Below are positions 1 through 64,000 of a DNA stretch of 64,000 nt, one piece after another. The stretch's first letter is position 1; every line of letters begins with the position of its first letter. A program made the translations under genes and the position numbers. Under the pieces are notes generated by a model. That model was not told where the DNA came from. It saw nothing but the letters and a program-made list of their open reading frames with translations, and ran no database searches. This DNA is from Lepidurus packardi (Eukaryota > Arthropoda > Branchiopoda > Notostraca > Triopsidae). The stretch lies in contig JAKZAN010000198.1 of assembly GCA_023053545.1 (NCBI GenBank), positions 1 through 64,000 on the forward strand, given 5' to 3'.

Positions 1-203
1 CCCCAACCCCAACCCCAACCCCAACCCCAACCCCAACCCCAACCCCAACCCCAACCCCAACCCCAACCCCAACCCCAACCCCAACCCCAACCCCAACCCC
101 AACCCCAACCCCAACCCCAACCCCAACCCCAACCCCAACCCCAACCCCAACCCCAACCCCAACCCCAACCCCAACCCCAACCCCAACCCCAACCCCAACC
201 CAA
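1..203. repeat. Macronuclear telomere, (CCCCAA)n
   Basis: About 34 uninterrupted copies of CCCCAA, read as the C-strand, start at base 1 and end at about 203, after which the sequence becomes unique. This is the C4A2/G4T2 telomere of oligohymenophorean ciliates and marks the left chromosome end. The tract is perfect, with no C3A3 variants of the Paramecium kind and no C4A4 units of the hypotrich kind. Seen directly. Confidence 0.98.
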
Positions 204-408
204 TTCTTGCTATCCCAACCCCTGTTTTGTTTGGGACTCCTTCATCAATGACTGGATCATAAATCTGTGGCTAATAGATCGAACCCTCGGCCACCCGTTA
301 CCTGCACAGACCATTCTCAGTATTTATAATTGTCAGATTAAGAAGTAAACAATAGAAATCTAGTTGAATAAGTATAATAGTTAATTGTACAAAAATTGAG
401 AGTCAGCC
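204..408. other. Short subtelomeric non-coding stretch
   Basis: Only about 205 bases separate the telomere from the stop codon of the first gene. The stretch is AT-rich towards the gene and has no repeat family and no gene that I can see. It would hold the 3' end of the kelch-BTB transcript. Confidence 0.6.
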
Positions 409-2760
409 TCAGGAGTTTATCTCGCTATTCTCCTTTTCTGAGTCGTGTCTGTTCATCGACTTGTCCACTGGCTTCATCACTCTCGCCATCTAGAATAACT
501 CGACCCGGTTCTGCTGCAGCTCGAAGTACAGCATCTTGTAGTACTTGTTCTTCTTGCTATTCATCGCTTTCGCCATCCTTTACACGCACTCTTTCTCCTA
601 GTACCATCCATATCCCAGCTCCACCGGCTTCTCGGACTTCCCTAGAGACTAGAACGATTCTTTCCTATTTGTTAGCGACCTGCTGACTGTCTATTTCTTG
701 ACAGTCTGCTCTGCGCAAAAACTGGACAGGCGCTCCAAGTCATTGGCAGTCGCGAATTCAAATACATCGCCTAGATTTTGGGAGTTTATGAGTTGGCTGA
801 GTTGGGCCTCGCATATCGATGTGAGTCGGTCTAGACAGTAGTACTTCGACGCTGCAGCCAAAGAAGCCCATTCATTTTCTAAGAAGTTGTCCGGCACAAG
901 AGCAATATCGAACTCCAAGTATTTCATCAGCACTCTGAATACTCTTTCAGGCAGAGCATCCAGCTGCAGAGTCTAGGCATCTTCGAAGAAGCCCCCATTA
1001 ATGAGACTGTTCAGGTATTCGCTCATGAGAGCAAGGAGGAAGCGATTAGATTTCACAGCAACCTTGTCTGATACGACTGTAATATCGTAGTAAGGGGAGG
1101 AATCGTTTTTGGTGAGGGCTGGGAGCCAATCAGCCTCTTTGAACTTCATGACTCCGGAAGAGTCGCTCGGCAGTGATAGAATGGAGCTTTCGAAGTCGTT
1201 TCCCTTTAATCTATTCTGGATCGTCGCATAGTAAGTTCTATTTTCAGAGCCTTAGTAACTATCGAACTTGATCTTCTTGCCCTGTAGCACCGATTTATCG
1301 ATCTCTCCGACGCCCGAATACAAATACTTCAGTAGAAAGACAGCTTTAGACGAAGGAAGGGTCTGCAGAACGTCGATCACATTCTGTATCTTCAGTGAGT
1401 CATAAGCAAGTGCCGGCAGCCATAGAGTGGGATTGACTCGGATTGTGCCGTCAGCCACCTTTAAATGTTATGGCAATAGCTTGGAATCCTCATTTTTGAG
1501 GAGTGTGTTATACTTTGTAAGGATTTGCATTTTATTTATTAGGGGCTTGGTTTGGTGGAGGTTGATGAAGTGCATGTCATTGAAGTATTCACCGTTAAAG
1601 CCGCCAAAAACCACCAGGCAAGACCCCATGAAGCTGGCACAGTGACGTCTGCGGGCTGTGGGGGCCTCAGATGTGCCCTTTACAGTCTTAATAGAGTTCA
1701 GGTTTAGGTCGATGACCAGCAGATCGTTGAGATCGTTACTGAATCGGCCTCCGAAAATGTAGATTTTGTGATCTAAGACAGTCGATGTGTGTCCCCAACG
1801 TGTCAGGAAGGTTGCCCCGTCAAGTTTTCTTTCTTTCCACTCTAGAGATTCGTAGTCGTCGTTATCGATCAGAGGAGTGAGATCGAGAGAATATACGTCG
1901 TTGAGGGCACGATATCGGCTATGGCAGCCTGCAATAATTAGCATTTATTTGCCTATCAGTGCACTAGAGTGGAAGCGCCGAGAGCATGGGCGCGGTTTCT
2001 TCTTATCAATTATGACTTCCCTCCAGCTTGATGTGAGGAAGTTGAAGATCCAAAGATCATCAAGATCGGCCAAACCTTCACCACCGTAGACCATGAGGTA
2101 AGGAAAGTAGAGTTCAGCTGAATGGTAGGTCCTCTCCCATGGAGCATTTTTTTAATCTGAGATGGTTGGATTGTTTGGGATAGATAGGGTACCTGTAGGA
2201 GTGATCTCAGTCCAATGCTTGGTAGTCCAATCAAGGACACTAATGGTGTTAAACCTTTTTTTGCTTGACCCGCCGCCGCCAAAGATAATGATTCTAGGTA
2301 GTTGTTTAGTTTTTCAGTTCTAGGTGCCGGAGGGTCGAGTAGGGACGCGATTCAATTATTTGTCACAATAATGAGTCGGACCGAGACAACCGGTAGGCAC
2401 TATTTAGAAAGAAAAACAGTTAAGAAGGCATCGAAATTAATAGGGCGAAATTACCTGTTATTGGCTGCGTCGTAGTTCATCGTGCAGTTGGAACGGTGTT
2501 GCGGCACGTCGCCTGTGGCCTGCACCTCCCGCCACTCCATGCTTGTCGCGTTGAATACCCACATGTCATTCATGTAGTTAGTGTCTGATCGAAACTCGCG
2601 TTACGAAGAATATCAGGGAGGAGGTACCTGCGTAGCCGCCGAAGAAGACTAGTTCGTCCTGGATGACGCAGGAGGTGTGTCCCCAGCGGGACGAGGGGAC
2701 TGTGCCGGCAGGTCTGCGAGTGCACACCTTTTTCCAGCGGTAGTTCGAGGTTTTGTCCAT
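409..2760 (-). CDS. Kelch-repeat protein with C-terminal BTB domain
   Basis: About 715 aa. The N-terminal half is a kelch propeller: blades show the R-WGHTS, FFGGYAD and IYIFGGRF signatures, with R-H/S pairs between blades (about residues 1-380). A BTB/POZ-like region follows (about 480-620: ITVVSDKVAVKSNRFLLAL, then a second helical part), then a charged tail. Kelch-BTB proteins usually act as Cullin-3 substrate adaptors or actin/microtubule-associated proteins; the role here is inferred from the family only. Two introns fit (43 nt near 2587-2629 and about 161 nt near 2293-2453); with both removed the frame closes exactly at TGA (409-411). About ten in-frame UAR codons, five of them in the last 95 codons. 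The start is the first ATG before the first blade. It is the terminal gene of the chromosome. Confidence 0.85.
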
Positions 2761-3220
2761 AGTTGGTCTTATTATCTATTGCTGCGACTTTCGTTCAAGC
2801 GTACTTCTTCGTATTTTAGCTTGTTAGTTATTATTTATTATGGTCGTTTGCCAATTTTTCAATTCCTATACCCCAACTCCCAACTGTTAAACCTTAAATC
2901 CCCTACCCTACCGCCTCCTCACTACAGCACAGCTCAGGGCTGTCCCTACTCTGCCTCGCCCACACTACTCGATACCCACAGATTAACGAATGCTTGACAG
3001 TGGAGAGTGTTAAGTGGAAGGTGGGTTGATAGTGAGTGAGTGAGTTAGTTAGTTAGTTAGGAGGAAAGTGCTAATTTCGAGGCCTATAGTTTGTGCTGCG
3101 TTTTGGAAATTTGGAAGAAAGTTTTATTTGCTACCGATGAAGGTGGGTGCCTATGTTAAACATTCTATGAAAGCAGTGTTCCATCATATTTAATATTAAA
3201 AAAATCAAGCACACAGCACC
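2761..3220. promoter_or_regulatory. Divergent intergenic region
   Basis: 460 bases between the divergent starts of the kelch-BTB gene and the SHIPPO gene, so both promoters should lie here. Apart from the tetranucleotide repeat at 3031-3061 I see no recognisable motif. Confidence 0.5.
3031..3061. repeat. Short tetranucleotide repeat (GTGA)n(GTTA)n
   Basis: Seven to eight tandem tetranucleotides: GTGA units pass directly into GTTA units. It is a simple microsatellite in the divergent promoter region; no function can be assigned. Confidence 0.8.
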
Positions 3221-4269
3221 ATGTCCGTCACCATCTCGAACTGTGCAGAAATCTGCAACAGCCCCCTCAACCTCTCCAAGGCCAAAATGCTCTACTCCTT
3301 CTCCAAGGAGGAACGCTTCCACAAACAACAAAAAATATTGTAACGATTTCATCATTACCCCTCCTCCTCCTCTAGATGCGACAAATACTATGACCTCCCC
3401 TCTTCCGTCGAGAAGAAGTCTACCTCCTTCGGCTATGGAACCAAGTCTGACTTTACAAAAAGGTAGTTCTATCCCCTTTATGCCACTTCTGTTACTGTTT
3501 TAGCCTCCCCAAAACACCTCCTCCCAACAGCTACAACATCCGCACAATCTTCGACGAGGCCAAGGATCATAAATTGGGCTTCGGTTTCGGCTAGGGCCGC
3601 GAGGTACTACCTCTTTCTTAATCCTATCTAATCCTTTCGAGTACCTAACTACAGGAAATGCAATGCACAGGTCCCCTCGCCGAAGTGCGGCTGAACAAGA
3701 ACCCTGGGCCGGGCAGCTACGAGCTACCGTCTACCCTGAACAAAACCACTTACTCCTTCCGGGAGAGGACCAACATCTAATCGGACGAGTGTCGCAAGAT
3801 TCCTGGTCCTGGCAACTGTAATTTCTTCTATCTTAGTTTGCGAAACTTATAGACCCTGTTACCTTCTGCATGAATAAGACTGGGTCCTATTTCCTTTCGA
3901 AGTTCAAGAATAGCAAGGCCGCGACTTTCAACCCCAGAAAGTCGGAGCGATTCCGCTACATGGCCAACAAGGTGCCTGGCCCTGGCGCATACGACATGAG
4001 CCAGACGTACACGAGTCCCGAGGGAAAGTACTTCCCTTCGAAGTTCCGGTGCTCGCTAGTGAGATCGTTCCCCCATTCTATGCGAAAGACCGTTTCGACG
4101 ACTAGCCTAAGTAAGTTACAATTGCAATAATGCGTATTTAACGGTTTCAGCACCCGGCCCGGGGAACTACCAACTGCCGAGCGAGTTCGGCTACTACGTG
4201 TCGAAGGAGTTCACGAAGGAGAATAAATAGAATAACCACGGCAGCCCCCAGAGCAAACAGCAGGAGTGA
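3221..4269 (+). CDS. SHIPPO / PGP-repeat protein (ODF3/STPG type)
   Basis: About 281 aa with at least four Pro-Gly-Pro repeats: NPGPGSYELP, IPGPGNYDP, VPGPGAYDM and TPGPGNYQLP. These are the SHIPPO (STPG) repeats of ODF3, STPG and related ciliary or flagellar proteins, several of which sit on or inside axonemal microtubules, so a ciliary role is inferred. Five introns of 35-51 nt are needed (beginning near 3342, 3465, 3610, 3820 and 4111); each has GT-AG ends, and removing all five gives exactly 282 codons including the TGA at 4267-4269. Several PGP repeats span splice junctions. Three in-frame UAR codons. The ATG at 3221 opens the only frame that joins all exons. Confidence 0.82.
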
Positions 4270-4570
4270 GCGCGACTTCCTTACTTTAAAATACATACAG
4301 TTGGGTGAATACAATTTTTCTGCTCAAATGTTCCAAGGTTGCTTTGTTCCTTATATGGAAAAGTCTGACCCTTTTCCGAAGCAGGGCTGCGTTATTTGCT
4401 AATCCACAGCGTATTACTACTGGTGCCGATTTCTCGGAACAACCAGTAACTCTGCATACGATATATTTTCGCATTAAAATCCTGTCCCCTTCCGTTAACT
4501 ATATTTTACCACTGCCTTTCCGCCCTTTCTTTATTATTCGATCCCCTTCCCACACTCGCCACTCGTCTGC
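4270..4570. other. Intergenic, nothing recognised
   Basis: 301 bases between two genes on the plus strand. No gene or motif seen; presumably the 3' end of one transcript and the promoter of the next. Confidence 0.5.
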
Positions 4571-5881
4571 ATGAGTTTCTGCCTCCGCACCGACGAAAAC
4601 ATCCTCGTCACTCCCCGCGATAGGAATAAATCCACCCGCCCCTCCTCCCAGTTCGAGCGGTCCTGCCTCAGAGAGTGTAGCTCCAATAACTCCAACCACA
4701 ATTCCCATCTCGATGCCTCTGCCCGCAGTCGCAAGGCCTCCAAATACAATAAACAAATTGCATTCGAAAATGACTACAGCACCCTCAGCACCTCCAAAAA
4801 GAGGTACCAGCCAACAGTCTCCGACGTGAGTTCCTCGCAGGAGGTGCTGATGTTATGCATCCGACACTCCCAGCGAACTGCCTCATATCTGATGATAAGC
4901 GACAACAACCAGGCCACCCTGTACTGCGAAAAATGCGCTGTGGAGTTAGCCAGCCGAGGATACGTGTTGAAAAAGCTTAACGAAGTGATTCAGACGAATA
5001 ATAACAATGCGTATGAGCAGCGATCCTCCTCCAAAGTCAACACTAAACGACAGAATTCCAATAATCAAGACCTGGAGAAGTTCATCAGCAATCTGGACAG
5101 TGTGCTGGATGAACTGGTGGGCAAAAAACAGCACAGCATGCTCAGTCTGGCACGTCTCGAGACGGAATATGGGCGTGAGATCGAGTCTGCCAACTAATAC
5201 TTCAACGGACTCCAGATCTTGCTGGAGTTCGAAAAGAATAAGCACTACAACAACATACTCGCCGCTAAGAAAGAGGCTGAGGTAGAAATCAGGCGCATGG
5301 GAGACGTATACGAAAACTGTATTCGGGAGATGCGTCGAATCCTGGACAACCTGTCCTGCAGGTCCCTCGGCACCCTCAACAACTCCGAACTCGAGATCAT
5401 CCTAGCCGAGTACTCCAAGAAAATGCAGAAGTATACCCAAATAGTCAAGGGCAATTCATTTTCTTCAAGAAGGCCTAGCATCAAGGCCAACAAATTCCGG
5501 AATCTCAGAGAAGTAGAAACCCTCTTCCGCCAACTCATAGTTCTCAGCGATGACGATATGAGTAATAACAGTGGGCAGAGCGACTTCCCGCATAGCGACA
5601 ACTTCGATGCTAGCCGGATAACAGAAAGAAAGAGTTGGCTGTCGCGGGAAGAAGCATTCAGCAAAAATCAGAAGCAGGTCATGCGTGAGGAAGTGGATTC
5701 TGTGATGCGCATGAACACCTTCGGAAACCTGGAATGCAAGAAGAAGGAAGTAGAAGTGTGGCCGGTTGCGGTGAGTCCCAAGGAAAACCCCATCGAATCG
5801 CGGCCTAGCGACTACTTCGAAGAATACGAGTCGAATCTGATGGAACTATCGTAAGACCTATAGGATTGCCAGCCGCGATGA
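4571..5881 (+). CDS. B-box-like zinc finger and coiled-coil protein
   Basis: 436 aa in a single exon, ATG 4571 to TGA 5879-5881. A polar N-terminus with many Ser and Asn is followed by a compact Cys/His cluster (about residues 95-130: C-x2-H ... YCEKCA) resembling a B-box zinc finger, as in TRIM-like proteins. A long coiled coil rich in Leu, Glu and Lys follows (about 160-300), then an acidic C-terminus. This order is common in ciliate B-box proteins of unknown function. Three in-frame UAR codons: one inside the coiled coil (5195-5197) and two just before the stop. I do not recognise an ortholog; the B-box call is moderate, the coiled coil clear. Confidence 0.72.
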
Positions 5882-5995
5882 GCAACAGTGTTTATTTTAT
5901 TGAGTTGTATGCAGTAATACTGAGTATAAGCATAGATATGCACATGTTTTCTTCAACGTTCCTCATATATTGCACTAGAAAGTTCAAACAATATA

Positions 5996-8900
5996 TCAAG
6001 GCTTGTCCGTGTCCACAGGGTGGGGCTGGTAGCTCCAATCATCGTCCTCGTCACTGGGGTTCTTCACATCCATGTTTCCTGCCTTGTCGCTCAGCACTTC
6101 CTACTCTTCTACCTCGGTCTCTTGCTGCGTCTCATCCTCGTTCAGCTTTATCGGAGTTTCGGACTGTGCATCTTGGATCGGCTGGCCTTTTCGCTTGAGG
6201 AGAAGGTCATGGTAGGCTTTGACGGCTGAAGTGCCCAGCTAGACTTTGTTGTACTGATTAGTGCTATATCTATATGTGATATTGGATTTGTTAGGAGTGA
6301 ATATTACTTGTTGTATTATTTGCGTGCTTCATCTGCGAAATGCTCTACGAACTCCCCTAAGAACTAGACTAAACTTTTGTCTGTCTTAACAGGATGAGGC
6401 ATGGCCCAGAGGTAGTCGTTAATTGCTTCATCCGCACAACACATCAGCAGAATTGCCTTGGAACACAGAGTTGTGTAGATCTGAGCCTTGCTGATCTGGA
6501 CCATGATGCACTCGCAAATGCTTCGACCACCATCTAATTTGATGGACGATTCGTAGCTGTAAACCCTTTCGTCTGAAGAGAAGAATGACGAACGAGATCC
6601 CATGAGGGGTCGATCTGTGGTTGGATTGAGTTTCGCTGGCACACCAATGATCATTTTGATCCTTTCTATTTGCAGAGAGTCTTTTATAAGAACTAGAATG
6701 TTAGCAACATCCAGATACGCCTGTACAGTGTCGAAGTTGGTCCGGTCCATACCTTTGTTAATGATGGCAGCTGCTTTCTTCGAGGCGTCGAGATTTTCAC
6801 GGCAACACACCTGAAGGAGACTCGCGGTAAAGGTAGTGTTTTTGTCGGAAATCATCTTGTCAAGGAAGTCAGGATGCATAAGGATGCGGCGGTCTGTGGC
6901 AGACAACCGGTCTTCATTAGACAACAAGATCTTTTTGAAAAGGATGTTGACCGTATCGAGAAGTATAGCGAAATTCGGAGAAGCATAGGCATTTCCTAGC
7001 TGATGTTTCTTATTAGAATAGATTCCCAGAGGAGATTTTTTATCTAAGTAGTAATCTACGAAGTGGCTGAGCGCTTCTTTTCTCTTCAGGTACTGTTCCT
7101 GAGGCACGCCTTGGTTTGCGAAACCCCTCCAGAATTCCCAATATTCACAGAATCGCATCCAATTTTTAGACACAGTCGTCGGGATCAAACTAAACAGCTG
7201 GTTCAGGAAGTCGACAACTACCTTGTCAGTACCACTACTCGTTGTGAGCTCCAGGTTGTTACTCGAAATTAAGGCAGAAACCAGTTCAAGGTAGATGTTG
7301 CAAATTGCTTGTCTCAGCTCTACGTCGGAAGATTCCAACATTAGGTTCATCATTGTCTCATTTTTAAGTAAGCAAGCGCAAGCGTTGGGTTTCTTCGAAA
7401 TCGCAGACTGCAGGTTGGCAAGCAGGTCCTTGAGTTTGGGTTGTTTGACCCATACCCCGAAAGCCAGTTTCTGAGTAGTATCGATTATGTTGGCAAACTG
7501 CTCCTCAGAAAGTGGCAAGCCCAATAAACCAGTATAGAAAGAGATGAAGGATCCAGAGCAGATGTTAACTTCTAACTGGTGGACTTGGTTATCTTCATCG
7601 ATGAAACGACGGTATTCGGGAGTTATGTAGCCAGATATCGGCTCAGCCAAAGCTACCTTGAGCTCCTATATTTTTTTCTCTACAACGTTGTTGTTAGGTT
7701 CTTATTTAATAGGTGCGTCCTTGACGAAGTCGTGCTATTGTGCCACCGATGCCTTCCTGATAGGATTCAAAGGACTCTACTCCTCCAGTAACGACTCTTC
7801 CTCCTCTTCTTCTTGATGATTGACTTCCACGTTGGTTTGTTCTTCGACATGAGGCTTCAATTCCTTGAGGTCTAGTCTGGCCAAAGTTTACTACTTAGTC
7901 CTTTCGTCTTTGAAAATCAATTCAATGTTGGATTTCTACTTCTTTTCGTATATAAGCATATACGCGTTTCTGCTGTTCTCCTTTGTGGTCCAGTCGAACT
8001 CATCCTCTGTCACTTACGACGTACCTCCGAAGCACTCAGACTCCAGATTTTTGGGATCAAAACTCACCACATTGCTATCGTTGAACTCTAGCCATTGTTC
8101 TTTGTCTGTCTTAATGAATGAATAGTAGTGCCCGAATTCTGCCCCTCCATTATGAACTACTACTCCTTTCAGTTCATACTCAACTGGTTTGGGACCTTAT
8201 TTCTATTATGCTTTTTCCTCAGCCACTGCCTTTTCTTTGTTATTAGAGGATCTCTAATATGCTTAGTAGGAATACGGTTAGAGATCGAGAAGCTGTGGAA
8301 ATTCAAGTTTAGTACTAATCTTTTAGTTAACGAAGGTATCCAGGTTGAAGACGATTCTTTGCAGGTGGATGATGAGGGCATTTGGGAACCTGTTGATCAC
8401 ACTCTTCTTGGTCACATCAGCCTTTTCATTACAGAAGCCACAAGTATACTCATTAATGATCTCACCTTGAATGAATTTGCTCAGAGACTCGGAAAGCTTG
8501 CTATAATTCTTGATCTCCACAGAGAGGCAGTAGAAGGGTTACTCATTCACCTTGGTCTTACCACACTTATCACAGATCAGTAAAGAGTTGAGTCGCCCAC
8601 CATAGACACCGTCCAGAATATACTTGAATGCTGTTGGCTTGAGAGCATTTTCTATTCTATCGAACAGGATGTTGATAAATTCTTGAGAGTCTTGCTGGAC
8701 GCTTACATTGACAGGATTTCCTTCAAAATCTTTAAAGGCAAAACAGAAATCAGTTGGGTTGTAGTCCATTCGTTGTGTGCCGCTCAGGAAAGCGAACATC
8801 CGTTGCATTTGGTGGAGCAAGTTGTCGTCAGTCTTCCTTCCGTCCTCTCTCTAAACAGGATCGACAGGCAAACCATCATCTACTCTTAGAAGCAGATTTC

Positions 8901-11900
8901 TGAAAGAGGTGTTCATATAGAATTGTTGGAGCATAGCCAACATATAGCATATGGCTCCCAGGTTCTTGATGCCGGCATAGTTATAGGGTGAACGGTTCTT
9001 CATCTCATTCTCGGTCATTATTCTGAGGTGGCCTAGTCTTGGACCAATTGTACTTATTGCTAGTTCACAAAGAGTTGAGGTGAGTTAAGGGGTATCACAT
9101 ATGGACAATAACATCGCATAAAGAGCAGTACGGGTTCCTTCGATTCGGCAAGAGATCTGTTTGCCAAACAGGCACCGGTCCCATATGTTGCGGACAACAG
9201 ACTCTGTGATCAGACCTTCATGGATATGGCAAAGTAGAAGGGCACATCCCTTAATAATCTGTTCATTGTGACTATTGAGCACGTTGTCAATCAAGACTTG
9301 AGATACTTTTTTAGCCTGATCTCCTTTAATGCCGAAGTTCTCAATCAAATTAGTTAGAGTCTTAAAGTACTCTTCAGTGATCACCTTCTTTGACACTTCA
9401 ATGTCTTCAGCCGAATTCTTAGGCTCTAAAAACCCAAGCAAACACTGAATGATGTCATCATGTCCTTGGGATCCGAAATGGCAGAGAGTCGCCATAGTCA
9501 CATATAGCAACTTCATCATTCGAGTAGAGGGAGGATGCTTAAAAAGTTTTGCAGCCAGCTCTACGAAGGAGGTGACGGGTTCCTCTAGCATGAGGCACAA
9601 AATGGTTTGCAGACAGTTTTAGAGCTGGCTATCTCTCTCAATGATATAATCTGTTTGAGCCCATAGCTTTTCGAGTACGTCAAGTAGAGTCTGGATAAGT
9701 CCGGATTTCTATCCGCCTTTCCAGGTCGGAGTGGATTCGGTCCATTCTGAGACCATCAACTTATTATACTCTTTGATTTTAGTCTGGTCCTTGCCAGATG
9801 ACACATCCGCGGGGATAGCCTTAGTTTGGAGGTATCTAAGCAACTCATCAAGATCGAGCTGACTCTTGAGAATATTGGAGGGCACTGTGGAGTTTTCTGA
9901 CCAGTAGCATCTAACTATATAGGAAGCAGAGAGATTGAGCACGAATTCAACAATTTCTTGTTCGATGGTTCTGAGCTTACGATCAGAAATGGAGTGCAAA
10001 TCTTTATAGACCTAGAATAACCGTTCATAACCCCTGTTTTGTTCGAAGTTTTCTTTCCACTCACGTTCTTCTTCCGAAAGTCTGGATTCGCTCGTGTCAA
10101 GGAGGTATTCAAAAAGATACAAACTATAGAGCATTTTATAGGGGTAGTTGATGTCTAAGAGTTTTCCCAGACTGTGCTCGCCGCCATTCAAAATGATCTG
10201 GTATAGGTCGTTAGAAATAGGGAGTCTCTCCAGCATTCTCCAAGTTGCTTTGGCAACCTTCTCCTCTTCATCTAATAGACCAAACAACGTCTCATAGAAC
10301 TTCTGGCTCTCTGATAGGAACTGTCTGGGTAGATCTTTAGATTCAACTGGCTCTTCCTCAGGATCATCGAAGGATCTGAAGTCTGGTCTGATTCGGCAAC
10401 TCCTAAGATTACTCCAAACAGCTGCTGGTCTTTCTCTTGAACTATCCTCGTAGAAGTCGAGGAAATTTTTGAAAGTGAGGAAGTCGTCCTTGTCATCATC
10501 ATACATGCTAAACACGGTATTAATCCGGTCATCATAACTACGGGCACTACCTTCTCCAAGACAAACGATAGTAAACTTCAGACACTCATCCTTGGACATT
10601 AGACCATTTGTGGAGAATCGCTTGAAAATAGACTAGAAGGCTTTTATTGCTTTGGGATTGAGTTTACTATTGATGATAAGTTATTCTTGCTGTTGATAGA
10701 AGATTCTTTTAGTGACTTTGATAGGCTCATTTAACTTGATCTTGATTTCTTTAATCAGTCTACAGTTCATCATGTCAGTGAATTAGTTGTCCTTCTGTGT
10801 TATCTTGAGTTCCTGCCACGTCAGAGAAAGGTGCTTCGCAATCTAGCTACGCACTTAGAAAAGAGTTGAGTTTGAGGTGGTCTTTAGATTCAGATTTTTG
10901 CTAGGCTCAAGGATAGCAGAGTAGGTTACGTCATTGATCACGTCAATCATGAGAATTTAACCCTTGCGGATGGTCGCTAGAGCCTTTTTGGTGCATACTC
11001 CTGATTTTTCTGATTCGTCAATGATGGTATCAATCATCCTGAGCACTCGGGGAACCTTTGAGTATTATTTGTTACTCACAGCATCGAAAAATAGACTAAG
11101 GAACGAGTCAAGGTATTCTTTGCGTTGCGAACTTTCCACGTTCATAGTAGTATAAAGACTGGAGTAGAAGCCAATGGCCAGTTCAGCCACTGAATCATCT
11201 TCTATACTCAAGACCAGTTGCAAGAGTCTATCATGGTATTTGAATTATTTGAGGTTGACGAGTGCCTTCATTACCTTCTCATCTTTGCCATTACGCCATG
11301 TGTTGGTGATGCTCAGGTTACACACGTCATGGTTGAAGTCTACGAACATGGTTTTCAGGAGTTCGAAGGTGGATTCACTGATGGATGCAACATTTTCGGG
11401 ACTGGTGAACATCTCGAAGAACTCTTAGAGTTTGCTCTGCTTAGTAGCATCAAATATCTTCTATCTTTTGAGGGTGGCAGAACACCATTTATTGAAAATT
11501 AAGGGTTCGCAGGCTAGAATCTTCTCCGTAGTCATCATTCTCCAAATCTGGACAAAAGCATCAATGTCCATCTTGACTCTGGTGTTGCTCGTCATCACCA
11601 GTTTCAGGAAGTTCAGCACAGCATTGACCAGTGTTACGAAATTCTATTAGTTTGTTTTTGCCTGCTTCCTCAAATTAGCGATGTTGTGATATAGCACTGC
11701 TCCGATGTTAATTTCATTCAGATACTCGAGCAGTTCAGATTTTCCGAAGTCCCCCGAGCCGATCTGTTCGTAGATAGCTGTCAGTACCTTCAAGACTGTG
11801 AGGATCTTGTTGAGGCTGCTAGGGGAGGGTGTTTATGAGTACGCAAATACATTCTGTTCTAAGTGGTCGAGGAACATAGTCACGATCTATTTGCGGCGCG

Positions 11901-14063
11901 GGGCCATCTCAAAGTGTCTGATCAGAATATCTGCATACTTCTTGATGGCTGCTTCTAGAAGATTTTTGTTGATGTCCTCAGCCAAGATGATCCTTTGGAA
12001 GTAGGCGATTGCTTTCTGAAGAGGGAAGTAATTCGAATACTTGGAAAGCTCGTGCAGAAGTTCCATATCTTCGCAGCTAGCCAGAGTCAGGTCTGCCTCC
12101 AATATCTGATCAATCAGATAGTCTACATGAGGTTTCTTGAACGAGTTGGACACATCTTCCAATAGTTTGTAGACGCTGATACGGGTCTCATAGTCTCCCT
12201 TCTGGGCAGCGGTGTAGATCTGGCGCAACTACTCAACCTCCAGCAATCCTTCGACAACCATAAATCTTAAAAACTCGGTTGATTTCTTGATCAGCTGCAC
12301 ATGGCTGTTCACAATATAGACTTTCTCGAAGACTTTGTTTTCTCTCATCCAATCGCCAATGAGTTGGATTTTACTAAAGGTGTTAGTACTGTTAGAGACA
12401 TAGGTCCTCATCGATCGCAGGATATCCTTGAGTTAGGATAGACCTTGGAGTCTTCGTTTGAGGGACTCGCTCTTGAGACACAGGGTAGCTAGTCTCAATT
12501 TAATTTTGGACTCGAATTACTTGACCACTTCGTTACTAAATAGTCTTTTCTTGAGCACCTTAAAGCCATTGAACATGAGTTATGATCTCTACTTCGTGAA
12601 CGATTTGAGGGTAGCGTCACTCTCATCCATCACGTGGGTCAATATTATAGGCTCTAGCTTCTACACTAGTTCCTTCACATAGCTCTTGTGCAGATTAAAA
12701 GAAATGCCTCCCAAAGCTCCTAGAAGGATTGCCAACATTTCTGGATTGTTGTTCTTGCTTAGATTTTCAATCATCCAATCAATACCTCCTCCTAGCACAA
12801 AGTCATTAACGACCCTGAACAGTACCTTCGATCCCATCTTTTGTCGAGGCGCCATGATGATCCTCACCCCATTAACACTGTCCATAACGTGGTCATTGAT
12901 GTCGTTCAGCGTCTATCCGTGTGTACGATGGGTTGTGCTGTACTACTTGAACCTAGCAACAGTTTCGACTTGCTGAATGCGAGGACTCATGATATCGATG
13001 TCGTCTTCATCAAAGGCATCAGTGAGTCCGAAGTAGTGACCCTTATCGCATATGCGGTCCCCTTGCTCGTCGAAAACTTTGAAAGTGACCTTAACCTTTT
13101 TGGAGCCTGTCTCTGTCTTGTGGACTTTAGCCACTGTACCTGTATACCAAGAACCGTAATTATCACATGCATCTACCAGATCTCCTTCTTTAAGCCCTAG
13201 CCTCCACTCAAAATCAATCGCCTTAGTATTCACTTCAGCCATCTCAATCGAGTCATAGACGAGGTCTCGCTCATAGCTGTAGGGATCGTTGAGATAGGTT
13301 ACTGTCATAAAATCGGGCTGAATGTCTTTGACTTGAGCCCTGGTCCATGTGGCCTTATTTATGTATGTGCCGTAGTCGTATTTAATGGTGTCGATAAAGT
13401 TTCCGAGTTCGATAGTAGACAGGAAGTGGTTTTGCTGGGTGTTGGGTTCGTAGTAGAGCCAGGGCTGTAATGCAGGTAGGTGGATGTAAGATAAAATAGA
13501 TTTTTGAAGGAGAGTGTTACATAAGGTTTGTAGTCGAACTGGTTGTTGGTTCTGAAGTAGTGGGCGTCGGAGTCCCATACCACGCTTATGAGCTGGGCGA
13601 ACTGGCTGTACTTCGGGACAAAGTCAATGTATTTGAGATAGATTTTCATGGATGTCTCCAGAATGGTATTCGAGTAATTCAGGACTTGTTCGAATCTGAG
13701 CTGGCCTCCTCGCCACCAGGCAGAGGATGGTACTTGTTATGATTATGACAAGACAGGGGTTATGAAATGGCTTTACTTGAAGTATTTCGAAGAGATCAGT
13801 TTCTGGCACACTTGCGGCAGACATTCATTGAAGAAGAAACTTTGGATTTCCTCATCTTCAAACGTTTCAGACAGTGCCAGTGTCTACATGCGTTGGATCA
13901 GCTCCACGAGCAGCTTGAGCGTGGGAATGCGCTCCTCCTCGTCGTAGTAGCTCATCATGAGGGTGGAGTTGATTCGCTTCCTCCATAGCTCTTTGTCGAA
14001 TGTCTATTTGGTGATGGGGTAGTGTTCGAGGGATTTGGGGGCGGGGCCTGGGGATTGGGTCAT
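5996..14063 (-). CDS. USP9X-like ubiquitin carboxyl-terminal hydrolase
   Basis: About 2,630 aa, close to human USP9X (about 2,570). The USP catalytic domain lies at about residues 1,650-2,000: the Cys box GIKNLGAICYM (Cys codon 8947-8949), the QQDSQEF box, a zinc-ribbon CDKC/CGFC pair, the LDLEPY motif and the His box FGHYYSF (His codon 8128-8130), then WLEFND. Long helical repeats flank it, as in USP9X. Upstream is a small SH3/Agenet-like segment (near 13,150) and a degenerate EF-hand loop (near 10,480). It should cleave ubiquitin from substrates. Three introns (81, 56 and 38 nt) make the length an exact multiple of three. The EPY Glu is UAA. Oddity: Ile replaces Thr in the Cys box. The C-terminus ends in an acidic tail and TGA. 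Confidence 0.9.
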
Positions 14064-14364
14064 TTGCTATTGGGCAATGGGACGGGTCTGGATTTTTATG
14101 TAGGAGATAGAGTGCTAGTCGTTTGGGAATTTTAAGAGGGGTTGCCTGGATATGAGTAATGGTTAATAGGATTATATGTTCGAGGGTTATGGCAGTAAAT
14201 CGGGACGAGTATCTATATATTTATTTCAGGACATATTGGCTCTAAAGCTTGGGTCTCATCCTTCCCTACCTAACCCTCAGATCTCTAATCGATTCTGATA
14301 AGAACAAATGAACACTCTCTCTCCCAATCAAATAAACGACTTCATCCACGGAAAACAATTTTGG
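14064..14364. other. Intergenic, nothing recognised
   Basis: 301 bases upstream of the USP9X-like start and downstream of the IQ-protein stop, both on the minus strand. It should hold the USP promoter. AT-rich, no motif recognised. Confidence 0.5.
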
Positions 14365-17283
14365 TCAGAAGCTATACCCAGCCTGGATAGACTTGTACTC
14401 CTTTTCCAGCTGAGACACCATCTGCTTGAAACTCGGATTGCTTAACTTTTCTAGACTATCCATGCCCCTGCTGAACACTGCATTCGGGCTCACTACAGGG
14501 ATCCTGTCGCTATCTTTAGCCCGTCTGCGCTCAGATCTGGTCAGGAACTCATTGATCTCCTGGTCCTCGTTCTTTTCGGGCCTCATATCCTCCATGCCTG
14601 ACTCACGCTGGGCGATTACGGCATCTAGTTTCATACGAAGTTCTATATAGATGGATTGAAAAAGAAGTAGTATAGAAGATTAAGGGATTGGGTACTTGTA
14701 CTACGGGTATTGTACAGACCATTGTGAGTCTCCTCCAGTTCTTCGATGCTCTTGTAGGTCTTCTTCTTCTCTTCCCGTGCCTCCTCCATCTTGTTCAGGA
14801 AACGTCGCTGCACGTTCTTCGAGTACTTGCTATACCTCTCCTGCACTGCCAGTCTTTTCCTGTCTTCTTCTGCGTGCTGATCTTCGATTTCGTCAGGATT
14901 CGTCTGTTCTGAGGCTCTGTGGGCTCCCATCATTTTGCGAACTCCTGTCCCTGCAGCCAGCTCCCTACCGATTTTTTATATTTCCAAAAACTAACTGTGG
15001 GATACTACAATTTTCTGCGGTTTCAGCCGTTCCGTGACTTCTTCCTCACGGTCAGTCTCTTGGTGTTCGATGTATTGGTTGTTGTATGCTTATTGTCTGA
15101 GTGCTGACTGCCTTTATCTATACTATTCGTAGGTGTCCTCCACCAACTTAGAGTAATAGTTCTTCTGCTTCTTGATGCGACCCTGTTCCTCGTCCTTTTT
15201 GAGATTGGACCAACAGTTTACTTTGGACTGCGCGGCATTCGAAGTAGTCCTTTTGCTTTGAGACGTTTCCCCTACATTGTTAGCTGTTCCACCACTTTGT
15301 CCTGGCTTCTTTTTGCGTGTTTCGGGCACGTTGGGTTTATTAGACAGAATAGCTGATAAATCAGTGGGCAAGATGACTGGTTTCCTGAGCTGGGAATGGC
15401 TGAGCTACTCTTCACGCTTTTTATTTTCTTCTTCCTATTGTTTTTTCATTGCTTTTCGCTGCTTCTCCAATATTATAGCTTTCATCGGGTCGTACCTCTC
15501 TTTTCGGACCAGATAGGTTGGTTTTACTCCATCTTTACCAGCCCTAGCTTTAGATTCTGCCTCGTCTCCTTCAGTTCTGTTTGCTTCAAAGGTAGAAGGC
15601 TCAGTTCTGGTTATAGGTCCAACTTCTTCATTCTAAAACTCAGAAGGGATGTTCTTCATGGTCTTGCGAGTCGCCTTAGATAAGCCTTATTCTCCTTAGG
15701 CTAATGCTTCGGCCTTAGAGCTGTTTTCTTTCTTTACTATAGGCTTCCTTTTTGTTTTTCTCTGGTTCGAGTTCTCAGATGGGATTGGTGTCTCTGCGGC
15801 GGTCTCTTCAGGCAGACCGTTAAAATCGTATGCTCCTAGTGCTTTGATTGGTCTTTCGTCTAGAGCCTTATTTTCGCTAATTCCAGGAGTTAGCTCTGCG
15901 ATTTCGACTTAGCTAGAATCTTCAGCAACTCTTTTTAGCCTTGGGCCTTAAATTGCAAACTAACGATTTCTCTTTCTCTTAGCTGGTTTTGTTTATTCAG
16001 GCTGATGTTGAGCCTGAGAAGGCAGGGATGGGATGCGCGAATGAATAGGGTATGGTTGAGGATGATGGCCGAGCAAATGTTGCTCGACCTCGCCAAGATG
16101 TTTATCATCAACCCACCCTCCGGAGTAGTAGAGATCCCAAAAGTAAGTATTGAAGAAGGCTACCCTCCGGGAATACTATTTCTGTAGAGAATGCATCTTG
16201 GCCAACAGTTTAGGCTCCGAGAAACTCTTCTCTATGAGTTCAGTTATCTTCCTAAACTAAACTCTCGCCTCCACAATCTTTCTTGATTTCCATATATTGC
16301 GAGTCTTCCAACCTCTCACCAACCCCACCATCAACTCGTGGATCCGAACAGTCCGTCTCAGACTCATACGATAATACTTCCTGACCATGTAGCCCTTAAA
16401 GTTGCATTGGATCAGGGTGGAGCAGTGATGAATGAACTACCGCATCATGTGCTCTTCAGGGGTGGGGTAGGGTTTTTCAAAGAGTTTCCTATACTTCCAC
16501 TCGATGATAGGTCGAGACTGTTGCTACTCGAGTCGTTTCTGTAGCATTTGTTGCTGTTTCTGGGCTTGATTGAGAGTCTACTGGTACTTGTTTTCTACTT
16601 TTTTTAGAGCTGCGAATAGCCTATACGGATAGAGTTTGGTATCATGAAAAGTAAGGATTTGGTAAAGAATGATGGGCTAATATGGGAGGACAATCGCCAT
16701 CTCGTGAAAAACAAAACAATTTTTTGTATTTATTTTGGACTTACTTGATGTTTGCTAGTATCGGGCGACTGTAGAACCTACTCAGTATCTTGTACAACTT
16801 GTTCAAGGCCCTTTACCCTTCTCGCCATGTAGATTCCCAAGGTCTGTTGCTAGTGGCTGGAGTCGCAAATGTTGTCGCGTACTCCTTTATAAAGGTCTGC
16901 ACCGACTCTTCCGAATAAATAGCCTATGCGTCGTACACTCGGAGAGACTACCCAAAAGCCTCTTCTCTGAGGGTTGGTTCATTCTCAGTCACGTCAGTCA
17001 GATCTGCAGAGGTAGGATGTTGCTAACTGTATATTTTTGTGGGCGCGTGCTCCTAATCGAAAGAGGACTGTTGGGTAAAATAGTTTGATGCGGTGATTGC
17101 AAGAGAAGCATTGGAAGGTGTCAGTTAAGGATCAGGGTGCCTGCGGGCGAATCGCTTGTAGACGTTGGGATCGAGAAACTGGTAGCTGAGACGACCAAGT
17201 TCCTGGGTAGAGTTGTTATGGGAATAGGAGGTGGGTTCTGGGTTGGAGTAAGAGTGCTGGGGCGGGTCGAGTGCTGTCTGCAT
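14365..17283 (-). CDS. IQ-motif, highly charged protein
   Basis: Roughly 900 aa. The N-terminus (about residues 1-200) is unrecognised. A textbook calmodulin-binding IQ motif follows, IQCNFKGYMVRKYY (about 16,383-16,425), in an Arg/Lys-rich helical region that may hold a second weak IQ-like helix. The remainder is a very charged Lys/Glu coiled region. IQ proteins of this build in ciliates are often cytoskeletal or ciliary and bind calmodulin or centrin; that is inference. In-frame UAR codons number about 30 and fall mostly in acidic runs, which read naturally as Glu. The start is taken as ATG 17283; an upstream TTG frame is open but has no ATG. One intron near 14,643-14,710 is clear; the exact ends of an intron near 16,680-16,740 are uncertain. 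Confidence 0.68.
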
Positions 17284-17524
17284 GGACTTAGGGCGGATTA
17301 GAGTTTGAAAGTTTAGGGAGCAATTCAAACTAGAGTTAGTTTATTGAATGGAATAATTATAAATAGGGCAATCCTACTGACAAAGTGACTCCAGATGTTA
17401 TGGGTGAAGGATAATGTGTTAATGGGAGACAGCATTTATTTTTTGCTATCCCTGGGTAATACTGTATGTGGATAAAACCAGAGACAGAAATTTAGTACGA
17501 AGAGTCACACGGAACCAATATCGA

Positions 17525-18935
17525 TCAGTTAGAGTCACTCCAATTAGTGTTCTCCAGCACTTTGGCTGTGGGGAGTTCTCGCACACCGCACACCTTCCCT
17601 TTGTTGATACGCAGCCTGTTCTTCGACACCTTCATTATGTAGTTGAGCACGTCGTACTCCTCCTACTCGATGTACTACTTTTGCGATAGGATATCTTTTT
17701 TGTCCACATATTATAATAATTTCGGTCTCAGCTACTCGATGCTGTCGATGACCACGATCAGCTGCAGAGGAGTCAGCTTCAGGGTGGCATTGCAGTGCAG
17801 CACGCTCTACAAACATGAAGATGGAGGAAGGGTACCTTGCATTTGGTGATGAGTTCGTATTTGATGGGGATGCTGTTCATACGGGTGAATTGTGCGAGCT
17901 ACTCGAAGCGGTGCGCGATGCAGAACTTGCGGAAGGTGATGAGAGTGTCGATGTAGGAGGTCATCTGGTCGATGTAGTTGACACATTCGTAGAACCTGTG
18001 GCGAAAAGCAAGAATCAGGTGAAGTCCATAAATAGGCAAGATAATGCAGTATACTGCGCCAGCACCAATGGTACAATTTAATGGAGACAAATGCTTTTTA
18101 ACTGAGCATAAGATACCCATTTGGCCGCCCTCAGAAAACTCTTATATTTTTAAAACAGGCTATCAGACATCCAACAAAGTGGTTGATTTTACACCAACCG
18201 CGTGTCGAAGCATCCTCACAACAAAAGCAGTACCCTCCCTCCTTGGAGGTCTGGATAATTATCCATTGGTGAGGGCCAATGCCGGGCAAGTAGACCAAGT
18301 CAAAGCAATTTTACCTAACGGGCACGCGGTTGAACTTGACTGTATCAAGCATAATTTCCTCAGACTCCAGTCCCAGTAGTTGTAACAGTTTCTGTGAAAT
18401 ATGCAGGTGTTTGTAAGACACACTGTTGTTTCTGAACTCGGACTCGATCACAAAGCAGGGGCGATCACCCAACGCTTAGAGATTGACGTTTTGGGAACCG
18501 ATAATTTCGCGATGTTCGAAGGTGCACTCGGCATCCAGGCGTCCCAGCTACTCTACTTTTTACGAAAGCTTCAGGAACTTTTCCTCAGTGAAGGACTGGA
18601 ATCTCTTGACCATATAGGCAAGTGGGCACTCAACCTGGGGCGTTAATTGCCCAAAGTTGTAAGTTACGAAGGCGCCGGTGTGGGTGGCCGTCTCGATTCG
18701 GTTGTAGTTGAAAATGGGGTCCAGAGGACTGAGCCTACAGTTAGGATTTTGCAGCATTTCCTCGCAAATGTAGACGGTCTGAATAAACGGAGGATATTAC
18801 GTCATTGACTCGATAGTTGGTGTAGGGGTTCAGAAACTGATACAGGGTGGGTCTGATGAAGAGGCGATTGTTCTAGCGGCGTTTGTTGCGGATTTCGAGT
18901 TCACGGGCCTGTTTTTGGGAACGACGGGTGAGCAT
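17525..18935 (-). CDS. Conserved-looking protein of unknown function
   Basis: About 346 aa under the model used: introns of 22 nt (18,788 area), 319 nt (17,996-18,314) and 29 nt (about 17,819-17,847). With these removed the frame is exact and ends at TGA 17525-17527. I do not recognise a family. The middle has short Cys/Tyr-containing segments (TVYICEEMLQNPNCRLS) and the C-terminal half is amphipathic and rich in Glu/Lys with five UAR codons. The 319-nt intron is an outlier; part of it is open in the frame of the following exon and encodes a hydrophobic stretch (AVYCIILPIYGLHLILAF) that could be a membrane segment, so the true intron may be shorter. Gene confidence is good; exon boundaries in the middle are not. 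Confidence 0.6.
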
Positions 18936-19756
18936 GAGGGGAGTTGGTTGGAGGGAGCGAAAGAAGTGGGTAAGGAATATTGATGGATAGTTACTTAAAA
19001 GATAAGATCTAATATAAAAGGCAGAGGGGAGGTGGCGGCAGATATTAGACAAGGGCATGATAATATTTATGGTCATCCAGCATAGGCTGGAATCCCAAGC
19101 TGGGGAGGGTCAATAAAAGATAACCCAGTCAATGGATAGAGAAGCGAGGAGAGTCAGCGGAATGTTATACATTCAAATTAGTCACAATCAATCGCGATAA
19201 TTGATCGATGGACTTTGATGGAATAGATAGTTGGGTACTTGCAATTATGAGCCTTGTGCTTTCGGCGACAGGTTAAATATGATATTGTAGAAACCAATAC
19301 TTCAAATGGAGGGTTTTTGAACTCACTCTGCTGTTTTATGTTACATATACACATACCTGTCCCCAGGCGTGCTGCCGACCGTGCAACTCCCCCATCCTTC
19401 CAAAGGCTGAGCGTAGTTTGCATCATTATTTATCGGGAAATATTGGACTCACACCTGACAGATAGTTGTTCTGGATTTAATTTAGAGGCGACCCGCAATA
19501 CCTGCTGTATCCCCTGGGATGCGAGAACAAAAGTATATCCTTAAGCCATCTCAACACTGTTATTTATACTTTAAGAGCCAGAAAGCTGTTAAAGTGGTTC
19601 TATATTTGCATGAGATTTCAAGGCAAAGATACATACTGTCCAAAGCCTAACCCATACTCGTACTCAACGTGTGCTAAGACAAAATAACTGATCAGAAACT
19701 TGTATACAAACCCACGTCAACCAAATCAGCACTAAGCCTCTGAATCACTCCACCCC
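18936..19756. other. Longest gene-poor stretch in the left half
   Basis: 821 bases between two minus-strand genes. It contains two overlapping opposite-strand open frames of about 80-95 codons near 19,180-19,540, which I regard as chance because TGA is the only stop. No RNA gene, repeat or motif recognised. Confidence 0.5.
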
Positions 19757-20520
19757 TCACTTCTTGGCGGTAATGCTCAAGAATCTGCGCTCAGCGTCCT
19801 TCCAGTTCACTATCTTCCAAACCTGCTTCACGTACTCAGGACGCAGGTTCTTGTAGTCGATGTAGTATGCGTGTTCCCAAACGTCGATGGCTGTAATCAT
19901 AATTCAATGGTCAAAAGAGGGTCTTACTCAGCAAGGGAGTCAGTCCTGCAGGGGCCAACATCTCCTGGTTAGGGAGTTCCATGATGCGCAGAGATTTGGC
20001 AACGTTGTCATATGCCAACCAGCCCCAACCACTACCTTGGATGGGCACAGTCCTCTTGGTGAACTCGTCGATAAGCTTCTCATAGCTCTCGAACTGCTTG
20101 TATACAAGCTTGGTGAAGGGTGATTCCTCAGAAGGATACTATCCTCCACCTCTGCCGATCGGGGCCAGATTCTCCCAGTAGATGGAGTGGTTAATATGTC
20201 CTCCAAGATTGAACTTGATGGTCTGGGTGAGTCCTGCCATCTTGTTGTAGTCGAAATTTTGCTCAGCTTCTAAGCAAGAATAAGTTAAAAAATGTACCTT
20301 TGAACTGGGTGATGGCGTTGTTGAGGTTGGTAACGTAGGCAGCGTGGTGCTTTTTGTGGTGGGTTTCGAGGAGGGACTTGCTGATGACGGGCTCAAGTTC
20401 ATGATAGTCGTAGTTAAGGTTGGGGAGGGTGACAGGGGTCCAGCCCTTGGTTTCAGCAGCTGTGGAGAATCGTCCAACAGCGGGGTTGAGGAGGCGACGG
20501 GCAAAATGAGACACGAACAT
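19757..20520 (-). CDS. SOD2: Mitochondrial manganese superoxide dismutase
   Basis: 232 aa after removing two introns (20270-20297, 28 nt; 19891-19927, 37 nt), typical for the family. It dismutates superoxide to oxygen and hydrogen peroxide. The N-terminal ~25 residues are Arg-rich, Ser/Thr-containing and without acidic residues, as in a mitochondrial presequence. Fe/Mn-SOD landmarks follow in order: [17 protein letters not shown], the PNQ of Mn-type enzymes, and the metal-binding DVWEHAYY. The codon after GGG in the LAPIGRGGG loop is UAG (20139-20141), where Mn-SODs have a conserved Glu. It ends in KK and TGA. The start is the ATG at 20518-20520; an upstream in-frame TTG is ignored. The next gene begins 167 bases away on the other strand. 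Confidence 0.95.
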
Positions 20521-20687
20521 TGGGGAATACAAGGCTAATTATCAGAATTATATTATATTGTTGGATATCCTTTAGTAGTGTCTTGAAATCACGAGAAATA
20601 AGAGTAGCTTGTGTCCATTGAGATAGTGCATGGCCTGAGCCTACTTTCGACCTATAATACCAACATCTACAGTCAAATTCAATTGTG

Positions 20688-21274
20688 ATGAGCTATACCT
20701 ACGCACACCCTTTCGTCAACCAGGGCTCCGGCCGCGTCAAGACTGACAGCCAGAACGAAGCCAACATCTCCACCATCATCGACAACTATAACTCCAACCT
20801 GCAAAAACACTCCCACCTCAATAATCAGTTCTCTTATAACGTCTCCTCTAACCAACTCTCCACCTACAGGGTCCTCTTCCCTCTCATCGGCTTCGGAGTA
20901 ACCCACACATTGCAACCCCAACTTCACCTCCTTACTCTCTACTCTTAACCGAAGTGCAGTTCGGACTCGCAGGCTCCTACAGCTTCGTTCACCCCAATTC
21001 CAAATACATTGGTAAATTATTTACCCTTCTGACCACGACTCTGGGTTACTACGCGTACACCGTCGCAAGAGAGTATCACCTGGTCAGCGTGAGAGCCGGC
21101 AACTTCGCCCGATATCCCGCCGACATCCGCCGGGCTCTCGACAATAATGATTTCAGATATGCTCGCAGATGGTTGGCACCTAACCACTCTTAGATCTTTG
21201 AGATGGAGAACAAACCGCGTGAACCTGCAAGCGAGGAATCCGGCAGCACCCAAACTGCTGAAGATGAATAATGA
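20688..21274 (+). CDS. Small membrane protein, unknown
   Basis: 174 aa after removing one 62-nt intron (20898-20959), which sits inside the first hydrophobic segment (FPLIGFG / FGLAGSYSF). A second hydrophobic stretch, LFTLLTTTLGYYAYTVA, is near residue 105. The C-terminal third is basic then acidic. Two short membrane spans and a mixed-charge tail would fit a mitochondrial inner-membrane subunit, and the gene is divergent from MnSOD, but I do not recognise it and assign no function. The last two codons are TAA TGA: the UAA is read through as Glu, then UGA stops (21272-21274). Confidence 0.65.
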
Positions 21275-21660
21275 TATGACGTTGGCATCAATCTGTGAGG
21301 AAAATGAATCATTTCTGAATTTAAGAGGATATTCAATAGTATTTGAAGGGCCAGAGGATGCAGAAGCCAGCACTTTGGTCTACATCGGATGGCAGGGTCT
21401 ATAGTTAGTTCTCTGTTGCTATTGCGAGATTCTAGTGAAAGGTATAACCTTAAAGTTGGTCCAGCAAGAGATGAAGCAATAGGTGGAAGGATAGTGATTA
21501 GCGATTTTTAAAATCTTCACACGTTGGAAAGTATTGTGTTTGTATCTGGAATCTCTGGATTCTCGAATGTCTAGAGTAGCTCTTTTCGCGTTTTGTGTGC
21601 CCTGTCCAGGCTGTCCCTCAATAACTTTAAATTAAGAATAGACAGACAACTTCTCATATA
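21275..21660. other. Intergenic, nothing recognised
   Basis: 386 bases between two plus-strand genes. No gene or motif seen apart from AT-rich sequence close to the next start; presumably the promoter of the thioredoxin-fold gene. Confidence 0.5.
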
Positions 21661-22935
21661 ATGACACGTGTTTTGGCACTCCTGGTGCTCGCACTCCTCG
21701 TCCTCGGCACCACCAGCAAGCCCGTCTACGACTTCTCCAAGTCCTATGTCAGCCAGCTCACCGCCTTTAACTTCAACGACCAAATCCTCAAAATCAGGCA
21801 GTCCACCAACTACGTTTCCATTGTTCACTTCTATAAATACGCAGGTAATCCCCCATTTTCATACCCCTAATACCCTGACAGATGGAAAGAGCCTCGCCTT
21901 CGCCCCTGAGTACGATAAGTGGAATAGTGAATATCGTGGAGTCTTCAGAATCGGAGCCGTCGACTGTGATGAAAATCCCCAGCTCTGCAAGAAAGAGGAT
22001 GTCACTGAGTTCCCTACTATCAAACTCTATGCTCCGATTCCCATCCCTCCCACCCGCTACACCGGTGAACTCAAGACTGAAGAGATCCAGAAGTGGGCAG
22101 CTAAGTACCTGCACTCAAACGTGATTGAGATCACCAATGCTAATATCGCCACATTCCTTGCTGAACACCCGAGCGTGCCTAAGGTGCTTCTTTTCACGGA
22201 CAAGAAGGGAGTGCCGATGATCTACAAGGGTCTTTCTGTGGCTTTCGAGAAAAAGCTTAACTTCGGTATCGTGAGAAACACAGATACTCTGCTGATGAAC
22301 AAGTACGATGTCAAGAAGGTGCCTTCAATTATCGTAATCAAGACTGGCGAGAAGAAGCCTTTCGTCTATAAAGGCAACTTCATGTTCGGAGAAATCTTTG
22401 AGTTCCTCAACATTTACTCCGAAGTTTTCGTGCCTGGAGGAGGAAGCACCCTCGACTCCGTGGCAACCAAAAAGTGGATGACCGAGACTTTCCCTGAATT
22501 CCACTCGAAGAGTGCAAACGACATCTGTCTTGAAGTAGAGAACACTCTCTGTGTGATCCTCATCACCACTGATAAACCTTCTGCCGATGTCACCAAGGTC
22601 TTCGACACTCTGAACGTCCAATACGATAGGTACCAACTCATCCTCAAAATTCCCACTCATGTTTAAACAACCACAGAAAAATTGACCGAGGAACCAAGTT
22701 CAAGTTCATGTGGATGAACGGACAGACCGAAAGCAATTGGGCTCAGCTGTTCGGATACGGAGGTAACGACCGAGTGGTGATCATGAACCCAGGCAAGCGC
22801 AAGCGTTACTCAGTACACGAGGGTGTGGTAACAAAGGATTCGATTGCTGCCAGCGTGGAGAAGATCATCGGAGGAGACGCCAAGTTCAATAGGATTGGAG
22901 AACTGCCGGCATTCGCACAGCGTTCAGACATTTGA
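21661..22935 (+). CDS. Secreted/ER thioredoxin-fold protein, PDI-like, no CxxC
   Basis: 396 aa after introns 21845-21881 (37 nt) and 22630-22676 (47 nt). A strong signal peptide (about residues 1-19, Leu/Val/Ala-rich, ending near GTTS) leads into a thioredoxin domain recognisable by VDCDENPQLC and the cis-proline segment EFPTIKLYAP. Two further thioredoxin-like units follow (KKVPSIIVIK near 220). This resembles P5/PDIA6-type disulfide isomerases, but where they have a WCGHC active site this protein reads HFYKYADGKSLAF, so the catalytic cysteines are missing. A binding or chaperone role in the ER is more likely than disulfide exchange. The C-terminus is RSDI, not a clear KDEL signal. I see no in-frame UAR, unlike its neighbours. 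Confidence 0.85.
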
Positions 22936-23028
22936 GTGTGTTAAATATATATACCAAGACATCGTATTTACGCTTTCTAGCTTTCTAATGCTAAGTTTAC
23001 AGTGTTTAGGAGGATCATAGAGATGGGT

Positions 23029-23721
23029 TCAGGGACCTGTGCGCCGTAGTTCTAGCATGCATTCTATGTCTTTACAAAGCTCTGCATTCTTACTCTTCTC
23101 GCACTCCAGTTCCTTCTATATGCGGCTAATCTATTTCTTAAGCCAGACAGAATCGTTCAGTGGCTCTTTCTGGGTCATCTGTTCATGAGACTTAGCCTTC
23201 GGCCGACTCGCCTGCTCCGCCAACACCCTATTCTGCTCCTTGAGCTGTATATTCTATTTCTCCATATACTCCATATGTGTTAGCAACTGCAACTACCTGC
23301 TTTATCTCCTTCTTATCTCATTCTAAAGGTTCTTGATCAGGTATTGCATCTCCCCCATTCTATCTATCTCTTGGTACAGGACTGATTAGGTGTGCTTGTG
23401 CTCCAGCTATTCCTGGATCTTCTTGATATGGGATTGTAGCACGAAGTTTTCACGTTCTAGTTCAGCGATCTACTATTGGTGTCGCACTACCATTGACTCC
23501 ATCTGATCGCGCAAATTGGCCATCTCGTAGAGACTTATGTTGTTTTTATTGGTCTGGCTTTGCTGGTCCGGGATGCTTTGGACGCTGGCATCAGAACGAG
23601 AGGCTCTGGGGGGAGACTTGGTGATTGAGCTATTGTGAGAAACAGGGGTGAGGTTGGTATGGATGTGTTCTTGTTCTGGGGTCCTTTTAGCGAATTTGAA
23701 CCTTTTATTATAGTCAGTCAT
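23029..23721 (-). CDS. Coiled-coil protein, unknown
   Basis: 230 aa, single exon, ATG 23721 to TGA 23029-23031. A basic, Ser-rich N-terminus of about 60 residues precedes a long predicted coiled coil with heptad Leu/Ile spacing and many Glu/Lys. Roughly a dozen in-frame UAR codons all fall in the coiled coil at positions where Glu would suit the heptads. No enzymatic motif. It is convergent with the thioredoxin-fold gene, 93 bases apart. Likely a cytoskeletal or scaffold protein by composition; no family recognised. Confidence 0.65.
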
Positions 23722-23844
23722 AGAGTGGAGTGAAGAAACTATCTGTTATGGGATTATGGCTACGTAGCGATATCTACATTAGTATAAAACTATACTATTA
23801 CAAAATGATGGGTTGATACTCGATGGTGCTTTGATAAAAAACTA

Positions 23845-25403
23845 TCACATAGTATTTCCTGTTAGATTCCTCAATAAATATAGATTCCTTCGCTTCGACC
23901 ACTCAAACATCCCAGAACCACCCAGGCTCTTGCACTTCAATATCTTTATGATGTGGTTCTCGTCCAGGTCTAGGCACTCGTACAGCTTCATCGCTGTCTT
24001 GGCGATGCTCCTCAGCTACACATAGTCCAACACGATTTTCGTTGATTACTACTCCGCTCTATTATAGGGAAGATTAGATCTTCGCACGTTGAAGTTTAGA
24101 TGGATCTTGGGCTTCATATTCTCCAGATTGTCAAATCTTTCGGCTAGGTAGGTTCTATCCTATTTTCTAGCAACCCCATTCTTCGGTGTCTCCTTATTAG
24201 TAATTGTCGGGCACATGCTCTGGAAACCACTGATGTTGTTATTGGTCAAAGTCTGGGAGATGCTATTCCTAGACAGAGACTCTCTCTATCTCTCCGAAAT
24301 GATTTTATCGACCCTGTTACAGAATATGTTTTCGAGTTCGTTCTTCTTACTACAGTCATTGGTTTGACGCCTCTGCACCTCTCTTCCCGAAATATTCATC
24401 TCCAAAAGACTTATCTATCCAGACCGCTGGTGGTAGAACCGAGAGTGTTTGTGCAATATACTTTTGGGGATTAAGAAAGGCTTATCGGGTTGCGGCTAAG
24501 GGCACTCATCGAGGCTGGGCACGTCTTCTAGCGACTGAGTCTTCTAATATAGTATTTTGTTCACGGTTTGAGTCTTGCGCGAATAGGTCCTTGTGAGTTT
24601 GCGGGTTTTGACGTTAGAGGAAGAAAAGGGGACTCCGACGACTACACCTGAGTCTAGGTAGTTTTGGACGATGAGGAAGGGAGTGTCTGTGGAGTTGGAT
24701 GGTTTGGGAGAGGATAGACTAGAGGGGAGTGGGCGGTGATGGGGGTTATCGAGTTCCCTCTGGTGTTTAAGGTAGACCTTGAGCAGCTCAATGCGGGAGG
24801 TGAAGTAGTCTTTGGTATGGTTTTCGAGGATTTGGACGAGGTAGCCTAAACATTGTTACTGATAATGGCTTGCGAGTCAGTTTCCAGAATGATACAAATT
24901 GTCCAAAAATGCAAATGCTTAATTGACTCTATTCGTTTGGCCAGCCCAAAAAATAACTCTGCTCCTCACTTACAATAAATTCGATTCCTGTTTTTGTACC
25001 TTATCCTATGATCGCGAGTTCTTCACCTTCTCGATTCTGCTGCAGTTATACTCGTCGTTCATCGCATGCATGTACGCCTGCAGTACTCCTATTGCTGACT
25101 CTACTGTCTTCCCGCCACGTTTGTCCATGCTAAAACAAGGTGATATCCTCTTGATCGTGCAGTGGATCAGCAGATGCAGGCTTCTGAATCGTGAATTTAG
25201 GTGCGGGAGTTGCTAGAGAGTAGATACTTGCTGGTTTCAAAAAGAACTGCTGATTTGATTTGGCGGAGACAGTTGAAGAGGAAGACGTTGCATTTGACGA
25301 TGTCGTAGTTCCTGCGCGTCTCGTTTTTGGCGGCCATTTCGATTCGCTGGGGTTTTTCGAAGGAAGAGCATTCGACCCACTTGAGGTCGTCGAGGCGTTC
25401 CAT
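23845..25403 (-). CDS. Basic protein of unknown function
   Basis: About 457 aa with two introns: one of 44 nt near 25,185-25,228 and one of about 141 nt in the 24,867-25,007 area whose ends are not certain. The N-terminal ~100 residues are helical with several Cys (MERLDDLKWVECSSFEKP); the rest is Ser/Pro/Lys-rich and looks mostly disordered, with a helical C-terminus (AMKLYECLDLDENHI) before TGA 23845-23847. About ten in-frame UAR codons. No recognised domain; it could be a DNA-, RNA- or cytoskeleton-binding protein, but nothing visible decides this. Confidence 0.55.
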
Positions 25404-25738
25404 GATTATGAGCCGTATTTTCTAGATTATGTGTTTGGGTTCGATGAGGGACATGGCGGCAGAAACTTAGGACAGCGATTTCGAAGAATAGTAATATATA
25501 ACATATCACTGATTTTTCGAGGATCGAAAAGGATTTTGTTTCTTTTTCTTTTTTATCTCTAGCAGTATCCATGCCACTCTCTGTGTCTATTAATGCGCCT
25601 GCTATAGTCTAGCGTATTCTCTTCATGTCCAGCATAACATGTTTCTCTTGGTGTTAACACTAGTTTATGCACAATACTTTATAATCTGCCCATATCCTCT
25701 CGCGATCTATTCAAAAACAGTCCCCATCGCACTGACCC
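25404..25738. promoter_or_regulatory. Divergent intergenic region
   Basis: 335 bases between the divergent starts of the unknown minus-strand gene and the Prp39-like gene. Both promoters should lie here; no specific motif recognised. Confidence 0.45.
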
Positions 25739-27266
25739 ATGGTAGAGTAAAATTCCAGCCTCACTGTCTTCCTCAAAGAAGTTGAACTCCTCTCCTACAT
25801 CGAGGCCTAAACCAAATGGAACATCTTCCTCTAGCTCAAAAAATAGGTATCATCTCTCTCACAATCTCCAATACAGGAAAACCTTTAACGCTACATTTCA
25901 TACCTTGAAGCCTACTTAGAACGCTACCCCTTCTCTCTTGGCAAGTGGAAGCAGTACTTGGCACTCCACGAAGACACAGCTACTGCCTGCAACAACGCAC
26001 TGACCAAAATGCCCAAGTCCCCGTAAATGTGGCGGATGTACCTTAACTACGTGGAGTCGACCGAGGAAAAGGCTAAGTACCGAAAGTAGCTGTAGAGAGC
26101 ACTGCTGGAAATCGGAACAGACCTGCACTCTATAGACCTGTTCAAAGAATACTATCAGATGATTACAGAAAACTTTACACGATACGAATTCTTCAAGCGT
26201 CTATTCACGAAGCCTCTGATAGGATTGGAGGAGTTCCTCAGCATCTTCCATCAATGGATCGAGAACATGCAGGACCAAGAATTGTACTATTTATACGCCC
26301 GGGAGACAAAGGGACAGGGTAATGACAGCAACTACGCACTTTTCTTCAAAAACGAAATCAATCGACCTTATCAGAAGGCCATCGACTATCGAGAGAAGAA
26401 ACTAGCTATAGAGTCTAAGGTAAAAACTATATGCCATCCCCTTCTGATGCTCATAGATCAATAACTTCTACTTCAACGACAGCCCAGAACGAGTAGCAGA
26501 GTACCAGGTTTGGAAATAGTACATTAAGCTAGAGAGGAAGTATGGACTAGCAGAACACATTACCTACTGCTACGAAAGGGCTCTGATGAGCCACCCAGAA
26601 CGCACTGAACTCTGGGAAGAAGCCTTCTACTACCTGGAGAACGAGACAGGCAAGTATGTGAGAGTACTCGCAATGCTCAGAAATAATAGCCATTTCTTTT
26701 TGCACTTCAGTCCTCAGCTTTACTATTATTGGTGTGACCTAGAAGAGCGGGAGAGCCCTGCCAAGGCGAGACAAATGTACACTGCGATCAACGCTGTCAA
26801 GCCACTGTTAGAAACCTTCCTGAGACAGGTGCAGTTCGAGATTCGCGAGAAGGAGTGGACCAACGCGAAGAATCTATACGATCAGATGCTTATCACGTAC
26901 CAGACTAATCTGGAAACCCTGTGTTTTGTTCTAGTCGAATACGCCTACTTCGTTATCAAGAGGTTCAAAGATTTGGAATACCCTAAGAAGCTGCTCAAAA
27001 GTTACTTTGATGGACTCCCCTTCAACGAATTCCTATTCACGAGCTACCTTGAGTTCCTAAAACAGTTTGACACGAAGGAAGGGTACATCGATGAGGTGAT
27101 GGGAGTGATCGTCGAGGGCCTGCAGAAAGCCAAGAGATCGTTGCTCGACTCAGACTTCCGAAGAGTAGTGAACATAGCCAAGATGCATATCCGAGGAGTG
27201 TTCGGGTCTGTTTACCTGATCAAGCTGTCGTAGCGAAAAATAGTGGAACTGGAAGACAAGATCTGA
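25739..27266 (+). CDS. Prp39-like HAT-repeat pre-mRNA splicing factor
   Basis: 486 aa after introns of 30 nt (near 25,845) and 37 nt (near 26,420), closing exactly at TGA 27264-27266. The protein is an array of HAT (half-a-TPR) repeats: the LERYPFSLGKWKQYL unit, then a unit ending RALLEIGTDLHS that matches the Prp39 signature, then VWKEYIKLERKYG and later weaker repeats. Prp39 is a U1 snRNP component that helps 5' splice-site recognition, fitting a genome with many short introns. Two UAR codons fall where HAT repeats usually carry Glu (ERAL and WKEY). Related HAT proteins (Clf1/CRNKL1, CSTF3) have different repeat signatures, so Prp39 is the best call. Confidence 0.82.
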
Positions 27267-27363
27267 AGTATGGGAGTGTATATGTATTATCCTAAATATA
27301 CTCGCACAATGTCACTCTTTTCCGAGGCGGTCGTATTCTTAAATAGCGGTTATAAATAAAAAA

Positions 27364-30300
27364 TCATAGCATCCGTAGATAGTTCAGGGAGCTCGCCAGC
27401 TATTTGGCAGAGTAGCTCACAGCCACGTCCAGGTCTCGATTCGATACGCTGCTATGCTGCCCGTACTTGTCGTACACGCTCACCTTGGGTCGGTGGTAGT
27501 GTGTCCTGACCTAGGACAGGTTCTTCTTGAGGGAGGGGTGCAGAACAACTACGACTGGGGGCGATAAGATTTAGTCCAGACATCGCATCAAGGACGGATA
27601 GTCCTGATATTTGGTCATGTTGAACTTCCCGGGATATTCTTTTGCTACTGCCTGCATAATTTCATTCTCCTCAAAATAGTATAGAAGGGTAGGCTTCGGA
27701 CGACGGATATTGGAGCCGGACTGATTGATCTGGTTGATATAGCTTGCTATTTCAGAAGGGCTCCTCGTGCATAGGTCAACAGTAGGTAGGCCAAATTCAG
27801 AGTCCTTGTCCCTCAGCAAGAACAACAGTTTATCGCCTAGTTTGCTGGCGCGTATAGTCTCATTATAATCTTCGGACGTCATAACAATAACATTCTGGGA
27901 GTCTAACTTCAACTTTTGCTTCAATTCGTCACGGCCGAATAACTGATAGGAAGGAATCGATGATGGAATTAGGGACTTGAGCCGTTCGCTGATCAGGATA
28001 TTAGTTGGCTTTTGATGAGGGGAAGTTAGCACAGTGTTTGTCGGAATGTACTCGGAAGAAGGTATAATCCTTTGGCTGTTAGCTCTTTTGGACTCCAGAT
28101 AGCTTTTGAGTTAATCAGATGCTTTTTTGGGGTTTTATTGGAAAATCCATTTGAATTTCGGGTGTTTAGAGATCTGATTCTGCATGCTCTTGTTTTTGGC
28201 GAATATGACGCATTCGAAGTAGGGTAGCTCTTTAAACAGGTCCGTAGCCTAAGGGATGTCATCGGCTAACAGGAGAACGGGTTGTGTCGGATCAATCTTC
28301 TTCGAAACAGCCAGCAGCTCGTTCAAACTATAATACTTCTGTATTTTGTTGGTCTTTTCGGAAAACAGCAGGGTAGCAACCTCTTGTATCAGGGGGTTCA
28401 TTTTCTTGATGATCACTTGGTATGTGGTGGGTGTGATTGTAGGAGAGGGTATGACTATCTTCTGCTGGCTGCTGGCAGGTGGAGACTTTAAAGAAGTCGA
28501 ACTGGGAATTTAGTTTCTCTAGACTACCACTCCGTAAAGACTGGCGAGTTTACTTTTGTGTTTTCTTAGTTCTTAGAAATCTCGTATAGCTATTTATTTG
28601 GAGCCATTGGCAGGACGGTTGAGTTTCACAATAGTGACATTTGGTTCCAACACTGCTGGAACTTTTGTCTCGTCGATGGGGAACAAATAGATTTTAGAGT
28701 AATCCTTGAATCTCGTATACTTCAAGTCCTCCGTTGAGGAGTACACCTGCATTTTATCCCGAGGACCCATCATCGGATACAGTGATTGCTTTATATGTGA
28801 TGCCGATGCGGGGACTAAGAAAAGAACTGAGTTCTGCGGAGCCTCTTGCTTTGAGTCCACGGAATAAGGTTTTATATCTCGCCTATTGACAGTGTATTCC
28901 TCGGCCAGGGCATTGGTTCTCGAAGATTAGAGGTTTCTAGGAGTGTTTATGTAGTACTCCGAAGGAGAACTTGGGTCCCGAAGGTCCCTGCCGGATGTGT
29001 TATTAGCGAGCGGAGTGGCGTTGAGGTTTGAGTTAGGACTGTTGTTAATGATCTTAAAATGTGGTTCGGTTCTGTTGTTAGTGGTAGTTACCCTTACATA
29101 TTGGGGATTTCCATCGATGAGTGTTCTATGGTTGGAAATAGAACTGGAGTGGTTGCTTTTCTCTCGGGAATTGTCTAATGCTATAAACTAGGTGTGGTTG
29201 GGTTTGGGGCTTTGAATATGTGAGTATACAGTCACTCCTCCCTCGATTCTCTTTTCATAGCCCTATCGATCCATCATCTAGTCCCGCGTTCTACTGTTAC
29301 TTAGTATAGCTGTTGAGTTGGTACCCAGAACCGGCAAACTGGTGCCCCCACTGTGGATGGTGACCTTACTGTGTAAATTTTGGTGATTGGGAGAATCGCT
29401 CCTAGATATTACCGTTATGCCTTTTGAGGTTGAGGTAATGGGTTCTGAAGGTAAATAGTTATACTGGATCGGATAGCTGTTTCTTTCAGATGGTGGATTC
29501 GTGACAGGTGTTGATGCTAGAGTTTGGTTTCTATTTTCCTTCAAGTAATAGACTATTTGACCGTTCTAGTAGCGCTTTTCGTACCTGACTGGATCATACC
29601 ATTTGGGGTCTTGGCTCAATACTACGTTCGGAGAAGAAATAGGAGGCGAGACGTACATAGTGTAATCATTGTGATAGGACGACTCATGCTTATAGACAGC
29701 GTCGTTCAACACAAACTAATTTGAACTATTATTTTTGCGCAAAGAGGGGACTTCCACCATATTTTCAAGATCGCCCAGCTAGTCAATTGGCTAGTTGGTA
29801 AAAGAAGCAGGAGGAGATCTCACGTTTCTTTTAAATAGCTTTGGAATCGTGACGGGAACTTTCTTTTCGGGTTGGGCTGTCGCATTTGGTTTGACTATGT
29901 GCAGATTTGCAGGGGCAGGGATATTATAGGGTTCGTGGGGCACCTTAACGAATGGCGAATCAGGGGCCGTCAGGGAAACTGAGTAGTCGGGAGAAAAGGT
30001 AGGAGAGTTAGTCATGACTATCTTAGAGTTGGTTGTCTGTACCCCTTCTCCCAGAGGCAGAGAGTAGTCTAATGTCTGTGTTGACCGAGGCTGAGTATCG
30101 ATGACTGTCTGAACGAAGTTGGCGAAATTCTTAGATGACTCGGGCCCTCTGAGTACCAGAGTTTATTCCTATTTCTGGACCTCTAAACTTACATGATTGT
30201 TCATATGCTTCGATTCTTCACTCTTTCTACTTTACTTAGATTCTCTTAAGGTGTTAAGTCCTGCTGTCCTAAACTACCTTGACTTTGGATCCCGGGACAC

Positions 30301-33300
30301 TATCCATTCCATAGTATTACTCTTGCCGATATTAGTATCATAGCTTGGTGGCCGCTTCATTCTATTGTTAGAATTCTACCAGGCTTGGCTAAACTACATA
30401 GTGTCCTGGATATTCCGATTGCTAGTCTGCTGCTAGGAATCCTTCTTCACAGATTTTACACTTATGGAGCTAACTGTCTGTTTCTCCTTGTTACGCAACG
30501 GTGTCGAGATATCGTTATTGCTTTTCTTGAGTGAGTCCTTCGCCATAATGGTTTTGAACTCCCGAGTCCCGGTGAAGGGTCTGAAAACATCCCACTACAT
30601 CTCATAGGTAGGTTCTGGGAACTATTCCCTATTAGGTTCTCTACTGACGTACGACTATAAGACTGATCCCACCACCATGTCTACTGCAAGATTGTTATCG
30701 ACTTTGGATTTGTTCTATTTGAGAGTTGAGTAAAGGTCTTGTTTAAACGACCATGAGACTGGTTGGTATGACTTATAGTCCAAATCCTTGAGAGTATGGT
30801 ATTTTCCAAACTACTGACTTCTGGCAACGTGCCATTACATCTTAGGTAGCCGTTAGCGAGAAGCATTGATAATCGAATTGGAAGCAGGGATGGAGTCGAT
30901 ACTTTGAGTATTTTTAACAGCAACCTTCGGAATTTGATCTGGAAGGGTGACTTTGAAGAGAGCAGGGTTCATCCTTTGAGTCTAATAGAGGCTATTCTTA
31001 TTTGCTGTGTCTCTCTTCACCATCCAATAATGCACATCAGGGCTCTTAACTTAGACTTCGACATCCTTCTGTTTCGGAATATCACTTTTTTGTACTGATG
31101 ACGATGTCCCTGATACCTGCCGAGTATTCAATATTGTAGTATTGGTTTAAAGCACGGGATTTGCTGGCTGGGGTTTAACATGCTGCAGCTTGTAGTTCTG
31201 GTCTTCAGGGCTTCGCTTCAAGATCCACTCATGATCGTACTTCGAGTCTCTTGTGTTGTTCACTCTGATCTCGTGTCTTGCTCTGGTGGCCACAGCCTCT
31301 GGGACTGAAGATAACACTCGACTGGGTTTCACGCTATCGCTTTCTGTGATATACTTAGACTATCCTTTAGGTTTGAAGACAAGCCAATTATGTAGATAAG
31401 GGTTCTGTTTAGTTTAGGTTTGAGAAGGTTTGGAAGGTAGAATTGTATTTCCACTTTCACTGCTTGTTTACCTTCTTAAACTGCTATAATCGTAGGCGTA
31501 CTAGTTCGTGTTAACCCGAGAAAGAACCTCTGGCACAGAAATTCGGGGTTCAAGTTTTGTTGGAGGGACAACCATCGGGGTGGATTGAGTTAATAAGGCT
31601 TGCTCGAAACGCATAGGATCAGTGACTATTGGAGGTGCATACCTATTCATGTTGTCTGAAATAGTGTGCCCCTCTGAAGATCGATAATCTTTGAGATATT
31701 AGAAGCCGATCTCAGCCTTCTTCGAAGCAGGAATACTCTAGAACTCGCTTTGCGGTATAGTTCTATAGATTCCAGTATTTGGCTACCGGTAGATGACCCA
31801 TTGATAATTCCTGAAATTTCGATTGTTCGAAGCATCAGGGTGGAATGACATGTTGGCCATAGTCTACTCAGGCTTCGAAATCGAGAAGTCCTTGTACTCA
31901 GTTTGACCGAATCCTGCAGTAGAAGATTTATAGCTGAGGTCGCTATTCTAAATTTGAGGTAATACAGGAGCTGGAAACTTGCATACAGGAACGCGTGGTT
32001 CTTCTCTTACAACGCTCTTATTAGAGTATAGGTTCATTTCGATATCAGTATCAGGACTATTGAGATGCTTGCCAGCGAGATAGTTCTGGTGGCTAAGAGT
32101 AATGTAACCTGTGCGACCTTTGGGTACTACTTCCCACTCCATTTTGACAGACTTGGTGTTTTAGGGTTGTATTTGATCGACACTGACTTCCTTTCTGGGC
32201 TCAATATCCATTAAAATACTGGGCTCAATGACAGATTACTCTTTCCTGTTGAGCTAATAGTTGCGGGCGTTGTCTGGAATTTTGTCTAAAGCTTTGTACT
32301 CTTGAGAGACTGCAAATCTATCAAACAAACAGGACAGTGTCAAAAATTAAAACAAATTATTACCCTGGAATGACTGAATCATTCCCGAAATTCGTATTTC
32401 CTATTTGCGCCTGACTATTGACTCCGAAAGTAACTCGCTGATGTAGACTGCGCGAGCTGCTGGGTAGCTTTTTGGAACTAAGACCATTGCCGTGTAGATA
32501 CTATCGAATTTCATCAGGATTCTGGGTGACCAGCTCAATCGATGGATGGGCAATCGTGGAGTCTGGGTTGAGCAGATCGCCGAAGAAAATGCAAGATGGG
32601 ATATTCGGTTTTTTGCCTACACTGCCGATGACAGATCGAATTTTATGGTATGGAGAGAGCAGAATAGACTTCTATGGGAACGCTCTTTTGCTATCAGGGA
32701 CCAGGCTAAAGGGAATACCAAGTTGTTGGACCAACTCCTCAAATACGGGATTCTCCTTTTCCTCTAGGACGAATAGCTTAGGAGGTGCTTCGGGACTTTT
32801 CAGGACTCCTTTGTTCGGAGTGAAGTTGAGTTTTCGAACCGACTCCAATCTGATCCTGTACTTACTCGTTGGACTCTGGGATTTGACTCCACTGTTATTT
32901 TTTTGACGTGAGTTGTCTACCGGATTGGTGAGGGGGTTATTGTTGCGCACAGCAGACAGTTTGATTGATGACGTCTTCTCAAGGGTAGGGTTGGCTGGGA
33001 AGTACTCACTACTGCCCAGAACGTATCTACTGCCAAAACTAGGGGAGATTCTTCGCAGATAACTCTCAAGTGCCTCCTCGATAACTGGCAGCTTAGTAGC
33101 ATTGATCTTGTATATCTTGCTATAGTAGTTCTCGGGAGTTTTGCTGAAGGGGTCGAAGTGGATAGTTATGATGTTCTCGCTGTGGAGTTTTGTGAGGTGG
33201 GGCTCGACCTGTTCAGTGTCTGAATGGTTGACGATAAAGATAGTTTTAGTATCGCTCTGCCGACCCAGCACGTCCTGGTATGCTTTGACCTCTTCGAACT

Positions 33301-33850
33301 TGATGTTGGACTCGTTCTTGTACTTAAAATAAAGGTTATTCATGAAGTACCCGAAGTCCTTGTTGGTCGACTTCAGAATGGATATCACCAAATTCTTGAG
33401 TGGACCTGTGCTCTGGGCCTCTAAATTAAACTTACGCATCCCGATCATGTGGATGCTCTTCGAAGTTTGGAGTTTGAGGCTTTGGCTCCAGTAGTTATTG
33501 ATGCACTCGAAGATCTCCTTTTTAGTCGAAGCGGTGAAGTAGAAATCGTCGAGCTAGGGCAGCGGTGCGGGGTACATGATTAGTCTAGTTTTGAAGGATC
33601 TACTCATCTCTTGGAAGCGGGCGCCGAGGACAGGGTCGAGTTGGAGTTTTTTTGTTAAAAGGAGTATGACATATTTTTGCTCGGGGTCTACGAGGTCGAG
33701 GAGGGAGTGGAGTGCCTGTACTTCGCCGTTGCGTATCTTACAGTTGCGGTACCTGCTGATGAGTTCCTCGTGGATGTTGCTGATCTCGGGGTATTTGACT
33801 GGACTATTGTAGACTATGAGTATTTCGAGAGGTTCGTGGATGCCCGACAT
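27364..33850 (-). CDS. Giant protein: alpha/beta modules flanking W-x-V repeats
   Basis: 2,146 aa with a single 46-nt intron near 32,364; ATG 33850 to TGA 27364-27366, exact frame. Three parts. (1) N-terminus (about residues 1-480): several alpha/beta units whose core strands read LEILIVYNS, YVILLLTK, KTIFIVNHSD. (2) Middle (about 480-1,700): low-complexity Ser/Asn/Pro sequence with about eight irregular repeats around a Trp, for example MEWEVVPKG, YQWVIYR, HYWMVKRD, MEWIVSRD, and a second repeat pair YEKRYENG / YEKRIEGG. (3) C-terminus (about 1,660-2,146): more alpha/beta units, VLFLVPAS, PVLLLADD, VIVMTSEDY, VVVLHPS. It carries about 70 in-frame UAR codons. I do not recognise any family. 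A scaffold role is only a guess from composition. Confidence 0.8.
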
Positions 33851-33918
33851 TCCTAAAATTTGACTAGGCTCTATTGAATTTGAGGAGCTTAACTTATTTT
33901 TATGATTACTTATTCTGA

Positions 33919-34176
33919 GACACTAACTTTTTGTTCCTCCACTGCCATAATTTACTGATTTCCAGTTCTGCCTTTGCTGATCCCTTGCTCCCGACCGTTA
34001 TCAATCTCCTCTTCAACTAGATTCCCCCAAAGATCAGTACTCTGGCCAACAACCAAAGTCCACTCAAAGTCAAGTATTTCGGCTTTACCGTGTCGCTTAG
34101 ACAGTTAGGATCTACGAGTTGTAAACATCAAAATGTTCGTGATATTGGCTCCAAGAAGCTCTTGAAAATCTATTGA
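33919..34176 (+). other. Orphan open frame, possible exon
   Basis: A TGA-to-TGA open frame in the gap between the giant gene and the next plus-strand gene reads like coding sequence in its centre (ADPLLPTVINLLFNE, then KVKYFGFTVSLRQLG) and stops at TGA 34174-34176. There is no in-frame ATG, so it would need an upstream exon, and no convincing splice site was found. It could be the last exon of a small gene, an old exon, or chance. The rest of the 380-base gap (33,851-34,230) shows nothing else. Confidence 0.25.
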
Positions 34177-34230
34177 TAATCATACAACTACCCGATACAC
34201 CAATAAAAATCCCTTCTTTCGTACTTATTT

Positions 34231-35512
34231 ATGATGTACAAGCAGCCCAGCGTACAACTCCTTGTCAGGCGGAAAAGAGTCGCTATTGGGAGCCAAATCG
34301 ATGAAGATCTCCGCTCCTCGACACAATAATCTACTCTCCCATATACGACCCGATAAATCTCCTATGGCCCTTCCATTTTTGGACCCGAAAACATGCTCGG
34401 CTTTTGCTACCAGAAAAAACCATACTCCGTCAACGATATAAACCGCCCAACTTCCGTAGCCCTAGATATCCCTCGTGGACTTCAGTCAGTCTCTGGCCAT
34501 GTCGAATCTAACAAGAGGCGTTGGGAAGCAGAATTAATTGCATGTCCCCTCCTCACTTCAAATACAGCCCTACAGTTGGCAGGCGAACCGATATCATTTC
34601 TGGTTCGTGAACGGGTGCTCGCTACAATGCTACCAAATACTCAGAACATTGGCGACAGACTGTTCTCGATGTGCTATCGCAGGGCGCGCGTAGTGCTCTA
34701 GGGCCGAGGGACGAGCTTCTACTTTGAGAGGTCGATGATCTGCGCCAGATAGGAAGTGTCCCGCGTTCTGTCTCCAAGTAAAGCCTCCTCTAATACTCTA
34801 AACTCAGACCCAACTGCCTGTGCAAGTTGATTTGATGCGTGATTCCAGAATTTCAGAAAGAATTCCCCACCGTCGTGCAAGACCTATAGTCGGTCTTCGT
34901 CGCTTTCTGCGTCCATCGCTTCGACATCGCTGTTCGCCGCCACATCACTCGTCTTATTGTGCTTCTGCATGCCTTTCTGAATCGCAATTCCAAACTGTAA
35001 CAAAACCTACAACTCAAAATTTTATCAGACTGTTCGTGCACTTGTGTCATATTGTGTGTTCCTTGCCAATCTATCACTTCATTGTGGAAAGCTAGGACGA
35101 GATCAACTCCTTCCGGCTCCGGTTTGAGCAGGACCTGGAAAGCGTACGCGTAGCAATGTTTGTATTCCTGACCCGCAAGCATCCCGAATACTTCAAGTAT
35201 GGTGTCGCTCGATGGTTGCGCAATGTTTTCTCGGTCATCACATACGATGAAACCTGTCCTATCATGGACAGCACCTATGACTCTCTGCTTTGGTCTGACC
35301 GAAGAGACCCCCTGATCGACAAGATCATCAACTTCATGTATTTCTATCGATTCTCGGAGTGGGCTGTTCGGAAAATGTGCATGGCTCTGCTGGTTGGCCT
35401 GGAGAGACACATAATGAGCCAGAACACTACGGATCAAATCATGCAGATCCTTCTTCGTCCCAAATACTACATTGATCTGAAGGCCTTTACATAGTACCTG
35501 TGCGAAAGCTGA
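34231..35512 (+). CDS. Protein of unknown function
   Basis: 388 aa using two introns (83 nt at about 34,778-34,860 and 32 nt at about 35,001-35,032); both have GT-AG ends and the frame closes exactly at TGA 35510-35512. The N-terminal half is mixed and basic with several Cys (CYQKKPYSVND, SMCYRRARVV); the C-terminal half is strongly helical with aromatic residues (FRLRFEQDLESVRVAMFVFL, IINFMYFYRFSEWAVRK). No catalytic or binding motif recognised. Six UAR codons. The model rests on frame closure and composition rather than on homology. Confidence 0.55.
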
Positions 35513-35685
35513 GAAAAAGAAGATGGAGTGCTGAGGAAAACATTGTTTGCACTGTGACCCTCCCCAATTTATATCTATTCTGCAAATACCTTTTAATGCA
35601 ATGGTAGAATCAACGCACTTATTGGGATTGACCCTTTTAAACTATAAAATCTTTCCAACCGTCGGCAGACTCCCTTTAATACTCC

Positions 35686-37983
35686 ATGCAGGAAGAAATA
35701 CCGGAAATCGACTTCAAGGAGTACTCGTCCCGTTTCAAACTCATTCGCAAGGAAAAGGATACCCACCTTCAGGAACACCTCCTCATGAAGGACACCAAGA
35801 CCAAAAGACGCGTCATAGTCAAGCCCGAGCATCTCGACTCCGAATAGCAATTCAAGATAGTACTTCGTCAACTACAGTCTCTGCTTCCCATCAACCAATC
35901 GCCCCACTTCGTCAAATTCCTGGGCTTCACAGTCTCCAACCGCGTCACCTACCTTATATTCTAGTATCATGAGGCTACACTCGAGTAGTCTCTGAAAACC
36001 ACTTCGGTCCAGAACAAAACCATACCTGAAAAGGCGATGTACACATTTCTGACGCAAATGATCTCTGCGCTGCAGTTCTTAGAAAGTATAGGCCTGCATC
36101 ATCTAGATATCCGGCCCCACAACATTCTAGAACAGAATAAAGAGTCTCTGACGCACTGTTTTAGGCTGTTTTTCACCCACTGCACAGTGGACTCTGTAGA
36201 GCAACTTCGCACTGCTGACATTGCGAACTTCGAGTACTATTTTCTGTCTCAGTACCAGTTGAGATAACTCAATCAAATCTACCATAATGGAGCAGATACC
36301 CTTTTTGAAGGAATGAGACCGCACTAGAAAAGTAAAAGCGACATGCAGAGTTTAGGTCTAGTCGCACTCGTCATGGGAACACTCAACCAGAAGGAAAGAC
36401 TGTACTCTTATGGTGAGAATGAGCTGCTAGAGTGGAATCAGGAGGTGCTGAGTCGACGGCTCAAAGACTTCAGAAGAATATACTCTAAAAAGTGTGTTCA
36501 TCTGGTGTAGGCACTGTTAGAGGCCCAGTAGGACTCTTTTGCAGGGTTGATTGAGCTTCTATAGGAACAACCAGGTGAACATTTTCCAGTAGGAAATGCT
36601 TACCGAAGCAAGAACAAGAACCGAAGCGCCAGAAACTCAGAAGAAGAAAGACCTGAAAGATTCCTAAGAATGATCAATAAAAACCCTGCCACTCCTCCCA
36701 TGAACCGGACGACTGATAATTTCAACATCTACTCTGACGGAGGGAGTATGCCTCTGCTTTCGGCAAGCAAGCCTGGTGGCACTCGCAAGATGCAGCGCAG
36801 CATTTAACCCAAAGAAGAAACTACTATTTTCTAGAGACAGAAAATCCAAATCTAGGAGGAAGAGGCTTCGACAACACGGGAAAGATACTTGAGCAACCTC
36901 GAAGAAATATAGCGGAAACTAATCTACAGACCGAATAGCAAGCAACTACTCCCTACGATTCAGTAAAAACAATATGCTGATGGGTCACGCTATGTCGGGT
37001 AACTGTCCTCAGTCACTGGCGAGAGGGAGGGCAAGGGTATCTTCTACTATGCTGAGGACGATGTGTATGCCGGGGAGTGGAAGGATAACACGCTCCAGGG
37101 GTACGGCATCTACCTATTCTCCAACGGTGAAAAGTACTAAGGGGAAATTAACAAAGGAGTAAAACATGGAAAAGGATAGTATCTCTATGAAAATGGAAAT
37201 CGCTACGTTGGAGACTGGGTCAACGACAGAAAACATGGTCAAGGCACCTACTATTATAAGGACCTGGGCGACATCTACGAAGGAGAGTACAGGGAGGGGC
37301 TCAGGGAGGGAAATGGTTCCTACATTGCTGCCAATGGGGACCGCTACGATGGTTCTTTCAAGAAAGGAGACCGATCAGGGTCTGGGAGAATGGTGTTTCG
37401 GTCAGGAACAGTAGTAGAAGGTATTTTTGTAGCCAATGAGCTACAGGGACTGGGCACAATTAGATACTTTAATGGGGACATGGCAGAGGCAATGTTCCAG
37501 AAAGGAGCCAAATCTGGTAATGGGCTCTACAACTATGCTGATAGTACTATTTTTGAAGGATGGTACGAAAAAGGGAGCAAAACAGGCAGAGCTACAGTCG
37601 ACTATAGTAACGGAGATCGCTACACAGGAGACCTCGTCGAAGGCAAAAGACAAGGAACAGGTACTTACCTGTATGGTAGTGGCCTGTAGTATACTGGGGG
37701 ATGGACGGACAATTCGAGGCACGGAAAAGGTCGGCTAGTGGTGATCGCAGATGGTACGATTGTGTCTGGCGAGTGGATATACGGGGAGTTGAGACAGCCG
37801 TGTGTGGTTACATACAGAAACGGGGACACGTACGAAGGCGAAACAATCAAGCAGACAGTGAAAGAAGGGAAAGGGAAGTACCGATTCAGCAGCGGATAGG
37901 AGCTGGAGGGTCTGTTCGGGAACAACAACTTCATCCGAGGAATATTGACGGACAGCTATGGAGTTTCAAGAAGCATCTAGTGA
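35686..37983 (+). CDS. Pseudokinase-like domain fused to MORN repeats
   Basis: 765 aa, no intron; ATG 35686 to TGA 37981-37983. Residues about 10-290 resemble a protein kinase: a hinge YLIFEY (Glu = UAG, 35962-35964), a catalytic-loop remnant HHLDIRPHNIL and a helix-F-like KSDMQSLGLVALVMGT. There is no glycine loop, the DFG region reads like FRLFFTH and APE is absent, so catalysis is unlikely. A charged linker (about 290-420) leads to at least ten MORN repeats of the form Y-x-G-E...GxG (about 425-750; e.g. RYVGDWVNDRKHGQG, YAGEWKDNTLQGYG). MORN repeats bind membranes or cytoskeletal partners, and ciliates have many at basal bodies and cortex. Penultimate codon TAG, then TGA. Confidence 0.82.
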
Positions 37984-38155
37984 AACACATGATATTTTCC
38001 AGATCCACTAACCTTGCCTGTTTTATTTACTTTATCTCACCGCCTGCAGAAGTATTAGGCCAGATACGAACTGCTGCTAGCTTAGCAGTACGCAAAGTTT
38101 AAATTATCGATCCCTTCTTACAAATTATACCCATACAAACACAGATATTCCCTCC

Positions 38156-39659
38156 ATGATTGATGCCACTGTCCTCGAAAACAAGAGAGAAACTTTCAGA
38201 CTCGAAATACGTCGTGAGGCCAAACAGGCCAGGATCCGTAACAGGAGGGCCACCCTACTTAGCTCTCTCCAGGAACGTCAGCCCATCGAGCTGCCCACCT
38301 AACAACTCGAATCTGCTCTCAACCAAATCTCCTAATCTATTATCAATATCTAGCCGTAGCCAGGCTGGAAGCACTCGATTGATCACCTCGTCTGCATCTA
38401 CTCTAACTACAAACATGACTATTCTAAGTGGATGGCTTCTGGGCTTATTGTCTCTCTCCTGCAAGTATTTAGACCCCAGCACCGTGCTCTCGACCTCTCG
38501 AAAGACGTCGCCCAGCTGCTGGCCAACATGCTCTGCGAGTCTTCTGAAGAAATGCTGGCCGAACATGTAGTCTCCCACCCCACAGTTTTGCAGGACCTAC
38601 TCGATCTGTGCAGATAAGGAGCGGACCCCGAAAACTTTGTATATTGTCTTTCGAACCTGGCAGCCTAGAGTTCGAAATGCCAACAGCTGCTCTTAGAAAA
38701 GGAGGCTTTACAAGTCATTTATAACCATCTAACTCACGAGAAAGACGTATCACGGCGCTAAACTATCCTCTGGTTCCTTGAGAACCTGCTGAGGGATAAC
38801 AACAACCTCTCTGCCCACTACAAACAGTTAACCTACCTCATCCCCTACTTGAGCAAACTCATCCTGTCCCAACGCCCAGACACTCTGGCTTCTGTCGTTT
38901 TCGTAGCGTCTGTCCTGTGTCGAGTAAATAAAAACTCTAAAGTAGCCGTCGCTAACATCTACTTTGCCCCAAATATGACTCCTCGCGTAGTTGAGCTTCT
39001 TGCCCATGCAGACACCAGGATCAGCGAGAACTGCATGAAGATCATCAGTGATTTTGCTGCGAGCGAGGATGGATCGTATGCGAGACGGATGTTGCAGTTG
39101 GGTGTGCTGGACAAACTGGATGTGCTTTTGCAAAACAAGTTGTCCACATCCTTCTTGGCCGAGGCTTTGTGGTGTCTGTCCAACTTGGCATGCAATGGAC
39201 GCAATGAAGCATGTAGTCTGCGAAAGCACCTTATCTTCGACAGAATCCTAGAGTATGCTAAAGGTAGCAATAACCTTCGAGTCAAGTATTATGCCCTGTA
39301 CGTATTGGACTCAGTACTCGGGTACAGCACCCACGTCGATATGGAGGAGTTCATAGAGCCCAAATGTGTAGTGTCCATTCTGATGGAGACGCTGGAGTCC
39401 GAGGAAGGCTGTGCAGATGTGATGTACAGGGTGCTGCACTCATTAAGTAAAACATAAACGATATTTAATGTGCGTAGAAGAAATTGTGGTGAGCTATCGA
39501 GGTGTGTACACTCCGAACTAGACCAACAAGATGGCGAACCAGCTGGAAAAGTACCACAACATCACCCAGAAGGTCGACAAGCTGACCAAACACCCCAACC
39601 GTAAAATAGCTACAATTGCAGAAGACCTATACCAAGTGGTTGGTTTGGATCTGAACTGA
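38156..39659 (+). CDS. Importin-alpha-like armadillo-repeat protein
   Basis: 490 aa with one 31-nt intron (39447-39477). The N-terminus has a basic stretch (RREAKQARIRNRR) in the position of an importin-beta-binding domain, then armadillo repeats of about 42 residues: DLLDLCREGADPENFVYCLS, a unit with ILWFLENLLRDNN, and EALWCLSNLAC which matches the importin-alpha repeat. The C-terminal KLTKHPNRKIATIAEDL resembles the end of importin alpha. The protein would carry nuclear-localisation-signal cargo into the nucleus with importin beta. The repeats are quite divergent and the usual tandem W-x3-N motifs are partly lost, so it may be a specialised paralog. Ends at TGA 39657-39659. Confidence 0.72.
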
Positions 39660-39841
39660 ATGAACGGCCCTCGATATTGCATACTATTCTACTACCTTTA
39701 TCAACAAGTATACTTTTGAAGCACCCAGATATTATTCAAACCAAGTTTATATTGTCAGATTACACGATACGCAGCCAAATCACCACTTGGAGTCAAGGTT
39801 AAAATATTAGTTAGGGCCAATCTATGGCTAACAAGACTCCT

Positions 39842-41896
39842 TCATGACTAGTCTTGATAAATATTTGCATGGTCGCTCGAACAGCCAGTTTTGTAAATCT
39901 GCTAGTCGATCTCAGGAGTTTTCACCTTATACACCCTCGATCTTAATTCCCCTGACTAGCTCTTCGTTTTCTTGACTGCTGAGCTTTTTAGGAACTTGCA
40001 CTTCAGGTCTTTTAGCGTGAAAAAACAGCTCAAGGCAGATGCCTTAGTGGGGAACTCGAAGCAACTAGGCTAGGTATTTTCTAGGTAGTTAGCGTTCCAA
40101 CCGTTGTTCCTCAGGTTATTCGCATAAAGTCGTCCATTTACTCCTTCGATAGACAGGATATTGGTCACCTAGACGATGATTGGCCTTTTGATCCAAATTA
40201 GATGATTATCTATTATGTTCCAAATATAGTCCCGAAAGGCTGAGAATTATAGCCGGTGCTGCACTATATGGGTTGTCCGAGCCCTGGTCTCAGGAGTCCA
40301 GATTCCGATCAGTAGTCCGTTCCCATTTAATATGGCACTGAGCTGCTGGAAGTCTGTGATGTTTAAGTTATAGATTATGATATTGTTTTCCTATTGGTAA
40401 GCTTCATGGGGGTGAGGATTTTCTCGTCCTTAAACTACGCTAAACTCTTTTTGCCCTTGATTAGGGGCCGATTCCTCAATTAGCTAATAATGGAGTGAGC
40501 CGATTTCAGGCTATTTGCACTCCATCCCTTCATGCGGCAGGCAGAACTTTAAGTATCGTTTCTAACTGAAACGTGTCATCTTTTACACTATCACAGACTA
40601 TATATTTTGGGCACTGACCAGCACCGGCTGTTCATTTCGGCCCCGTAAATACGCCACTTCGTTTCTAAGGCTGGTGAAATGGTACAGACACTCTGGTTTT
40701 CCGGCATTGATTCTCACCCTCAGCATATAGCATCCCCTGATAGATCTATTGTTTAGATCCTTGACTGGCACGAATCTTGCGATGAAGTTGTCGACCTTTG
40801 GAGACAATGACCCCATGATGTCGTGCAGGAAGATTTGGATTTTTTCTTTTCGACCATCGCTACACGTCCAGCCCTTGGCGACAGGCACTTTCATGAGACT
40901 GTCGAAACCGCAGCCGAACAACACCAGACCCCCATTCGTGTTGAGGAGACTACAGAATAGGGCCCTTAATTAAGAATTGGTGCTTTCTTAGCCGATTTTG
41001 AGTTCTGTTTGGTAGCTGACTGTTTCGGGGGGGAAGTTGCTGGAGTCGAGGAGGCATTCTTCAATATAGAAATACCGACGACAACAAAGAGGTTATGGGT
41101 TGAGGTATGTATTATCGAGGCAGTTGGCGAATTCTGCCTCAGAACCTTGCCTGATCTCGGCGCGAGCAGCGGCAGAAGCGAGATACTCGCGCTCAAGAAA
41201 CCTTTAGGTGAAGACATCATACTCCTGGTTCTATTTGATCTCGGCGATGACTTGTTTCTTCTTGTGCTACTCCTTCTCCTCCAGGAATTTTACACACAGT
41301 TTTTGGAGCCCACTCAACTTCGTGCTCAAACTCTCTTCAGGCTACATCTTCTTCAAGAAGTACTCCACATTCTTATACTTCCTCCTGTCTGCGGCACGTG
41401 TCCCTTGAACCAACTCCCTGACTAATGATCGGCTTGCTTTCACCAAATCCCCATTGTTTTTAACGTGCCTGATCAATTCCTCCATGTAGGTGTCCACGTG
41501 GTCCAGAACTGTGATTCCCTTGGCAGATACGAGTCTTGCCATCTTGCAAATAGTGTCCTGGTCGCAGGGGTACTTTCTATTGTTGATTCTGTTCTCGAAG
41601 ATGGCATACGCTTTTTAGTCTGCGAGTGTCTATGGATAGTCGAGCACATCTACTTTTTTGGAGCTGGCGAACATCTAATATTTCTACTACAATTTTATAC
41701 TCTCTTGAGATGTTTTAACCTTATTTTTGGAGCAAGTCTTTGATGCTGCTTTGCCTATCTATAGTATATTCATAGAGTCGATGTAGGATAACCATTTACT
41801 CATTCTTCTGGGGTGTATCAGGTACCTTAGGGTTTCCATGCACTGCCTCTACTCAATTTGAGGTGTACTTTCCCCTGTGCCCAACAGCAGACCCAT
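39842..41896 (-). CDS. AlbA_2 (Schlafen-type) domain protein
   Basis: 684 aa in one exon, ATG 41896 to TGA 39842-39844. The N-terminal 300 residues are helical and charged without a recognised fold. Residues about 290-420 match the divergent ATP-binding AlbA_2/Schlafen domain: an E-x-K motif (TELKIGEES), the helix SELRALFCSLLNTNGGLVLFGCGFD with the N-T-x-GG signature, and the later FTSLRNEVAYLRG. In eukaryotes this fold occurs in Schlafens, some of which cleave tRNA; in bacteria it occurs in putative regulators. The catalytic acidic triad of SLFN nucleases cannot be confirmed by eye. The C-terminal 250 residues are unrecognised. About 28 UAR codons. Divergent from the heat shock factor with 228 bases between starts. 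Confidence 0.6.
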
Positions 41897-42124
41897 TGTC
41901 GCATCCCTACGCGTCAGATATCGCTGCTTTATGGTTGGACGAGTGGGCGACAGCCACAACCAAAAGTACTTTAATTTTAATGACACTAACTTGAACTCCC
42001 AAGCCTACTATGAGTCTTGCGTTATCAATTTTTAAAAAGAATTAACTGGCTCCAAGTCTTCTTGTTCTGCTTCTGTATTATTTTGGAATACAATATTGTA
42101 TATATTTAGTAGGCTCTCAATATC

Positions 42125-43288
42125 ATGGATCCATAACAGGAGAAATACCCTCCAGACTCACTGAAGGCTGAGGACCAGGAACACCCATCCGACGTGGTTT
42201 CCCAGCAGCAACCGGACAGCCAGCCTCATAACCAGTCAGCAGAAGACCCCGAATAGGAAGACCAGCCCCAAAAGAACTCGCAGCAGCAGCCAACCGAACG
42301 CAAAAAGAAGAGCATCCGCAAGAACGAGATATCTAACTTCATCAGCAAAACCTACCGCATTCTAGAAGTAATAAATTACAACATTGCATAACTAACCTAA
42401 TCGCAGGACAAAGAAAACAATGATATCATCGGCTGGACTGACAACGGCAATAGCTTCATCGTCAAGAACAAGGAAGTCTTTGAGTCCACCATCCTGCCCA
42501 AGTACTTCAAGCACAGCAAGTTCTCTTCCTTCGTGCGCCAGCTCAACATGTACGACTTCCACAAGCTCAGGAAGGAAAAATAAATACCCATCTTTCGCCA
42601 CAAGTACTTCAAGTATAACCGCAAGGATCTACTCAAGAAGATCCGGAGGAAGTGTGTTATCGACGAGGCTGCCCAGCAGAACGAGGATGAAGAAGAAGCA
42701 AGGCAAGAAGATGAACAGCCGATTTTGGAGGGAGATAATGAGAATAGGGATAATCTGAGGAATTAGACTAATGAGCACCAGAGGATACATACCCACGATT
42801 TCGGGTCATTCCCTAGCGGCACGATAATGAATCCCACCGAGAACTTTATCCCCATCAGCAGACACAGCATGATCGAGGAGGAAAGCCAGGAGGACCATTC
42901 TTCAGAGGACCCTTCCGACTCTTCAGCAGAGTTCCTGCATTCTTCGCAGGGCCAGCTAGAGATTGTGGCCAAGTAGAATAACGAGCTGAATCGCGAAGTC
43001 CAGAATCTGCACGCACAATTTCTACACATGCAGGACATTCGTAACAGGCAGAAGGAGAAGCTGATGAAGATTGTGAATGCAGGCGTGTATTTCGACTTGG
43101 GGAAGGTCGTCGAGCAGCTGGAGAGTCTGGGTAGATTCGGAGGGGGGAACGTGCCCCAAGACCTGCGTAAGCTGTGTTGTCACTTCACGAACGTGTAGGA
43201 AGAGTCTCTGCAGTTCGAGTAATATATGATATCGCTGGGTAGCATTTTTACTAAGACGTGCCAAAAGCTGTCCAAGAAATCTGTATGA
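42125..43288 (+). CDS. HSF: Heat shock transcription factor
   Basis: 374 aa after one 39-nt intron (42368-42406). The HSF winged-helix DNA-binding domain covers about residues 68-165: ISNFISKTYRILE, then IGWTDNGNSFIV, the recognition-helix segment FSSFVRQLNMYDFHKLRK and FRHKYFKYNR. An acidic Glu/Gln/Asp-rich segment follows, then a leucine-rich heptad region (about 265-300: NNELNREVQNLHAQFLHM) suited to trimerisation. HSFs bind nGAAn arrays in heat-shock promoters as trimers. The N-terminal 60 residues are Gln/Asp/Ser-rich. UAR codons occur mainly in acidic or Gln-rich parts and one sits in the wing (42580s). Ends at TGA 43286-43288. Confidence 0.93.
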
Positions 43289-43432
43289 ATAGGAATAGTT
43301 ATCTGCGAGTGTTTGATGTTTCAAGGGATTCTCAGGTGTTTATTCAGAAGTGAAGGAATCGAAATGTAGAATAGTTAGTATAGAAAAAGTAGAAAAAGAT
43401 CAATCAGGGAACCGACCCACATCTCCTCACTC

Positions 43433-46400
43433 TCATGTTCCCGTGCTTCCGTTCTTGCACTTGAACCATATGATGTCCTTAGATTCTCGCACCCAACCTT
43501 TGTGATCGTTCCGGCATCCCCCGATACACCCGTAACACACTGATTTTAAGTCACACTTCAGACATTCGTAAGTCTTCCCCTCCTGACTGTCACCGTAGAC
43601 TGAAAGACAAACAGTAGTGTTGATTTCAGACTTGCACTCTCCAGAAAAGGCACAGATGCAGTATGCAGGCTCATAGACTCGCACTACATGGTGTTGCTTG
43701 GGGTGACAGTGAATTGCGCAGTACTCGCAAAAATGATAGTACTTATACATCTCCTTGTCTTCTTTGCAAGTGAGGCAGATGTAAGGCTGGCTGCTTGGTC
43801 CGCAGCTGTGCAGTCGTGAGCAGAATCCTTTTTCCTATGATTTGGTTAGATTTGTATATGGATACCTTGGCATTCTTGTTGAGGGTGGTTGGCTTTCTAC
43901 GCACGTGGACACAAACACTCTAGTTACCGTAGTGCAAGATGTCACAACGCACAGGTACTTCTGTTCGGAGACAGTTCTTTACATCCAGGAGTATCTGGTC
44001 TTTCTTCGCGAATCTGTTATAGACCACTACCAAGTGATTCAGTTTACACCTGAACAGCTTGTCGACAGCCTTCATGAGTCCTCGCCATCCTTCAGAAGTC
44101 ACATCAGTATTGTGAATGTCGATTTTGAAGACACATGTTTTCATGAAGAGAGGAATGACTGTGCAGATGTATTTCATGGAGGAGTCGTCGAACCGGTTCT
44201 CACTGAGGTTTAGGACGATCGTATCGATTTCAGTTTTGGAGAGATTGCTGAAGAGAACGTTGATTTAGCGTCCACTGAGGTGGCAGTCGGCCAGATCGAG
44301 AATGAGTTCTTTGAGAGCAGTTTTCGTAAGCTGGCTCGAAAGGCTATTGAGGGTACCTCCTAATTTGTTACCCCGATAGCAGAGAGTGAAGCTGTTGATG
44401 TTACGGGGCAGGTGCCAAGGACTTTCTTTGCCATGGACGATGTCATTGTGGCTAAGATCGATGTACAGTTTGTCAGCCTTACTTTTGCTGAGCAAGTCAG
44501 ATATCATCTTCGACTCTCTCTCGGAAAGAGCAGTGACTTTGGGCAAGCTGCGGAGAGATATCTTGATATTAAGGGCATCTGAAGAAGCTACTTTCTCGAC
44601 GATTGAAAGTAAATACTGTGACGGAATGGGGGCCCGATCCAGGTTAATTGTCACTTTCTTGATCTATTTGCGGAGGAAAACAGTGCATATTTCGAGATAG
44701 GGAACCTTGCTGTTTTTCATTATCAGGCTAACAGTCGACAAGTACATCAGCTGGCACACTTCCGGCATTTCCCCCGCTTTCAAACTCTCCTCCATTACGT
44801 ACTCATTGAAGTTTATTACTAAACTCTTCAGACTGCACATGCGATTGATGTTGATCATGCAATCCACAAGATTGTATTCTTGACTCATTATGAAACACAC
44901 CGATTTGATTCCTTGCAGAGTAATTGTACTGGCTGGAACCTGGGCAGATGGAACCGAGGGATGAGTAGGACTGCCATTGTTACTGGTTGTAGCACTATTG
45001 CCAGACCAGAATGCTACAGTCGCCAATGTAATCAACTTCTCAGTCCAAACATGAGACATTACTGTCGCAGAATCAACGAGGTTTTTATATTGCTGCAGAT
45101 CCAGGGTAATTAATTCCTTATTTGCAAACTATATGGTACTCACTATACTACGTGGTCTGGTGGGAGACTCAGTCTAAGTCATTAAAGGCGAGGGCAGACT
45201 ATCCCTTTTAAAAAATGAAGTGCCGTGTGTGGCTGCATTCGAACCTATTGTGGGTAGCACAGTTTTGTTATATCGATTCGTGGTATCCTTGGTTCTACTG
45301 TTGCTTATGATGTTTCTAGGAGCCTCCTTGCTCTTGTGGGGGTTGCTTTGTGGGTAGATCAGATGGGTTCTTGAAGGATTAGGCTTTGGGATTTCTATTC
45401 GTGTGGGCAGTAATTTTGCTCGAAATTCGTTCCTCGTGACAGACTTCTCCGAGATTTCCTTGGAGCTTTCGAGAGAGTTGTCATGAGCCATGCGGATAGT
45501 CTCACGGCTGATGTCAAAGGCATTAACCTTGCTGGTTGTGGACTGGTAGAGATCAATATTCCTATTTGCTTCCTCTTGTAACTTAGTGATCTGACTCTTC
45601 TTCTCATCTAACTCCTTCCTTTCTTCCTCCTATGCTTTCAAAACAATGTCTTGCAGCCGTATGAAATCAGACCGACGCTTTTCGTCGAATTCAAGAGCAG
45701 CGTCGAGAAAGTCACTGATCAAGTGGTTATATTGGTGACATTCCTTTGCTTCTTTGATCCACTCTCCCACTACTTATTTGTAGACTTGTTCGTCCACCTG
45801 CAGTCTCTCGTTTGACTTGTACTTCTGAAAGCGGATAATGTATAGAAGGCACAGGCCAAGACTGAAGGCGTCACTTTTGAAAGGATTGTTGCACACAGGC
45901 GACGAGGAGTTAGATTTGCAACTGTGCACGAGTTCAGGAGCGAGGAAAGGTACAGTTCCGACGAGGGTGCCGAACTCAGTGGAGTCTTTGGTGACTCGAC
46001 AGCTCCCAATGTCGCATATCTTGACTGTGAGTTGGTTTATGTCCGTGATTATGATATTTTCCGGTTTGATATCACAGTGGGCAATGCTCTTTTTCTAAAG
46101 CAGGACAAACGCGGACACCAGAACCTTGAGTAGCCGGCAAACCTAGGAAGTAGTGAATCTGTTGCCGCGTCGATGACGATGCTGGATGACCGAGTCGAGA
46201 CTGGTGATCCCTTTCTCCATGACTATGTATGCGAACTCGGTCCTGCCGATGAACCTCTGCAGGTAGGTGCGGAAGTAGCCGTAATACTCGATTATTAGTT
46301 TGGATTATTTGGATAGCTCCTTCATGATTTTGAGCTATTTGGCGAACTGGAGACGATGCTCTTCAGACTTGATGAGGACTTCTTTGATGGCCCGGGTTTC

Positions 46401-46559
46401 AGATTTGACGGAAGCGCTGAAGACTGAAGAATTGCCAGTGGTCGCTAGAGGTTCGTTCATTTATATCTGGGCGAGGGTGTAGTCGCCCTCAATGAGTTTG
46501 TGGTCTCTGAAGTACTCGATTTTGGGTTTGCGATCCTTGGGACTATCTCGGGGTTCCAT
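43433..46559 (-). CDS. Protein kinase - LRR - UBR-box fusion protein
   Basis: 1,031 aa, one 31-nt intron (43835-43865); ATG 46559 to TGA 43433-43435. Residues about 45-300 are a protein kinase: AIKEV lysine, alpha-C Glu encoded by UAG (46335-46337, LQFAKELKIM), catalytic loop HCDIKPEN, DIG in place of DFG, APEL, and KSDAFSLGLCLLYI. A charged coiled linker follows, then leucine-rich repeats (about 550-850; DLSHNDI, LNLSENRFDD), and finally a UBR-type zinc finger (about 900-1,000: QPYICLTC, HFCEYCAIHCHPKQHH, YCICAFSGEC) resembling those of N-degron E3 ligases. The kinase and LRR parts are joined by an uninterrupted frame through the codons around 45,060-45,175, with UAR read as Glu. I know of no protein with this order. 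Confidence 0.8.
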
Positions 46560-46805
46560 GGAGTGTGCTTTCCCTTTAGTCCCTGTGTAAGTAATAAAAT
46601 ATGTTTTTTTCTGGATATTGTTATATTATGATTATTGTAGCGAAGTCCACTATTCCCCCTTAGTGTGCAGGTTGTATCGATTATAAGCCCCCTAATAACA
46701 TTTAAACTCAGGATTTAACATGAACTCAAAGCTGATTTTCTTCAAAATCATGTTGGAAATACCCATAAAGAATAGAAAACAGAACCTATATCCAGCTTGA
46801 GTCCT

Positions 46806-48124
46806 TCAGAAGTTCTTTAGTATATCCCTAACTTGGTCTCTATGTACGGCTTTCTCCATCTCAGTGAAGTTGAAAAGCTGGGTTCCCACTAAGTCACCGT
46901 TGATCTTCATGTTCTTCAGTTACTAAAAGTACTCATGCTTCAATGCTTCAAAACAGTCTATCCTATTCTCAGGATCGTACGTCAAAATGCGACTCAATAG
47001 GTCTTGCAGCAGAGGGTCTGACTTGGGAAGTATTTTGGCCCATCTCCTACCCTTCAGATGCGGGAATTTCAGGTCTGGTTTTGTTGGGTTTAGAGCGATT
47101 ATTTGTTCCGGATTTGGTGTGCCTATCGTAGAAAATATTTTTGCCAGGTGATCGACGCTGCTATCTGCATAGAATAGTGGTTCCCCTAACCACATTTCTG
47201 CAAGCACGCACCCTGCAGACCATATGTCAGATTTACACGAATAGTGCTGATTCCCGAAAGCCAGCTCAGGAGCCCTGTAGTTTCGAGAACAAACGTAGGC
47301 CAAGTTGGACTCCCCCTTTATCAGCTTTTTGGCGCTACCGAAATCGCATATCCTATAGTTACAATCTCTGATATGAATGTATACTTGAGGGTGTAGTTCT
47401 GGATGTTGACCAGTATGTTCCTTGGTTTGATATCCCTGTGGCAAATTCCACAGTCCTTGAGGTAGGCTAAACCTCGGAGGATCTGGAAACCCAATACTTT
47501 GATGAGTACGTTCGGAAATGTTCCCTTATTTTGATCTGCAGACTTATGAAAGTACCTTATGAGTTTGTTGAGGTCCTCTGGTACGTACTACATCAGCAAA
47601 TGTAGGTACACCTCTTCTTTCTGACCCTTTTTCTCTTACTCTTAGCTGTTAGTCCCAGATTGAGAGCTCGGTAGCTCTTTGGTAAAGAAAGAGTGGTACA
47701 GTCTGACAATGTTCGGATGGTTCAACTATCGCAGAATTTCTAACTCTCGATTTTTGTAGTTTTCGTCCTGCATCACTTTTTTGACAGCTATAGTGTCCCC
47801 CGTCGCCGAAATGGTAGCGTGGTAGACCACACCAAATGTTCCTTTGCCGATGACTTTGTTGATTTTGAAGTCCCAGGCGCGCGAAGACCCTGGCTTGGCA
47901 TTATGGCTGTTAGAAGGGTTGTTGCGGAAGGTCTTGCCTGTCTACTGTGGGAGGCCGGGGACGAACTGATTATGATTGGAGGAGTTTTATCTGGAGTTGT
48001 GTGCATTTTGGTTGTGCCCAGCGCTGTGGTTGTTGGCATTGCTACTAGTAGACCTGTGGACGAAGCGTTGAGACAGGATTTTGGCGGGGTTGTTATCACG
48101 AGGCTTGTCAGTTTTCAAATTCAT
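46806..48124 (-). CDS. GSK3: GSK3 / shaggy-type serine/threonine kinase
   Basis: 428 aa after one 32-nt intron (47353-47384), frame exact to TGA 46806-46808. A polar N-terminal ~80 residues precede the kinase domain: glycine loop GKGTFGVVY, AVKKV lysine, NRELEIL alpha-C, hinge LLMEYVPED (Glu = UAG, 47588-47590), HRDIKPRN, CDFGSAKK, and the GSK3 signature SNLAYVCSRNYRAPEL, including the activation-loop tyrosine. GSK3 phosphorylates primed substrates and acts in growth, motility and stress signalling. The intron sits just before the DFG segment. An insertion of about 20 residues lies before the hinge (acidic and Ser-rich), which is unusual for GSK3. Divergent neighbour upstream at 48,530. Confidence 0.93.
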
Positions 48125-48529
48125 GGCGTGAGGGTGTGTATACTATAATCAGGAGAGTGTCGGAAAGGATAGTGCGCTTTTAAATCGTTATAATGAGGGC
48201 ACAAAAATATAATTCTCAAGGTCGGAGGTCGGAGGTTTAATAATCGAATCTAATCTGAAGCGGGGGCTAGTCGACCTGAAGGGACAACTTCTATTCCTAT
48301 GAAATCCATGAGACTATCTCTGGACGGCTAGAATGCCTGCGTTCATGAGTCAAACTAGAATTAAGACAAGATCAGCTGTTTCTAAAAAAGCTGCATCACC
48401 AGAATCCGAGACACTTCTGCGATATGATTGAGATAGAACTAACTATACTAGAGATACATCTGAGACCAAAAGCATCAAATATTCGAAAATGGATTTGTTT
48501 TCAGAATCCAATAAATACTAAATAAACAG
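48125..48529. promoter_or_regulatory. Divergent intergenic region
   Basis: 405 bases between the divergent starts of GSK3 and the coiled-coil gene. Both promoters should lie here. AT-rich, no repeat or recognisable motif. Confidence 0.45.
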
Positions 48530-50230
48530 ATGATGCAACTGCCAACGCTTAAGCAAAAGCTATCGTCCTTTGCCTTAGAATATAAGTTTTATTTGATTTT
48601 ATTTCTTATTATTTGTTCCTTCACGACTCCACAATCATACCTTATAGTTGGATTCAAATACATCACAACCATCATGAAAAACTATCTCTCCCCGCCTTCT
48701 CATGATAAAATACCCAAGCAACAGGACTTCTCCTCTCCTCGTCTCGAGCTTATCTCCACCGAGACTTCCAAAGCTGCTAACTAAAGAACCAAGCTCCTCA
48801 AGCTAAGGCAACATATCCTCGGTGCTCCATAGAAAAAGAACACTACTGCTCCCCCACCCCAACAACCTGCCCGCCCGCCTCGCCAGTAAAATAGCTTCGT
48901 CCAGGTTGTCTACTCACAATCGCCTCACAATCGCGGCCATCCCGAGGCCATTCCTGAATAGATAGCCTCCAAACGAACCAAGGCTGTTAATAAACTAAAA
49001 ATGCTGAAGGAACTCATATCCAAAATTTCTACTGACTAGGGCATCAATAACGGTAACATTCGCGAAGGTCTGAACCGGTTGCAAGAGGTCCAGCAAGATG
49101 TCTTGGAGAGACTAATGAATACACGCCACAGTGGATGTCCGAGCCACGAAGACTCTGCCTTCATTCAACACCCCTCAACTCAGATACTTGAGCCGACATC
49201 CAAACAGAATATAAACCTAAAACACAGCAAGCCCGGCACTGCCATTGAAGGACTCTCGGAAATGGTGCGACAAGAGAACGGAATTTCAGAAGGCCTCAAG
49301 AAGCTTAAATAATTTCATCAGGAGCTGATTGAGGAGTTGAATGCTGTGAGCGAGGAACAACAAGATCTACATTCCTCTGTCTCGCATTCCTCCAAACACG
49401 CTAGGTCGCCGAAGTTTGGGGCAACACGTGACAAGTCTGATGTTGAATTTTCTCTGGACCTGATCGAGGGCAAAATCGTATCTGAGATCATGAGGTTGCG
49501 GGAAGATAAACTACACCTTATGAACTCGCTCAATCAGGAAACCAAAACAGTCAATGAGTTAGTCGAACACACAAAGCGGCTCGAAGCTGCGTTGACGAAG
49601 TGTGAGCAGCAGAACGCCCAGCAGCAGCGAATCATACAAGAAAGCAGGCACGGAGTTCTTTCAGAAGTGGACTCTGCTTCAGAGAAAAACAGCAACAAGC
49701 AGTTTAAACGGGTCTAGCATGCTATCATCCACCACAATTACGCTCAGGGTGGCAGAGAAGAAGGCCAGTCCCAACATTTGCTCGAGGAACTGATGGATCT
49801 ACGTGCAGAAAATGGTGTTCTCAAGAACCACCTGTCGAAGGCAAACGATGAAATCATCAAGTTAGAACGGAAGCTGCAATCGGCTCAAAAGCAGTCTCCT
49901 GCATTAAATGTATCTGCAGACAGGCACAGATACGAGAAGATTATCGAGGAGTTGAGGACACATGCGACGGGCCTCGAACGACAACTCGAAATTGAGCGAG
50001 AGACGAGGCAACAGAACTAACACTCCTATGAAGATCGGATCCATGACTTGCGACAGCAATTAGGGCGTCTCAAATCGGACAACTAGAAATTGCGAAGGGA
50101 AACTATTGACTTGTTGCGTTCGAGACCTAAAAGGATCGTTACTCAGGAAGACGACGGGAACGGAGTTCACCGGGGCATGAATAGATACTAGTCGACTGAT
50201 AACATTAACATACTGTCCCGGAAAATCTGA
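48530..50230 (+). CDS. Coiled-coil protein with N-terminal membrane anchor
   Basis: 566 aa, single exon, ATG 48530 to TGA 50228-50230. An N-terminal hydrophobic helix (FYLILFLIICSFTTPQSYL, about residues 19-37) looks like a signal anchor; if translation starts at the second ATG (48674) this would be lost, so the start is not certain. The rest is a long discontinuous coiled coil (about 130-540) with Gln/Glu/Lys heptads and no enzyme motif. About fifteen UAR codons, mostly where Glu would suit the heptads. By build it resembles a tether or golgin-like protein, but no ortholog is recognised. Confidence 0.62.
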
Positions 50231-50317
50231 CAGTTGAACAGGCATTCTGTACATAGCTCAGTCTGACATATCATATTGGGTGAATTTTATACATCAGATC
50301 TACTATGTCACTTAATA

Positions 50318-50976
50318 TCACTTGGGCTGCTGCTGTTGTTATTGTTGCTGCTTCTTCTCCAGCAGACTGAAGTTGTACACTCTTGCGATGTTAACCTCTG
50401 ATGTCGTCACTTGATCCTTCACGTAGTTCAGATCGTCCTTGATCTCCTTAAGGTTCGACTTAGCGTTGGACAAGTTTTCGCGCAACATCTTCTCGGCTTC
50501 GTCGAAACTGAGTTCGACCATGGTGTTGGCACCCAGCCAGAGAGCAATCTTGTCGAGGTTGGGAATGGAGCGACCACGTGTCCAAATGTTGTCAGCCAGT
50601 TGGAAATCGACGCTCACCTCTACGATGTTTAGATTGGATATTGAGTGAGGTGTATACGCTTCGACTCTTTTCGGAGAGAGTTGATGATGTCGAGAGCCTT
50701 TTAGATTTCAGGAATTTTGAGGGTCATGTTTTCGCTGGAGCGCATGAGCTGACTCTCGATGAGCTTGTACTTGCTGTGGGTTTGGTGAAATGGGGGAGTT
50801 ACTTATAAGCTTCATCGAGAGACTGCATGACGTTCTGAGTGCCATGTTTTCGGCAGACTTCTTCAACTTGTTCCTGAGAGGGTAGTGATTATGGGTCAGA
50901 TGAAGACGGTTACGATGAAGACAGCGACGGGGATTTTCTTCTCGATGTCTGCTTTCTTGGTGACTTCAAAAGACAT
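50318..50976 (-). CDS. PFDN3: Prefoldin subunit 3 (VBP1)
   Basis: 183 aa after three introns (40, 29 and 38 nt), exact frame to TGA 50318-50320. Prefoldin 3 landmarks: LDEAYNKYKLIES in the first helix, IPEI, ADNIW, then the strongly conserved KIALWLGANTMVEL and SFDEAEKMLRENL, and the second helix ending TTSEVNIARVYNF. Prefoldin is a hexameric co-chaperone that delivers actin and tubulin to the CCT/TRiC chaperonin. The C-terminus is a short Gln run (QQQEQQQQPK). One UAA lies inside IPEIEKALDI. The frame is also open upstream of the chosen ATG, but the family N-terminus supports ATG 50976. Confidence 0.93.
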
Positions 50977-51883
50977 TCTGGGGATATACAATTTTTAAAA
51001 AATATGAGTGATTACACGGGTAGCCACTCTATAGTAAATCCTGATTGTTGAGTAGTAGACAACCATCAATGGTAGGGTTTAGACTGTATAACATTGTGGG
51101 ACATTTAGATTACAAATCTGGGCATGCTCTGAAAGGAATACGATATAGAACTTTGAGTATTTCCCGAGTGCTCTGATGCACATTCTACAGATAACTAGAT
51201 ACCTTGGCAACTTAAAACTCCAAGGGTAAGGCTTCAAAATGATATGGTTAGAGTATTTCCTTTTCGGAGACAGATATGAGTCGATGAGTTGTTTTCTTGA
51301 TGCCCCGTCCCTTTCCGTTATACCCATACTTTTCTGAGGAGCAGGAAGGAACAACTCAATAATGATGGGGAGGGTTGTAGTGTGCCCCAGTAGACCTATT
51401 CCAGAATATGGAAATGTGATTATATGGATAGTTTTTAAAATGCACGAATCTTATTGCAAGTTTGGGAACAAACCTGGACCCGCCTCGTGTTTGTGAAAAT
51501 GAATCAACACTGGGGACTTAATTAAGGGGGATTGTTGAAACAGTCTTCAATGGTGGAGATTAGGAAAAAATGTGGAATTTGGCAGGGGGTTTGCAGAAAG
51601 GCATTGAATAATGGGTTAAAATTGAGGCAGGAAAAGGGAACAATTGGTAGCTACTGCAGAAGAGCAATGATTGGGATTTTAAAGGGTTCTGGCTAAAGCT
51701 GGTATTATATTTTATCTTTTCTGATAGACGCCTGCTTTAGTTTGGCTGTTTCTCTGGCTCGGCCTCCCTAATTTGTGCCCTATTCTTTTAAGAGCTCCCC
51801 CTTTTCCTGCCCATCTGTATTTAAATAATTATAAATCAGCCACTTTTTCCTGATACTCTCCCCTACCATTCCTTCACCAATCC
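50977..51883. other. Largest non-coding gap in the window
   Basis: 907 bases between the divergent starts of prefoldin 3 and glutamate-cysteine ligase. The minus frame continuous with prefoldin 3 stays open as far as about 51,400, with an ATG-less upstream part; I see no family in it and treat it as chance openness. The half nearer the ligase gene (51,400-51,880) is purine-rich then pyrimidine-rich. No RNA gene, repeat or motif recognised. Confidence 0.45.
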
Positions 51884-53663
51884 ATGGGACTCCTAAAAGA
51901 TTTCGGACAGCTCCTCACCTATAACTAATCCCGAACCCATCAGCCACTCCTTCAAATGATCGCGGCCGCCCAGTTCCTACACATCCTCAAAACTCATTCA
52001 GCCCAAGACCAGCATCACGACTAAGAAGTCTATTGGGGCGACGAAATAGAGGGCCATCGGCTCTACCTCGACCCTAAGACTAAGCTTTTCTCACTTGACG
52101 TACAGCCTCTGCCGCAAGATACCGAATTCCCCATCATGGTGGAATATGGGCGCTGGATGTTCGAAGCTATACCGTCTGAGCCGCATAAGATTAAAGGCAA
52201 CCTGAAAGAAGTTGTGAACTCTCTCGTCCGAAGATAGCAGATTATGGCCAAACTGTAAGAAAACGTTACATATCTGATGATCCCCAACGTTCCCTTCCTG
52301 GGAGTCAAACCTATCGACCCTTCGAACTTCGTTAACGAATGTACTGACAGTCTCTTCATCGACGATACCCATATCGCTGACCACCCTCGCTTCAGGACTC
52401 TGACCAAAAATATCAGAATCCGCAGAGGCTCCAAAGTTGAAATATTAATACCGATATTCCAGGATCAGAACACTGACCTCTCAACAGTGACTCAAAAAGA
52501 TCCGGTTCCAGGGCAAATCTATATGGATGCTATGGCCTTCGGAATGGGCATGGCCTGTCTCCAATGCACTTTTTCTACAAAAAATCTCAGTAATGCTCGA
52601 AGGCTTCACGATCAGCTTCACATTTTGAGTCCCTTATTTTTGGCTCTTACAGCAGGAACCCCGATTTTCAAGGGCAAGCTCGCCGCCACAGATACTCGCT
52701 GGGATGCCCTGACCATGAGCGTTGACGATCGGACTCCTGAGGAAAGAGACCCTCACAACAAAATGTATGTGCCAAAGTCACGATACGCAAGCTCCAGCTA
52801 CTTTATCTCTGAACGACCGTAAAACCTCCCGATGTACAACGACGGACTTCTAAAGGTCAACAAAGAAGTAGTTGAGTTTCTGAGTACCCAGACGGAGGTC
52901 CCAATCGATCAAAATTTAATCAATCATCTTGGTCTGCTGAGTAACCGTGAATTCCTGATTGTCTATGAAAACTTCCTGCACATCGACAAGACCGAAAACT
53001 ACCTCTTCGAAATGATGAACTCCACTAATTGGAACTCAGTCCGCCTCAAAATCCCAATTAGCAATATCGGATGGAGAGTCGAGTTCAGGACCATGGAAGT
53101 TCAACTAACGGCACAGGAAAACGCTGCTTTTAGTCTTTTGGTGTTATGTCTTGTGAGAACTTTAGCCAAAATCCCCTACTCTCAACTTCTACCTTCCTAT
53201 AACCTTGGTGGAGGAGAACTTTAAGAGATCTGCCAAGAACAATGCTATCCTCAAAGAGAAATTCTACTTCCGAACTAATATCATGGATGCTGGGGAACCT
53301 GTGATTCGAGAACTCACTCTCAAGGAGATCGTGTTTGGCTCCGAAGACTACAAATTCGAAGGCCTCTTTTCTGTCATAAAAACTCTGATTGACAAGGACC
53401 TCGTCGGAAAATGCTGCCAGAATAAAGAAGAGGCTTCGAGTTTGATAAAGGTGTACGACGACTTGTACCAGTTCATGTGGGAGAAGGTTTCTGGCGAGAG
53501 GGTGACGCTGGCCCAGTGGATGAGAGAATTCGTCCGGAACCACCCATAGTACAAGTGCGACTCGATGGTTTCAGAGGAAGTGGGGAACGATATGTTGCTG
53601 CGGTTGGCGTCGATTTCGCGAGGGGAAAAGATGGACACTAACTTCAGACCTATTTTCAGATGA
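51884..53663 (+). CDS. GCLC: Glutamate-cysteine ligase (GCL catalytic subunit)
   Basis: About 592 aa; the first and rate-limiting enzyme of glutathione synthesis, joining Glu and Cys with ATP. Family landmarks are dense: WGDEIEG, EYGRWMFEA, MIPNVPFLG, RFRTLTKNIRIRRGSKV, YMDAMAFGMGMACLQ, TPIFKGKLAATDTRWDAL, SVDDRTPEERD, STNWNSVRLKIP, IGWRVEFRTMEVQL. The length leaves one surplus base: near 53,173-53,176 the frame must shift by +1 between VRTLAKIP and LNFYLPITLVEENF. A 25-nt intron (53141-53165) would restore the frame but remove the conserved helix containing LVR, so a surplus base in the CCCC run is the better explanation. UAG 53547-53549 lies at the HP(D/E)YK position. Stop TGA 53661-53663. 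Confidence 0.92.
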
Positions 53664-53899
53664 AGGGAGGAGAGTATTCTACTTTTGCTTAATTCATTGT
53701 TGTGTGTTGATTTAAATGGTGCCTAGCTGCAAATCTCGATTCTCTGTGTCCTGATATTTTATAATGAACAAACATTCAGTATTGGTACTCCTATCATGGA
53801 AGTTGGATGGCAACCCCATCAATAAATTTATGCCATCCACATTTAAGGACGTTGAGTCTCAGATAATATTAGTAGGGAGTATTGATTCGCAGTGTCCTC

Positions 53900-55119
<1,220 letters not shown>

Positions 55120-55456
55120 GATAAATAGTAAAAGCGGGGAATGCGGGCAAAAAAGAGTTTTCTATAAAGGTTTGGAGGGAAAAGTAGGGGGTGGATCGTG
55201 GAGAAATATTTTAGAGCTAGATTGATTATGAATAGGGAGGCAATGATTCAAATTTCTTATCTCCGGGTCCATTACGCCATTTCCGACTTATCTTCACCCC
55301 TTTATTACGAACCTACGGTTACATAACCCCTTCCTCTTCCCTCACCATTTTCGACTACTACTCAATAGTATAACCCTTACTCTCTATCCCCTCTTAATCT
55401 CCATTAAATTCATGCTGTTCATTTGGAGCTATCTCCAACAAAAAATATACGTAGGT
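55120..55456. other. Intergenic, nothing recognised
   Basis: 337 bases between the AGC kinase start and the Ku80 stop, both on the minus strand. Presumably the AGC kinase promoter; no motif recognised. Confidence 0.45.
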
Positions 55457-57561
55457 TCAATCCAGTTCGTCCACCATGATGTTCGTCGCAACTGTCAGCG
55501 ATGTCGGCTTGTACATGTCTCTGTTCTCCCGAATCAGGTACCCTACGCCTTGCTCCTTCAGTACTCGCAACAGTCCCTCCGTAAGTGTCTTCACAACCTT
55601 ACTGAACCATTCGTCCCAGTACTCCTCTTCTTTCTCGCTCTGGCAGGCTGATCGCAAGGTTTTGAAGCACTCCAACAAATGAAGGTGTGTTTCAGACGAT
55701 GGATTAGCTTGGTGCTTGTCTCTGATATAGCTACCCATCTAGTCCAAAGCTCTCCGCACAAGATCCTGTTTATTGTTCTTGATCATTTTGAGGAAGGTAT
55801 TGATAGGCTGTTTGGGGTCAACGTGTTCAACATCATCGTCCTCGAAAGTAAACTTTTTGAATCCTTCTGCGAGTTGGTAGACGTCTTCGTCCCCTTCAGA
55901 AAACCCGCGTGGACTCTTCTTGCAGCTTAGTTTCGATTTCGGCCCAGAGCAGCTTCTTTTTGTCCTCTTTTTGAGCCTTCAACTCCTTTAACGTAAAGTT
56001 GAACGCCTTCTTTAAGGATTAGCAGATCGGTGCGATTTTAGGCTCGAATACCTTTTAGGGATTCAAGTATTCATGGATTGAAGGGTCTAGAGGAGGCAAG
56101 TCAGAAGCATCTTCGTTGAAACACTCGATAAAACACTGACTGGAACATATATTGTCTTGACGGGTTGAAAGTCAACTTCGGCTTGACCATTTCTTCAGGC
56201 TCCTCATCCTCTTCGATTGGCTGGGTGTACAAGTTCATATTATTGATCAGCTCATCCACGATGTCTTTTTGAGCTTCTGAAGACTTGGGGGAGGCTGTTG
56301 AACTGATACTGCCTGATGCCTTCGGAGGTAGGCAGCTGCACCAGATAGAAATATTCCCCTTTGCTGGCAGATTTATAAGGAATCATGACCATTAGTTTTG
56401 GAGTCACACCATTCTTATGATTTCTGGGAATGTAGCGAACAAGAGCGTAGCGATTTAGAGTGAGCATGGAGAGCACGAAGGAGGAAAATAGTTTGCGGCT
56501 GTAGAGATCTTCTGATTCTGGCAACACCATATCCACGCTGCTCATAAAGGTTTGTCTTGGGATTTTGTCCTTGTCCACGAATCCTAACACTTTCAGACAC
56601 TTTTCTTCGAGGAATTTCATGGCCATGGAGTTTACTTTGGAAATAGGCACGGTATTGGGTCCATATTGGTAGGCTGCGACTATTTATTCCTCTTGGACTG
56701 CCTCACAAGTATCATCTCCTACAACGTGATGGACCACATCTCTGATGATCTTGTTGGCGTTGACGTTCGGGTTAAAGTCTTCTCGTTTGCTGTATCGTTT
56801 GAGACTCTTAATCTTTTCCTCCCGAGTCTTTTTAAAAGTCCACAACGTCGATCAGGAGTCCGGGAGCGATCTGGAGCTTGCCTCTATAAAGTGCCATTGG
56901 GTTGAGTTCCTTTCTGCGGAACTGTCTGTACAGTTTGGATGGCCATCGAAGCTGGGAATATTTGGATATTGTCTTTGCAGGCCTTCTTGAGCTGTAAAAT
57001 GACTTCGGAATTCTGGAGTTGGCTGGCATCAGTGTAAGTCATGCCGTGAAGGTTTTCCTCTTCAGGATCATAGCCTTCCATAAAATCGATCGTGATCAGG
57101 TTGATCTTGACATTGCTCTTCTCGATGTCTCTGATGAGAGAAGGTACGAGTCTGAGATCGACTTCGCCCGTCCCGTTGGTGAACATGAAAAATGCGTTTA
57201 GTGTATTTCTTTTTGCCCAACGTAGTCATTGAGTTTGTTCACAGAGAAAGACAGAGCTTCTAATATGGATCCTCCTTTGCGATCATTCTTTATTTCGAGA
57301 GTCCTCAGGGCCTCGATATTACGGACGATACCGAGGTTAGGCTTGGTGATTTCAACGATTTCGACTAGTCCCATCAGGAGAGTCGTTGTCGCCGAAGAAG
57401 ACCATCCCTATTTCATGATTGGGAGTTATTGAACATCTTCTGCTGGAGGAAGAGCCTGATGCATTCGAAAGTGAGGACCGCCTCGGGTGAGGGAAGAGTT
57501 GAATGGTTCGAACATGGAGCTGCCTGTTGTCGACAGCGATCATGATGGCTTCTTTGGACAT
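55457..57561 (-). CDS. XRCC5: Ku80-like protein, frame broken at homopolymers
   Basis: Order and motifs fit Ku80: N-terminus MSKEAIMIAVDN, vWA-like region (LFLQQKMF, IGMVFFGD, VKINLITIDF), beta-barrel region with LYRGKLQIAPGLL and YGPNTVPISKVN, LEEKCLKVLGF, ALVRYIPR, YFYLVQLP, then the helical C-terminal segment DLPPLDPSIHEYL and EYWDEWFSKVV, ending at TGA 55457-55459. Ku70/80 binds DNA ends in end joining; in ciliates Ku also takes part in programmed genome rearrangement. The frame is interrupted at seven homopolymer runs: six need one base fewer and one needs one more (57,421; 57,370; 57,188; 56,934; 56,287; 56,130; 55,900). One 32-nt intron near the start fits. It may be a decaying gene or, more simply, a stretch of poor consensus. 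Confidence 0.8.
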
Positions 57562-58089
57562 TGTGGAAATACCTCTTTGGACGAATGAACAAGATTGAAT
57601 CTGATGATATTTTAATACTTTAAAATGTATTATCATGGGGGTGCAGGGATTGTGATTATTTGAAAATGTAGGCAAATGGATAAACAAACGGTCTGGGCAA
57701 TCTGATTAAAGTAAAGTAAAGCGCGCCATTTTACTCTCCTATTTACCTAATATGCACGGCACGGTTCATGTTAATTTCCTGACGTCCTCCCGTCAGACTA
57801 GCCAAACTGTTTCCCTTATCTCCACTCACATCGTATAACCATCAATGACATTAATACTGAAACCCACAACCCAGACCTGAGTCACAACTATATCTCATCA
57901 CAGTCTGCATCACGAAACCCTAAGCGATACTCAATATTACTCTGCCCCATAAACAGCCACTTTCACGACGCAAAGCCAGTCGACTACTGCTCCATTGCGA
58001 GCAATAGCGAAGCTATAATCAGAATAATACTGCACAAAATAATTACAACTTTTTATTAATAGTCGAGCTGTTCAGACGTAACCCATATC
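57562..58089. promoter_or_regulatory. Divergent intergenic region
   Basis: 528 bases between the divergent starts of Ku80 and the tyrosine phosphatase. Both promoters should lie here. AT-rich with short A and T runs; no specific motif recognised. Confidence 0.45.
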
Positions 58090-59298
58090 ATGGACATAAA
58101 CCCAACATATTTGCACGGGGGACAGGAGTCTAGCGAAGACATCTCCTACGAATGGGTGGAAGACCACCCGGAGCTCACCCAGCTGGAACATCCCATCAGG
58201 GTCCTCGACTTTCCCTCGCGCAGTCTAGATAGACAGCCTGATGTTGAGTTCAAGGTACCATTGAATAACATTTTGTGAGAAGCCTATTCTAAAAAACTAT
58301 GTGAACACCATTTTTTACGCATGTGAAGAAATGTTTGTTTTTGGTTGAATATACTTGATTCTGGTTTGGCCCTTCGGATAGATCATCGAGTACATGACCC
58401 AGACCAAGGAACACGTCAACAAACTCTATAAGAACCCTGTGCAATTCAGTTACAATCGCTACAACACCATCCTACCCTGTAATCACTCATCCTCTGATCT
58501 CTCCTTTCTCAGACGAGTACTCTATGGTCACCCTCAATCCAACTCCCTCCAGTGATAAGACCGAATAATATATCAATGCCAACTACATCACTGTAATTCT
58601 AATCCACTAAATATCCCTAGACTCCATATACTGATCTAAAAATAATAGCAACCCAAGGACCGCTTTCGTCGACCTTGTCTCACTTCTGGCGCATGGTTCA
58701 CGAAGCCAAGGTCACAGCTATCTTCATGTTGTGCAATCTAGAAGAACGCAATGTCCTCAAGTGTTATAAATATTGGCCCTCTAAAGAAGACGCACATATT
58801 GCAATCCAGAGCAGGTTCGAACTACATTGTATTAAATAGGAGGTACTTTAGTAACAGCTGACCAAACGCGTGATCAGAATGGTGGATAAAGAGGATAATA
58901 CTGAGAGAGAAATCGTACATTTCCATTGGAAAGACTGGAAGGATAACGAAGCACCTTCACCCAATAGTTAGAATACTCTCGAAAACCTGCTAGAAATTGC
59001 GAGAACCCAATTGGTCAATAGATAGCAGATCATGGTGCACTGCAGTGCCGGTGTAGGCAGAACGGGTTCCTTCATCGGTCTGTTGAACATCCGGATAGCT
59101 CTGAAAGATCTGCACTAAAAGTGGCTGAAGAAGCAAGTAGAGGAGGACGAAATGAAGATATCTATTTTCGGCACAGTGCGTCGGCTGCGGGAACAGCGTT
59201 GGGGAATGGTGTATAAGAAGGTACAGTACTAGTTTATCTATGAGTATGTGCGTAACTTCATAACGAGACAGTTCGAATTGGAGCCTGTCTAGATTTGA
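58090..59298 (+). CDS. Classical protein tyrosine phosphatase
   Basis: 339 aa after introns of 127, 34 and 28 nt, exact frame to TGA 59296-59298. Classical PTP landmarks: NRYNTILP, YINANYI, IATQGPL, FWRMV, the WPD-loop equivalent WKDNEAP, the phosphate loop MVHCSAGVGRTGSF with catalytic Cys, and the Q-loop region REQRWGMV ending QYEFIYEYV. It removes phosphate from phosphotyrosine. The usual Pro of WPD is replaced by Lys (WKD); the general-acid Asp is kept. Ciliates have few tyrosine kinases, so the substrate is not obvious. UAR codons at TEEYINA and QYEFIY suit Glu. No membrane segment or accessory domain. Confidence 0.92.
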
Positions 59299-59463
59299 TG
59301 ATGCTTACTTTCCACATATACCTTGTATATTAACCAAAGTACGTATTTTAAACCATTGGATCTTTCGAAGTTCCTACATCTTGGAGGGATTGCATGATTT
59401 TATTGGTTACTGTCGAGTATTAACCTAGATACAAATCCCTAAATCTCAAGGTATCCGTCTTAC

Positions 59464-60539
59464 ATGGGTCTCCCCGAAATCACCCTCCCCTACAACAACA
59501 CTCTTCAGGCCATACTACACAATGAGTACGTCAGATACAAATCCAAAGGTATCAAATACAAATACTCACTATCTTTAGGCATTAACAACCTCTCCATTGC
59601 CTTCACGATCCTTGTACTCTATTTCTATGGCATGCACTCATTCTTGCTGGCAGCTTGGCCTTCGTTGCTGTCTCTTGGCAATGGTAACCATTTCCTACAT
59701 CACCTATCCCCCTGCAGAACGATGTCTCTTTGTATTACTGCTAATGGCCGCTAATCTTTTGCCCCTGATCATCTACAATACCGGATTCATGTTGATCTAC
59801 AAACTGGGGCTAGGAATTTTCGAAAAAGACAGGATCTCTGCGTCTCCATGGCCTTGGTCGACTGACCCTAAGAATTGGAGACGATTTCTATCCAAAACCA
59901 CCAGCAGAGTCTTAGCAAATATTTTCGTAGGTCAGCTTCTGCTACTAATAGTGTTTTCCCAGCTTAATTTTCATTACAAGTTCTCGCTAGCAGAGTTTCC
60001 AGGTAATTTCTTGAACTTTACTGACCCTATCTGCAGATATCGGAACCCATGTATGGCAGGTACTTGTCTTCCTCCTCGTAGAGGACACGGTTGCTACATT
60101 TACACACTCGAGTCTGCATAGTAAAAACCTCTACTACCTGCACAAGCAGCACCACGAATATACCAATACGATATCGGTAGGGGCTGAATACGCCAGTATT
60201 TGGTAGTTTATCTTCTCGAATGCCGCTCCTTCTGGATCTGGCTTCTTCTTACTGAATAAGATTTACCCGGTGCATCTGTCTACGATTATGATTTGGGTAG
60301 CTCTTCGGGTGTTCGAGACCACAAACGTGCACTCAGGATACGAGTTCGGGTGGAGCCCATTCGGTTTGTTACCCCTGAGTGCGAGTTCGGAATACCATGC
60401 ATTCCACCACAGCCACAACTCGGGGAATTACTCTTCATTTTTTGTGTTCTGGGACAACGTGTGTGGTAACAATGGAGACTACTATAAATGGAAGCACGAA
60501 GAAGACAAGAGGCGATAGGGAGTGGCTTCTAAATCTTGA
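59464..60539 (+). CDS. Fatty acid hydroxylase / sterol desaturase family enzyme
   Basis: 325 aa after introns of 30, 34 and 34 nt, exact frame to TGA 60537-60539. Four to five hydrophobic segments (LSIAFTILVLYFYG, LFVLLLMAANLLPLI, VFLLVED) surround the histidine boxes of a di-iron membrane oxygenase: HSSLH (HxxxH), HKQHH (HxxHH) and FHHSH. Spacing matches C-4 methylsterol monooxygenase and related ER enzymes (C5 desaturase, alkylglycerol monooxygenase are alternatives). UAG 60204-60206 falls at the conserved Glu after the second box (SIWEF). It probably oxidises a sterol or lipid in the ER. 166 bases downstream of the PTP stop. Confidence 0.85.
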
Positions 60540-60855
60540 ACGTCTATTAATCTAATTTATTCAAATAAAATAAGATCTAATTTGATTCGAGAGGATACAT
60601 GTATAGGAAACCTCAGAGTCTTAGAGGATAAAAATATGATCATTAAAGGTACGCAAGTGCCGTGCTGCCAGGGCGGGAAGTATCATTCCTTAGTACAGCA
60701 CACCCCCGAGGCCAACTTCTTACTGTCTGCATCCATATGAGACTTCCTCTTGTCTCTCCTCTCTTGTTTAAATAGTCAGACTGAAAGAACAGTGTCTGAA
60801 GGTTAACTCCTTGATCTACCGATCTACTGATTCCTCAAATCTACCCACCATGGTT
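60540..60855. other. Convergent intergenic region
   Basis: 316 bases between the convergent ends of the hydroxylase gene and the right-edge kinase gene. AT-rich, with an AATAAAA-like stretch just past the hydroxylase stop; no gene recognised. Confidence 0.45.
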
Positions 60856-63800
60856 TCACAGTAAGAACACGTGGACTGCTCTCCTGTATGTATTTGATTG
60901 ATTGACAGCACAACTACTAACATCTGAAAGGTATTCGAATACTACTTCCATATATAATTTTGTATAAGCAATTATTTTTGCCATATTCTTTGAAGCACAA
61001 GCACTCACTAGTCCTATTTTTATGGCTATTTGAGCGCTGTTATCACTTCTGATTTTATAGTTTCCGACTTCCGCATAGTTTATGCTCGCATTGTCTTCGC
61101 CCATGCCATCTTTATCATCCCCCTAACTTCTTAATCTTTTTCCTCCTTCTGGTCTTCTTTCGGGGTTTTCTTTCTGCATTCTCTTGAGTATTGAGCCTAC
61201 TTCCCAAGACTCCTCAGACTCAGAAGTTTAATGTTCGAAAGCATATCTTTATCTTTATCCTTAAGCTTATCATTGTGTGTTTCCCCTTTGCTACAAAAGT
61301 AAATCGATAAGCCAAACTTACCTTGCTGGAAAGCTGCTCGTGCTTTCATTACAGTCTACTGCGCTTCATATTAAGGATATTTTTTAACTGACTCCTCAAT
61401 CAAATTCAATAAATTCCAAGCCAGGGACACTTTACTTGATGCTAGAAGCCAGTTCACAATTCGCAAGTAAGTATCCACCATTGTGCTACATAATGTTGTT
61501 ACTCTCTACAAGTGTTGCTAGAGATGTTTCACATACTGAGCTAGACTTCCCATCTGTTCGTATATAACAAATCCTTATCGGAAACATTGGTATCTTGCTA
61601 ACTTTCTCTTCTGCGTGTCATTATTGATCTTGACTCTGCATGCCTTCGACACTATCCCCCAGTATGTCTAGTCCCAACTCTGATCGATTGTTTTGTGACC
61701 ACAAGAAACCAATCCCTTCGCCCAGTGAGTAGTGATGATTCTCAGACAATCCCATACATTGACAGGACCGAAACAGCTAGAATTTTCCAGGAGGCCTAGA
61801 AGTTCCTCCACCTGACTCTGAGAATATCCAGAGAAGATCGAAACTCTCAGGTTAATGAGCATTACAATGAATGAAGATACGTCAGTATGCTGAATTTTGG
61901 ATTTCAGGAAAATGTTAAAGCTCAGATCCCAATATTTGTGCGCAAGCCCAATCTCTCCCACGAAAATATAGGCTCTAGCCAGGATGATTGTCTCCAAAAG
62001 ATGAGAAAATATGGGTCTACACTGGCTTAAGTTCTCATGGTGTTCCTTCAGAAACTGATCAACATATTCTTTGTTCTGCTGAGAGATGTAATTATCTAGA
62101 GTGTAAATTTTATTCCTGAGATTACTCGGCTATTGAGGATCAGCCATAGTCTTGGGTCGGCTGAGGATGTTTGAGATATACTAAGCTTCCGACCCTAAAT
62201 CCTTCACATGTGAGTTGAGCAAGCAGAGGAACCTGTAGTAGTCAGACTGACCCCTATAGTTTCTGAGGCAATTCATTACTTCGGCCTTGATCCGAAACCA
62301 CAATTTTTAAATCTAACAGCCACTATTTTCCGCATCAAAAAATTAAACCATCATGGTATACAACTAAGCACGATTACAACGGTTTTCGTTCGGGTCGAAA
62401 TGGTAGCTGTCGAAGTACCTCTACATGACCAATCTGATCTTCGCATGGCAGTTTTTATCATCCATGATTCTGAAAATAAACAATAGGTTGGTGTATTGAG
62501 TCGTTAGATCCCAACTGTGGGCTAAGTGACCGCAACTCTCCAAATCAATAGCCCTTAACTGCCAATACTATGCCTTTTTCCAGTCCCCCTGCCTGAGCAA
62601 GCAGCGACTCATCTCGCTCATGACTCTGGATTTGCTTGAGTTGACGGAACAGCCTTGCTGGGAGCTATAGTGGCGCAGGAACTACTCACACAGTTTTTAT
62701 CCCTTCTGATACTCATAGAGGTTAAGAAGACTCTGTATGAGCAGGATTTCATATTTGTTGAGATCAGAGAGTTTGTTTTTCTTGCATATTTTGAAACACT
62801 CTGTATAATAGTTTAATGAGAAAACAAGGTCTTCCTTATCTTCCACTTTTTTCTTGAGTATCTTCATTCTTTCCTCGCCAGTATTGGGAAAGCCTTGGAA
62901 CTCCCAACGCCCCAGCTGATCCCATTACTTCTTCTTTTCTGCCTGCGCCTCCTTCTAAATATACCTGCTCACGATAATATCCGTGTGGTCTACACTGAAG
63001 AGAGTGTTTGCCAGGAGCTGCCATGCTTTCAGTTCCCTCGCACCCAGATCCTTGAGAACATCGCCTTATTCTAGCTATTTGAGAATCTTCTCGTGAAATT
63101 TCTGCCTGTTCTATCGATTCAAAGTCCTGGCTTGCATCAATTATGCGAATATCCTCCGGACCCTAATTTGTCGTGAGTCAAACTCGGTCTGCTCTAGCTT
63201 GAGTTTTTCTATGCTAGATACTATAGAAAGCAGTTCTTTGGGATCGCACCGATCGAAATCCTCAATAACTGCATCGAAGTACATACACATTACAATCAAT
63301 ATCGATCGCTGCTATTTACTATACACACACGGGTCTCTTTTGAGTTGCGAGTAAACACCGTGGAGTAGTTGTTTAGCCTCTCTGCACATAGCTACCCGGT
63401 TCATGCCACAGACTAGCCGAATAATCTCGTTCAGCTTTAAAGTGCCTTTATTGGGGACTTAGATGTTGGCAACCCTGCCGAAGATCTCCATGACTTTCTC
63501 TCTGAAATTAGGGTCTACTGATGTTTTTCGGAATATAAACTGAAAGAGCCTCCGGTCAAGAGAGGCGTAGTCATGATCAGCTACCTCCTTAATGTTGATT
63601 CCAAATAGATCACTGAATATCTATCTGAGCTACTCGTAATATATATCCATCTGCTTTAGACTCGCCTACGACTACTAGCTATTCAGGAAACTATCAGAAG
63701 CTTGACTAAGTATTACCATGAATGGATTAGTATCACCTTTCTTCATTTCCAAGATAGTTCGCTTCAGACCATGCATGTCATTGTAGTACAAGTCAACTGC

Positions 63801-64000
63801 TACCAGCCCTTGCGGACAGCTCTTCAGCATTTAGTGACTCATAAAGCGTGTTGTGCCCTCCCTATAGGTTGATGTCTTCTGACCTGGGTCTTCTTCCACA
63901 AAGCAGCTAATCCCGAAGTCTGTGAGCACCATTCGCTATCGAGAAGGGCTGAACAGAATGTTTCCAGGCTTAACATCTTTGTGGACTATATGAAACAGGT
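60856..64000 (-). CDS. Protein kinase with long helical C-terminus (5' end off window)
   Basis: The gene runs off the right edge; about 1,000 codons of its 3' part are present, ending at TGA 60856-60858. The edge holds the end of a kinase domain: IVHKDVKPGN, LTDFGIS, and an APE-like GTTRFMSHEML in which the Glu is UAA (63831-63833). The rest is helical and repeat-like, with TPR-like stretches (WQLRAIDLESCGHLAHSW, ILARAYIFVGEIGLAHKYW), then an acidic linker (SESEESWEVGS) and a helical tail. An intron of about 59 nt near 61,265-61,325 was needed for the acidic linker frame. Kinases with large helical tails are common in ciliates; function unknown. About 45 UAR codons. Confidence 0.75.

Follow-up and report, generated by a model that had tools for sequence, protein, structure and literature searches.

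The window, the whole stretch of 64,000 nucleotides analysed here (contig C187 of an assembly of 108.6 Mb in 344 contigs), is very probably the telomeric end of a ciliate macronuclear chromosome, the genes of which are written in the peritrich nuclear code, with UAA and UAG for glutamate and UGA as stop. This corresponds to NCBI table 30, where UAA, UAG and UGA have the same meanings; no difference between the two codes could be seen. An earlier reading of the letters alone (the sequence-only reading) had named it a peritrich-type code, and as a name for the code this is right. It is a known code, and one more genome carrying it is described.

The first indication comes from the open frames of the window. 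The longest TGA-free frame comprises 2493 codons, compared to 640 codons for the longest TAA-free and 585 for the longest TAG-free frame. In 60 shuffles of the window the TGA-free frames had a mean of 480 codons and did not exceed 688. The coding segments, as called by codon usage, contain 106 TAA and 143 TAG besides 518 GAA and 493 GAG codons. Ten frames of the window were scanned against Pfam with the UAR codons masked, and families could be assigned to six of them.

The telomeric repeat at the left end of the window (Table 1) is found on other contigs as well. CCCCAA/GGGGTT repeats cap 16 of 20 ends of ten other ciliate contigs, three ends are without the repeat, and six of these ten contigs carry it at both ends. 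Telomere-capped somatic chromosomes of some tens of kb, a trait of the Ciliophora, were directly observed among these ten contigs. The contigs from C73 upward measure, as far as they were examined, 50 to 143 kb, and most of their kinases contain in-frame UAR codons. The small telomere-capped contigs were taken as ciliate macronuclear chromosomes. Several contigs have round sizes, as if artificially cut (C76, 125000; C78, 110000; C119, 90000; C206 and C215, 60000 each).

The assembly as a whole looks mixed: beside the ciliate chromosomes, six contigs (C1 to C6, with 10 to 14 Mb as far as examined) look animal-like and others have tRNA clusters of bacterial appearance. The ciliate is apparently the companion of another organism. 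Nine kinase matches are located on C1 to C6, four without and five with internal stops (TGA being among the stops in three of the five), which is expected for genes read through introns. Tandem tRNA arrays are present on C1 to C6, the large non-ciliate contigs; those at C4:4462647-4463155 and C2:5429863-5432262 are made up of genes for tRNA-Lys and tRNA-Glu. Bacterial-looking tRNA clusters occur on C42 to C55, e.g. on C42; these contigs have 200 to 400 kb. A search for exact copies of the nematode SL1 sequence gave 0 copies.

What UAA and UAG stand for was read directly from conserved protein columns. The alignment comprised 79 of the 136 kinase matches in the assembly, 75 from ciliate contigs and four from large ones, and UAR codons were hidden in the translations. 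The kinases of the assembly itself served as columns. The score of a codon refers to the columns in which it stands, draws solely on the remaining sequences and is taken against background. Five ciliate-contig matches that contain an internal TGA were omitted and read separately; the lack of TGA in the aligned set is due to this selection and was not used as evidence. Single-frame matches may cross short introns, which causes some noise. As a control all 61 sense codons were scored in the same way, and 61 of 61 gave their own amino acid.

Glutamate was the best residue for both codons. At 126 sites of UAA, Gln follows 71.7 nats and Lys 154.8 nats behind; at 134 sites of UAG the distances are 80.9 and 136.8 nats. 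Upon resampling, UAA was assigned to Glu in 1999 of 2000 draws (one draw gave Gln) and UAG in all 2000. Where half or more of a column agrees on one residue, UAA falls on Glu 34 times, on Gln and Pro twice each and on Gly and Ile once each (86 sites lie on no such column), and UAG falls on Glu 27 times, on Pro three times and on Ser once (103 sites on none). In the APE column TAA was found 7 times and TAG 4 times, together with 58 GAR, 5 CAR and one AAT.

A reading of UAR as Gln, the code of Tetrahymena and Paramecium (table 6), would share the sense UAR codons and the UGA stop with the present genome. It is the commonest variant among ciliates (PMC10553269), and Gln is the second best residue for UAA as well as UAG in the kinases. 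The lead of Glu given above is nevertheless large, and the genuine Gln codons behave in the opposite way: the difference between the Glu and the Gln score per site is +0.57 for UAA, +0.60 for UAG and +0.72 for GAR, in contrast to -0.45 for CAR. In addition, a tRNA-Gln query on the ciliate contigs, in which the assembly is incomplete, gave only Gln(TTG) and Gln(CTG) and no Gln-like suppressor. We therefore regard the Gln reading as very improbable. When the sequence-only reading stated that it found no UAR at a Gln position, this went slightly too far for the genome as a whole: at two of the 126 UAA sites the column has 56% Gln. Gln-consensus columns of the kinases also take GAA (5 of 654) and GAG (3 of 564).

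The kinesin motor domains, of which 20 of 141 matches were used (19 of them on ciliate contigs), are in agreement with the kinases. UAA at 40 sites again gave Glu, with Gln 37.7 and Lys 62.6 nats behind, and UAG at 43 sites gave Glu with Asp as second and Gln 43.8 nats behind. In this smaller control 58 of 61 sense codons were recovered; Trp and the two Cys codons were missed. These numbers also bear on the code of Oligohymenophorea sp. PL0344 (PMC10553269), in which UAG is Glu and UGA stop as in the present genome, and in which UAA is read as Lys. That organism belongs to the same ciliate class and has UAG as Glu in common with the genome described here (PMC10553269). For UAA, however, Lys lies far below Glu in the kinases (the bootstrap 95% interval of that distance is 99.4 to 210.6 nats) as well as in the kinesins, so that this code is excluded by the scores, and its probability is negligible. 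The assignment of UAA and UAG to Glu, each codon scored separately, is supported by conserved columns of two protein families, which reject Gln and Lys. The tabulation of UAR columns in conserved families, which had been proposed as a check of this claim, gave the same answer in kinases and kinesins, with sense codons as controls.

The individual sites of the window are listed in Table 1. An in-frame UAR codon is present at all nine positions at which a conserved Glu had been claimed, and for eight of them the residue of the family could be compared. The column frequencies for the alpha-C, APE and hinge sites refer to the profile built from the kinases of this assembly, and the comparisons to solved structures were done with UAR masked.

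Table 1. Features of the window, with positions, strand and the residue or observation that belongs to each of them
Feature	Position	Strand	Remark
Telomere, (CCCCAA)n, left chromosome end	1..203	.	repeat extent by script
USP9X/USP34-like ubiquitin hydrolase frame	6142..13623	-	2493 codons, 26 TAA and 21 TAG, TGA end
TAA at EPY site, ubiquitin hydrolase	8278..8280	-	USP9X Glu, USP34 Thr
TAG at GGGE loop, Mn/Fe superoxide dismutase	20139..20141	-	mitochondrial MnSOD Glu; PF02777
TAG at hinge Glu column, kinase-like domain with MORN repeats	35962..35964	+	column Glu 0.83
TAG at kinase alpha-C Glu	46335..46337	-	column Glu 0.93
32-nt GT..AG intron, GSK3-like gene	47353..47384	-	joins two frames of the kinase domain; by eye
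TAG at hinge column, GSK3-like kinase	47588..47590	-	column Glu 0.83, Asp 0.11
TAG in HPxYK, glutamate-cysteine ligase	53547..53549	+	Asp in 3ig5
58-nt intron, AGC kinase	54599..54656	-	contains TAA at 54653
47-nt intron, AGC kinase	54729..54775	-	contains TAA at 54772
TAA at hinge column, AGC kinase	54838..54840	-	column Glu 0.83; SGK1 Asp, PDK1 Ser
TAG in fatty acid hydroxylase (sterol desaturase-like) domain	60204..60206	+	PF04116
TAA at kinase APE Glu column	63831..63833	-	column Glu 0.84, Gln 0.09

All 74 ciliate residues in the alpha-C column are encoded by GAR or UAR (30 GAA, 23 GAG, 15 TAA, 6 TAG) and by no other codon. The proposed Glu was likewise borne out for the APE site, for the hinge of the putative pseudokinase and of the GSK3-like kinase, although the GSK3 match of the latter stops short of the hinge, and for superoxide dismutase, where solved mitochondrial MnSOD structures have Glu. 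The hinge column speaks for Glu in the AGC kinase too, with Asp as the minor residue (0.11), but the solved structures of SGK1 and PDK1 have other residues at this site. In the ubiquitin hydrolase the proposed Glu of EPY agrees with USP9X (FAF-X) and not with USP34, both of them solved structures. In glutamate-cysteine ligase the UAR was expected at Asp or Glu and faces Asp, not Glu; of the UAR codons in that protein one faces Glu in the structure and the others Asp, Ala, Ser or Phe. Comparison to solved structures gave no match for the frame at 60204 nor for the Prp39-like frame with HAT repeats, to which the claimed ERAL site, named with no position, would belong.

Of the 16 UAR codons in the kinases of the window 13 could be scored, one being located in an insertion and two in introns. 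Their column sums are 10.3 for Glu versus 0.2 for Gln, and three of the 13 (35986, 46095 and 47726) favour Gln over Glu. As the raw Glu-minus-Gln totals of this column-profile scoring lack a background correction, the background-relative scores of the kinase set were used instead. The sites of the window, taken by themselves, lean toward Glu, and it is the genome-wide columns that decide.

The introns identified in the window are very short (32, 47 and 58 nt, in two kinase genes). Because of the two introns in the AGC kinase, the TAA triplets at 54653 and 54772 are intronic, which corrects the earlier reading of that gene.

UGA was claimed to be the only stop. Eight ciliate matches with an in-frame TGA were read, five kinases and three of the four kinesin matches with TGA on ciliate contigs (C315:39266-39409 was left out). 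In seven of the eight the TGA is located, as judged by eye, in an intron-like stretch, that is an insertion or gap between aligned blocks which resembles a short GT..AG intron. This is expected if UGA is a stop codon. The avoidance of coding columns by UGA was in this way observed directly, and together with TGA-free frames far longer than in the shuffles it upholds the claim, with one of the eight cases left over. This is the kinesin motor L185 (C241:46223-47110, minus strand), where TGA lies within an in-frame insertion of 9 bases after the GSE of DLAGSE. An ordinary intron does not account for it; a micro-insertion, an assembly error, readthrough or a pseudogene were considered, and the case is unexplained.

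The same matches bear on a code like that of Blastocrithidia, in which UAR is Glu as in the present genome and in which UGA is Trp and UAA serves as a stop as well (PMC12153298). The shared meaning of UAR (PMC12153298) would fit. Against it stand the seven TGA codons in intron-like stretches, the lack of any conserved Trp column with UGA among the eight matches, and the chromosomes that measure 50 to 143 kb and end in CCCCAA repeats, so that a code of this kind has hardly any probability left. The peritrich nuclear code with UGA as stop is the preferred reading.

In organisms with UAG or UAR as Glu these codons are read by changed copies of tRNA-Glu (PMC10553269, PMC12153298). By analogy, copies of tRNA-Glu with UUA and CUA anticodons would read UAA and UAG in the present organism, and an eRF1 restricted to UGA would terminate translation. 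Suppressor tRNAs were not found among the 16 tRNAs read on ciliate contigs, nor was a ciliate tRNA-Glu. A UAR-reading tRNA was also sought by pattern, in the Rfam tRNA list (63 of 5192 candidates scored) and with DNA queries, and none was found. Since the ciliate tRNA-Glu is missing too, the missing suppressor says little. A match to an eRF1 domain on the ciliate contig C219 (L055) turned out to be Pelota (TIGR00111, 205.9 bits, above the cut-off); with the eRF1 model it did not reach the respective cut-off. No ciliate eRF1 was found among the contigs. As neither a ciliate eRF1 nor a ciliate tRNA-Glu was recovered, the ciliate part of the assembly is probably incomplete.

Judged from its code the organism is likely a peritrich, which would have entered the assembly as companion of another eukaryote. 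The first report of this code, with 'translation of UAA into glutamate' in its title, is said to be that of Sanchez-Silva et al. in 2003. The peritrichs Campanella and Carchesium were analysed in a further study (PMC4967479), and in a comparison of seven peritrich genomes from 2025 the term 'genetic code' is absent from the main text (PMC12411067). It is also conceivable that UAR as Glu arose independently in a ciliate outside the Peritrichia, which would be a second origin of the code among ciliates. No datum of this study fixes the place of the organism among the ciliates, and code changes are frequent in this group (PMC10553269). The published phylogeny, however, places the change of UAR to Glu in the Peritrichia and infers it only once (PMC10553269), and we consider a second origin unlikely, if less so than the other alternatives.

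The peritrich nuclear code is a rare genetic code, and it is confirmed here in a further genome with long telomere-capped macronuclear chromosomes. An annotation with table 1 would break the ciliate genes; with table 6, about one fifth of the Glu codons would be mistranslated (249 of the 1260 UAR and GAR codons in the coding segments of the window). The ciliate contigs are material for tracing the changes of tRNA and eRF1 behind the reading of UAR as Glu.
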